Assembly: GCA_012799255.1 (NCBI GenBank)
Contig: JAAZLQ010000398.1
Location: forward strand, 1 to 43,538
DNA: 43,538 nucleotides
DNA from: Bacillota bacterium
GTDB taxonomy: Bacteria > Bacillota_G > Limnochordia > DTU010
Direction of reading: 5' to 3'
Shown here: piece after piece, positions 1-43,538 of the stretch
How the letters are laid out: every line of letters starts with the position of its first letter
Numbering within the stretch: position 1 is the first letter of the stretch
The notes under the pieces: model-generated
Told to the model about the DNA's origin: nothing
What the model saw: the letters and a program-made list of their open reading frames with translations, nothing else
Database searches by the model: none
Made by a program: the position numbers and the translations under genes

Positions 1-641
1 ACCTGCCGCAACAAGCCATCAACACGGTACCTAACCTTCATCCTATCTTCGTGAGGTTCGAGATGAATGTCGCTGGCTTTTTGGGTAATGGCCTGTTCCA
101 GAATCAAGTTAGCTAGTTTCACTCCTGGCGCATCACCCAAGTACTCCTGAGTATCTTGTACTTCCTTTGTTTCCACATCGTCTTTATAGCCATCAATCAG
201 CTCGCGGGCACTTTGGGCAATGTTTCGAGTGCGTTGAAATGCTTCAATAATCTCATCTTCTGTAGCAACTAGAGGCTTAATGATTTTGCCTGTAAGACGT
301 TGCAGATCATCGATAATGTTAATGTCCAAGGGATCTGCCATGGCCATAATCAAAAAACCATCTTGAAGTTCTATAGGTAAAACGAACTTTGAGGTGATAA
401 CGGAAGCAGGCACCAACCCTACGACCTCCGGGGAGAGATAACGTCTGGTAAAATCTACCCGTTCGAGCTTTAAGTGTTCACTGAGGGCATCTGCAACCTG
501 GGTATCTGAAACTAAGCCCAGCCTAACTAGGCTATGGCCAAGACGATCCCCGGTTCTGGCCTGATCTTCCAAAGCCGCGGCCAGCTGCTCATCAGTGAGC
601 AGACCTTGATCTTGCAAAATATCTCCCAGACGTTTGCGCAT
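1..641 (-). CDS. Type II secretion / type IV pilus assembly ATPase (PilB/GspE-like), N-terminal part
   Basis: Only about 213 N-terminal codons lie in the window; the gene runs off the left edge. Translation from the ATG at 641 begins MRKRLGDILQDQGLLTDEQL, the usual opening of the MshEN/GspE N-terminal domain. A second N-domain stretch follows around residues 60-160. The visible part ends in the start of the ATPase N2 domain, with the typical string KASDIHLEPHEDRMKVRYR. The Walker A/B core lies outside the window. The family powers assembly of type IV pili or pseudopili at the cytoplasmic face of the membrane. The gene is separated from the SCIFF maturase gene by a terminator. Start context is an AGAGGTGG-like ribosome site. 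Family assignment is firm; PilB versus GspE cannot be decided here. Confidence 0.85.
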   Translation of the reverse strand, partial: MRKRLGDILQDQGLLTDEQLAAALEDQARTGDRLGHSLVRLGLVSDTQVADALSEHLKLERVDFTRRYLSPEVVGLVPASVITSKFVLPIELQDGFLIMAMADPLDINIIDDLQRLTGKIIKPLVATEDEIIEAFQRTRNIAQSARELIDGYKDDVETKEVQDTQEYLGDAPGVKLANLILEQAITQKASDIHLEPHEDRMKVRYRVDGLLRQ

Positions 642-665
642 AATTTTCGGAAGCCACCTCTCTAC

Positions 666-701
666 AAAAAAACCGGCTCAAAGCAAATGCTTCAGCCGGT
701 T
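666..701 (-). terminator. Rho-independent terminator downstream of the SCIFF maturase gene
   Basis: Read on the minus strand, an AACCGGCT...AGCCGGTT stem, extended by a nearly complementary inner part, is followed directly by seven T residues. It lies 78 bases after the maturase stop and just before the PilB/GspE-like gene, so it separates the two units. Confidence 0.85.
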
Positions 702-778
702 GCACTACTGACTCCAAACAAGCCAAGTGCCCAAATACAGCTTGTCCTTCCTCGTCTCCGTAAGGCGAATGTATTCTG

Positions 779-2149
779 TTATATATCGGTGCTACAAGCC
801 TGAATATAGAATGAGCACTCGAGACGCTTCTTCTCCATTATACACGACAATTCGTCGACTCCCTGGAAATTTCCTGCATGCTCCAGGTTATTTTTTGGAC
901 AGCCACCGCTACAATAATACTTCCCCCAACAGCCCTTACAGACGGGGTTGTTAAGCACATGGGCATCTTTCAACATCGTTGGCAACTCCTGATTCAAGAT
1001 GCCGGTCCAAACGTCACCCAACACATAGTCTTCATCACCTACAAACTGGTGACAAGGAAATAGTTCACCCTGGGGAGTCACTGCCAAATACTCGTAACCT
1101 GCACCACAACCTGATAGTCTTTTATACAGGCAAGGACCTTTCTTGAGTTCTACATTGAAGTGGAAGAAATTAAAGGGCTTGGTCGCTTGGCGCTCTAAAT
1201 AAAGCTCTGCGAGACGTTCATACTCCTGCAAAATCTGGGGTAAATGCTCTTCCCTTAAAGCATAATCCTCCGCCGGATCCGTTACTACTGGCTCCATAGA
1301 AATCTGCTCAAACCCCAAATCATTGAGATGGGCCACATCCAAAGCAAAGTCGAGATTATGGGCAGTAAAAGTACCGCGTACATAATAACTCTTGTTTTGC
1401 CTGTTCTCTACCAAACGCTGAAACCTAGGAACAATAGTGTCATAAACCGAACCCCTTTTGGTGACAGTGTGCCTAAGTCGATCATTGACTTCTTTACGCC
1501 CATCGAGACTAAGCACCACATTGTACATCTCTGCATTGATAAAGTCTTCAATCTCTGGTGTCAAACCTAAGCCATTGGTAGTAATTGTAAAGCGAAACGT
1601 TTTTCCATGTTTCTTGGCTTCTTCCTTGGCATAAAGAACCGTGTCCCTAACCACATCCCAGTTCATCAGGGGCTCCCCACCAAAAAAGTCGATTTCTAGT
1701 TGCTTACGATATTTCGAAGCACGAATCAAAAAATCAACCGCGGCCTTAGCAACTTCCAAGGGCATCAACTCGCGAATACCTTCAAAATCGCCAGTAGAAG
1801 CGAAACAGTAGGCGCACCGCAAGTTACAATCATGGGCCACATTCAAACAGAGAGCCTTCACAACCGACTCAGGCCTCGGTGGAACTTCGGTTAGGTCAAC
1901 GCTAAAAAGCAAACCTTCCTCAATCAAGTAGAGGATCTCCTCCCCTACTTCCGTATACTCGGGATGCTGAGCGACAAAGGCCCGCAAGTCCGCGATGCTT
2001 TGCATCTCTTGGTCTTCTCTAATCAAATTGATCAGGTCTAAAGCCTGGGTATCCAAGACATGTACTGCCCCAGAATTACCATCGACAGCAAGATGCTGAC
2101 CCTTTTGGCTAAAAGTATGAACACAGGTTTTATCTAACAAGACTTTCAC
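779..2149 (-). CDS. scfB: Thioether cross-link-forming SCIFF peptide maturase (radical SAM, ranthipeptide synthase)
   Basis: Radical SAM/SPASM enzyme that should install thioether bonds on the SCIFF peptide encoded immediately upstream. The N-terminus has the family hallmark CVHTF...NSGAVHVLD, a peptide-recognition region. It is followed by the radical SAM cysteine motif CNLRCAYC, then FFGGEP, and a C-terminal SPASM domain with cysteines in CGAGYEY, PCHQF, CKGCWGKYYCSGGC and LSCIMEKK. The length, about 456 residues, is normal for the family. The reading frame stays open to a TTG at 2179, but that start lies inside an intercistronic hairpin. I prefer GTG at 2149, just before the conserved N-terminus; TTG at 2173 is also possible. 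Identity is certain from motifs plus the adjacent SCIFF gene. The exact start is not. Confidence 0.93.
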   Translation of the reverse strand: MKVLLDKTCVHTFSQKGQHLAVDGNSGAVHVLDTQALDLINLIREDQEMQSIADLRAFVAQHPEYTEVGEEILYLIEEGLLFSVDLTEVPPRPESVVKALCLNVAHDCNLRCAYCFASTGDFEGIRELMPLEVAKAAVDFLIRASKYRKQLEIDFFGGEPLMNWDVVRDTVLYAKEEAKKHGKTFRFTITTNGLGLTPEIEDFINAEMYNVVLSLDGRKEVNDRLRHTVTKRGSVYDTIVPRFQRLVENRQNKSYYVRGTFTAHNLDFALDVAHLNDLGFEQISMEPVVTDPAEDYALREEHLPQILQEYERLAELYLERQATKPFNFFHFNVELKKGPCLYKRLSGCGAGYEYLAVTPQGELFPCHQFVGDEDYVLGDVWTGILNQELPTMLKDAHVLNNPVCKGCWGKYYCSGGCPKNNLEHAGNFQGVDELSCIMEKKRLECSFYIQACSTDI

Positions 2150-2174
2150 TCCCACTAAATCCTGGCCAATCAAA

Positions 2175-2205
2175 AGCAACCTTCTGACTAGTGTAGAAGG
2201 TTGCT
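2175..2205 (-). promoter_or_regulatory. Intercistronic hairpin between SCIFF peptide and maturase genes
   Basis: A perfect 11-bp stem (AGCAACCTTCT / AGAAGGTTGCT) with a 9-base loop lies 9 bases after the SCIFF stop. On the transcript it is followed by a short TTTT, and its 3' arm carries the only AGAAGG-like ribosome site before the upstream TTG starts of the maturase. It could act as a partial terminator or translational brake, so that more peptide than enzyme is made, or as a 3' stabiliser of the SCIFF mRNA. The stem is seen directly; the role is inference. Confidence 0.65.
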
Positions 2206-2213
2206 AGACTGCC

Positions 2214-2357
2214 TTATCTTTCACAAGCTTGATTACCCACAGTGCAAGAGGTCTTACAGGCCGATTGACACGAAGTTTGACACTCGCCGCATCCGCCAGT
2301 AAGTAAAGTAGTTTGCAATGGTGTACCACTCAATGTTCTAATATGTTTCTTTTTCAC
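2214..2357 (-). CDS. scfA: SCIFF ranthipeptide precursor (six cysteines in forty-five)
   Basis: A 47-residue peptide beginning MKKKHIRTLSGTPLQTTLLT, followed by a Cys-rich core with exactly six cysteines at positions 23, 26, 30, 34, 38 and 45. This is the defining pattern of the SCIFF family, nearly universal in Clostridia and modified by the radical SAM maturase encoded next door. The GTG start is supported by a perfect AAGGAGG ten bases upstream. The ATG codons just upstream of it lead straight into a stop. Members of the family have been linked to quorum-sensing-like regulation in some clostridia; no function can be deduced from this locus alone. Confidence 0.93.
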   Translation of the reverse strand: MKKKHIRTLSGTPLQTTLLTGGCGECQTSCQSACKTSCTVGNQACER

Positions 2358-2389
2358 TTCATCATGCCTCCTTAGGGTCGTATATTAGC

Positions 2390-2418
2390 ATATTACCATA
2401 AACAGGTCTAGATGGCAA
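2390..2418 (-). promoter_or_regulatory. Sigma-A type promoter of the SCIFF operon
   Basis: On the minus strand TTGCCA (-35, 2413-2418), a 17-base spacer and TAATAT (-10, 2390-2395) lie upstream of the SCIFF start, giving a predicted leader of roughly 25 bases. The match to the consensus is good. Confidence 0.65.
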
Positions 2419-2505
2419 AACCCTTCAGTTCTTCCAACTTCAAGCAGGAAATTTCTGTGTAAGGCGGAAGTAAACAAGAATTACCAATGCTGAAGGAGTG
2501 ACCCC

Positions 2506-4527
2506 ATGAAAAGTCGTGGCAAATTTAACCTTAACTTAAGAGCCAAGTTGATTCTGGCCTTTGTGGCGATTGCATTGATACCCCTAGTAGCCTTAACTGT
2601 AGTGGTTATCTCACAGACGCAAACGACGCTCACCGCCATCGTAGATGCGAATCTTGGAGATCAGGCTCAGCGCATTGCTGTTTCAGTCAGTGAGGCTATT
2701 AACCAACTCAGCCATGACCTCCGCAACTTATCGGTCAATCCCTCCATCGAGCAGATGGCTGTACTAAGGCCCACAAATCTCGTCAAGGAGCTGGGACTTG
2801 AGGGCAAGACGGTTGAGCAAATGGAAGCCATCATGAACGAAACCAGAAATCTGGAGTCCAATAGCCGTACTCAGGCTTTTATGGAAAGCACAGTTGCTGA
2901 GGGCAATGGGTTTTCACAACTGATTGTGGTCAACCTAGACGGAATGGTGCTCGGCGCCACAGAGAGACCTGATCGCTTTGTCCATCTAGAGGAGCCCTGG
3001 TTTCAAGCTGCCCTAGAAAACGGTGTCTACGTTAGTGATCTTCAGAAACTTCCTGGAAAGGAAGATGAATATGGTCTGATTATCGCCACCGTTATTTATC
3101 GTTCTTCCACAGTAAACGCCTCTGGTACTGGTAGACCGGCCGGAATCATTAGAGGGTTGGTTCCCCTCAATTATTTCACTGATAACATGATCTCAATTCT
3201 TGACGGAGTTGATCATGGGGAGTTGCAGTTCTTAAGCAATGGCGAAGTAATCTTCGGTATCGCGAATAACCCAAATGGTACTGCCCTTACTGTATATCTT
3301 GATCAAGTAAAACCTACTTCCATCACCTTATCAGACGAGCTTTCCGGGGATAATGGACAGGATAGTACTGGAGCAGAAGCGATTACAGGATTTGCCCAGG
3401 TGGAATTCACACTAGCTACGATCGAACATGACTGGCAGGTCCGTATTGCCCAACCTACCAGCTACGCCCTGGCGCTTGTTCGCAATCTTACCAGCATCGC
3501 CACAGTTGGAACAGCAATTACTGTGATCGCAGTTGCCATTGTAGCGTTCGTTTTGGCCAGTAGTATTGCAGAACCAATCAGACAACTTACGCAACATGCT
3601 CGAGGTGTTGCCCAAGGTCATTTGCGGCAATACCGGACCAAACGCATTAGACGTGATGAGACTGGTGAATTAACTGAAGCTTTTAATGGTATGACTACGC
3701 AATTGGCCCGCCTCCTACATCGAATTCGTACCGCCAGCAATGCCTTGGCCAACTCTAGTCAGGAGATAAGCGCTGGTATGCAAGAAATGGCTGCAGGAGC
3801 GCAAAACCAAACGGAAGACATCCTCAACGGTACCGAGCAGATCGAAGAGATGAATCGGATCATGACGGGAATTGACCAAAGGGCGAACCAAGCTCTCCTG
3901 TTGTCAAAGAACGCAACTGAAGCAGCTATTCAAGGCGAAGAGCAAGCCAGAGAAGCGGTTGACGGTATGGAAGGTATTAAGAAATCCGTAGACAGCCTTG
4001 GTGAGCAAATCGAGGAAGTTGCGAAAATCCTGGCTTTGATCCGGGATATTGCCGAGCAAACTAATCTTCTAGCCCTCAATGCATCCATAGAAGCGGCCCG
4101 GGCAGGTGAACAAGGTCGTAGTTTCGCAGTTGTTGCCCAAGAAGTGGGCGACCTTGCGGTTCGTTCTCAGACGGCCACTGCAGAAATCGACCAGGTATTA
4201 CGCCGCATTCATGACGAAACTTCCCGCTCTATCGCGAGCGTAGAAACTGGGCAAAGGGAAGTCTTTGAAGTCCGCCAAGCCCTCCAAGAGATCACCAAAG
4301 CCACCAAGGACACTGAGGTTCTTGTTCAAGAAATTGCTCAGGAATCGATTGCTCAAACGAACCGCACTAAAGAAGCGGTGGCACTGTTTGAGTCCATCGG
4401 TGAGATAACAGAACAAACTGCGGCTGGTACAGAAGAAACTGCAGCTGCTGCACAGCATCTAGCTGAACTGGCCAGCGAGCTTCAAAGCATCATCGCCAGT
4501 TTTCATCGGGAAGGTTCAAAGGAGTAA
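2506..4527 (+). CDS. Methyl-accepting chemotaxis protein with Cache-type sensor domain
   Basis: A 673-residue transmembrane chemoreceptor. The first membrane segment is at about residues 14-36. It is followed by an extracellular Cache-like sensor of about 290 residues, a second membrane segment at about 328-350, a HAMP domain starting at [13 protein letters not shown], and a long helical signalling domain. The highly conserved hairpin tip, [19 protein letters not shown], sits near residue 516. The receptor would pass an extracellular signal to CheA/CheW; the ligand cannot be told. The ATG is preceded by GAAGGAG at good spacing. It stands alone on the plus strand, divergent from the SCIFF operon, with its own terminator, so it is an orphan receptor with no che genes nearby. 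Confidence 0.95.
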
Positions 4528-4532
4528 AATTA

Positions 4533-4567
4533 AGAGAGGACATACTCTAGATATGTCCTCTCTTTTG
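4533..4567 (+). terminator. Terminator of the chemoreceptor gene
   Basis: A perfect 12-bp stem AGAGAGGACATA / TATGTCCTCTCT is followed by TTTTG six bases after the receptor stop. The complementary strand also reads into a weak T-rich stretch, so it may serve the convergent DUF1667 operon as well. Confidence 0.85.
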
Positions 4568-4582
4568 CTTTTCAATAATCCT

Positions 4583-4939
4583 CTATAAATCTCGGGATGC
4601 TACCAAATCCACACCTAGACCAAGGAAATCACTTACAATGACATCACCCATGGTCACGGGGGCCTTTACCACCAAATTGGCAACGGCCAACATTCCTTCA
4701 GCAAGCTTCTCTTTGGGGATAGGCTTGTCTGTACGAACTGGCAGTAGTGGATGGATACCACCTTCTGCTTTCACAATAGTGGTCAAAGTCCGTTCTGGAG
4801 CTGTATGCTCTTTAGTGGCATAAACCTTACCGCGAGCACACTTGTTTCCCGTAAGGGAAAGAATCTCATTGTTTTCCCCTAGTTCTAACACGACGTCACA
4901 ACTTAATGGACAAACGGTACAAGTAATGTGTTTTTCCAT
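4583..4939 (-). CDS. DUF1667-type small iron-sulfur-like protein of GlpA-like dehydrogenase operons
   Basis: A protein of about 118 residues with N-terminal cysteines in CTVCPLSC and a further CARG, suggesting metal or Fe-S binding. Genes of this type are regularly found third in operons after a GlpA-like dehydrogenase and an FAD/NAD oxidoreductase, as here, and the protein is probably part of that complex. The frame is open further upstream to 4966, but the ATG at 4939 lies four bases beyond the stop of the preceding gene and has AAGGAGG at proper spacing, so it is preferred. Function beyond the association is unknown. Confidence 0.85.
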   Translation of the reverse strand: MEKHITCTVCPLSCDVVLELGENNEILSLTGNKCARGKVYATKEHTAPERTLTTIVKAEGGIHPLLPVRTDKPIPKEKLAEGMLAVANLVVKAPVTMGDVIVSDFLGLGVDLVASRDL

Positions 4940-4943
4940 GAAT

Positions 4944-6194
4944 CTAACCCTCCTTAGCAGGAACAATCTGAATGGTAAGGGTATCTCCCTCGATGCTCTG
5001 CAACTGCTCGGGAGTGAGTTTTACTTCCAGCATTTCGCTAGGACGCACAGTTTGCTTCTTGATCCTGCGAATCCCGCCCACATCTAAGAAGACATCTTCA
5101 TCTGGTCTTTGCACTCTCATAAAGAACTCCACAGGTTCAGTAGTGGAAATCTCATGGGGAACAACGTAACGAATGTTGTCGCCAGCCTTCACTTTAATGC
5201 GCTTAGGTGCTTCTAGACTCTGGCCGAGCGCATAGCGGGCAGCAAATTGTCCAGCCCGTTCAGACTCTCTAGAAACATTGTCAACCAAGTCGTGGACATG
5301 CAAGACGTTACCGCAAGCAAAAACGCCTTCCAGATTTGTCATCATAAAGTCATTCACAATTGGTCCATTCGTAATCGGATCGATCTCTACTCCAGCTTGA
5401 TTGGATAGTTCGTTTTCTGGTACTAAACCAACTGAGAGTAGGAGCGTATCACATTCGATTTTACGTTCTGTTCCAGGAATGGGAGTCCAGTTTTCATCAA
5501 CTTGGGCGATGGTAACAGCTTCAATACGCTCGTCACCGTGAATATCTACAACTGTGGACTGTAGATACAAAGGAATATCATAGTCTTCAAGACATTGCAC
5601 GACGTTACGGGTAAGTCCGGCAGCGTAAGGAAGTACTTCAACCACCGCTTCTACCTTAGCACCTTCTAAGGTAAAACGACGGGCCATAATCAAACCAATG
5701 TCACCGGAGCCTAAAATAACGGCCTTTTTGCCTGGCATGTACCCATCAATGTTTACGTAACGCTGGGCAGTTCCTGCCGAATATACTCCTGCAGGGCGGG
5801 TTCCAGGAATTCTGAGTGCTCCCCTGGTTCTCTCCCGGCATCCCATGGCTAAGACAATGGACTTAGCAGTAATTTCGTGCATTCCTTTGGAATTAACAGC
5901 ATAGATTTTCCGCTCTGGAGTTACCTCCAAAACCATGGTTTCTAAAAGCACATCTATGTCAGTTTCCTTTAGTTCATTAATGAAACGTTGGGCATATTCT
6001 GGACCAGTCAACTCTGCTTTAAAGCGATGCAATCCAAAACCATGGTGAATACACTGTTGGAGAATTCCACCCAACTCGTTGTTCCGTTCAATAATCAAGA
6101 CCTTGCCTGCTCCCTCTTTGTGAGCTGCAATAGCGGCAGCTAAGCCAGCCGGTCCTCCCCCGATTACGGCCACATCAACCTGAAGTTGAATCAT
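4944..6194 (-). CDS. FAD/NAD(P)-dependent oxidoreductase (partner of GlpA-like dehydrogenase)
   Basis: A 416-residue pyridine-nucleotide-disulfide-type flavoprotein. The N-terminal FAD fingerprint is VIGGGPAGLAAAIAA and the second dinucleotide fold is AVILGSGDIGLIMARR. A C-terminal FAD-binding string, GVFACGNVLHVHDLVDN, is followed by a short beta-rich tail. It overlaps the upstream GlpA-like gene by 4 bases (ATGA), so translation is probably coupled. In such operons it would pass electrons between the substrate-oxidising flavoprotein and NAD(P) or another carrier. The substrate is inferred only from the neighbour. Confidence 0.88.
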   Translation of the reverse strand: MIQLQVDVAVIGGGPAGLAAAIAAHKEGAGKVLIIERNNELGGILQQCIHHGFGLHRFKAELTGPEYAQRFINELKETDIDVLLETMVLEVTPERKIYAVNSKGMHEITAKSIVLAMGCRERTRGALRIPGTRPAGVYSAGTAQRYVNIDGYMPGKKAVILGSGDIGLIMARRFTLEGAKVEAVVEVLPYAAGLTRNVVQCLEDYDIPLYLQSTVVDIHGDERIEAVTIAQVDENWTPIPGTERKIECDTLLLSVGLVPENELSNQAGVEIDPITNGPIVNDFMMTNLEGVFACGNVLHVHDLVDNVSRESERAGQFAARYALGQSLEAPKRIKVKAGDNIRYVVPHEISTTEPVEFFMRVQRPDEDVFLDVGGIRRIKKQTVRPSEMLEVKLTPEQLQSIEGDTLTIQIVPAKEG

Positions 6195-7666
6195 GATGGC
6201 AACACCTCACTCTGGTAAAGTTCTTTTGCCTCGTATTTCACCTGTTCGCTACCTGAACGACTCTTGAGCACTTGTGTTACAGGAATGTCCAGTTCTCTGC
6301 TGAGAATTTGTGTGATGAAGGGTTGGCAAAATCCTCCTTGACAACGTCCAGCTCCGGCCCTTGCCCTAAACTTGATTCCATCAAGGGTACGGGCTCCTCT
6401 GTGAATGGCATCCACGATTTCACCTTCAGTGATGCTTTCGCAACGGCAGATGATCCGACCATATCTAGGATCTTTCTTGACCAGGGCATCCTGCTCTTCT
6501 CTGGAAAGATCTGCAAAGCGGATATATTCACGGCGGGGGTTAAAGTCTTCTTTAGGTTCAAGTTCAAGACCTGCTTCGGTTAAGAGTCTCGGTACATCGG
6601 CTGCAATAGCAGGTGCTGCAGTTAGACCAGGAGATTCCATACCAGCAAGGTGGATCAATCCAGGAACGTTTGGTGACAGCTCAACAATAAAGTCACCGCG
6701 ATCGCTAGCAGCTCTTACTCCAGCAAACTGGGCAATGATCTTTCTTGGATCTAAACTTGGAACTAAGCTCTTAGCACCTTCAAGAATCCTCTGAAATGCA
6801 TCAGTGGTGGTTCCTAGGTCTTCTTTGTCAGGTACATTGTCCCCTGTTGGTCCCATCATCAGGTTACCAGCAGCTGTAGGAATTACCAGAATTCCCTTAC
6901 TCAACTTACCAGGAACTGGGAAAATAGTGGATTTCACAACATCCTTAACAGATAGGTCAAAGATGTACTCTTCACCTTTCCGAGGACGAATGGAAAAATA
7001 GTCGTCACCAAACATGCGAGCAATATCGTCCGTAAACAGTCCGGCAGCATTAATGACATAATCTGCCTCAACAATTACGTTGCTGGTTTCGAGATATTTT
7101 TTGCGTCCTTCAGTCCAGGCATTGGTTACTCTGGCATTAGTAATGTACTTTGCCCCATTTTGCACTGCATTCTCCATTAAGGCTGCAGCTAGTTCAAAGG
7201 GCATAACAGAGCCACCTTCTGGTGCAAATAAGGCACCAACGATACCAGGATCTAAGTTAGGCTCTTGGGCGTGAACCTCTTCCTTGCTGAGCAAACGTAG
7301 GTTTACACCGCGGTCTTTACCCCTTTGATAGTACTCCTTAACGGTTTCCATCTCTTCTTCGTTGCGGGCAACGAGTAAAATCCCGTTTTGCTTAAAGCAC
7401 ACATTCAGCTCTTCGCAAAGCTGTGGATACATTTGGTTACCAGGAAAACAATATTTAGCTTTTAACGTTCCGGGCTCCTCATGAAAACCTCCGTGGACAA
7501 TACCACTGTTTGCCTTCGTAGTACCCCAGCCCACCTCAGGCTCTGCCTCAATAAGTAGCACATCAAGCTTATAACGGCTTAATTCTCTGGCCACTGAGGT
7601 TCCGATAATTCCGCCACCTATGATGGCCACTTGTACAGAACGTTTTTCCTTACCCATTCCTTCCAT
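6191..7666 (-). CDS. FAD-dependent dehydrogenase, anaerobic glycerol-3-phosphate dehydrogenase GlpA-like, with BFD-type [2Fe-2S] domain
   Basis: About 490 residues. The N-terminal DAO-type FAD fold carries AIIGGGIIGTSVARELSRY and STTKANSGIVHGG-like strings. The C-terminus is a bacterioferritin-associated-ferredoxin-like domain with cysteines in ICRCES and AGRCQGGFC, which would bind a [2Fe-2S] cluster. This layout is that of anaerobic GlpA and related 2-hydroxyacid or glycerol-3-phosphate dehydrogenases. It heads a three-gene unit with the next two genes. Two in-frame ATGs follow AAGGAGG; the one at 7666 has the better spacing (7 bases), the one at 7672 only one base. A strong hairpin with T-run stands 35 bases before the start and could act as a leader attenuator. 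Confidence 0.87.
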   Translation of the reverse strand: MEGMGKEKRSVQVAIIGGGIIGTSVARELSRYKLDVLLIEAEPEVGWGTTKANSGIVHGGFHEEPGTLKAKYCFPGNQMYPQLCEELNVCFKQNGILLVARNEEEMETVKEYYQRGKDRGVNLRLLSKEEVHAQEPNLDPGIVGALFAPEGGSVMPFELAAALMENAVQNGAKYITNARVTNAWTEGRKKYLETSNVIVEADYVINAAGLFTDDIARMFGDDYFSIRPRKGEEYIFDLSVKDVVKSTIFPVPGKLSKGILVIPTAAGNLMMGPTGDNVPDKEDLGTTTDAFQRILEGAKSLVPSLDPRKIIAQFAGVRAASDRGDFIVELSPNVPGLIHLAGMESPGLTAAPAIAADVPRLLTEAGLELEPKEDFNPRREYIRFADLSREEQDALVKKDPRYGRIICRCESITEGEIVDAIHRGARTLDGIKFRARAGAGRCQGGFCQPFITQILSRELDIPVTQVLKSRSGSEQVKYEAKELYQSEVLPS

Positions 7667-7700
7667 AGCCATTCCTCCTTACTTTTTAGTTCGGGACAGC

Positions 7701-7748
7701 AAAAAAAGCCCTCCCAAGGGGTCGCAAAATACCCCCTTGGTAGGACTT
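7701..7748 (-). terminator. Strong rho-independent terminator after the oppDF-like genes, or attenuator before the GlpA-like operon
   Basis: The minus strand carries a 16-bp stem (AAGTCCTACCAAGGGG / CCCCTTGGGAGGGCTT, one mismatch and one wobble) followed by seven T. It lies 95 bases after the oppF-like stop and only 35 bases before the GlpA-like start, leaving almost no room for a separate promoter between them. Confidence 0.85.
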
Positions 7749-7763
7749 TCTCTTTTCTCTCGT

Positions 7764-7822
7764 CCTTCAGGATATAATATAAAAATATCTCAATACTATG
7801 ATACACCATTTACTCCTGAAGG
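7764..7822 (-). repeat. Inverted repeat bracketing an AT-rich stretch upstream of the terminator/attenuator
   Basis: CCTTCAGGA at 7764-7772 and its exact complement TCCTGAAGG at 7814-7822 flank 41 very AT-rich bases. The inner arm continues into AGGAC on the minus strand, which can also pair with GTCCT of the terminator stem, so alternative foldings are possible. No clear -35/-10 pair was found in the AT-rich part. Confidence 0.45.
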
Positions 7823-7842
7823 GCAAGTACCCTTATTCTTTT

Positions 7843-8856
7843 TTATGCTCCTTTTTCACCTGCAGTTGCCGCAGGAACCAAATGACAGGCCACAAAGTGT
7901 CCATCACCAGAATCTACAAACTCTGGTTCCTGTGTCTTACAGATATCCATCACCTTGGGACACCTAGTGTGGAAACGGCAGCCCTTCGGTGGGTTGATTG
8001 GGCTCGGTACATCGCCCTTGAGCAAAATACGTTCCTTCTTGATTGTGGGATCCGCCTCAGGAATAGCGGAAAGTAGAGCTTGAGTATAAGGATGCTTCGG
8101 ATTGCGGTACAACTCGTTTTTATCCGTGAGCTCCACAATCTTACCAAGATACATGACTGCCACACGATCAGAAATATGCTTAACAACACTTAAGTCATGG
8201 GCAATAAACAGATAGGTCAAATCAAACTCTCTTTGGAGATCTTGAAGCAGGTTAATAACTTGAGCTTGAATAGATACGTCCAAGGCAGAAACCGGCTCAT
8301 CACAAATGATCAAACGGGGATTAACCGCTAGTGCTCTAGCAATTCCCACCCTTTGCCTTTGCCCACCAGAGAACTCATGGGGGAAGCGTCTCGCATGAAA
8401 CGCACTTAAGCCTACTACCTCAAGTAGCTCCCGTACCCGCTTCTCCTTTTCAGGTCCTTTAGCTAAGTTGTGAATATGCAAGGGTTCTCCAATAATGTCA
8501 CCAACAGTCATCCTTGGATTAAGGGAACCGTAGGGATCTTGGAAAATAATCTGCATGTCTTTACGCAATTCGCGCAGTTCATCTTTAGGTAAAGACGGAA
8601 CATCTTTACCGTCAAAGATCACTTGACCGGAGGTTGGTTCAATCAAACGCAAAATCACGCGACCTGTGGTAGTTTTTCCGCAACCACTTTCGCCAACAAG
8701 CCCCAGGGTTTCACCTTTGTGGACATTAAAACTAACATTATCCACCGCTTGCACTGCCCCTACTTGCTTTGAAAAAATGATACCCTGACGGATGGGAAAA
8801 TGTTTGACTAAGTTCTTTACTTCAAGTAATACTTCTTGTTTTACTGCTGTAGCCAT
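7843..8856 (-). CDS. Oligopeptide/dipeptide ABC transporter ATP-binding protein (OppF/DppF-like)
   Basis: A 337-residue ABC ATPase. Walker A is [12 protein letters not shown], the signature is [15 protein letters not shown] and Walker B is [12 protein letters not shown]. It ends with the OppD/F C-terminal domain, including [14 protein letters not shown], typical of the family and proposed to hold an Fe-S cluster. It follows the OppD-like gene by 3 bases. The pair has no permease or binding-protein gene beside it. A strong terminator follows. The substrate is unknown; the family imports peptides, nickel or oligosaccharides. Confidence 0.92.
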
Positions 8857-8859
8857 GGT

Positions 8860-9870
8860 TTAACCCACCTCCCTTTGATCAACATCTGCAGACTCGTTGT
8901 AATCAACAACCTTCCAACATGCTACTTGATGTCCATCGCCTAGGTCAAAGGATGGAGGGCGTTTTTGGACACATAAATCGGTAGCAAACGCACAGCGAGG
9001 GTGAAAACCACAGCCCTCAGGAAACTCTCCCGGAATAGGAACAGACCCAGGAATAGCCTGAAGCCTTGAACCATCGCCATCTAGGCGCGGAATTGATGCG
9101 AGCAGACCAATCGTGTAAGGATGCTTGGGGTTCTTGAAAATGGTGTGAGTGTCGGCAGCTTCCACGATTCTACCGGTATACATCACTACCACTTTTTCCA
9201 CCAATTCAGCAATAACACCCAAGTCATGGGTAATCATCATAATTGCAGTACCTAGATTCTCACGGAGTTCCCGCATTAGGTCAAGAATCTGAGCTTGAAT
9301 GGTTACGTCCAGTGCGGTTGTTGGTTCGTCCGCAATGAGTAACTTAGGATTACAGGATAATGCCATAGCAATCATCACCCGCTGACGCATACCACCACTC
9401 ATTTGATGCGGATACTCGTCAATGCGTTGCTCTGGTGAGGGAATACCAACCAAACGCAACATTTCAATAGCTTTTTCACGTGCAGTGGCCTTATCAACAC
9501 CTTGGTGTAAGATAATGGCTTCCATGATTTGATTTCCCACAGTAAACACGGGATTCAATGAAGTCATGGGCTCTTGGAAGATCATAGAGATGTCATTTCC
9601 CCGAATACTTCGCATCTCCGCTTCAGACAACTGGAGCAGATCCCTTCCTTCGAACTCAATCATTCCACCTTCAATCTTTCCCGGTGGTTGTGGAACAAGA
9701 CCCATAATTGACAGCGAGGTCACACTTTTGCCGCAGCCAGATTCACCGACGATGCCGATAGTGCCTCCCTTGTCCAGATCGAAGCTGATTCCGTCAACAG
9801 CTGGAATAACCCCGTCATCTGTATAAAAATACGTTTTGAGGTCTTTAACTGACAACAGTTTCTGTGTCAT
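8860..9870 (-). CDS. Oligopeptide/dipeptide ABC transporter ATP-binding protein (OppD/DppD-like)
   Basis: A 336-residue ABC ATPase with Walker [14 protein letters not shown], signature [15 protein letters not shown], Walker [13 protein letters not shown] and the C-terminal oligopeptide-transporter domain with [14 protein letters not shown]. The ATG is preceded by GAGGAAG. It forms a two-gene unit with the OppF-like ATPase. Because a binding protein and two permeases without ATPases are encoded at 22.7-26.7 kb, this pair is a candidate energy source for them; that is inference. Confidence 0.92.
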
Positions 9871-9991
9871 AATACACTTCCTCTCTTTCTCCCCGCCGTC
9901 CTTAGTGTGTATGACGCTGCCTCAGTTGGCAAAATCACGGGTAAACCCCTGATTCCATACAATGATTCGCCTCAAAGCGACGATCTCCTGC

Positions 9992-10023
9992 AAAAAAACC
10001 GGAAATTACACGATTAATTCGGC
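9992..10023 (-). terminator. Probable terminator of the polA-to-regulator operon
   Basis: On the minus strand CCGAATTA pairs with TAATT-CGG (two-base bulge), followed by seven T, directly after the regulator stop. The rest of the 152-base gap up to the OppD-like gene shows no convincing promoter, although one is expected there. Confidence 0.6.
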
Positions 10024-10667
10024 TAAACTCCCCGGCCCACCTTGAGTTCTGATTCCAATTTGGACCATTCCAAAACCAAACCTTCTGCTCCAAACCACTT
10101 GGTTTCAACTGCAAGAGGTAGCTTGCCTTGATACAGGGTAGTAGTCAACTGGAGAAGCTGGCTGAACTTGGGAAGGTTTAAGATCCTGGCCAGCTCTTCA
10201 GGGGCTGGGATTATTTCTACCCTCTGTTCTTTCACTTCGAGTTGCTGATCAGAGGGACTGGTAAGCAGGTCCCGTAAACTTGAATATTTTTCCATTATCT
10301 TAAGCGGGCAGGGTGTAATTAGCCGTACGTAACATGTGAGAGGACCCAGTTTTTCCGGAGCACTTGCCTGGTAAAGCTCCTCGCCCTCCCAAATAGGAAT
10401 GGCTGGCTGAACCATGGCCCCATTGATCCTAGTAATTCTCAATTCCTTTTGAATCTCCAGTCCCATCTCCATTTGCTTGGTGTCCACATTACGCTCTAGG
10501 CGTCTTGCGTACTCCCGACGCATTTCGTTCAGGGACAACTGGGCTTCGGACAAAATAGTCCTAACATAACTGGCGGTCGTTTGCGCTTCGGCAGCCAGTT
10601 CTTCCACTTTCAAGAAGGGGTCCCGCTTCGCTAGGGCAATCACCCTGGCCTTGACTGACCTATCCAT
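10023..10667 (-). CDS. Putative HTH transcriptional regulator with UTRA-like ligand domain
   Basis: A 214-residue protein I do not recognise by name. Residues 1-45 look like a helix-turn-helix with a KVEELAAEAQTTASYVRTIL core. Residues of about 70-214 resemble, in pattern only, the UTRA/chorismate-lyase fold of GntR-type regulators: an IWEGEELYQ-like start, then a segment ending in KLPLAVETKWFGAEGL. It follows the nicotinate phosphoribosyltransferase gene by 14 bases and ends the operon. It might regulate NAD salvage or another pathway, but no operator is visible. The HTH call is moderate and the ligand-domain call is weak. Confidence 0.6.
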   Translation of the reverse strand: MDRSVKARVIALAKRDPFLKVEELAAEAQTTASYVRTILSEAQLSLNEMRREYARRLERNVDTKQMEMGLEIQKELRITRINGAMVQPAIPIWEGEELYQASAPEKLGPLTCYVRLITPCPLKIMEKYSSLRDLLTSPSDQQLEVKEQRVEIIPAPEELARILNLPKFSQLLQLTTTLYQGKLPLAVETKWFGAEGLVLEWSKLESELKVGRGV

Positions 10668-10681
10668 GAACTCCCCTCCGA

Positions 10682-11716
10682 CTAAATGATTCTCTCTAAA
10701 CGGGGAGCATCGACAAGGCCCGGAATCCGTCCCCGTTTGGCCACTGCTTGTCCGTTGATCATCTTAATATCCATAGTCATATCAATGGCTGGACTACCTG
10801 AAATGAAACTTCCAACACCAAAGGCATCAGCACCTGCTTCAGATAGGATTTGAATACGCTCGGGATCGAGACCGCCTGATACAAAGATCTTTATATCGAG
10901 ATGACCTGCCAAATCCAACTTAGCCCTAAGTTCACGTATCAAACCAGGAGTGACTCCCCCACGTTCACTGGGCGTGTCTAGACGGACTGACTCCAACCCT
11001 GTTTCCGGACTTGAGGCCAAGCGCAGACTCTCTTCAACTTCGTCTTTAAATGTGTCAACAAGCATGGAGCGAACTGATTCAGGTGGCATGAATTTGTGGT
11101 AAGCACTAGCCGCTTCCAAAGTATCCCCCACGATCAAAAATAATGCATGGGGAACTGTCCCTGATGGTTCTAAGCCCGCCAACTTGGCACCTAAGATGCA
11201 GGAAGCACCATCTGCTCCCCCAATGATGGCAGCCCTTTCCATAACCGGTGCAACTGCCGGATGTACATGGCGTGCTCCAAAACAAAGAACTGGCTTGCCT
11301 TCTGCTGCCTCTTTCGCAATGCGGGCAGCAGTAGCCCACCCACTAGAACTGGCTAATATTCCCAAGATGGCAGTTTCAAAAATCCCAAACTTTGCATAAG
11401 GGCCATGGATACGCATCACAACTTCCTTAGCTTCAAAGCACTCGCCCTCTTGTAGGCTCCACACCTCCAGTCCAAGTCCCTCTAGCAATAACTTTACCTC
11501 TGGAATTCCTGCAAAAACTCCTGGACGCCTGCCAAAGATCTCAGCAATAACGTGAGTGTCATCCTTCTGAAGTTGATGAAGAATCTCCTTGGTTTTGACA
11601 AAGTATATATCCGTGGTTAAACCCTGGGCGATTTCCTCATGGGTTGCCGAAAATAGTCGATTTTCTGGAACCTTGAACTCCGCCACCTGCTTCACGGTTT
11701 CAATCTGCTTGGCCAT
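10682..11716 (-). CDS. Nicotinate phosphoribosyltransferase (short clostridial type)
   Basis: A 344-residue enzyme of the NAPRTase/quinolinate-phosphoribosyltransferase fold. It should convert nicotinate and PRPP to nicotinate mononucleotide for NAD salvage. Visible features are CFGARHVHPA, an acidic-Gly region IIGGADGASC, the LDTPSERGG segment, and the phosphate-binding barrel ends KIFVSGGLDPERI and DAFGVGSFI. It is shorter than E. coli PncB (about 400) but normal for the short family. It lies in the polA operon, 36 bases after the lytic transglycosylase gene. Confidence 0.88.
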   Translation of the reverse strand: MAKQIETVKQVAEFKVPENRLFSATHEEIAQGLTTDIYFVKTKEILHQLQKDDTHVIAEIFGRRPGVFAGIPEVKLLLEGLGLEVWSLQEGECFEAKEVVMRIHGPYAKFGIFETAILGILASSSGWATAARIAKEAAEGKPVLCFGARHVHPAVAPVMERAAIIGGADGASCILGAKLAGLEPSGTVPHALFLIVGDTLEAASAYHKFMPPESVRSMLVDTFKDEVEESLRLASSPETGLESVRLDTPSERGGVTPGLIRELRAKLDLAGHLDIKIFVSGGLDPERIQILSEAGADAFGVGSFISGSPAIDMTMDIKMINGQAVAKRGRIPGLVDAPRLERII

Positions 11717-11752
11717 CTATTGTGCTCCTCTCCCTGCTCCAACTTACATAAC

Positions 11753-12313
11753 TTATTGATACAAAAACTGATATAAGCGCCGCATCATGGTTACTTTACG
11801 AACATATGACCTAGTCTCGGCAAATGGTATGCCACCAGTCCTTTCATATGAACCGTCCCAGATGCCTTCACCGAGCCAGCGACTCACGTTAGAAGGTCCA
11901 CCATTATATGCCGCAAGTGCCGCTTGTTCGGTGGGAAAACGGTCCAAAAGGTAGTGCAGATAATATGTTCCCAGTTCAATGTTAGTCTGTGGATCCGTAA
12001 GGTCGTCCGTATCTATGGTCCTTCCAGCCCGCTCGCTAATCCAGAACGCAGTTTCAGGCATGAGCTGCATTAATCCTACAGCCCCCCGCTTAGAGACAAC
12101 CGCTGGACGATAACCACTCTCCACCTGAATTACTGCCGCAATCAGAATCCAATCTACTCCGTGGTTTTCTGCAGCAGTTGCTATCATGTCTGTATAGCGA
12201 ATGGGAAACACTTCCCTTAAGACAACCGGTAAACTTAGACAAATCATAATAACGACGCCTAAAGCGACCAGAAAGGACAGGCTCCGCAAACCCTCAGCCC
12301 CTTTGACGCGCAT
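11753..12313 (-). CDS. Lytic transglycosylase with SLT domain, membrane-anchored
   Basis: About 186 residues: one N-terminal membrane segment or uncleaved signal (residues about 12-33), then a Slt-type catalytic domain. The catalytic Glu is in [11 protein letters not shown], followed by [10 protein letters not shown] and [12 protein letters not shown], the classic SLT motifs. It cleaves peptidoglycan glycan strands outside the membrane and leaves 1,6-anhydroMurNAc ends, the substrate type that AnmK (encoded further right) handles. The gene overlaps the mgsA end by 20 bases; ATG at 12313 is preferred over the GTG just before it. Confidence 0.92.
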
Positions 12314-12674
12314 CACTAAGATAGTGCAAAACTAACTCTGCGGTGGCTTCATTAGTAGCCAAGGGAGTGTCATGCACATCGCAAACCCTTAACAGGGCAG
12401 TAATATCAGGTTCATGGGGCTGAGCAGTCAGAGGATCTCTGAGAAAGATCACAGCCTCCACCTGGCCACTTGCTACCATGGAGCCAATTTGCTGATCTCC
12501 GCCAAGAGGTCCAGATAAGACGGTGTGAATCTGCAAGTTAGTCGCATCCCGAATCATACCGCCTGTCGTGCCAGTTGCCACCAATTCATAGTCTTTCAAA
12601 AGGTCCACATTCCGTTTGACAAACTCAACCATTGCACTTTTCTTCTTGTCATGGGCAATTAAGGCTATTCTCAC
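12294..12674 (-). CDS. mgsA: Methylglyoxal synthase
   Basis: A 126-residue enzyme converting dihydroxyacetone phosphate to methylglyoxal and phosphate, an overflow route when sugar phosphates accumulate. Family motifs are [10 protein letters not shown] at the start, TGTTGG, the catalytic-Asp string [11 protein letters not shown] and [14 protein letters not shown]. The frame is open up to 12740, but the GTG at 12674 has AAGGAG at good spacing and gives the normal family N-terminus. It overlaps the 3' end of coaE by 26 bases, suggesting translational coupling. Confidence 0.94.
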
Positions 12675-13251
12675 GCTCCAGCTCCTTCCATAAAGCATCC
12701 ACCTGTTCCCAAGTTTCTTCCAGGGGACCATTGTTGTCAATCACTTGATCAGCCCGTCCCACCTTTACCTCTAAGGGTAACTGACTGGCCACCATTTGCT
12801 GAGCCCGTTCGCAGCTAATCTGATTGCGTTTCATAAGACGTTCTAGCTGGATTAGGGGATCCACATAGACAACCCACACTGCGTCCATAAAACTATCCCA
12901 CCCAACCTCATATAGTAAGGGAACTTCGGCAAAAACAATCTTCCCCTGCTCCTTAGCTTCCTTGGCGTCCTTTTTTATGCGCCGCAGAACCTCTGGATGA
13001 ATGATTCCTTCCAGTAGCTTACGCTTATGAGCATCAGCGAAAATAATCTCACCGAGCAAGCGACGATTAATGCTCAGGTCTTCTTGAATCACTGCAGGAA
13101 AATTCTCCTTAACCTGTTCCCAACCGGGTGTATGAGGCAACACTGCCTCTCTGGAAAAGACATCTGCATCCAAAACAACTGCTCCAAGGTCCCTTAATCT
13201 GTTGGAAACCGCACTCTTGCCGCTGGCAATACCGCCTGTTATTCCAATCAT
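12649..13251 (-). CDS. coaE: Dephospho-CoA kinase
   Basis: A 200-residue P-loop kinase for the last step of CoA synthesis. The N-terminus [14 protein letters not shown] is the Walker A of CoaE. It is followed by the DAD segment [11 protein letters not shown], the lid-region string [16 protein letters not shown] and the C-terminal DQVIDNNG motif. It lies 3 bases after mutM in a polA-mutM-coaE string that is conserved in many Bacillota. The ATG at 13251 has a GGAG site. Confidence 0.95.
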
Positions 13252-13254
13252 AGG

Positions 13255-14085
13255 CTACTCCTTTTGACAAGCCGGACAATAGTGGCTAGTGCGTCCGACC
13301 ACTTTCTTATACTCTAAGTCTACTCCACAGCGGGGACATTTTTCACCCTTTTTTCCATAGATCTGCAGTAAATTTTGAAAAGACCCCTCTTGCCCATAGC
13401 CTGTGCGGTAATCTCGGAAGGTTGTCCCTTGATTGTCAATGGCTACCTGTAAAACATCTTTAATCGCTTTGTGAAGGCGTTTAATCTCCTGTCCATCCAA
13501 AGAGTTCGCTGCCCTTTCCGGATGAACTTGGGCTAAGAACAGGCTTTCGTCCGCGTAGATATTTCCTATGCCCGCTATTTTCGTTTGATCCAAGAGTAAT
13601 CCTTTAATTTTCGTACTCCGGTTCTGGACCAGATCTCGAAAATAATCCAATGAAAACTCATCGGAAAGTGGCTCCACGCCAAGGGTATCCAAACCTCTGA
13701 TCGTCTGATACTCTCCCCGTTTCACCAAATCTAGAGTGGCAAATTTACGCACATCCTCAAAGCGTAAAGCTCCTTCCGATCCGAAGTTGAACACCACTGA
13801 AGTGTGCTTGGCCAGAGGAATATCAGGACTAGAATAATAGATTAAACGCCCTGTCATCCGTAAATGGGCCACTAGTTCTAGATCCTGCTCCAGGCTGAAG
13901 ATCAGGTATTTACCCCACCTGGTAATGTCCAAGAACTGATTTCCTGTCATTAGCTCGATAAACTCAGTGGCAGCTAGATTCTGTAATATACGCTCATAGT
14001 AGACATCTACAGTCTTAATACGTTTCTCCAAAACAACTGGAATTAGGCTCCGTTTTACCGTTTCCACTTCTGGCAACTCAGGCAT
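13255..14085 (-). CDS. mutM: Formamidopyrimidine-DNA glycosylase
   Basis: A 276-residue base-excision repair enzyme removing 8-oxoguanine and formamidopyrimidines. The mature N-terminus PELPEVETV supplies the catalytic proline and Glu. The H2TH region includes KIAGIGNIYADE, and the C-terminal zinc finger is CPRCG...CPACQ. The frame extends upstream to 14163 inside polA, but the ATG at 14085 is the only start that gives the essential N-terminal Pro. It begins 4 bases after the polA stop. Confidence 0.96.
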   Translation of the reverse strand: MPELPEVETVKRSLIPVVLEKRIKTVDVYYERILQNLAATEFIELMTGNQFLDITRWGKYLIFSLEQDLELVAHLRMTGRLIYYSSPDIPLAKHTSVVFNFGSEGALRFEDVRKFATLDLVKRGEYQTIRGLDTLGVEPLSDEFSLDYFRDLVQNRSTKIKGLLLDQTKIAGIGNIYADESLFLAQVHPERAANSLDGQEIKRLHKAIKDVLQVAIDNQGTTFRDYRTGYGQEGSFQNLLQIYGKKGEKCPRCGVDLEYKKVVGRTSHYCPACQKE

Positions 14086-14089
14086 AATC

Positions 14090-16666
14090 CTACTCCTCAA
14101 AATTAAAGTTCTGGACATCCCGCCAGTTACGGCCATAAGAAACATCCACAACCAAGGGCACATCCAGCTTGATCACTTGTTCCATTTCTGCTTTGACCAA
14201 GTACGCCACAGTACTCAACTCTTCCTCGGGTACTTCAAAGACAAGTTCGTCATGGACCTGTAGCAAGAGCTTTGTATCAAGTTCTGCCTCCTGAAGAGCC
14301 CGATTTACCTTGAGCATCGCGAGTTTAATAATGTCAGCGGCACTACCTTGGATCGGCGAATTCATCGCGGTTCTGGCGGCGAAACTCCGCTGAGCAAAGT
14401 TACGACTCTTCAAATTAGGCAAATAACGCCTTCGCCCCAACAAGGTGGTCACATAGCCCTGTTTGCGTCCTAGTTCCACCGCACCATCCAGGTAGGCTTT
14501 TACCATGGGGTAGCGGAGAAAATACGAATCGATGTATTGTTGAGCTTCGGCCCGGGTTAAGTTAATTCCCTTGGCCAGCCCAAAGCTACTAATCCCGTAG
14601 ACAATCCCGAAATTGATGGCCTTGGCCGCATTACGTTGCTCAGGGCTCACATCTTCCATGGCTAGTCCAAAAACCTCTGCGGCAGTTTGCGTATGGATGT
14701 CTTTACCACTCCGAAACGCCTGTAAGAGCACCTCATCACCCGATAAATGGGCTAAAAGACGAAGTTCAATCTGCGAATAGTCGGCACTCAGTAAATAATA
14801 GCCTTCAGGAACCACAAAAGCTTCTCTGATCCGACGACCTTCTTCTGTACGCACTGGGATATTTTGTAGATTTGGATGGGTACTACTCAATCGTCCTGTT
14901 GCGGTAACCGTTTGATTAAACGTGGTATGTAGTCGCTTGGTCTGAGGAGAAATCAGGTCACCTAGGGCATCTGCATAAGTTGATTTCAGCTTGGCCACTT
15001 GACGATATTCCAACACGTGCGAAACGATGGGGTGATCGCTTAACTCTTCTAAAACATCGGCGCTCGTAGACGGACCTGTTTTAGTACGTTTTAAGACCGG
15101 CAGACCAAGTTTTTCAAAGAGAATTACACCTAACTGCTTAGGCGAATTAATATTAAACTCCTCGCCTGCCTCTGCGAAAATAAGCTCAGTAAGCCTTGTC
15201 AGTGATGTCTCGAGATCTTGTGAGATTTCCTCTAGCTTAAGTGGATCAACCAAAATTCCGTGGGCCTCCATTTTGGCTAAAACGGAAGCTAGGGGGAGTT
15301 CCACTTCGTGATATAAACTCCAGAGATCATCGTCCTTTAGTTGCCGTTCAACCAAGGGAGCAACCTCTTTCAGTAAATGGACAAATGCTACTTGGAGTCT
15401 GTTATCTTTCTGATCCAGGCTACTACCTGGTAAGTTAAACTTGTGAGCTATAGCTGAAAAATCCCATCGCTGCTCGGGATCTACACAATACAGGGCTAAC
15501 TCCAAGTCAAAGTAAATCTGGACTGGGCTCTTTGGACCAAAGAGATGTAAAACGTCTTTACCACTAGTAGCATACAGCTCCTTGTCCTTCAACTCATCAA
15601 CTAACTCATCCCAGCGACTCTCTAGGTTATGTTGATCTACTGCCCAGAGTTCAGTTAAAAACAAATACAACAGTTGTTCGTCTGCTGCATAATTCAAGTA
15701 GACCTTTTCAACCTGATTTAGTTGGGCTAAAAACTCTTCCGAGCTTTCTCCATCTAATAAGCGATAGGAGTCATCCCAACTTTCGTTTTCTTGAGCAGAC
15801 GGGGCTCCATTTTCTTCTGGTAAGCGTTCTAGAAGCGTCTTAAAGCCAAGATCTATAAACATTTCACGCACAGCTTTCCCGTCCATACTCTCCGTCTGAG
15901 CCAAATCAAGTTCGACTGGACAATCGAGTCGAATTGTGGCTAAGTCCTTACTAAGGAATGCTTGATCTTGATACTCAGTGAGCCTTTCCTGTAACTTGCC
16001 CTTAATCTCGGGCAGATGTGCGTAGATTTCTTCTAGCGATCCATAACTTGCCAGGAGCTTCATGGCAGTTTTCTCTCCCACACCTGGCACACCAGGGATA
16101 TTATCAGAAGTATCCCCCATTAACCCCTTGAGATCCTTCACTTGTTCTGGCGTTAATCCGTAATTCTGTGCTAATGTTTGCTCGTTCACCAGTTCTGTTT
16201 CAGTAATCCCCCGCTTAGTAAATAAGACGGTAGTCTGGGGTGAAATTAACTGAAAGGCATCCCGATCACCGGTCACAATATAGACTTGATAGCCTTCATT
16301 TTCTCCCTTCTTGGCTACCGTCCCGATGAGATCATCTGCTTCAAAGCCTTGAAGTTCCAAACGCTTAACGCCAAGTTTATCCAAAAGTTCCTTCATCACA
16401 GGGATTTGGGTACGCAAATCATCGGGCATACCCTTCCTGGTGGCCTTGTATTCCTCGAACTGACCATGGCGAAATGTTGGACCAGAGACATCAAAGGCGA
16501 CCACCATTTGTTCAGGCGCATAATCCTCCTTGAGACGTAGCAACATCATGGTCAAACCATAGACTGCGTTCGTGGGCTCACCACGATGATTGGTTAGGGG
16601 TGGCAGAGCGTAAAATGCTCGGTTAATTAGACTATTACCATCTATCAGAAACAAACGTCTTTCCAC
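14090..16666 (-). CDS. polA: DNA polymerase I
   Basis: An 858-residue protein with an N-terminal 5'-3' exonuclease (about residues 1-290, with LIDGNSLINRAFYA and VPGVGEKTAMKLL), a middle domain and a C-terminal polymerase. Polymerase motifs are A, SADYSQIELRLLAHL near residue 630; B, RNAAKAINFGIVYG near 678; and C, QVHDELVFE near 804. The middle region lacks the DxE and other acidic signatures of a working 3'-5' exonuclease, so it is probably proofreading-deficient, as in Bacillus Pol I. It starts at GTG 16666 and heads the mutM-coaE-mgsA operon. Confidence 0.96.
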   Translation of the reverse strand: MERRLFLIDGNSLINRAFYALPPLTNHRGEPTNAVYGLTMMLLRLKEDYAPEQMVVAFDVSGPTFRHGQFEEYKATRKGMPDDLRTQIPVMKELLDKLGVKRLELQGFEADDLIGTVAKKGENEGYQVYIVTGDRDAFQLISPQTTVLFTKRGITETELVNEQTLAQNYGLTPEQVKDLKGLMGDTSDNIPGVPGVGEKTAMKLLASYGSLEEIYAHLPEIKGKLQERLTEYQDQAFLSKDLATIRLDCPVELDLAQTESMDGKAVREMFIDLGFKTLLERLPEENGAPSAQENESWDDSYRLLDGESSEEFLAQLNQVEKVYLNYAADEQLLYLFLTELWAVDQHNLESRWDELVDELKDKELYATSGKDVLHLFGPKSPVQIYFDLELALYCVDPEQRWDFSAIAHKFNLPGSSLDQKDNRLQVAFVHLLKEVAPLVERQLKDDDLWSLYHEVELPLASVLAKMEAHGILVDPLKLEEISQDLETSLTRLTELIFAEAGEEFNINSPKQLGVILFEKLGLPVLKRTKTGPSTSADVLEELSDHPIVSHVLEYRQVAKLKSTYADALGDLISPQTKRLHTTFNQTVTATGRLSSTHPNLQNIPVRTEEGRRIREAFVVPEGYYLLSADYSQIELRLLAHLSGDEVLLQAFRSGKDIHTQTAAEVFGLAMEDVSPEQRNAAKAINFGIVYGISSFGLAKGINLTRAEAQQYIDSYFLRYPMVKAYLDGAVELGRKQGYVTTLLGRRRYLPNLKSRNFAQRSFAARTAMNSPIQGSAADIIKLAMLKVNRALQEAELDTKLLLQVHDELVFEVPEEELSTVAYLVKAEMEQVIKLDVPLVVDVSYGRNWRDVQNFNFEE

Positions 16667-16700
16667 ACGAATCCCCCATTTCTTCCTTGTTTATTCCACG

Positions 16701-16751
16701 CTGGGTAGTAAAAACCTGCCTTTGTTGGGTAAAGACGCCGGTTCTGCCCAG
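16701..16751. repeat. Imperfect inverted repeat in the polA / SLH-protein intergenic region
   Basis: CTGGGTAG at 16701-16708 pairs with CTGCCCAG at 16744-16751 (one wobble), with an inner AACC/GGTT. It lies between the divergent polA and SLH-protein genes without a T-run on either side, so it is not a terminator. An operator or leader structure is possible. Confidence 0.35.
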
Positions 16752-16771
16752 TTTTACATAGAGGTCTGACC

Positions 16772-16801
16772 TTGAAAGGGTAGAATGAAGCAGTGTAAGA
16801 T
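16772..16801 (+). promoter_or_regulatory. Sigma-A type promoter of the SLH-protein gene
   Basis: TTGAAA (16772-16777), an 18-base spacer and TAAGAT (16796-16801) lie 29 bases before the start at 16831, which is a good position and match. Confidence 0.55.
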
Positions 16802-16830
16802 AGATTCAGACAAAGAAAAGGAGTATGCTT

Positions 16831-18000
16831 ATGCGACCAACAAAACTGGCCACTTGCGTTCTAGTTTTAATGCTTTTTGCCAGCCCCATACTTGGCGGTG
16901 CAACTGCCTTGGCTGCTTTTGCAGATCTTGAAGGGGTTTGGGCGGAAGATGCCATTGTAGCTCTTGACCAGCAAGGCTTATTTGAGGATCTCTGGACAGA
17001 AGAGTTCTCACCATCGCAAAGCCTCACCCACGAAGAAACCATTCAACTCATGTCGACTGCCTTTCAACTGACCGACGAGGAAGAATTGCAACTTAAGGAT
17101 TGGCTTAATCAGCTATTAGTTGCTCATCCTGAAGGGATCACCCGGGGAGAGTTCGCTGCTGTATTGGCTAACCTTCTTGGTTTAGGCGAACACACCGAGG
17201 TACCCCAGGGGTTCTATCCTTCGTTTTCTGACCTTAACCCCGACTATCCAGGTTTCTTAGGCATTGAAATCCTTCAGAGGTTAGCCCTCTTACCAGCTCA
17301 CATGGTGGGACGTTTTGAACCGTATCGGCTCATTACTAGAGCTGAAATGGCGTATATCTTAGAGCAGGCCTTGAAACTAGAGGAGATCGAAGGTGTTGTG
17401 GCAGAAGTAGAGAACGAAGGTAGGCAGGTTGTGCTTAAAGAAACTGAAGATGCAGAAGGGATTAAACTCAGTCTCTTAGCCGAAACACTCTATCTAGCCC
17501 CTGGCAGTCTTACCAAGGATCCTATTACTAAGAACGAAAAGCTTAACCCTGGGCAGCATATTGTAGCCTTAACCAGAGGTAATCAAGCCCTACTTGTCCA
17601 CCTTGACGATGAAAGCCCTGTCCAAGCACTGATGCACGGTTTCAACCAAGCAACAAAGGTGCTTGCTGACATTCTCACTCCAGCGCAGATCAACGCTTTG
17701 ATCACTGGTGATTGGGAGCAACTGGGTGAAGAAGTGCGCTACGAAGTGTATCAAGAACTGGTGGATCGGGGAATTGCCCCTTGGGAAGCTGAGGCTTTAA
17801 TTCAGCAAGATTGGAGTAATCTCCAAGTGATGCTACAAGACAGGCTAACCCAAGAAACGGCAGAATACCTGGATGTAACTCCAGAACTGATTAGTGCCGC
17901 CCTCAATCAAAACTGGTCCCAACTCTTAGAGTACGCCCAAGTAGAGTTGGCCCAACGTCTGCTGACCAGCGACTGGCTGCAAAACATTATGGAAAACTAG
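16831..18000 (+). CDS. Secreted SLH-domain protein with C-terminal tandem Trp-repeat region
   Basis: A 389-residue secreted protein. A signal peptide ends near residue 30 (ALAAFADLEG). Two SLH-like segments follow: one begins at FADLEGVWAEDAI; the other begins at SFSDLNPDYPGF and ends RLITRAEMAYILEQ, with a partial copy between. These modules bind secondary cell-wall polymers. A beta-rich segment covers about 185-262. The last 110 residues consist of three tandem units of 33-34 residues, each with a start like LTPAQINALITGDWEQL (then IAPWEAEALIQQDWSNL and VTPELISAALNQNWSQL). I do not recognise this repeat. The ATG at 16831 is 7 bases from AAAGGAG; an ATG at 16825 is too close. Its 3' end overlaps the convergent L,D-transpeptidase gene by 14 bases. 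Confidence 0.85.
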   Translation: MRPTKLATCVLVLMLFASPILGGATALAAFADLEGVWAEDAIVALDQQGLFEDLWTEEFSPSQSLTHEETIQLMSTAFQLTDEEELQLKDWLNQLLVAHPEGITRGEFAAVLANLLGLGEHTEVPQGFYPSFSDLNPDYPGFLGIEILQRLALLPAHMVGRFEPYRLITRAEMAYILEQALKLEEIEGVVAEVENEGRQVVLKETEDAEGIKLSLLAETLYLAPGSLTKDPITKNEKLNPGQHIVALTRGNQALLVHLDDESPVQALMHGFNQATKVLADILTPAQINALITGDWEQLGEEVRYEVYQELVDRGIAPWEAEALIQQDWSNLQVMLQDRLTQETAEYLDVTPELISAALNQNWSQLLEYAQVELAQRLLTSDWLQNIMEN

Positions 18001-19075
18001 GAATAATAGCCCCTTCTGGCCAACTGAGCGTTAGCTCTTCCAATAGACTGCTCTCAACTAGCGCTGTAGCTGGTTGGTAGAGTTCACCCCAGAACCAGAC
18101 AACTTGCATCGCTCCAGGAACTATTCTGGCACTATGACTGTCGGCATTGATATAAAGTTCATTCTCGAATAATAGAGCGTTGCCCAAGGATGCATCACCC
18201 AAGTTCACGATTGGACTATGGAGGATGAGCTCACCTTGGGCTTTGCTATATCCCAAACCTGTCAGGTTGAGATAGGTTTGGAGCGGTAGATAGTAGTCAT
18301 CCTCCCACTTTACCGCATCGAGCATGAAATCATTGCGAGGGTCAAAGGGCAGATCCAAGGGAATGTAAAACTGCTCGTTGAGTTCTACTGCGACTAAGCC
18401 TGTATCCTGACTATTAATCCTAAGAGGCCAGGCCCAAGCCAGAGGATGAGGCTCTCCTGTAGGTAATTTGAAAAGGCTACTCAGTGCTGGCCAAAAGATA
18501 CCTTCCCAACCTAATCTGGTCAACTCTTCTTGGAGTTGAAGGGGGCTCACACCTTGTTTATAGACATCGGGATAGACGGTGATCGTACGAGTATGAACCA
18601 GGGGATCCTCTTGAATCACCACGGTACGGTAGATGAGTTCCACTTTGGTTCCTATTTGCACTAGTTCAGTTAGCTCTTCCACATGGGCATTGCGCATGCG
18701 TATACACCCCAGGGAAGCAGCGGAACCAATGGAGTCAGGTTTGTTTGTCCCATGGATCCCATATCCGGGGAAACCCAAGCCCAACCAACGTGTTCCTACT
18801 GGATTGTCTGGTCCTGGGGGTATGGGCGTACCTCCATTTGGTGGATAGTAGGTGGGGTTTACCACCTTGTTTATGATGGTAGTCTCCCCTAAGACGGATG
18901 GATTAAGTTCGCTCCCAATGCTGATGGGGTAGGATCTGATCGGAACCCCCCGCTCATAGACGTAGAGAGTAAAAGCGGGAATGTTAATTACAATCGTCCG
19001 TTCCCCTGTACTAGCAAGAGTTGTTGGACTTAATGCGATGATGAGGCAAAGTAAGAAAGACAGGCATTTCCACAT
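17987..19075 (-). CDS. L,D-transpeptidase (YkuD domain), secreted
   Basis: A 362-residue protein with an N-terminal signal peptide (about residues 1-22). A YkuD catalytic domain follows, in which HGTNKPDSIGSAASLGCIRM carries the catalytic His and Cys. The enzyme class makes 3-3 cross-links in peptidoglycan or attaches proteins to it. The roughly 180 C-terminal residues contain a copper-amine-oxidase-N-like or peptidoglycan-binding-like region (FYIPLDLPFDPRND onward) that I cannot name with certainty. The start has an AGGAGGAG ribosome site 6 bases away, but that site is buried in a 16-bp hairpin. Confidence 0.9.
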   Translation of the reverse strand: MWKCLSFLLCLIIALSPTTLASTGERTIVINIPAFTLYVYERGVPIRSYPISIGSELNPSVLGETTIINKVVNPTYYPPNGGTPIPPGPDNPVGTRWLGLGFPGYGIHGTNKPDSIGSAASLGCIRMRNAHVEELTELVQIGTKVELIYRTVVIQEDPLVHTRTITVYPDVYKQGVSPLQLQEELTRLGWEGIFWPALSSLFKLPTGEPHPLAWAWPLRINSQDTGLVAVELNEQFYIPLDLPFDPRNDFMLDAVKWEDDYYLPLQTYLNLTGLGYSKAQGELILHSPIVNLGDASLGNALLFENELYINADSHSARIVPGAMQVVWFWGELYQPATALVESSLLEELTLSWPEGAIIPSFP

Positions 19076-19078
19076 AAG

Positions 19079-19120
19079 AATCTCCTCCTCCCGCCAGTAT
19101 ATGAGCGGAAGGAGGAGATT
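19079..19120 (-). promoter_or_regulatory. RBS-sequestering hairpin in front of the L,D-transpeptidase gene
   Basis: Arms AATCTCCTCCTTCCGC and GCGGGAGGAGGAGATT pair over all 16 positions (one G-U) around a 10-base loop. The 3' arm contains the AGGAGGAG ribosome site, 6 bases from the ATG. No T-run follows, so it is not a terminator. A transcript coming from nrdJ would carry the full hairpin and hide the ribosome site. A transcript from the promoter at 19118-19146 would start inside the 5' arm and form only a shortened stem. Confidence 0.7.
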
Positions 19121-19146
19121 ATACTTGACTAAAAACCTAACTGCAA
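19118..19146 (-). promoter_or_regulatory. Sigma-A type promoter of the L,D-transpeptidase gene
   Basis: TTGCAG (19141-19146) overlaps the end of nrdJ. A 17-base spacer leads to a perfect TATAAT (19118-19123), whose last bases are the start of the hairpin's 5' arm. The predicted start of transcription falls within that arm. Confidence 0.7.
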
Positions 19147-21353
19147 CGACTGAAACCGCATTCTAAACAGGTAGCACAGCCACTCTCCTCAACCATAGTG
19201 CCACTACATTCTGGGCACATTTCCCCTGTAAATACATGTGCTTTGGGCGTAGTTAGGTTAGTACGTGTAGCAGCCGCTTCCTGATTTCCATCTTTTTGCT
19301 TAATGTACTGTTCTAACACCTGAGCCATGGCGTCTGGGCAGGAGAGCACCTGTTGACCACCTTGCCAGATTGGATGTGGACAACGAATGCCCTTCAGCTG
19401 TTTTACTACCTGCTTAAGTTCCACACCACTGCGCAATGATAGGGAAGCAAGTCTGGCTGTGGCTTCCGAAAAGGCTCCAGCACAGCCACCTGCCTTACCA
19501 ATGGTGGTGAAGATTTCGCAAATCCCCTGATCATCCTCGTTGATCGTTACGTAGAGAGAACCACAACCGGTCTTGATGCGTACCGTTTCGCCCCTGGTAA
19601 CGGTTGGTCTTGTGCGCGGTGCAGGTCGCTGGTCGTGGACCTGAACTTGGGCCTTGTCATCCTCTTTCTTATGACCTACGGTGAGAACTTCACCTTCCCT
19701 AGAACCAGCCCGGTAAACGGTTACGCCTTTACAACCGAGTTTATAGGCGAGCTCATAGACGTCACGAATATCTTCTTTGGTAGCTTCTTTCGGGAAGTTT
19801 ACTGTCTTGCTTACCGCGTTATCAGTGAACTCTTGGAAAGCCGCTTGCATGCGAATATGCCACTCAGGTGTCACTTCGTAGGCAGTCACAAGTGACCGCC
19901 GTATTTCTTCTGGAATTGCTACGATACCCTGCACATTCCCTTTTTGAGCCACTTCTTCGATCAACTCTGGAGAATAGAGCCCGGTTTCGCGCAAGATCTC
20001 TTCAAATTGTGCGTTAACCTCGATCAAGCGGTCATTGTCCATTACATTGCGGGTGAATGCCAGAGCGAAAATGGGTTCAATCCCGCTGGAACAGCCGGCG
20101 ATAATCGAGATGGTACCTGTTGGTGCGATCGTGGTTACGGTAGCGTTCCGCATGGGTTTTCCAGTCTGCGCAAAGACGCTTCCCTCATAATTGGGAAAAG
20201 AACCCCTCTCCTCACCAAGCTTGGATGAAACTTCATGACCAGTTGTCTGGATAAACCTCATAATCTCGCGACCAATCTCGACGCCTTCTTCGCTATTATA
20301 AGGCACTCCAAGTCTCATCAAGAGGTCAGCAAAGCCCATAACGCCTAGACCAATCTTACGGTTGGCGTAGGTCATTTCTTGGATTTCAGCGATCGGATAA
20401 CGGTTAGCATCAATAACATTATCTAGAAAGCGAACACCAATCTCCACTACTTCCCCTAAACGATCCCAATCAATTGTCCAGCGTTCCCCGTCTTTCTTTG
20501 CCATTTTGGCCAGGTTAATCGAACCGAGATTACAGCTCTCGTTAGGTAATAATGGCTGCTCTCCACATGGATTGGTGGCCTCAATCTCACCGACTTGCGG
20601 AGTTGGATTAAAGCGATTAATGCGATCTAAGAAAACAATGCCAGGTTCACCGTTCCTCCAAGCCATTTCTACAATCAGTTCAAACACTTCTCGAGCATTG
20701 AGTTCACCCACAACCTGCTTGGAACGGGGATTAATCAGGTTGTAGTTTTGGTCGGCGAAAACCGCCTCCATGAACTCTTCAGTGATGGCCACAGAAATAT
20801 TGAAATTAGTAATCTCAGAGGTGTCACTCTTACATTGAATAAACTCAAGAATATCAGGGTGATCGACGCGCAAGATACCCATATTGGCTCCGCGCCGTGT
20901 ACCCCCCTGTTTAATGGCATCGGTGGCTGCATTATAACATTTCATAAAGGAAACTGGTCCGCTGGCAATCCCACCCGTGGTGCTTACCACGTCAGAATTG
21001 GGGCGCAAACGCGAAAAACTAAAGCCTGTTCCACCACCAGACTTTTGGATTAAGGCCGTGTTCTTTAGTGTTTCAAAGATGCCCTCCATGGAGTCTTCCA
21101 CCGGAAGAACAAAACAAGCGGACAACTGCTGAAGTTCCCGCCCCGCATTCATCAGTGTCGGACTATTAGGCAAAAACTCAAGATTATCCATCACTTCAAA
21201 GAACCGTTCTTCCCAGATTGGATCTGTCTCAAATTGTGCTATGTTCTTGGCAACTCTACGCAACATGTCTTCTGGGGTTTCAACCACTTGGTTATCGACT
21301 TTGGCTAAATAACGGCGTTCTAATACCGTCCTGGCATTGTCAGATAAGTGCAC
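19137..21353 (-). CDS. nrdJ: Adenosylcobalamin-dependent ribonucleoside-diphosphate reductase (class II)
   Basis: A 738-residue enzyme making deoxyribonucleotides without oxygen by means of B12. Class II signatures are QLSACFVLPVEDS, GGGTGFSFSRLRP, GIASGPVSFMKCYN, TRRGANMGIL and NPCGEQPLLPNESCNLGSIN. The C-terminus has the extra domain with GCGSLYVTINED and GGCAGAFSEA, and ends in a zinc/redox CxxC region (CPECSG, CATCLECGFSRC). The GTG start at 21353 has GGAGG 8 bases upstream. It has its own promoter with a candidate NrdR operator. No cobalamin riboswitch was seen upstream. Confidence 0.96.
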   Translation of the reverse strand: MHLSDNARTVLERRYLAKVDNQVVETPEDMLRRVAKNIAQFETDPIWEERFFEVMDNLEFLPNSPTLMNAGRELQQLSACFVLPVEDSMEGIFETLKNTALIQKSGGGTGFSFSRLRPNSDVVSTTGGIASGPVSFMKCYNAATDAIKQGGTRRGANMGILRVDHPDILEFIQCKSDTSEITNFNISVAITEEFMEAVFADQNYNLINPRSKQVVGELNAREVFELIVEMAWRNGEPGIVFLDRINRFNPTPQVGEIEATNPCGEQPLLPNESCNLGSINLAKMAKKDGERWTIDWDRLGEVVEIGVRFLDNVIDANRYPIAEIQEMTYANRKIGLGVMGFADLLMRLGVPYNSEEGVEIGREIMRFIQTTGHEVSSKLGEERGSFPNYEGSVFAQTGKPMRNATVTTIAPTGTISIIAGCSSGIEPIFALAFTRNVMDNDRLIEVNAQFEEILRETGLYSPELIEEVAQKGNVQGIVAIPEEIRRSLVTAYEVTPEWHIRMQAAFQEFTDNAVSKTVNFPKEATKEDIRDVYELAYKLGCKGVTVYRAGSREGEVLTVGHKKEDDKAQVQVHDQRPAPRTRPTVTRGETVRIKTGCGSLYVTINEDDQGICEIFTTIGKAGGCAGAFSEATARLASLSLRSGVELKQVVKQLKGIRCPHPIWQGGQQVLSCPDAMAQVLEQYIKQKDGNQEAAATRTNLTTPKAHVFTGEMCPECSGTMVEESGCATCLECGFSRCS

Positions 21354-21390
21354 TACATCTTCCTCCCTCGTTTCAGGTATTCCCTACCCC

Positions 21391-21410
21391 AAATACAATA
21401 AATTGTATTT
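21391..21410. promoter_or_regulatory. Candidate NrdR box in the nrdJ leader
   Basis: AAATACAATAAATTGTATTT is a perfect 9-bp inverted repeat with a two-base centre, 10 bases downstream of the -10 box. Its inner 16 bases agree with 13 of 16 positions of the known NrdR consensus (ACACwATATATwGTGT). NrdR sites are usually paired; only one clear copy is visible here. Confidence 0.5.
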
Positions 21411-21420
21411 TAACAAATAG

Positions 21421-21449
21421 ATTATACTACATATGGTAAACGGTGTCCA
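21421..21449 (-). promoter_or_regulatory. Sigma-A type promoter of nrdJ
   Basis: TGGACA (21444-21449), a 17-base spacer and a perfect TATAAT (21421-21426), about 65 bases before the GTG start. This is a near-consensus promoter. Confidence 0.75.
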
Positions 21450-21460
21450 TGGGAGAATAG

Positions 21461-21491
21461 AAAAATCCGAGCACCTTCAGGATGCTCGGAT
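21461..21491 (-). terminator. Terminator of the perR-like gene
   Basis: On the minus strand ATCCGAGCA pairs perfectly with TGCTCGGAT and is followed by five T, 16 bases after the perR-like stop. It insulates perR from nrdJ. Confidence 0.85.
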
Positions 21492-21507
21492 CGAAGAAAC
21501 AGGCTTG

Positions 21508-21924
21508 CTAATTTGCTTTGCCAATCGTCTTATCACTTGCACATTCTGCGCACAGTCCATAGAACTCTAAGCGATGATTGGACACTTGGTAGCCTCTGGT
21601 CTTCTCCACTTCTTTTTCTAACTCGGTCATGATCGGCATATCTAGATCTTCGATAGTCCCACAATTTTCACAAACAAAATGATAATGGCTATGGGAATTA
21701 GCATCAAACCGGGAGTGGGTGCTACCAAAGGCGAGCTCCTGAATCTCTCCATGCTCACTGAGTGTCTTCAGATTACGATAGATGGTACCTAGGCTAACAT
21801 GGGGCATTTCCTTCCGTACCTCTTGATACACCCAGTCTGCCGTTGGGTGACTTTTAGTACCACGCAAGACTTCTAGGATCACTTCACGTTGTCTAGTACG
21901 TCGAACAAAACCTTTGGGCTTCAC
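21508..21924 (-). CDS. Fur-family transcriptional regulator, PerR-like
   Basis: A 138-residue winged-helix metalloregulator. The DNA-binding part runs to about residue 75 (HPTADWVYQEV, SLGTIYRNLKTLSEHG). It is followed by a regulatory metal region RFDANSHSHYHFVC and a structural zinc site formed by CENCG and CAEC. The pattern resembles PerR, which senses peroxide through Fe/Mn-dependent histidine oxidation in many anaerobic Bacillota. The GTG start has GGAGG at good spacing. A PerR-box-like sequence lies between promoter and start, which would fit autoregulation. A Fur or Zur role cannot be excluded from sequence alone. Confidence 0.88.
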   Translation of the reverse strand: MKPKGFVRRTRQREVILEVLRGTKSHPTADWVYQEVRKEMPHVSLGTIYRNLKTLSEHGEIQELAFGSTHSRFDANSHSHYHFVCENCGTIEDLDMPIMTELEKEVEKTRGYQVSNHRLEFYGLCAECASDKTIGKAN

Positions 21925-21940
21925 TGCTATTCCTCCAGCT

Positions 21941-21955
21941 TAATAATAATGAGAA
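21941..21955 (-). promoter_or_regulatory. Candidate PerR box (autoregulatory operator)
   Basis: TTCTCATTATTATTA on the minus strand agrees with the PerR consensus TTATAATnATTATAA at 11 of 14 defined positions. It sits between the -10 box and the ribosome site of the perR-like gene. Confidence 0.45.
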
Positions 21956-21966
21956 CTCTAGCTACG

Positions 21967-21995
21967 ATTTTACCATCTAATTACTCCAAGATCAA
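21967..21995 (-). promoter_or_regulatory. Sigma-A type promoter of the perR-like gene
   Basis: TTGATC (21990-21995), a 17-base spacer and TAAAAT (21967-21972) lie just upstream of the candidate PerR box. Confidence 0.6.
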
Positions 21996-22050
21996 GGTGA
22001 AAGGACCCGGAGCCATAAAATGGAATTTAAATGAGAAACAGAAAAAGTGG

Positions 22051-22079
22051 TTGCAAAGATCCCAGCTTCGTGATACTAT
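22051..22079 (+). promoter_or_regulatory. Promoter of tRNA-Leu
   Basis: TTGCAA (22051-22056), a 17-base spacer and TACTAT (22074-22079) lie 25 bases before the tRNA 5' end. Confidence 0.65.
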
Positions 22080-22104
22080 TTATTATGTCACAGGTTGTGA
22101 CTGC

Positions 22105-22190
22105 GCCGAAGTGGTGGAATTGGCATACACGCACGACTCAAAATCGTGTGGGCTTGTCCCGTGAGGGTTCGACTCCCTCCTTCGGCACCA
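22105..22190 (+). tRNA. tRNA-Leu (anticodon CAA)
   Basis: An 86-base class II tRNA with encoded CCA. The acceptor stem is GCCGAAG / CTTCGGC, the anticodon arm is CACGA-CTCAAAA-TCGTG giving anticodon CAA for UUG codons, a long variable arm follows, and the T arm is GAGGGTTCGACTCCCTC. It stands alone between perR and a small gene, with its own promoter and terminator. Confidence 0.95.
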
Positions 22191-22199
22191 TAGTAATTT

Positions 22200-22223
22200 A
22201 ACCCCGACTAGAACGGGGTTTTG
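22200..22223 (+). terminator. Terminator of tRNA-Leu
   Basis: AACCCCG / CGGGGTT stem with a 7-base loop followed by TTTTG, 10 bases after the tRNA end. Confidence 0.8.
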
Positions 22224-22288
22224 TATTATATACGGATAAATGATCACAGTTCGACTCCATGTTCAAATGGATAGGGCGGGCAAAAACG

Positions 22289-22313
22289 AAGCGGCTAACT
22301 AGCCGTTTTTTTA
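22289..22313 (+). terminator. Second terminator-like hairpin downstream of tRNA-Leu
   Basis: AAGCGGCT / AGCCGTTT stem (one wobble) with an AACT loop and seven T. No gene is visible between it and the first terminator. It may be a back-up terminator, or it may end a short unrecognised transcript in 22224-22288. Confidence 0.6.
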
Positions 22314-22385
22314 TTAATAATGCTACCAGCTCACATCGACTAGCACCCTAGCTTAAGCACCTATCTCCGATTCGCTCTGCCAATC

Positions 22386-22414
22386 TTGACGTCGATTCTG
22401 GGTAAGAATAAGAT
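22386..22414 (+). promoter_or_regulatory. Sigma-A type promoter of the 59-residue small gene
   Basis: TTGACG (22386-22391), a 17-base spacer and TAAGAT (22409-22414), about 55 bases before the small gene. Near-consensus. Confidence 0.6.
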
Positions 22415-22469
22415 GAAAGCAGAAAATACCAAATTGTGTCAAACGCCATGCCAAGGAGGTGCTGTCTAA

Positions 22470-22649
22470 ATGTGTTTAGATAACGAGAGGAGTATGCAGC
22501 AAGACAACTTGCACGAAGCAGCTCGGGCACTGACTAAGGAGGACGTCTACACGACAGCTGAGATCGAAGAGTTCATCACAACTGCACTGGCTAGTGAAAT
22601 ATTGGACACAAGGGCGAAAAAGCAAATAGAAAACCTTCTCCAGGGATAA
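22470..22649 (+). CDS. Small hypothetical protein, 59 residues
   Basis: An open frame of 60 codons starting MCLDNERSMQQDNLHEAARA with a perfect AAGGAGG 9 bases before the ATG and a good promoter further upstream. The product is acidic and probably all-helical (ALTKEDVYTTAEIEEF, then a Lys-rich end KKQIENLLQG). It has no membrane segment, and its only Cys is at position 2. I do not recognise a family. A second ATG at codon 9 also follows a GAGAGGAG site and could be the real start. It stands alone between tRNA-Leu and the transporter operon's end. Confidence 0.65.
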   Translation: MCLDNERSMQQDNLHEAARALTKEDVYTTAEIEEFITTALASEILDTRAKKQIENLLQG

Positions 22650-22657
22650 TTCCTTAC

Positions 22658-22697
22658 AAAAAAGCGGTGTAACCACGAAATGTGATCATACACCGCT
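22658..22697 (-). terminator. Terminator ending the large salvage/transport operon
   Basis: On the minus strand AGCGGTGTA pairs with TACACCGCT across a partly paired interior and is followed by six T, 29 bases after the last permease stop. It is the first convincing minus-strand terminator downstream of the regulator gene at 42302. Confidence 0.85.
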
Positions 22698-22725
22698 AAA
22701 CTGAAGAGCTATAGTCAACTTCAAA

Positions 22726-23820
22726 CTAGGATGAATAAGGATCGAAAGCATCACGCAGTGCATCACCCATGAAGTTAAATGCCAATACTGATACAACAAT
22801 GAAAATACCTGGGATCATCAGCCATGGTTGCATCCTCATTACATCCATGCTCTGGGCGTCTCTCAAGAGCAGTCCCCAGCTAGTCATGGGTTCTTTGATC
22901 CCCAAACCCAAAAAGCTAATTGTACTCTCCCCCATGATCATACCAGGGAAGGACAGGGTTGCTGTCACTACAAGATAACTCATAATATTAGGCAAAATGT
23001 GCCGGAAGATTATCGCTCCGTCTCCCACACCCAGGGCACGGGCTGATTCCACAAACTCTTTCTCCCGAAGGTTCAAGAACTGCCCCCGCACTACCCGGGC
23101 TAGTCCGGTCCAATCCAGGAGCGATAAGATGGTCACCACTCCAAAATAAACCTTCACCGATGACCAGTTCGCCGGTAGGATCATAGACAAAGCAAGCCAC
23201 AGCGGGATCCGAGGAAAGGAGCGCAATAACTCGATAAATCGTTGAATCACGTTATCTGTCATTCCGCCATAAAATCCCGAGATACCCCCCATCGTAATCC
23301 CAATAAGGAAACTTAGGAAGATACCAAAAACGCCCACACTCAAAGTTACCCGCCCGCCATACAATGTACGAGCAAAAAGATCCCTTCCAAAACGGTCCGT
23401 CCCGAACAAAAACAGCTGCCCGCCCGAATCTGCATCCAGACCGAAAAGATGTAAATCACACTCGAAACCAAAGAATTTATAAGTACTGCCGCGCACCATA
23501 AAATACAAGGGGTACTTCTTACTTGTGTCTTCTTGCCAAGAAACTTCTAGGGTTATCGGATCACGGCTCCGCGTGGTTCCATAAACAAAAGGCCGAAGAC
23601 TAAAGTTACCCTCGCTATCACGCCAATGCAGTTTCGTAGGAGGATGATTCACATAATTCCGTCGTTGGATAAGATAGTCAGTGGGCGCGATAAATGGTGC
23701 AAAAATCACTAACAGATACATAAACCCCAGCACGACCATGCCGATCATCCCCAACCGATGAGCTCGAAAACGGCGGAACATCAGTTGGGATTGGGATAAG
23801 ACTTTCCATTCCTGGGCCAT
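22726..23820 (-). CDS. Oligopeptide-type ABC transporter permease (OppC/DppC-like) with extracytoplasmic insertion
   Basis: A 364-residue inner-membrane permease. TM1 is at about GMIGMVVLGFMYLLVIFAPF. An unusually long loop of about 100 residues, rich in charged and aromatic residues (HPPTKLHWRDSEGNF onward), precedes the conserved LFGTDRFGRDLFARTLYGGR. Five further membrane segments and the EAA loop ARALGVGDGAIIFRHILPN follow. OppC proteins are normally near 290 residues; the loop accounts for the excess. The frame opens at GTG 23841, but the ATG at 23820 has GAGG at good spacing. It ends the transcription unit SBP-OppB-OppC; no ATPase gene adjoins. Confidence 0.92.
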   Translation of the reverse strand: MAQEWKVLSQSQLMFRRFRAHRLGMIGMVVLGFMYLLVIFAPFIAPTDYLIQRRNYVNHPPTKLHWRDSEGNFSLRPFVYGTTRSRDPITLEVSWQEDTSKKYPLYFMVRGSTYKFFGFECDLHLFGLDADSGGQLFLFGTDRFGRDLFARTLYGGRVTLSVGVFGIFLSFLIGITMGGISGFYGGMTDNVIQRFIELLRSFPRIPLWLALSMILPANWSSVKVYFGVVTILSLLDWTGLARVVRGQFLNLREKEFVESARALGVGDGAIIFRHILPNIMSYLVVTATLSFPGMIMGESTISFLGLGIKEPMTSWGLLLRDAQSMDVMRMQPWLMIPGIFIVVSVLAFNFMGDALRDAFDPYSS

Positions 23821-23841
23821 TGAACTACCTCTTTCCTTCAC

Positions 23842-24813
23842 TTACTCATATCGAATGCGCGGGTCAGACCACGCCAAAAGAATATCGGCAACCAGATTTC
23901 CAATCAACATCATAAAAGCCGACAACATCAAGAATGTCATGACTAGGTATTGATCACCGTTAATCAAAGCATCGTAGAAGAACGGCCCCATCGTCGGCAA
24001 GTTTAACACTATAGACGTCACAATCGTGCCACTAATCAGTTCTGGAAGCTGCATTCCCAAAAGCGAAATCAATGGATTAATCGCATTACGGACTGCATGC
24101 TTATAAATTACTGTCCTTTGGCTTAAGCCCTTGGATTTTGCGGTAACCACATATTGTGTCTTAAGTACGTCGAGTAGGTTGGCGCGCATCAAGCGGATTA
24201 ACCCCGCAGTACCACTTAAGCCGATGGCAATCATAGGTATCCATAAGTGCTTAAGCAAATCAACAAACTTTGCCCAGGACCATGGCGCTCCAATGAACTG
24301 CTGGGAGAACAGACCTCCAACTGCGGTGCCACCGAGGCTCAGAGAAAGATACATCAACACCAGAGCCAAGAAGAAGCTAGGAATACTCACTCCTATGAAT
24401 CCAATAAAGGTCAAAAAATAATCCAAAAATGAATACTTATGAGTGGCCGAATAAATTCCGATGGGTATAGCTACGACCCATGAAAAAATCATGGTCGCAC
24501 CCGCCACCGCTACAGTCCACCCCATTCTTTCCCAAATTAACTCCTGGACAGGTCGCTTGTAAGCAAATGAGTATCCAAAATCTCCCCTGGTGAGAATTCC
24601 CTTCACCCATGTCCAATACTGCATCACAGCTGATTGATCTAACCCTAAACGTTGCCTAATCTGGGCCACCTGCTCAGGAGTGATCCGTGGATCCGCCAAG
24701 AACTGGGTAGTAAAGTCGCCTGGCTGTAGCTTAATTACAGCAAAGCACAATATGGAAATCACCACTAACATGGGGATCATGATCACAAACCGGCGCAAAA
24801 TGTACCGGGCCAT
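23842..24813 (-). CDS. Oligopeptide-type ABC transporter permease (OppB/DppB-like)
   Basis: A 323-residue membrane permease with the family's N-terminal TM, the QPGDFTTQFLADPRITPEQ loop, five further TMs and the cytoplasmic EAA loop YVVTAKSKGLSQRTVIYKHA, which contacts the ATPase. It pairs with the OppC-like permease encoded just downstream. Between it and the binding-protein gene lie two hairpins. The substrate is probably a peptide or glycopeptide, judged only from family and context. Confidence 0.93.
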   Translation of the reverse strand: MARYILRRFVIMIPMLVVISILCFAVIKLQPGDFTTQFLADPRITPEQVAQIRQRLGLDQSAVMQYWTWVKGILTRGDFGYSFAYKRPVQELIWERMGWTVAVAGATMIFSWVVAIPIGIYSATHKYSFLDYFLTFIGFIGVSIPSFFLALVLMYLSLSLGGTAVGGLFSQQFIGAPWSWAKFVDLLKHLWIPMIAIGLSGTAGLIRLMRANLLDVLKTQYVVTAKSKGLSQRTVIYKHAVRNAINPLISLLGMQLPELISGTIVTSIVLNLPTMGPFFYDALINGDQYLVMTFLMLSAFMMLIGNLVADILLAWSDPRIRYE

Positions 24814-24843
24814 AATATCACCCTTCCGAAACTAGGAGCTTCT

Positions 24844-24908
24844 AGCCAAAGGTACCACCTTGGGTACCTTTGGCTTAGAGCACTTGCCTACGTTGAACTA
24901 GTCAACGT
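24844..24908 (-). promoter_or_regulatory. Two stem-loops between binding-protein and permease genes
   Basis: Hairpin 1 pairs AGCCAAAGGTACC with GGTACCTTTGGCT (13 bp, 6-base loop, 24844-24875). Hairpin 2 pairs ACGTTGA with TCAACGT (24890-24908) and begins 3 bases after the binding-protein stop. Neither is followed by T on the minus strand. They are placed like the mRNA-stabilising or attenuating hairpins that keep binding protein in excess over permease. Confidence 0.6.
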
Positions 24909-24911
24909 TGC

Positions 24912-26678
24912 TTACTTAATGAAAATAGTGTAGTTTGTACCAACGATTTGTCCGTTATCCTTGAGGAAAACGTTGCCCACATTGTTGCTTACAGCGGTAA
25001 GTTCCATACCCTTGGCAATGTAGATCACGGGTACTTTTTCGGCATAGATCGCTTGCCATTCATCGTAGTAAGCTTTACGCTGGGCAGCATCCATTTCGAC
25101 TTCACCTAGTTCAAACAGTTCAAAGACGCGAAGTTCCCAATCTTCCATCGCTGCTAGAACTGGCTCTTGTTTGTCGTCCATGGTGCTCCGATGCCAGTAG
25201 TACAGAGCCCTACCTGGTTGCCAAATGGCTTTGCGTAACTGAGGATCTGGTTGGTTACCGAAAGCTTCAATGATCGCTTCAAACTCACCGGCTGTTCTCC
25301 GTTCACCAACCAAAGCTGAACTAATCAGTTGAAGGTGAGTTGGGATTCCAAGTTCGTCCCACTCGTTCTTGAGAATTACCGCGATATCATTATGGGCTTG
25401 AACGTTTACAGCTGTGGTTAAGGTTAACTCAAATGGTCTGCCGCTTGGCAATTCGCGGATGCCATCGCCATTGCGATCAGTGATGCCAACCTCATCCAAG
25501 AGTTGTTTTGCCTTCTCGATATCGTAGTGGCGCATAATGTCTTCAATGGCTGGATTGTAGAAAGCAGTGTTTGCTGGGAGAACTGGTACACCTGGAATGA
25601 TCGCTAACGTGTTGTAAACATCTTCAATGATGCGATAACGATCAATGGTATACTCCATTGCCTGCCGGAACTTATCATTACGGAAGATCTCCCGCAACTC
25701 TTCATCTGCCACATCCCAGTTAAATGCAAGGTGTGGAGGGCTAGGAGTTGGGCTCACTGGGGAACCAGTAAGTACCCTATAGTTGGCGCCAGCCAATTCT
25801 TCTCTCTTTAGAGCTGGGTAGTTTTGACCGGTGATGGTAACCCGGTGAATTTCACCACTTCTAAACTGGGCTAACATTACTTCCGGATCTTGAACTACTA
25901 GATAGACTAAGCGGTCCACATAGGGTAGTTGATTACCTGCAGGGTCAACTCTCCAGCTGTAGGGGTTTTTAGTTAACGTTACTTTTTGGTCCACAATATA
26001 CTCGCTGAGAACGAATGTCCCGGTTCCCACAATGTCTTTTACCGGTGTATCAGTTGTCCAAGCTTGGTTAATTGTTCCAGGCTCGACACCTTCATTTAGC
26101 GCAGCAATAAAAGGCTCATATTTGTGTTTGGGAACCATTAAAGCATGAGAGAGAGATCTTGTGAAAGCACCATATGGAGATGGCAGGATTGCTTTGACAG
26201 TCATGTCATCGATTTTCTCCCATTGGACAGGTTTGCCACCGAGGGTAAACCGGTCAACAGAGTTTCCTTCTGCATTGGGGTTCATAACTACGTGTTTCAT
26301 GGTAAACACGACGTCATCAGCGGTAAACGGAGTACCGTCAGACCACTTAACATCTCTTAAGTAGAAGGTTACTTCTGTACCAGATTCATCAACTTCCCAA
26401 CGTTCAGCCAATGCAGGAATAATCTCACCTGTTGCTGGGTTTTCCGCTACTAACGGATCCAGAATGTTGTACAGGATTGTATAAGCAGCATTGTCGATTA
26501 TTCCATAGAAGTTAAAGGAACGGGGTGAAGTGGATAATCCCAATACTAATTCTCCGCCTGGTGTCCCAATTTCTTCAAAAAGTGCCGGATCAACTACCGC
26601 AGGATTTGAAGGCAATTGGGCTGCAGCAGGCATGACTAAGACGAGCATCAAGAACACAACTAATGAAAGTCTCTTCAA
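24912..26678 (-). CDS. ABC transporter substrate-binding protein, family 5 (OppA/DppA-like)
   Basis: A 588-residue secreted binding protein. The signal peptide (LVVFLMLVLVMPAAAQ) has no lipobox cysteine. The mature part shows SBP_5 motifs: VTFYLRDVKWSDGTPFTADDVVFTMKHV near residue 105-132 and a WEVDESG start, with the two-lobe fold throughout. It delivers peptide-like ligands to the permeases encoded next. It starts at TTG 26678 with GGAGG 8 bases upstream. The ribosome site overlaps the stop of a 13-codon leader frame, so its translation may be coupled to that leader. Confidence 0.93.
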   Translation of the reverse strand: MKRLSLVVFLMLVLVMPAAAQLPSNPAVVDPALFEEIGTPGGELVLGLSTSPRSFNFYGIIDNAAYTILYNILDPLVAENPATGEIIPALAERWEVDESGTEVTFYLRDVKWSDGTPFTADDVVFTMKHVVMNPNAEGNSVDRFTLGGKPVQWEKIDDMTVKAILPSPYGAFTRSLSHALMVPKHKYEPFIAALNEGVEPGTINQAWTTDTPVKDIVGTGTFVLSEYIVDQKVTLTKNPYSWRVDPAGNQLPYVDRLVYLVVQDPEVMLAQFRSGEIHRVTITGQNYPALKREELAGANYRVLTGSPVSPTPSPPHLAFNWDVADEELREIFRNDKFRQAMEYTIDRYRIIEDVYNTLAIIPGVPVLPANTAFYNPAIEDIMRHYDIEKAKQLLDEVGITDRNGDGIRELPSGRPFELTLTTAVNVQAHNDIAVILKNEWDELGIPTHLQLISSALVGERRTAGEFEAIIEAFGNQPDPQLRKAIWQPGRALYYWHRSTMDDKQEPVLAAMEDWELRVFELFELGEVEMDAAQRKAYYDEWQAIYAEKVPVIYIAKGMELTAVSNNVGNVFLKDNGQIVGTNYTIFIK

Positions 26679-26691
26679 TTTTCTGTCCTCC

Positions 26692-26733
26692 TTAGATTTG
26701 CTTTACACCACGACAACGACGACGAACTTTCAT
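26692..26733 (-). CDS. Arg-rich 13-codon leader peptide before the binding-protein gene
   Basis: MKVRRRCRGVKQI, a short frame with a perfect AAGGAGG six bases before its ATG. Its TAA overlaps the GGAGG of the binding-protein gene (TAAGGAGG). Six of 13 residues are basic and four of them are Arg encoded by CGT. A frame this short with such a strong ribosome site, directly coupled to the next gene, looks like a regulatory leader (coupling or stalling peptide). I know no described family for it. Confidence 0.6.
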   Translation of the reverse strand: MKVRRRCRGVKQI

Positions 26734-26819
26734 GATCACCTCCTTTTTCGATTTTTTCAGATATTATCTATTTTCACTATTGAGCAGTGGTATCCCTCTG
26801 TTTTCTCGCCATGTTACCC

Positions 26820-28226
26820 TTAGAACAATTTTCCAGGATTCAGTATCTGCTTGGGATCAAAGGCCTGTTTTATCTGCTTCTGGAGCGAAATAAGGGTACT
26901 GCCTAAATCCTCAATGAGATATTGCTTCTTAGCGATGCCGATACCATGCTCACCTGAAACCTGGCCCCGCAACTCTCTGCCCTTGGCATAGAGTAAGTCC
27001 ATGACAATGTCCATTTTCTCTTTCCAGACTTCTGGTTCTAGATCGCCTTGAAGGATGTAAACATGCATGTTTCCATCTCCGGCATGACCGAAACTGCGAA
27101 TTCTCACACCATGATTCATCTCCAACTCCTTGGTGTAGGCGATAAAGTTGGCGATTTCATTGCGAGGTACGACAATATCAACTTCATCCATATTACTTTC
27201 TGCCTTCAAGGCTTCCAGAAAAGCGCCGCGGGCATTCCAAACTCCCTCTTGCCGTTCTGAACTATCCGCAATCAAGACATCCTCGGCACCGACCTCTAGA
27301 CAGACATCCCCAGCGGCTTCATACTGTGCCTCTAGTTCAGCCGCATTGTTCCCATCGAAACGGAGTAGCAGATAAGCGGGAGCGGTTTTGTGGGGAAATT
27401 TCTTACCCAAGAACTCCTCTGCACTTAAGATTACATCCCTTTCCATAAACTCGATGGCCTGAGGCATTAATCTACTCCTGATGATCTTCGGAACCGCCCC
27501 AATGGCAAGATCCAAAGAAGGAAATGGCACTAACAGGGTCAAAACCTTCTTGGGCAGGGGCAGGAGTTTCACCATAATCTTAGTGATAATCCCTAAAGTT
27601 CCTTCGGAGCCGATCATAAGATCCAAAAGGCTATAACCTGATGAGTTCTTAGCCACTTTTCCGCCAAGGTTCACAATCTCTCCAGTGGCTAACACCACTT
27701 CAAGACCAAGCACATGATCTCTGGTCACACCGTATTTAACTGCACGCATACCACCAGCATTGGTCGCGACATTGCCACCTATAGTTGCACTTCTTTCACC
27801 AGGATCGGGCGCATAAAGCAATCCCAGTTTTTCTGTGGCCTCTTGCAGATCCATAATGATTACCCCAGACTCGACAGTTGCAGTGAGATTATCAGTGTCA
27901 ATCTCCAAGATGCGATTCAGTCTAGCTGTGGAAAGAAGGATCCCACCATGCAGGGGTACACAACCACCACAGAGCCCGGTACCGGCTCCCCTTGTGGTCA
28001 CGGGAATTCCCTTTTCGTATGCATAACGCATGACCTGGGCAACAATCTCGGCACTATCTGGTTCTACCACTACCTCTGGGAAGGCACGGGTTTCGCCTAA
28101 CTCATCGTGGGAATAGTCTTCTGAGATGGCATCTCCCACTTGAATGTGTTTTTCACCAACCAGTTGGCGCAGATAAGTAACATCAGCATCAACCAACTTG
28201 GGATATTGCATCATGAATCCCCCCAT
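26820..28226 (-). CDS. FAD-binding oxidoreductase, D-lactate dehydrogenase/GlcD-like (LctD-type partner of Etf)
   Basis: A 468-residue flavoprotein of the GlcD/D-lactate dehydrogenase family. FAD-binding (PCMH) motifs are TTRGAGTGLCGGCVPLHGG and DPGERSATIGGNVATNAGG. The C-terminal cap has GHAGDGNMHVYIL and SGEHGIGIAKKQYL, typical of 2-hydroxyacid oxidation. It follows EtfB and EtfA, with which it overlaps, exactly as in the lactate dehydrogenase/Etf complexes of anaerobes such as Acetobacterium woodii (lctBCD). The expected reaction is D-lactate to pyruvate. Glycolate or another 2-hydroxyacid is possible, but MurQ in the same operon releases D-lactate. A second ATG at 28214 is an alternative start. 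Confidence 0.92.
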   Translation of the reverse strand: MGGFMMQYPKLVDADVTYLRQLVGEKHIQVGDAISEDYSHDELGETRAFPEVVVEPDSAEIVAQVMRYAYEKGIPVTTRGAGTGLCGGCVPLHGGILLSTARLNRILEIDTDNLTATVESGVIIMDLQEATEKLGLLYAPDPGERSATIGGNVATNAGGMRAVKYGVTRDHVLGLEVVLATGEIVNLGGKVAKNSSGYSLLDLMIGSEGTLGIITKIMVKLLPLPKKVLTLLVPFPSLDLAIGAVPKIIRSRLMPQAIEFMERDVILSAEEFLGKKFPHKTAPAYLLLRFDGNNAAELEAQYEAAGDVCLEVGAEDVLIADSSERQEGVWNARGAFLEALKAESNMDEVDIVVPRNEIANFIAYTKELEMNHGVRIRSFGHAGDGNMHVYILQGDLEPEVWKEKMDIVMDLLYAKGRELRGQVSGEHGIGIAKKQYLIEDLGSTLISLQKQIKQAFDPKQILNPGKLF

Positions 28227-29400
28227 CCCCTAAAGCCTTTATAAGTTCTGGAATAACCTCGTACAAATCACCAACTATTCCGTAATGGGCCACGTCGAAT
28301 ATTGGTGCATCTGGATCACTGTTTATGGCAAAAATCACGTCAGAACCACGCATACCCGCCACTAGTTGAACTGCACCAGATATTCCGCAGGCGATAAACA
28401 GCCGTGGTCTCACAGTTCGGCCGCTCATGCCGATCTGTTGATTGGGATTTGCCCAACCTTGTTCCACTAAGGGTCTGGTCACACCCACAACGCCGCCAAT
28501 TAACTGGGCAAACTCCTCGAGAAGTTCCAAACCCTCTGGTTTTCCAATACCTCGACCTGCTGCCACTATTATCTCGGCTTCCGTAATAGAACTGGTTCCA
28601 GGATGGGGACGGAAAGCTAATACCTCTATCTTGGATTGCAGTTGATTCTGGTCAATTTCGCAATGGATAATCTCTCCATGAGGCTCTACTCTTTGAGCAG
28701 GAGCCATCACCTTATAACGGACGGTAGCCATCTGAGGCCGATGCCTTGGAGTGATAATCTGTGCCATCACATCTCCTCCAAAGGCTGGGCGCGTTTGAAC
28801 TAAATCACCATTTTCCTTGACAGTCAATGTTGTACAATCTGCGGTAAGTCCAGTCCTCAGCCTGGCGGCCACCCGTGGGGCCAAGGAGCGACCAATGGGA
28901 GTTGCACCCATCAGGATAATGTTAGGCTTAATTTCCTCCGCCAAATCCACCGTAATCGCGGTGTAAGGTTCAATCCGAAAGTACTCAAGCTCGGGACAGT
29001 CAAAAAGATAAACCCGATCCACACCATAATTCAGAACTTCTTTAGCCTGATTATGCATCTTGGACCCAGCCAAGTACACGGACACCTCTTGACCAAGCTG
29101 ATTAGCCAATTCTAATCCCTTTCCAATCAACTCATAGGTTACTGGTTGAATTTCGCCTCGCCTCTGCTCGGCAAAAATCAATACATCCCGATATTGAGTC
29201 AGATCCAGCTCACTCTGCGTTTTGCTCCTTTCCAGCCAAATGGCGTTCACCGGACAGGCCTTAACGCAAATGCTACACAAACGACAGGAGTCGGTAAACT
29301 CTATAGATTCAGGCCCCATTTCAACTCCGGCAAAGGGACAAGCCTCCACACACTGTCCACAGAGTATGCAAAGGGACTGATCCACCCGCATCTGACTCAT
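28189..29400 (-). CDS. etfA: Electron transfer flavoprotein alpha subunit with N-terminal 2x[4Fe-4S] ferredoxin domain
   Basis: A 403-residue protein. Residues 11-21 (CILCGQCVEAC) and 39-49 (CRLCSICVKAC) are two complete CxxCxxCxxxC motifs, a ferredoxin-like extension absent from ordinary EtfA. The rest is the Etf alpha fold, ending with the FAD site region GMSGRTVRPRLFIACGISG. It overlaps etfB by 4 bases and the D-lactate dehydrogenase gene by up to 38. Similar fused EtfA proteins occur in the Etf-coupled lactate dehydrogenases of acetogens, where reduced ferredoxin helps drive lactate oxidation with NAD+. Confidence 0.94.
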   Translation of the reverse strand: MSQMRVDQSLCILCGQCVEACPFAGVEMGPESIEFTDSCRLCSICVKACPVNAIWLERSKTQSELDLTQYRDVLIFAEQRRGEIQPVTYELIGKGLELANQLGQEVSVYLAGSKMHNQAKEVLNYGVDRVYLFDCPELEYFRIEPYTAITVDLAEEIKPNIILMGATPIGRSLAPRVAARLRTGLTADCTTLTVKENGDLVQTRPAFGGDVMAQIITPRHRPQMATVRYKVMAPAQRVEPHGEIIHCEIDQNQLQSKIEVLAFRPHPGTSSITEAEIIVAAGRGIGKPEGLELLEEFAQLIGGVVGVTRPLVEQGWANPNQQIGMSGRTVRPRLFIACGISGAVQLVAGMRGSDVIFAINSDPDAPIFDVAHYGIVGDLYEVIPELIKALGDGGIHDAISQVG

Positions 29401-30185
29401 ACGTATTTCAGCTCCTTCAGCTTTTCGTAAAACCTCCGGCTAAGCTCGTGAGGATTACCTTGCCAGAGTTCCTTTTCATCTCCCTTAGGCGGTGGAAAAA
29501 TCCTCTCCACCTGAGTTGGAGAGCCACTCAGACCCAAGTACTCCTCGTTCGCTCCACTTAATGCCTGACTGTCCCATACGTTGATTGCTCTATCGCTGGT
29601 GACTTTTTTCAGGCGATAAGACGGTAGCCTTGGTTGGTTTATATCCTTGGTAACCGTCAGCAAACAAGGAAGTTCAACCTTAAGTTCTAAGATACCATCA
29701 CCCATGTCCGCATCCACGGTAACGGAGTTGTCCGAGAGGTCATGGATTTTCGCCACATAAGATACATGGGGAATCTCTAGAAGTTCTGCTATACCGGGTC
29801 CCACTTGGGCGGTATCTCCGTCAGTCGTCTGCATGCCACAGAAGATAAGATCTGCTTTTGGTAAGCTGCGGATAGCCTGACTGAGGGTGTAAGATGTGGC
29901 CAGAGTATCCGCCCCAGCGAACTTACGATCAGAAAGAAGATAACCGTTATCAGCACCTAGAGTGTAGGCTTCCTTGATTATTGCTTCCGCCTGTGGGGGC
30001 CCCATCGACAGCACTGTAACTGTTCCCCCATATCGCTCCTTTAAAGCGACTGCAGCTTCCAAGGCATGGGCATCATAGAGATTGAGTTTAGACTCTACCC
30101 CTTCCCGCTTCAGAACACCTTTTTCCTCATCAATTTCAACGTCTGCTCCATCTGGAACTTGCTTAATGCAGACAATAAAATGCAT
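29397..30185 (-). CDS. etfB: Electron transfer flavoprotein beta subunit, bifurcating type
   Basis: A 262-residue Etf beta subunit starting MHFIVCIKQVPDGADVEID. The string FCGMQTTDGDTAQVGPGIAE is the form found in electron-bifurcating Etf proteins that bind a second FAD and NAD(H). The AMP/FAD region and the C-terminal recognition loop are intact. It forms the EtfAB heterodimer with the next gene product. It starts 14 bases after the glycoside-hydrolase-like gene and is part of the same transcript. Confidence 0.94.
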   Translation of the reverse strand: MHFIVCIKQVPDGADVEIDEEKGVLKREGVESKLNLYDAHALEAAVALKERYGGTVTVLSMGPPQAEAIIKEAYTLGADNGYLLSDRKFAGADTLATSYTLSQAIRSLPKADLIFCGMQTTDGDTAQVGPGIAELLEIPHVSYVAKIHDLSDNSVTVDADMGDGILELKVELPCLLTVTKDINQPRLPSYRLKKVTSDRAINVWDSQALSGANEEYLGLSGSPTQVERIFPPPKGDEKELWQGNPHELSRRFYEKLKELKYV

Positions 30186-30199
30186 TTACGTACCCCCTA

Positions 30200-31381
30200 T
30201 CAATCTTTCCAGGTTCCATAGTGGAAGAAGCATATCCCTTCTGCCCCGGCTATCTTCGACACAGCTTGGTACTCTTCTAATTCACTAGGACTGATTTCGA
30301 ATTCATTGCTGCGTAGTAAACCGCTGTACAGGGGAATAGTTTGCTTCATCTTGCTAACTTGCTCCTGGATCACTTGAGCGAAACTCTCAGGTTTCAACCA
30401 GTAGTTCATAGGACAGATAAAATCTATCAGTCCACTGTCTACCCAGTCCCACCAATTTTGCCCAAAATCCCTAACCACGCTAGCAGGGTCCATGGGTTTG
30501 TCAATTAACTCGTTGCCGTAGGGAGAATTATACCAAACTGTAATGGACAACTGCTTACTCGCATCGACTGCCTTTACTGTCTGATGGACTTGCCTGACTA
30601 CCGATTCAAGAATTGCAGAACGATATTCATACCATCGCTCGGCATAGTGATCCAGAATCCACTGTGCTATTTCTGCCGTATGACCCTGGTTTTCCGGTAT
30701 AGTGATCCCATTATCGCGGAAAAATCCTTCCAAACAGTGATTGCAAAAGCAATAACTAAAATTACGATAGAAAGCAAACTCATCCCCAAAAGGGGGATCG
30801 TCATAAAGAACTGCAGCCTCTTGGAGAAAATAACTGACTTCGCCACCGTTTGCAGCTAGTTTCAGTGGAGTTCCCTGTTTGAGAAAACTTACATTGTGTC
30901 CCATTTGCCGAGCATTAATGGTAAAAGTGCTCTGCCAATTGTAGTAACGAATAAAATCCAACTGTATACCACTTAGCTCAGGGTAACTCTGCAAGATGTT
31001 ATGCGAGATCTGCTTAAGCAACTCCACCACTTCTGACTTGTTCGGATCCAGGAAAAAACGTCGACCTGAGATGGGTTCATCTAAGATAGAAATGCCGTGA
31101 TAATCCACGCAGAACAGATCTCTATACTCGTCACTAATCCATTCCTCAGGTACTGAAGTAAGGGCGTTGAATAAGCCATGAACCTCCAGTTTATGCTCAA
31201 CACAACCCTGAATGAACTCTTGCATTTGGGGCTCCACCAGCTTAAAGTTCCTGTATTTCTTGCCCTCCAAGTGAAGGAGGACCACTTTCACATCATGTCG
31301 GTCAGTCCAAGCCAAGAACTCCTCCACACTCTGGGGCTGATTAAACCCCGGCCGAAAGTATACCCATACCGCATTACTCAT
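30200..31381 (-). CDS. Cytoplasmic glycoside-hydrolase-like TIM-barrel protein
   Basis: A 393-residue protein without signal peptide or membrane segment. The pattern fits the hypothetical glycosyl hydrolase (GHL) / GH10-like barrel group: an N-terminal WVYFRPGFNQPQSVEEFL strand-helix pair, the barrel string GIQLDFIRYYNW, a CFCNHCLEGFF cysteine cluster often seen in GHL proteins, and a late strand FICPMNYWL. No defined substrate is known to me. It sits between the muropeptide-type ABC ATPase gene and etfB, its ATG overlapping the ATPase stop by one base. A role in cutting imported peptidoglycan sugars is plausible. The upstream extension of the frame to 31474 is rejected. Confidence 0.75.
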   Translation of the reverse strand: MSNAVWVYFRPGFNQPQSVEEFLAWTDRHDVKVVLLHLEGKKYRNFKLVEPQMQEFIQGCVEHKLEVHGLFNALTSVPEEWISDEYRDLFCVDYHGISILDEPISGRRFFLDPNKSEVVELLKQISHNILQSYPELSGIQLDFIRYYNWQSTFTINARQMGHNVSFLKQGTPLKLAANGGEVSYFLQEAAVLYDDPPFGDEFAFYRNFSYCFCNHCLEGFFRDNGITIPENQGHTAEIAQWILDHYAERWYEYRSAILESVVRQVHQTVKAVDASKQLSITVWYNSPYGNELIDKPMDPASVVRDFGQNWWDWVDSGLIDFICPMNYWLKPESFAQVIQEQVSKMKQTIPLYSGLLRSNEFEISPSELEEYQAVSKIAGAEGICFFHYGTWKD

Positions 31382-32370
31382 CAAGCCACCCCTTCCCTTT
31401 TGGCCGACACTTTGATGCACCGAACCACATGATTTTCCGCCACTTCTTGGAGTGGTGGAACCTCTTGGGAACACTCGGCACTAGCCAGTGGACAGCGCGG
31501 ATGGAATCTGCACCCTGATGGTGGGTTGACTAGGTTCGGAATATCGCCCTTCGTGGTCAATTTACCTTGCCTGAAACCCTTTTCTGGTTGGGGTGCAGCA
31601 GATCTAAGCAATTGGGTATAGGGATGATACGCTTTTTGAATAACATCATCCGATGGTCCAATTTCTACAATCATTCCTGCATACATCACAGCAATGCGGT
31701 CTGCGATGTACCTCGCCCCGGCTAAGTCATGGGTAATATAAAGCAGTGAAATGTCTTGCTCATCTCTAAATTGCTTCAACATGTTCATAATGATCATTTT
31801 CATGGACACGTCCAGCATAGAAGTTGGTTCATCTGCTAAGAGCAGTTCAGGCTGAACAGAGATGGCCCGAGCGATGTTTATCCTCTGACGCTCACCGCCA
31901 GACAACTCATGGGGAAACTTACCCATGTATTTTTCTGCTGGCTCTAAACCCACACTGGCTAACAATTGGGCTATCTGATCCTTCACCTCAGCCTTGGTGG
32001 CCAACTTATGAATTTTGAAAGGCCTTTGTAGGATGCTTTCGATTTTATGGGTCGGATTTAGCACCTCATAAGGGTTTTGAAAGATCATCTGCACAGACTT
32101 TTTATAGTTCTGCTGCTTGATCTCCTTACCGAAAATATCCATTCCCTTAAATAGAACTTCACCCTTGGTAGGTTGATGTAGCTTAGCAACTACTTTAGCA
32201 GTAGTTGTCTTTCCACTGCCCGATTCACCTACTAAAGACACAATTTCTCGTTGTCCAAGAGAAAACGAGATATCGTACATCGCATTCACGTACTGCATCT
32301 TTGTTCCAAAACGCTTTACCGGAAAGTACATGAAAACATTGTTAAGCTCCAACACTTTTCCTTGTGCCAT
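31381..32370 (-). CDS. Oligopeptide-type ABC transporter ATP-binding protein (OppF-like), salvage operon
   Basis: A 329-residue ATPase. Walker A is GESGSGKTTTAKV, the signature is LSGGERQRINIARAI and Walker B is LLADEPTSMLD, where the last motif has Met in place of the usual Ala. It ends with the Opp C-terminal CRFHPRCPLASAEC domain. The frame opens further upstream, but the ATG at 32370 has GAGGTG at good spacing and overlaps the OppD-like gene by 29 bases. It is part of a full importer with the four genes before it. Confidence 0.93.
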   Translation of the reverse strand: MAQGKVLELNNVFMYFPVKRFGTKMQYVNAMYDISFSLGQREIVSLVGESGSGKTTTAKVVAKLHQPTKGEVLFKGMDIFGKEIKQQNYKKSVQMIFQNPYEVLNPTHKIESILQRPFKIHKLATKAEVKDQIAQLLASVGLEPAEKYMGKFPHELSGGERQRINIARAISVQPELLLADEPTSMLDVSMKMIIMNMLKQFRDEQDISLLYITHDLAGARYIADRIAVMYAGMIVEIGPSDDVIQKAYHPYTQLLRSAAPQPEKGFRQGKLTTKGDIPNLVNPPSGCRFHPRCPLASAECSQEVPPLQEVAENHVVRCIKVSAKREGVA

Positions 32371-33352
32371 CAGGACCCACCTCTTCCGTATATAAATGAC
32401 ACGCGACTTGGTGAGACTCATCCATTCTTAGCAATTGAATCGGCGCTTTGCACTTCTCCATTCGCTTAGGGCACCGCTCATAAAACCGGCAGCCAGGTAC
32501 AGGATTTAACAGACTCGGTGGTTTACCTGGTATTCCACCATAATCTTTAAACTCACCCATTAATGGTGGAAAGGAGTTCAATAACCCCTCTGTATAAGGA
32601 TGATAAGGCCTCTCGTAGATACTTTGGGCCAAGCCTAACTCCACAATTTGGCCACCATACATAATCGCGATTCGGTCAGATACCTCTAACAACAGGGATA
32701 GATCATGGGTGATAAAGATGACCGAAAAACCGAGACATCTCCTCAGCTCTTCGATTTTTTCAATGATCGTCCGCTGAACCACCACATCCAGTGCGGTAGT
32801 CGGTTCATCCATAATCACTACATCAGGCTCAAGAATAAGTGCCATAGCAATTACAACCCTCTGCTTCATTCCACCGGAAAGTTGGTGGGGATAATCGCTG
32901 AGCCGTTCAGATGGGAGATCCACCAGTTCCATAAGCTCTACAACTCTCTCCCTAGCCACCTGCTTGGAGATGCCTTTCCGATGGGCCAGGATTCCATCTA
33001 TGAGCTGTTCGCCAATGGTCAAAACTGGGTTTAGCGCACTCATGGCTGACTGAAACACCATGGATATTCTAGACCAGCGGATTTTACGTAGCTGAATCTC
33101 AGGTAAGGTTGCGATGTTCTCACCATCAAGAAGTATCTCGCCCGAAAAAATCTTCCCATTGCTCTGCAAAAGGTTCATGATGGAATAGGCAAGGGTTGAC
33201 TTGCCGCAACCTGATTCGCCTGCTAATCCCAAAAACTCACCTTTTTTCAGCTCAAAGCTCACGTTATCTACAGCTCTCACCCGGCCAGCTTTCGTTTGAT
33301 AGCCAGCCTGCAAATCCTTCACCTGCAAAATTGCATCGCCCACGTTGTTCAC
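32342..33352 (-). CDS. Oligopeptide-type ABC transporter ATP-binding protein (OppD-like), salvage operon
   Basis: A 336-residue ATPase with Walker [14 protein letters not shown], signature LSGGMKQRVVIAMAL, Walker [13 protein letters not shown] and C-terminal CRFYERCPKRMEKC. The GTG start directly follows the OppC-like stop. It is one of two ATPases of the complete importer of this operon. Confidence 0.93.
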   Translation of the reverse strand: MNNVGDAILQVKDLQAGYQTKAGRVRAVDNVSFELKKGEFLGLAGESGCGKSTLAYSIMNLLQSNGKIFSGEILLDGENIATLPEIQLRKIRWSRISMVFQSAMSALNPVLTIGEQLIDGILAHRKGISKQVARERVVELMELVDLPSERLSDYPHQLSGGMKQRVVIAMALILEPDVVIMDEPTTALDVVVQRTIIEKIEELRRCLGFSVIFITHDLSLLLEVSDRIAIMYGGQIVELGLAQSIYERPYHPYTEGLLNSFPPLMGEFKDYGGIPGKPPSLLNPVPGCRFYERCPKRMEKCKAPIQLLRMDESHQVACHLYTEEVGPDGTRKSVGA

Positions 33353-34213
33353 CTACCTTCGGCGTAATTTGGGGTTGGAGATCTCATCGATCGCGAAGTT
33401 TAATAAGGCCAGTGAAGTTCCCAGTAAACCAATGGCCAACCCCGGTGGTAAGAACCACCACCAAGCTCCGTACAGTAGTGCCGCACTATTTTGGGCCCAG
33501 TATAACTGGGTACCCCAGCTGATCACGGTTAAGTCACCCAATCCCAAAAATGACAATGATGCTTCGCCTAAAACGGCAGCAACGGTGGAAGTTAGAAACG
33601 TGGCCATCACTAAAGGAATAATATTGGGCAGAATCTCTCTGAACACAATTACTATGGGCCGCTCGCCCAACACCTCGGCTGCTTGTACGTATTCTCTTTG
33701 CCTGACTGAGAGAACTTGAGCACGGATCACCCTAGCCCCCCATGCCCAGCCTGTTATGGCCAAAACTAATACAATTGGCATAATGCCCTCGACAGTGATA
33801 TAGGTAGCTATCACGATAATTAGCACCAAAGTGGGAAGCACCAAGAAAATGTTGATGATAAACGAGATCACATCATCCACCCAACCACCAAAATAGCCTG
33901 CCGCCAAGCCAACCGTGAGTGAAATAAAGGTGGTTAGCAACCCAGTAGATAAGCCAATAAGCAAACTTGTACGGGTTCCATAGATAAATTGAGAAAAGAT
34001 ATCATAACTTGTCTGAGTAGTACCTAAAAGGTGGTCCCTACTAATGGGAGCACGTGCCGGAAATCTACGACCATCTTCGCCCCGGTTTTGGTGTGAACCA
34101 TAGGGGGCAATTAGAGGAGCAAATACCGCCACCAAAACAAAAGTAAGTAAAATGATCAAACCTAACAAGGCCTTTTTGTTGGACAAAAATAGACCAGCAA
34201 AGTCGCGCATCAT
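33353..34213 (-). CDS. Oligopeptide-type ABC transporter permease (OppC-like), salvage operon
   Basis: A 286-residue permease of normal OppC length with six membrane segments, the LLGTTQTSYDIFSQFIYGTR loop after TM1 and the EAA loop AAEVLGERPIVIVFREILPN. It overlaps the OppB-like gene by 4 bases. It lacks the long insertion seen in the other OppC-like permease of the window. Confidence 0.93.
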   Translation of the reverse strand: MMRDFAGLFLSNKKALLGLIILLTFVLVAVFAPLIAPYGSHQNRGEDGRRFPARAPISRDHLLGTTQTSYDIFSQFIYGTRTSLLIGLSTGLLTTFISLTVGLAAGYFGGWVDDVISFIINIFLVLPTLVLIIVIATYITVEGIMPIVLVLAITGWAWGARVIRAQVLSVRQREYVQAAEVLGERPIVIVFREILPNIIPLVMATFLTSTVAAVLGEASLSFLGLGDLTVISWGTQLYWAQNSAALLYGAWWWFLPPGLAIGLLGTSLALLNFAIDEISNPKLRRR

Positions 34214-35196
34214 TTGGAAGCACCTCCCCTTACCCTTGGATCCAAAGCCATAATGGCCAGGTCAGCCAAAAAGTTGGCGCTTAACACAGCTATAGAAATA
34301 AAGAGGAAGATACCTTGGATTAAGGGGTAATCTCGCTGTTGGGTAGCTTGATAAAACATAAACCCAACACCCGGATAGGAAAACACCATCTCGGTCATCA
34401 AGCTACCACCCACCACAAATCCTAGTTGCATGGCAAAACCTGTGATCGAAGGTAGAATTGCATTGCGGGCTGCGTAGTTGTACTTTATCCTGAGACGAGA
34501 TAGTCCCTTAGCTTCCGCCACAGTAATGTAGTCTTCTGCTAAGACATTGAACATGTTGTTTCGCATTAGAAGAATCCAATACCCAAGAGAAGTGATGGCA
34601 ATGGTCATGGCTGGTAAGAAACCATGAGAAATGACCGAGCGCACAAACTCCCAGGATGCCCGATTCATAATGGACGAACTAGCTCCCCCTCCCAACGGAA
34701 AGATGGGATTCTTAAAGGAGAAGAAGTATACGAGAACTAAGCCAAACCAGAAAAACGGAAAAGAACGGATGAATAAAAAGGCACCTAAGATTACAGAAGA
34801 TAGAGATCGATCCCGTTTCCAAGCTATTTCGGTTCCTAGTAAGGTTCCGAAAATGAAACTTATTATGGTTGCAAGTCCTACTAAACCTAAAGTCCAGGGA
34901 ACAGCACGCTCAAGCACGGTGCTAACTCCGGCAGGATAGTGACTTACCGATATTCCCAAGTCGCCGCGGAGCAGATTACGGAAGTAAATACCAAACTGTT
35001 GGATGAGGTTTAGGTCCGTATCCCCGCCAAATGCTGCCCGAATCGCGTGCTCAGCTGCAGCATCCATATTACCCAGCTTATGGATCAGCACAGTGGCGGG
35101 ATCCCCAGGCATTAAGCGCGGGAGTACGAAATTAATTACAATAGCGATAAAAATGGCTAGAACAAACCACATTAGCTTCCGAATGAAATATTTCAT
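34210..35196 (-). CDS. Oligopeptide-type ABC transporter permease (OppB-like), salvage operon
   Basis: A 328-residue permease with an N-terminal membrane segment (MWFVLAIFIAIVINFVLPRL), the PGDPATVLIHKLG loop, five further segments and the EAA loop TVAEAKGLSRLRIKYNYAARN. It begins 52 bases after the binding-protein gene; a strong hairpin fills that gap. Confidence 0.93.
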   Translation of the reverse strand: MKYFIRKLMWFVLAIFIAIVINFVLPRLMPGDPATVLIHKLGNMDAAAEHAIRAAFGGDTDLNLIQQFGIYFRNLLRGDLGISVSHYPAGVSTVLERAVPWTLGLVGLATIISFIFGTLLGTEIAWKRDRSLSSVILGAFLFIRSFPFFWFGLVLVYFFSFKNPIFPLGGGASSSIMNRASWEFVRSVISHGFLPAMTIAITSLGYWILLMRNNMFNVLAEDYITVAEAKGLSRLRIKYNYAARNAILPSITGFAMQLGFVVGGSLMTEMVFSYPGVGFMFYQATQQRDYPLIQGIFLFISIAVLSANFLADLAIMALDPRVRGGASK

Positions 35197-35215
35197 GTGC
35201 CCACCTCGCCTTGGT

Positions 35216-35242
35216 AAATCCCCCAGCTGAGCTGGGGGATTT
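35216..35242 (-). promoter_or_regulatory. Strong stem-loop between binding-protein and permease genes of the salvage operon
   Basis: AAATCCCCCAGCT and AGCTGGGGGATTT are perfectly complementary around a single central base. On the minus strand no T-run follows the stem; the T-rich stretch is on the plus side, where no gene ends. It is therefore probably not the end of the operon but an mRNA stabiliser or partial attenuator, as in the other transporter unit. Confidence 0.6.
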
Positions 35243-35248
35243 AATTTT

Positions 35249-36916
35249 TTACTTCACTGGCTGGAGATTCAAGAAAATCAGCATCTTACCCATGCCAGCT
35301 GCTTGTGGATCTACATAAGGATTGTCAGCATTGGGCCATCCGGTGAAGTTCCGAGTTGAATATTGGAACCACACAGGGTTAAAGAACAACGGCACCATTG
35401 GTGTATCCTTCATAAACTCGTAGATCACCTTACTCATTAGCTCCGCCTGCTCTTCTGAATCAGTGCTACGCCTGAAGGCGTCTAATGCCTCATCCACGAT
35501 GGGATTCCTGTAGCGAACCTGCGAGTGGCTAGCGGCTGCTTGACCCACAGGCGCATAGTGACGGGAGTGCAGAATATTGTCAGACTGGAAGAAAGCGGAC
35601 GAGCCGGACGTTGCATAACCCATGGACATCTGATAATCACCGTTGATTAAATTGTCCATAAATGGTGATGGCCACGCTCTTTGAGCCACACGGGCATTGA
35701 TGCCAATGGCGGCTAACTGTTCACTAATAACGTCTGTGGCAATAATCCAGTCGCTCCATCCGGTTGGAACATACAGGTCAAAGGACAACTCCACGCCGTC
35801 TTTTTCCATAATGCCAGCACTGTTGCGACGATATCCTTCTGCCTCCAAGAGAGCGATGGCACCGGCCGGATCGAATCCAGGATCAAGTGCTCTAGCTTCG
35901 TCTGATACCCAGTGCAAGAAACCACGCTTTACTCCAGAACTGTCTGCAGGTTGTGCTCCTGAGTCCATAATCATGGTAATCTCTTCTTGATCAATTGCCA
36001 TGGCCACAGCCCTGCGGACATTGGCGTTATTAAACGGTTCTACATCATTGTTCAAGCTGAGATAGACAATATTTCCTTCTGGCAACCAATAGTGATTATG
36101 TTCTGGATTTGCAGCAACATAAAGTTGATCGATGTTAGCGATGAAATAGCCGCCCCAGTCAACTTCACCATTGATGATTTTCATTGCTGCTTGCTCGTTG
36201 CCTGTGGCTCCAATATATTGCACCCCATCAATATAGGGTAAGGGCTGACCATCTGCACCAATTTGCCAATAGTTTGGATTACGGGTGAGGCTATAAGAGA
36301 ACTCACTGAAACTTCCATCCACAAACATGAATGGACCCGTACCTACAGGGTTCTCGTTTCCAGTCCATTCACTGGGATTCTCAATATGAGCCCAAATGTG
36401 CTCAGGTACCATGTAAACCTCAGCTACCCTGGTTAAGATAGGTACATTCACACTGTCAAAAGTGAGCCTAACCGTATAGTCATCGAGTTTTTCAACAGCC
36501 AACAACCCCTGTTGCCAAATACCCGAGCGGTCAAGGGCTGCATTACTCTTTGCTAAGTTAAAGGTAAATAGAACGTCATCTGCATCAAATTTCTCGCCAT
36601 CATTCCAATATACGTTCTCTTCTAAGAAGAGAGTGAGAGTTGTTAAATCCTCTCCCCACTCATATCCCTTGGCCAGCCATGGTAAGATTTGTCCTGTGTA
36701 GTTGTTACTTACCAAGAGGGTTTCGTAAAAGTGTCCCAATGTGGTTTGCAGTGCATTTGGTGAAAACGGGTTAAAGTTCTTCACCAACACACCTTGCCTA
36801 CCCTCAGTTACTTTGACGATACCACCGCGTCTTACAGTCTCGTTGCTGAAGACTGGAACGGCCAAAGCAACCACTAATAAGGTGACAACCAATACTATCA
36901 ATCTGGATTTTCGCAT
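35249..36916 (-). CDS. ABC transporter substrate-binding protein, family 5, salvage operon
   Basis: A 555-residue secreted binding protein. The signal peptide (RLIVLVVTLLVVALAVPVFS) again lacks a lipobox Cys. SBP_5 motifs include TLFLEENVYWNDGEKFDADD and ENPVGTGPFMF. It lies directly after nagZ (89-base gap) and before its permeases and ATPases, so its ligand is probably a peptidoglycan fragment or amino-sugar oligosaccharide rather than a plain peptide; that is inference. The ATG at 36916 has GAGGAGG 6 bases upstream; a TTG six bases earlier is the alternative. Confidence 0.92.
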   Translation of the reverse strand: MRKSRLIVLVVTLLVVALAVPVFSNETVRRGGIVKVTEGRQGVLVKNFNPFSPNALQTTLGHFYETLLVSNNYTGQILPWLAKGYEWGEDLTTLTLFLEENVYWNDGEKFDADDVLFTFNLAKSNAALDRSGIWQQGLLAVEKLDDYTVRLTFDSVNVPILTRVAEVYMVPEHIWAHIENPSEWTGNENPVGTGPFMFVDGSFSEFSYSLTRNPNYWQIGADGQPLPYIDGVQYIGATGNEQAAMKIINGEVDWGGYFIANIDQLYVAANPEHNHYWLPEGNIVYLSLNNDVEPFNNANVRRAVAMAIDQEEITMIMDSGAQPADSSGVKRGFLHWVSDEARALDPGFDPAGAIALLEAEGYRRNSAGIMEKDGVELSFDLYVPTGWSDWIIATDVISEQLAAIGINARVAQRAWPSPFMDNLINGDYQMSMGYATSGSSAFFQSDNILHSRHYAPVGQAAASHSQVRYRNPIVDEALDAFRRSTDSEEQAELMSKVIYEFMKDTPMVPLFFNPVWFQYSTRNFTGWPNADNPYVDPQAAGMGKMLIFLNLQPVK

Positions 36917-36936
36917 AGTCAACCTCCTCTTTATTG

Positions 36937-36964
36937 ATCTTAAAACTACCGATTAACAGAGCAA
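36937..36964 (-). promoter_or_regulatory. Possible internal promoter before the binding-protein gene
   Basis: TTGCTC (36959-36964), a 16-base spacer and TAAGAT (36937-36942) lie in the 89-base gap after nagZ. The match is moderate; it would allow extra expression of the transporter. Confidence 0.35.
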
Positions 36965-37005
36965 CTAATAGGTTTTGACCTGGTTAACTACTTCTCACCT
37001 CCCCA

Positions 37006-38598
37006 TTATTGGTTTAGGCCAGGTATTGAAACAGGCAATCTGCCTGTGGCGCTATATCGCCCTAAGAGTATTTGAGCCACTTCCTCCCAAACTAACGGCC
37101 GACTGCCATAAGCCGCTACGTAAGTAGGTATATTCGGAAAAGCCTGAAGCTCATAAGGGGTACGTGTCCCAACTGCAATAACCCGATCGTGCTGGCTAAT
37201 TAAGCTTTGCACCAACTTGAGTTGGCTCGGATTCAGATGAGCATCTCCTGTCGCGACAACAACCTTGTTACACGCTTGGGCTCTCGCCAAGACTGCTTCC
37301 TCTTCTTGGGGAGAAACGGTCAAGTTGACCACGATGTTTTCCATCTGAGGTAAACCATTGTTCGTTAGTGCTTTAGCCAAGTTCCCCATGTCTACCAGAA
37401 CATCTTCTGCTAACGTTGCTGCACTTGCGTTGAACTCCACTACTAGTACCCGTTCGTTCCCTAGAGGCAGACTGAAAGGAACATCCTTAACCAAGGTAAT
37501 ACTGTTGCGGATTGCGTCCCTCATAACCTGCATATGCTCAGATGAACCCACAACCCCAAGGTCCACCTCCTCAGGTGAACTATCCAACAGTCTAAAGCGC
37601 TCTTTGGCTTTCATAACCCTCTCCACAGACTCATCGATGCGTTGTTCAGAAATCCTTCCCGACTTCACCGCCGCTACCAATGCATCGAAGGCTTGCTGCT
37701 GTAGTTCTTCAGTATGACTGATCAACACTAGATCGGCACCAGCCTCGATGGTCATCACAGCAGCTTCCACCGTTCCAAATGTGCCTTTAATCGCCATCAT
37801 TTCCATGCAATCAGTCATAATCAGACCGTCAAAGCCCAACTCTTCACGCAGAAGCTTAGTTAAGACTTGGTAGGATAGGGTTGCTGGCAATCCCTCAACT
37901 GGTTCGATTGCGGGAAACACCACATGGGCCGTCATAATCGCGGCTACACCCTCTTCTATCGCTGCTCTAAATGGAAGCAACTCCACCCTTTCAAGCCTTC
38001 CACGATCATGTGCAATCACTGGTAAATCATGGTGGGAATCAAGGTTTGTATCTCCATGACCCGGAAAGTGTTTGGCCACAGCCGCCACGTTTTTTTGATA
38101 TCCACGAATTGCCGCAGCACCTAGAGCCGCAACCGTATGAGGATCTTCACCGAAGGATCGGACACCAATCACTGGGTTCTCAGGATTGCTGTTTACGTCT
38201 ACCACGGGAGCCAGATTCATATTGACACCTGTAGCTCGAAGTTCCTGACCCGACACTTGACACACCTTTTCGGTGTATTCCTCGCTGCCGCATGCCCCTA
38301 GAGCCATGGCACTGGGAGCTACGGCCACCCCATTTGTCAAACGGGCAACGGTACCTCCCTCTTGATCCGTGGCGATAAAAAGGCCTGCCCCACTTGGTGA
38401 GTCTTTAGTAAGTTCCTGTAACTCCCGATTAAGTTCCGCTAATTGCTGCACATTACTAACATTGCGGGCAAAATGAATTACTCCGCCTAAATTATGCTCG
38501 GTAATAAACCGTTTGATAAAAGGAGTTACCTTAGTATCACTAAACCCAAACATCAGCAACTGACCAATTTTCGCCTCTAAGGTCATCGATTTAACCAT
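37006..38598 (-). CDS. nagZ: Beta-N-acetylhexosaminidase (GH3, NagZ-type)
   Basis: A 530-residue glycoside hydrolase family 3 enzyme. The NagZ hallmark KHFPGHGDTNLDSHHDLP carries the His-Asp general acid/base pair, and the nucleophile Asp is in LIMTDCMEMMAIKG. A second C-terminal alpha/beta domain makes it the two-domain type of Bacillota. It removes GlcNAc from GlcNAc-(anhydro)MurNAc and muropeptides. No signal peptide is present, so it acts in the cytoplasm on imported fragments, unlike the secreted Bacillus NagZ. It starts 20 bases after anmK. Confidence 0.94.
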   Translation of the reverse strand: MVKSMTLEAKIGQLLMFGFSDTKVTPFIKRFITEHNLGGVIHFARNVSNVQQLAELNRELQELTKDSPSGAGLFIATDQEGGTVARLTNGVAVAPSAMALGACGSEEYTEKVCQVSGQELRATGVNMNLAPVVDVNSNPENPVIGVRSFGEDPHTVAALGAAAIRGYQKNVAAVAKHFPGHGDTNLDSHHDLPVIAHDRGRLERVELLPFRAAIEEGVAAIMTAHVVFPAIEPVEGLPATLSYQVLTKLLREELGFDGLIMTDCMEMMAIKGTFGTVEAAVMTIEAGADLVLISHTEELQQQAFDALVAAVKSGRISEQRIDESVERVMKAKERFRLLDSSPEEVDLGVVGSSEHMQVMRDAIRNSITLVKDVPFSLPLGNERVLVVEFNASAATLAEDVLVDMGNLAKALTNNGLPQMENIVVNLTVSPQEEEAVLARAQACNKVVVATGDAHLNPSQLKLVQSLISQHDRVIAVGTRTPYELQAFPNIPTYVAAYGSRPLVWEEVAQILLGRYSATGRLPVSIPGLNQ

Positions 38599-38618
38599 TA
38601 CATCACCTAATCGCTTTT

Positions 38619-39752
38619 TTATACTTGCAGTTGGTTAGCATTTGGATAACAGACCTTCCCAAGAACTCCTGGTTGAGCCCCGGTTGCCTCGGGAACATTG
38701 TTTACCTGGCGGCGCAGTGTTGCCTGGGCCAAGAAGGCAAAAGCAATCGCTTCTTTGGCGTCCCCCGAAATACCCACATCTTCATGGGTGACAACGGGAA
38801 TTTGCAACAACTCACGGAGCCAGCTTAATAAAGTCGGATTGTAGCTCCCGCCTCCCCCGACTATTACCTGGTTAAGTGAGCAATAGGGAAAGATAAACCG
38901 TTCATACTGATCCGCGATACTATGGGCGGTAAAAGCAGTCACAGTCGCCACAAGATCTGCTGGAGCAAGAGAGCAATTCTTCACTAAATCCTGGGAAAAC
39001 TGCTTACCGAAGACTTCTCTTCCTGTTGTTTTCGGCGGATCCTCTGCGAAGTAAGGATGGGCCAATAAGTTCGCAAGCAGTTCTCCATCTACCCTACCCT
39101 TAGCTGCCAATTCACCGTTTCGATCATACTTCAGCTTGCCCTCACTAATAATCTCAACCACACCGTCAATGATCATGTTGCCAGGACCGGTATCAAAGGC
39201 AATTGCTGGTAAAGCGCTACTCTCGGTAGTTACAACCGTTACATTACCAATGCCACCTATATTCTGCACACCAACTGGTGCTAAGTGCCCAAACGTGATT
39301 CGGTCAAAGTAGGGTACTAAGGGAGCTCCCTGACCACCTAAGGCGATATCTGCCGGGCGAAAGTCCCCAACCGTCACTATGCCGGTCCGGTTTGCAATAA
39401 CTGAGGGTTCACCGATCTGTAGAGTGGAATGACCTGGAATATGATAAATTGTCTGTCCATGGGAACCAACAAAATCAATCTGGGCTAGCTCCGTTCCCGA
39501 ACGTTCTGCCAAACTAATCACTGCTTGCGCAAAAAGTTCCCCTAATTCCATATTAGCCCAGCAGATTTCTTCCACATTTGCCGTTCTGGGATCGCATAAG
39601 CCTAGGATGTATTCTCTTTGTTCACTGGTAAAGGGCTGAGTAAAAAAGTCGATGAGTTCGAAACTGTTATCTTCGTAGATTCTAACTAGTGCCGCATCAA
39701 TTCCATCAATGGAAGTTCCGGACATTAATCCCACCGCTAACTCGTAGTTCAT
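38619..39752 (-). CDS. anmK: Anhydro-N-acetylmuramic acid kinase
   Basis: A 377-residue sugar kinase of the ASKHA fold. It opens the 1,6-anhydro ring of anhydroMurNAc while phosphorylating it to MurNAc-6-P. Family motifs are GLMSGTSIDGIDAALV at the N-terminus, GSHGQTIYHIPG, IAFDTGPGNMIIDG and VIVGGGGSYNPTLL. It lies between nagZ and murQ, the enzymes before and after it in the pathway. The ATG has GGGAGGGA at good spacing. Confidence 0.96.
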   Translation of the reverse strand: MNYELAVGLMSGTSIDGIDAALVRIYEDNSFELIDFFTQPFTSEQREYILGLCDPRTANVEEICWANMELGELFAQAVISLAERSGTELAQIDFVGSHGQTIYHIPGHSTLQIGEPSVIANRTGIVTVGDFRPADIALGGQGAPLVPYFDRITFGHLAPVGVQNIGGIGNVTVVTTESSALPAIAFDTGPGNMIIDGVVEIISEGKLKYDRNGELAAKGRVDGELLANLLAHPYFAEDPPKTTGREVFGKQFSQDLVKNCSLAPADLVATVTAFTAHSIADQYERFIFPYCSLNQVIVGGGGSYNPTLLSWLRELLQIPVVTHEDVGISGDAKEAIAFAFLAQATLRRQVNNVPEATGAQPGVLGKVCYPNANQLQV

Positions 39753-39786
39753 CTCTAGTCCCTCCCCAAAAGAAATCTGGTCACCG

Positions 39787-40701
39787 CTATTGCTTACCGG
39801 CGAGCTTTATTGCTTCAGTCACAAATCCTTCACTATCGACTAGTAGCTGCATTGCTTGTGGAAAATCACAGTTGGCCTTCAACATCACTATTGATGCCTT
39901 AATATTACCCTGGGATTGTTCTAAAGCTTCTTGGGCTCGCTGTAGATTCATTCCGGTGGCATCCATGACAATCCGTTCCGCACGACGGCGTAACTTTTCA
40001 TTTGTCGGTTGCATATCTACCATCAGATTTTGATAGACCTTTCCCAAGCGGATCATGGTCACTGTACTCAGGATGTTTAGCACCAACTTCTGGGCGGTTC
40101 CAGCCTTCATTCTTGTAGAACCAGTTATTACCTCTGGACCAACCACTGGAGCGATAACGATATCAGCTACTTGGTGCATGGGGGTTTCGCGATTGCAGGT
40201 GAGACCAATCTTCCTCATCCCCACTTCTGTTGCCTTCTCCAACGCTCCCATCACATAGGGTGTACGTCCGCTTGCACTAATTCCGATAACCACGTCCAAG
40301 GGACTTGGATTTTCAGCCATGAGGTCGCTAACGCCAGCTTGATAATTATCTTCTGCCGCTTCTACAGGATGGAACATGGCGATCTCACCGCCAGCTATTT
40401 TGGCCTTAAAGACATCCTCACCCACCCCAAACGTAGGAAGAAGTTCAGCAGCATCGAGGACCCCTAAGCGCCCACTCGTTCCTGAGCCCATGTAAAACAC
40501 CCGTCCGCCTTTTTTTAAGGAGTCGATCATCAATTCTACAGCCTTAACCATCTGATCCGCTTCTGCGTGAACAGCTTGCACAGCTTTCTGATCCTCTTCA
40601 CAGATTAGGTTGATAACCTCCCCAATGGGCAACTCATCAATGTTCATGGAAGCTGTATTGCGTGTTTCTGTCACCAGACTATCGAGTTTAATCTTATTCA
40701 C
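39787..40701 (-). CDS. murQ: N-acetylmuramic acid 6-phosphate etherase
   Basis: A 304-residue SIS-domain lyase that cleaves the lactyl ether of MurNAc-6-P, giving GlcNAc-6-P and D-lactate. Signatures are VTETRNTASMNIDELP, the phosphosugar-binding string YMGSGTSGRLGVLDAAELLP (with the conserved Glu), GISASGRTPYV and GSTRMKAGTAQKLVLN. GTG at 40701 has GGAAGGAG at good spacing and gives the usual N-terminus; the frame extends upstream to 40740. It overlaps nanE by 8 bases. Its D-lactate product links it to the lactate dehydrogenase genes of the same operon. Confidence 0.96.
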   Translation of the reverse strand: MNKIKLDSLVTETRNTASMNIDELPIGEVINLICEEDQKAVQAVHAEADQMVKAVELMIDSLKKGGRVFYMGSGTSGRLGVLDAAELLPTFGVGEDVFKAKIAGGEIAMFHPVEAAEDNYQAGVSDLMAENPSPLDVVIGISASGRTPYVMGALEKATEVGMRKIGLTCNRETPMHQVADIVIAPVVGPEVITGSTRMKAGTAQKLVLNILSTVTMIRLGKVYQNLMVDMQPTNEKLRRRAERIVMDATGMNLQRAQEALEQSQGNIKASIVMLKANCDFPQAMQLLVDSEGFVTEAIKLAGKQ

Positions 40702-41413
40702 CAAAATCGCTCCTTCCGCTATTAAGGCGGTGTTTTTCATCTATACTCTCTACAAAATACCTAGTAATCCGATCCGGCATAGTAATCATTGTTCCAACAA
40801 CAACAGCCAAAGCACCACTATCCAGGGCACGAACGACCTGTTCTGGGGTGGAATACCGTCCTTCAGCAATAACAGGTATCCCTCGCCTGGCTATTTGGTG
40901 AACCAACTCAAGGTCTGGCTTCTCCCTATGTAATGTATGGGGAGTATAGCCTGATAAGGTTGTTGCCACTAAATCCGCGCCCGCCTTAACCGCTTCTTCC
41001 GCCTCTGCCAAGTTCGAAACATCTGCAATTACGCCCAACCCCAACTCTGTATGAATTCTCCAAATTAAGGTTTTTAGATCCGTACAGTTACCGATCCTGG
41101 GATTGGTGGCCTGGACTGCAATGATATCAGCCCCAGCTAAAGCCACTTCTTCTGCATGTTCAAAGCGGGGAGTAATATAGGTTTCTGCTCTATTTAATGT
41201 CTTGCTAAGACCAATTATGGGCAAGGACGTAACCTTACGCATCGCGGCAATGTTCTGGGCACCTTCCGCTCGTAAGCCTGCTGCTCCACCATGCTCAACC
41301 GATTGGGCGATGGCTGCAATAATCTGAGGATTATCCAGCGGTGTATTAGGTAAAGCCTGACAAGAGACAATGAGTTTACCAGTAACTTGACTTAAAAGGT
41401 TTTGAACATCCAC
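40694..41413 (-). CDS. nanE: Putative N-acetylmannosamine-6-phosphate 2-epimerase
   Basis: A 239-residue TIM-barrel epimerase interconverting ManNAc-6-P and GlcNAc-6-P. Motifs are GKLIVSCQALPNTPL at the N-terminus, GAAGLRAEG, TPRFEHAEEVALAGADIIAVQAT, VIADVSNLAEA and PVIAEGRYSTPEQVVRAL. GTG at 41413 with AAGGTGA upstream fits the family start; the frame opens at 41437. Its presence is unexpected, because ManNAc is not part of peptidoglycan. It may serve sialic acid or teichoic amino sugars, or an untested route. It lies 4 bases after the regulator gene. Confidence 0.93.
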   Translation of the reverse strand: MDVQNLLSQVTGKLIVSCQALPNTPLDNPQIIAAIAQSVEHGGAAGLRAEGAQNIAAMRKVTSLPIIGLSKTLNRAETYITPRFEHAEEVALAGADIIAVQATNPRIGNCTDLKTLIWRIHTELGLGVIADVSNLAEAEEAVKAGADLVATTLSGYTPHTLHREKPDLELVHQIARRGIPVIAEGRYSTPEQVVRALDSGALAVVVGTMITMPDRITRYFVESIDEKHRLNSGRSDFGE

Positions 41414-41417
41414 AGTC

Positions 41418-42302
41418 TCACCTTGAATTCCGATCATTCATTGATCTTCTATAAACGGCCTGTTGGTTACGGTCAAACTGCTCTAAGATTTGCTCCTTAC
41501 GATTTGCCGCAATTCCTAAAGTGAGCAGGTCCACAATGGCCAGCTGACATAATCTAGAGATCATAGAGCCACTCTTAAAAGGCAGTTCGTTAGATAGGGC
41601 CAGTAGAAAGACATCAGAACGCTCAGCCAACTTCGAACGGTGATTTCCCACGATACCGATGATCTTAGCTCCACTAGCTTTGGCCACAGACATTGACTCT
41701 AAAACGTCTTTTGTTTCACCAGAGTGGGAGATGCAAATCACTGCGTCCTTGGGTGATAAACCGTTAGCAAAAAAAATCTGATTGTGCGGATCCACAAAGG
41801 ACCAGGCCTCGACTCCTACTCTCATCAGTTTTTGCTGTGCATCATTGGCTACTAATCCGGAAGCACCGGATCCAAAACACCCAACCCTGGAGCTATTACT
41901 CAAAATCGCTACAGCCTCTTCCAATTGTGGTAGTTCTAAAAACTCTAGAGTGTCATTAAAGGACTCTATACATGTACCGAAAAACTTACAGGCAACTGAG
42001 TATAGGCTATCATCGGGTTCGATCGCCTCAAACAGATTGGTCTCGTTTTTCGGAAGTTCAGTGGCAATAGCCATTTTCATTTCTCCGAACCCCTGATATC
42101 CAAGTGCCTTGGACATCCTGGTAATTGTCGCTTCACTGCAATTACCAACTTGAGCAAGTTGACTAATGGTCATGGTAGTCACTCTCCGCGGATCAGCGAG
42201 AATCAATTCTGCAACATCCTGCTCAGCCGGTCGAAGAGTGTGCCGGAGTGTCCTGAGTTTGACAAGCGCTTCTTTATTTTCAATGTTTATCGAGTAGTAC
42301 AT
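41418..42302 (-). CDS. RpiR-family regulator (MurR-like) of the amino-sugar salvage operon
   Basis: A 294-residue regulator with an N-terminal HTH_6 domain (TISQLAQVGNCSEATITRMSKALGYQGFGEM) and a C-terminal SIS domain (GSGASGLVANDAQQKLMRVG, then VICISHSGETKDVLESM) that binds a phosphosugar. In this setting the effector is probably MurNAc-6-P or GlcNAc-6-P, as in E. coli MurR. It is the first gene of the operon, so it probably autoregulates. ATG at 42302 follows GGAGGGA; the frame extends upstream to 42377, which would overlap the kinase terminator. Confidence 0.93.
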   Translation of the reverse strand: MYYSINIENKEALVKLRTLRHTLRPAEQDVAELILADPRRVTTMTISQLAQVGNCSEATITRMSKALGYQGFGEMKMAIATELPKNETNLFEAIEPDDSLYSVACKFFGTCIESFNDTLEFLELPQLEEAVAILSNSSRVGCFGSGASGLVANDAQQKLMRVGVEAWSFVDPHNQIFFANGLSPKDAVICISHSGETKDVLESMSVAKASGAKIIGIVGNHRSKLAERSDVFLLALSNELPFKSGSMISRLCQLAIVDLLTLGIAANRKEQILEQFDRNQQAVYRRSMNDRNSR

Positions 42303-42353
42303 GTGTGTCCCTCCGCCTGCGTGTTTCCGAAAATCATATACTATCACTCCGAT

Positions 42354-42375
42354 GTTTCTCATATTCAGCAGAAAC
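42354..42375. promoter_or_regulatory. Candidate operator of the RpiR-type regulator
   Basis: GTTTCT and AGAAAC form a 6-bp inverted repeat with a 10-base centre, between the kinase terminator and the regulator start. No clear -35 element was found close to it. The assignment rests on position and symmetry only. Confidence 0.35.
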
Positions 42376-42411
42376 AAAAAAAATCCTCCCTAAAAGATGG
42401 AAGGATTTTTA
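42376..42411 (-). terminator. Terminator of the amino-sugar kinase gene
   Basis: On the minus strand AAATCCTTCC pairs with GGGAGGATTT (one wobble) and is followed by a run of eight T in all, just after the kinase stop. It separates the kinase from the regulator-led operon. Confidence 0.8.
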
Positions 42412-42417
42412 CAAAAT

Positions 42418-43401
42418 TTACTCAGTGATGTGCTTTGCTAAGTTTTCAAGCGCCTTAGGGCTCACTTTACCCTCTGCTTGTTGCATTGCGAGCAACACTG
42501 CCCCAAGAACAGGAGGAAACTGGGGTTGCATAAGTTTAAATCGATACTGATCATCCTGGTCCAGAAAAGTGCGAATCGGATCCAAAATCATTTCCTTGGA
42601 TTTAAACACACCGCCCACTGGCGACCAGTAAACCTCTTCAGAAGGCCACTTCAGTTTTTTGCTCACAGCTTGAACATCACGGGCCAATGCCTCACCTGCG
42701 CTAGCAAAAAGCTCTTGGGCAGCCTGATCTCCCCTTCTTGCCAAGGCAGCAATTTCTGGAGTAATCCTGGCAAATACATCCCGCGGCACTTTGCCGGCAT
42801 AAAAATCACGAGCCAGTTGGCTGGGTTGAGTGCCTTGAAAAAATTCTGTGTATAGATCTATTAGTGCGGTACATGGTTGATTGTGATCAATACTACGCAA
42901 AACCATCTTTAAGCCATCCCGGGCGATGCCAAACCCGCCCCCTTCATCGCCAAAGAGAAATCCCCAACCACCTGACCTGGCGGTTTCACCGTGGCTACCC
43001 ACTCCTAGGGCAATTGAACCGCTGCCAGCAATCAGTACAATCCCTGGCTGCAACTTTAACGCTCCCGCCCAGGCCACATAGGCGTCAGTATCAACTTCCA
43101 CCTTCTCTGCTTCAAACACCTGGGTACAAACCTCTCGCACCGCCTCTTCTAACTCTCCCCCCTTAATCACTCCAGAGAGTCCCAAAAAAGCGGACTTGAA
43201 CTTGAACTTTTGATTAGGTAGGGCCTGTGTCAGAGCAGTCGTTAATGTTTCTCTTAATTTATCCTTGCCACCGGGAGCCAAGACAAAGTCTGTCCTACCA
43301 GCATTGCCCTGGCCAATGATTTCGCCGGTTCCGTTTACGACGATACACCGTGTACCACTTCGACCACCATCTATACCTAAAAACAACGAATCGCTTTTCA
43401 C
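42418..43401 (-). CDS. BadF/BadG-family amino-sugar kinase (NagK/MurK-like)
   Basis: A 327-residue ASKHA-fold kinase. The N-terminal phosphate loop is FLGIDGGRSGTRCIVV. The second nucleotide motif is GIVLIAGSGSIALGVG, and a Gly-rich catalytic segment is WGFLFGDEGGGFGIARDGL. The same family includes MurK of Clostridium acetobutylicum, which phosphorylates both MurNAc and GlcNAc, and eukaryotic GlcNAc kinases. In this context it would phosphorylate the GlcNAc freed by NagZ and possibly MurNAc. The GTG start has GAGGAG at good spacing. It has its own terminator, so it is not in the same transcript as the regulator-led operon. Confidence 0.87.
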   Translation of the reverse strand: MKSDSLFLGIDGGRSGTRCIVVNGTGEIIGQGNAGRTDFVLAPGGKDKLRETLTTALTQALPNQKFKFKSAFLGLSGVIKGGELEEAVREVCTQVFEAEKVEVDTDAYVAWAGALKLQPGIVLIAGSGSIALGVGSHGETARSGGWGFLFGDEGGGFGIARDGLKMVLRSIDHNQPCTALIDLYTEFFQGTQPSQLARDFYAGKVPRDVFARITPEIAALARRGDQAAQELFASAGEALARDVQAVSKKLKWPSEEVYWSPVGGVFKSKEMILDPIRTFLDQDDQYRFKLMQPQFPPVLGAVLLAMQQAEGKVSPKALENLAKHITE

Positions 43402-43429
43402 TTTTTCATCTCCTCGTATATTAAGAATT

Positions 43430-43457
43430 AGGGAGATCGTTTAGACTCTTTCTCCCT
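43430..43457. repeat. Inverted repeat upstream of the kinase gene
   Basis: AGGGAGA at 43430-43436 and TCTCCCT at 43451-43457 form a 7-bp inverted repeat with a 14-base centre, 29 bases before the kinase start. It could be a hairpin at the end of the upstream gene or an operator. No T-run follows. Confidence 0.35.
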
Positions 43458-43538
43458 CTTGAACCTTGATAACTAAATAAACAAATTTGGACTTGGATCC
43501 TGATGCATATCCCTGGATAATAGAATCATGGAAAAGGA
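43441..43538 (-). CDS. Possible C-terminal end of an unidentified upstream gene
   Basis: The minus strand carries 31 open codons from the window edge to a TAA at 43441-43443, ending VYLVIKVQEGERV. The composition looks protein-like and the end lies 39 bases before the kinase start in the same direction, as expected for a neighbouring gene. Too little is present to name it; chance openness over 31 codons is quite possible. Confidence 0.35.
   Translation of the reverse strand, partial: LFHDSIIQGYASGSKSKFVYLVIKVQEGERV

Follow-up and report, generated by a model that had tools for sequence, protein, structure and literature searches.

What becomes, under anaerobic conditions, of the D-lactate that MurQ releases from MurNAc-6-phosphate is a question that the literature, so far as it was available to us, has not settled. 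It is raised here by a 43,538-nt contig of a Bacillota bacterium, probably an uncultured anaerobe (JAAZLQ010000398.1, assembly GCA_012799255.1; this whole stretch is hereafter called the window), in which the ORF list and family searches reveal, tightly packed on the minus strand, the gene order murR-nanE-murQ-anmK-nagZ-oppABCDF-GHL10-lctB-lctC-lctD (Table 1). According to the part of PMC6165865 available to us, Corynebacterium glutamicum engineered on MurNAc accumulates the released lactate and requires the D-lactate dehydrogenase Dld for its use. Unlike the window, this is an engineered strain with a quinone-linked enzyme, and its genes do not form one operon. In the accessible portions of the open PMC literature, we recognized no description of MurNAc catabolism joined to an Etf-linked lactate dehydrogenase (Etf-LDH), and the available parts of PMC10199937, PMC13411273, PMC3022706 and PMC5790795 do not describe this combination.

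Gene content and extent of the locus

The original prediction had placed a tight minus-strand run between a MurR-like regulator and a GlcD-type dehydrogenase; every gene named in it was found as an open frame, and family searches support the assignments. From murR to lctD, neighboring genes as called are spaced from an 80-nt overlap up to 83 nt, and the lct junctions consist of a 14-nt gap and overlaps. The regulator, etherase, kinase, glucosaminidase and importer genes form one co-directional run, which we class as a putative MurNAc catabolic operon. For the MurR-like protein, the best NCBIfam matches are MurR/RpiR-type models, all below cut-off, and PF01418 and PF01380 are above theirs. The murQ product matches the solved MurQ 4lzj (E 1.6e-78), and in the alignment to this structure the window protein has the Glu and Asp of the E. 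coli MurQ catalytic pair, which we take to be E83 and D115. MurNAc operon layouts of Bacillus subtilis and E. coli include a PTS transporter. The window shares the etherase, regulator, glucosaminidase and MurNAc kinase with MurNAc catabolism in these organisms (MurR-MurQ, NagZ, AnmK), but it has ABC import in place of a PTS and a lactate-oxidizing enzyme encoded in the cluster.

Table 1. Features of the mur-lct locus, with positions in the window
Feature	Position	Strand	Basis or remark
BadF-type kinase gene, MurK/NagK-like, separate upstream unit	42418..43401	-	PF01869; PDB 8zo3 MurNAc/GlcNAc kinase E 5e-26
Terminator-like hairpin, upstream of murR	42379..42410	-	terminator scan; separates upstream kinase gene from murR
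murR-like RpiR-family regulator	41418..42302	-	HTH_6 + SIS, ATG start
nanE, N-acetylmannosamine-6-phosphate 2-epimerase	40694..41437	-	NF002231 246 bits, cut-off 189
murQ, MurNAc-6-phosphate etherase (D-lactate releasing)	39787..40740	-	TIGR00274 342 bits, cut-off 302
anmK, anhydro-MurNAc kinase	38619..39752	-	NF007148 451 bits, cut-off 387
nagZ, two-domain GH3 beta-N-acetylhexosaminidase with C-terminal domain	37006..38598	-	NF003740 213 bits, cut-off 207; PF00933
oppA-like family-5 solute-binding protein	35249..36922	-	NCBIfam; chitin-oligosaccharide binding proteins among closest solved relatives
oppB + oppC permeases	33353..35196	-	NCBIfam
oppD + oppF ATPases	31381..33352	-	NCBIfam
GHL10-like TIM-barrel protein	30200..31381	-	predicted fold closest to PgaB hydrolase domain and C. 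difficile Cwp19
lctB (EtfB)	29397..30185	-	7qh2_B E 1.3e-77
lctC (EtfA, N-terminal two-cluster ferredoxin domain)	28189..29400	-	7qh2_A E 2.5e-118
lctD (FAD lactate dehydrogenase subunit)	26820..28211	-	7qh2_C E 1e-175
SBP2, second family-5 solute-binding protein	24912..26678	-	family search; 85% and 87% relatives in mur operons of G019 and G006
Perm2B + Perm2C, permeases of SBP2	22726..24813	-	family searches
Terminator-like hairpin + T-run, after Perm2C	22658..22696	-	read by eye, outside scanned range

The unit had been thought to stop at lctD. Instead, the putative transcript is longer and probably extends through SBP2-Perm2B-Perm2C to 22726. Since relatives of these three proteins (81-90%) lie within mur operons of two related genomes (Perm2B/Perm2C: 87%/81% in G019 and 90%/86% in G006), lctBCD would be embedded in the mur locus rather than mark its border. 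The arrangement of the genes suggests a single transcript covering both mur and lctBCD. Terminator-like sites (23 vs 18.9 in shuffles, sd 4.8) and promoter-like sites (20 vs 25.8, sd 5.7) were both near chance, and the operon structure therefore rests on spacing and conservation. The claim that no convincing internal terminator is present needs one qualification: a 13-bp hairpin does exist between oppA and oppB (35215-35243), but the run of T residues that accompanies it lies on the plus strand, and on the operon strand no such run comes after it. An 18-bp element derived from aligned murR-SBP intergenic regions is exact in 5 of 144 loci (G029, G031, G032, G033 and G036) and slightly different in G030 and G034; it is absent from the window when up to 3 mismatches are allowed, so that a shared operator was rejected and regulation of the window is not tied to that of the G029-G033/G036 loci. 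A compositionally foreign origin of lctBCD was also set aside, as its G+C content (0.45-0.49) is similar to that of its surroundings.

The LctBCD-type dehydrogenase

EtfB, EtfA and LctD are encoded together, and the best solved match of each is Acetobacterium woodii LctBCD (Ldh-EtfAB, PDB 7qh2). Together with the ferredoxin domain on EtfA, these matches bear out the view that the last three genes have the composition of an electron-confurcating lactate dehydrogenase. For LctD the lead is large (588 bits against 7qh2_C, 261 bits for the next chain, glycolate oxidase), and for LctC it is smaller (398 bits, compared with 363 bits for CarE 6fah). LctD falls below the TIGR00387 GlcD cut-off (390 vs 568 bits) and below that of every NCBIfam model listed. 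LctC has Fer4 matches and two complete CxxCxxCxxxCP motifs (4Fe-4S), whereas in the A. woodii sequence, as aligned, one or more of these cysteines are missing.

The substrate site of A. woodii LctD includes Leu80, Arg328, Leu332, Glu344, Asp346, His377, His384, Tyr386, Glu422 and His423 (PMC9232219, accessible in part), and all ten are identical in the window protein when the alignment to 7qh2_C is read by eye. The same partial source notes good conservation of these residues in membrane-associated Ldh as well, and identity at these positions is therefore not diagnostic of the LctBCD family. With regard to stereochemistry, the available part of PMC12630350 gives D-lactate as the preferred substrate of Fusobacterium Ldh and reports the Megasphaera enzyme as D-specific.

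Unlike the A. woodii system, the window gave no permease or racemase match: neither LctP nor LarA was detected by tblastn (one query for each, 1e-5), or by Pfam in the principal genes between 14090 and 43401 (importer genes by NCBIfam). LctP/LarA-type lactate operons of the same phylum share LctBCD, but they also encode a permease and/or a racemase serving lactate from outside the cell; the window has neither LctP nor LarA within 10 kb, the feature by which we recognize this lactate-uptake type. Pfam identified LctP at both L118 and L123 and LarA at the latter, and the other LctP/LarA loci were assigned by blastp. Absence of a racemase was dropped as evidence because Lar-type proteins (PF09861) are common in the class (51 of 72 genomes).

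Importers and the GHL10-like protein

Family searches identified oppABCDF as a family-5 ABC importer. This confirms the transporter family proposed for the import of muropeptides, but OppA itself resembles chitooligosaccharide binders. No OppA orthologue adjoining mur genes was found in relatives, the 22 family genomes yielding two matches at 1e-60 that are 34-35% identical. For the GHL10-like protein, no solved sequence relative was found. Its predicted fold gave Cwp19, a lytic transglycosylase, as the top hit in Foldseek; in a second comparison PgaB and Cwp19 tied at the top, and many TIM barrels matched as well. In a sample of 199 genomes, a single one had a relative of this protein at 1e-20 (31% identity), nearly 2 Mb from the MurQ match on the same contig. 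The mur operon of G006 ends in a 55% GHL10 relative; this one is missing from the count, since the matches of the sample did not include G006.

Recurrence of the mur-lct link

The mur-lct pairing recurs in other genomes and is not universal. The expectation that murQ and etfAB-lctD share one neighborhood across genomes holds for the G029-G033 cluster and the distant G298, but not for the nearest LctBCD relatives (on short contigs), G036 or the LctD-less mur relatives. In G030 and G032, each on one contig, murR-murQ-nagK is divergent from SBP-perm-perm-lctBCD; G029, G031 and G033 show a similar layout across contig ends, with breaks inside lctB, permB and SBP. In G298, anmK-nagZ-murQ-nagK-namZ is divergent from lctBCD. 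Weaker signs, namely NamZ, NanE or a BadF kinase adjoining LctBCD, were observed in G037, G033 and G019. On the other side, G001-G003, whose LctBCD is the most similar (about 84%), have unrelated neighbors and no mur genes on their 6-8 kb contigs; G006 and G018 carry mur genes and lack an LctD match at 1e-100; in G019 the mur operon and a different LctBCD lie apart; the murR-murQ-nagK genes of G036 diverge from a different importer, with lct on another contig; and where murQ and lctD share a contig in G039, G037 and G079, they are about 15, 23 and 39 kb apart.

A total of 60 of 61 LctD loci were scored by blastp at 1e-20 with a custom panel, by which remote homologs could be missed; G026 was left out since its LctD frame was lost to a longer overlapping ORF, yet this genome has LctBCD. 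Seven of the 60 rows have no LctB or LctC call, in some cases because the contig stops there. Only 21 of the 60 loci have flanking sequence of no less than 9 kb to one side and 8.5 kb to the opposite side. Mur markers were found within 10 kb at 6 loci (none with LctP/LarA), LctP/LarA at 10, and neither at 44, many of them with short flanks. No locus has both, a weak result given that about one would be expected by chance. The LctD tree has 58 rows and also lacks G084, G192 and G443; G029 and G031 are labeled mur from contig ends, G298 (86/53) and G103 are on long branches, and the split of the two sides falls at the midpoint root and is not starred. In a 398-genome sample, MurQ was present in 19 of 33 genomes with LctD vs 74 of 365 others. 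With G030/G032 counted as one event, the probability that chance places murQ and lctD within 10 kb of each other at least twice in 40 genomes is about 0.04, so that the proximity statistics alone are modest.

Proposed pathway and alternative explanations

We consider it likely that the locus is a peptidoglycan amino-sugar scavenging operon in which the lactyl group is disposed of along with the sugar, D-lactate from MurQ being oxidized by LctBCD. We infer its substrate, stereochemistry, confurcation and flux as follows. One or both family-5 ABC importers would take up GlcNAc-MurNAc-type saccharides, NagZ would remove GlcNAc, and AnmK, with the MurK/NagK-like kinase, would produce MurNAc-6-phosphate, which MurQ would cleave inside the cell to GlcNAc-6-phosphate and D-lactate. 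An LctBCD of the A. woodii type would then convert lactate, 2 NAD+ and reduced ferredoxin to pyruvate, 2 NADH and oxidized ferredoxin. If pyruvate:ferredoxin oxidoreductase (PFOR) regenerates the ferredoxin, acetyl-CoA and NADH could be obtained from each lactyl group; in the G001 family, PFOR is over cut-off in 21 of 22 genomes and NagA in 20. Because MurQ would release the D isomer internally, a lactate permease and a racemase would not be needed in the cluster. The lactyl group had been proposed as a source of both electrons and carbon. The carbon part stands, but because reduced ferredoxin is consumed in confurcation, the group would be an electron source only indirectly.

LctBCD might instead be a general lactate-oxidizing module that landed in a co-directional cluster, with lactate of external or fermentative origin and mur genes that are unrelated to it. 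The link is indeed missing from several close relatives, and both the loci with LctP or LarA and the many with neither kind of marker fit such a module. Nevertheless, we judge this unlikely in view of the close lct junctions, the mur-type transporter that follows lctD and the recurrence of the pairing in two other layouts; moreover, lactate permease (PF02652) is over cut-off in just 2 of the 15 genomes of the close LctD clade, leaving 13 without. That the dehydrogenase acts on a different 2-hydroxyacid made by this pathway or by the organism, for instance glycolate or an aromatic lactate, seems quite unlikely. The GlcD-like family accepts a wide range of substrates, LctD misses the NCBIfam cut-offs, and a second LctBCD in G004 adjoins sugar-ABC and TIM-barrel genes (G005 is similar by blast), but among solved structures A. 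woodii LctD matches best by a wide margin, with an identical set of listed substrate-site residues, and MurQ would supply D-lactate directly.

The operon could also serve mainly chitooligosaccharides and other GlcNAc glycans, with MurQ/AnmK and LctBCD dealing with a small share of substrate from peptidoglycan or with wall material that the cell recycles from itself, a possibility that is compatible with our main reading and that we regard as unlikely. The solved relatives of OppA favor it, and NagZ, NanE and the GHL10-like protein fit several GlcNAc glycans. However, the AnmK and MurQ families are established to act on MurNAc derivatives, and NamZ, a peptidoglycan enzyme, adjoins LctBCD in G037 and belongs to the G298 cluster.

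Implications for lactate metabolism

We lean towards recognizing a distinct lct class, namely LctBCD within the MurNAc catabolism of anaerobic scavengers of dead bacteria. These would ferment the peptidoglycan lactyl group by way of D-lactate formed inside the cell, with MurQ taking the place of permease and racemase, and the pairing would have emerged or persisted in at least three layouts. If this is true, it would provide a defined anaerobic route for MurQ-released D-lactate and a gene-neighborhood rule separating users of internal lactate from users of external lactate. It would also predict D-specificity of these LctBCD enzymes and connect electron confurcation with the turnover of biomass from dead bacteria.

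Gene content and extent of the unit

As originally predicted, the window contains a run of minus-strand genes that begins with a MurR-like regulator and ends with a GlcD-like dehydrogenase. Profile searches of the window supported the RpiR-family regulator, NanE, MurQ, AnmK, NagZ, the family-5 ABC importer (OppABCDF), EtfB (LctB), Fe-S EtfA (LctC) and the FAD-linked oxidase (LctD), and the named close protein relatives come from metagenome assemblies assigned to Limnochordia and to other Bacillota. The predicted likeness of the last three genes to the electron-confurcating lactate dehydrogenase of acetogens was borne out, as Acetobacterium woodii Ldh-EtfAB (7qh2) was the best solved-structure match for LctD, LctC and LctB alike (for LctD, 588 bits; runner-up chain, 261 bits). 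LctC contains two full 4Fe-4S motifs, and the substrate-site residues listed in passages of PMC9232219 are identical in the window LctD in a by-eye reading of the alignment (10/10).

From murR to lctD, adjacent genes overlap or are spaced by ≤83 nt. SBP2, the first gene of a second family-5 transporter, lies 141 nt after lctD and is followed by Perm2B, Perm2C, a hairpin, a tRNA-Leu and housekeeping genes (FUR and ribonucleotide reductase). Overall, terminator- and promoter-type scans were near chance level; thus, a 17-gene unit from murR through Perm2C is treated as probable. The oppA/oppB hairpin is perhaps an RNA-stability or processing element. The 13-codon ORF that precedes SBP2 resembles a leader or coupling peptide, and no counterpart was seen 5' of SBP2 in the comparison genomes G006 or G019. 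The GHL10-like family conserves a YCFCxxC-like motif, and the confident predicted model of the window protein is TIM-barrel-like.

Features in and around the proposed unit
Feature	Position	Strand	Remarks
Terminator-like hairpin	42410-42379		between upstream MurK/NagK-like kinase gene and murR
Hairpin	35215-35243		oppA/oppB interval; perfect 13 bp; no T-run on operon's strand
GHL10-like protein	30200-31381	-	few relatives (18 in protein search, window's own included)
13-codon ORF MKVRRRCRGVKQI	26733-26692	-	strong ribosome site; end abuts SBP2 ribosome site
Hairpin and T-run	near 22696-22658		after Perm2C; read by eye
YkuD L,D-transpeptidase-domain gene (cell-wall enzyme)	17987-19075	-	~3.6 kb beyond proposed unit's end
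Cyclic di-GMP-II riboswitch	687-768	-	67.7 bits

Association of lctBCD with MurNAc genes

G006 has the order murR-nanE-murQ-nagZ-SBP2-Perm2B-Perm2C-anmK-GHL10, and G019 has SBP2-Perm2B-Perm2C-murR-nanE-murQ-nagZ; lct genes are absent from both stretches. The window holds the G006 set in changed order, plus oppABCDF and lctBCD. Therefore, genes that form part of the relatives' mur operons lie to either side of lctBCD, which places lctBCD within the mur locus.

The conservation search proposed with the original prediction, for murQ with etfAB-lctD in one neighbourhood, found the pairing in some genomes and not in others. In G030 and G032, murR, murQ and nagK are divergent from SBP-perm-perm-lctB-lctC-lctD on a single contig; in G029, G031 and G033 this layout is interrupted solely where contigs stop within lctB, permB and SBP. 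These five genomes are counted as one event because they form one starred clade in the LctD tree. G298, from the phylum sample, has lctBCD in a divergent arrangement with anmK, nagZ, a MurQ-beta-lactamase fusion, a NagK-like kinase and NamZ. As weaker signs of the link, NamZ adjoins lctD on the opposite strand in G037, NanE lies downstream of lctD in G033, and NanE and a BadF kinase lie directly upstream of a different lctBCD in G019. The link was not seen on the 6-8 kb contigs of G001-G003, the nearest LctBCD holders, where neighbours are unrelated, nor in G036, where MurQ and LctD are on separate contigs with other neighbours. LctD was not found at 1e-100 in G006 and G018, both carrying mur genes, and MurQ-LctD distances are ~15 kb in G039, ~23 kb in G037 and ~39 kb in G079. 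A simple 2.4-Mb model gives a chance probability of 4% for finding two independent close pairs in 40 genomes.

Among 72 genomes of the G001 class, LctD (1e-120) matched in 28, MurQ (1e-40) in 42 and both in 24. In the 398-genome phylum sample (1e-130 and 1e-40), the counts were 33, 93 and 19; MurQ occurred in 19/33 genomes with LctD versus 74/365 without (Fisher p ~1e-5, uncorrected for kinship).

Several other features were observed at these loci. MurQ is joined to a beta-lactamase-family domain at L108:4293-6467, and L140 and L141 have long MurQ frames of similar appearance. A conserved operator-like element, GTTAGAAGGTTTTTTAAC, lies in the murR upstream regions of L067, L087, L088, L089 and L090 (exact in 5/144 loci). 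A rifampin ADP-ribosyltransferase-like gene (Arr-ms) lies beside lctBCD in G002 (L002:1720-2484).

Two putative kinds of lct locus

Within 10 kb, 6 of 60 scored lct loci had a mur-type marker, 10 had lactate permease (LctP) or racemase (LarA), and 44 had neither. No locus had both kinds, although many flanks were short and chance alone would give ~1. The LctD tree (58 rows, several weak forks) placed 8/9 mur-labelled rows on one side and 9/10 lactate-labelled rows on the other. Lactate permease exceeded the cut-off in 2/15 genomes with the close LctD clade (completeness unstated); Lar-type racemases are uninformative because they are widespread.

Proposed pathway

No description of MurNAc catabolism paired with Etf-LDH was recognised in the open literature searched; the pairing is therefore called a new combination of known parts. 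Relatives of OppA point to GlcNAc saccharides and those of the upstream kinase to MurNAc/GlcNAc, and the modelled GHL10 fold points to PgaB and Cwp19. MurQ chemistry is established. By the stoichiometry of the LctBCD-type reaction, NAD+ is reduced with lactate and reduced ferredoxin is spent. D-lactate would be made by MurQ in the cytoplasm, and a dehydrogenase of the LctBCD kind would use it to drive NAD+ reduction at the expense of reduced ferredoxin. Passages of PMC5790795, PMC6165865 and PMC3022706 give D-lactate as the MurQ product, and the abstract of PMC9232219 sets out the endergonic problem and the confurcation principle. PFOR, which exceeded the cut-off in 21/22 genomes of the G001 family, could restore the reduced ferredoxin.
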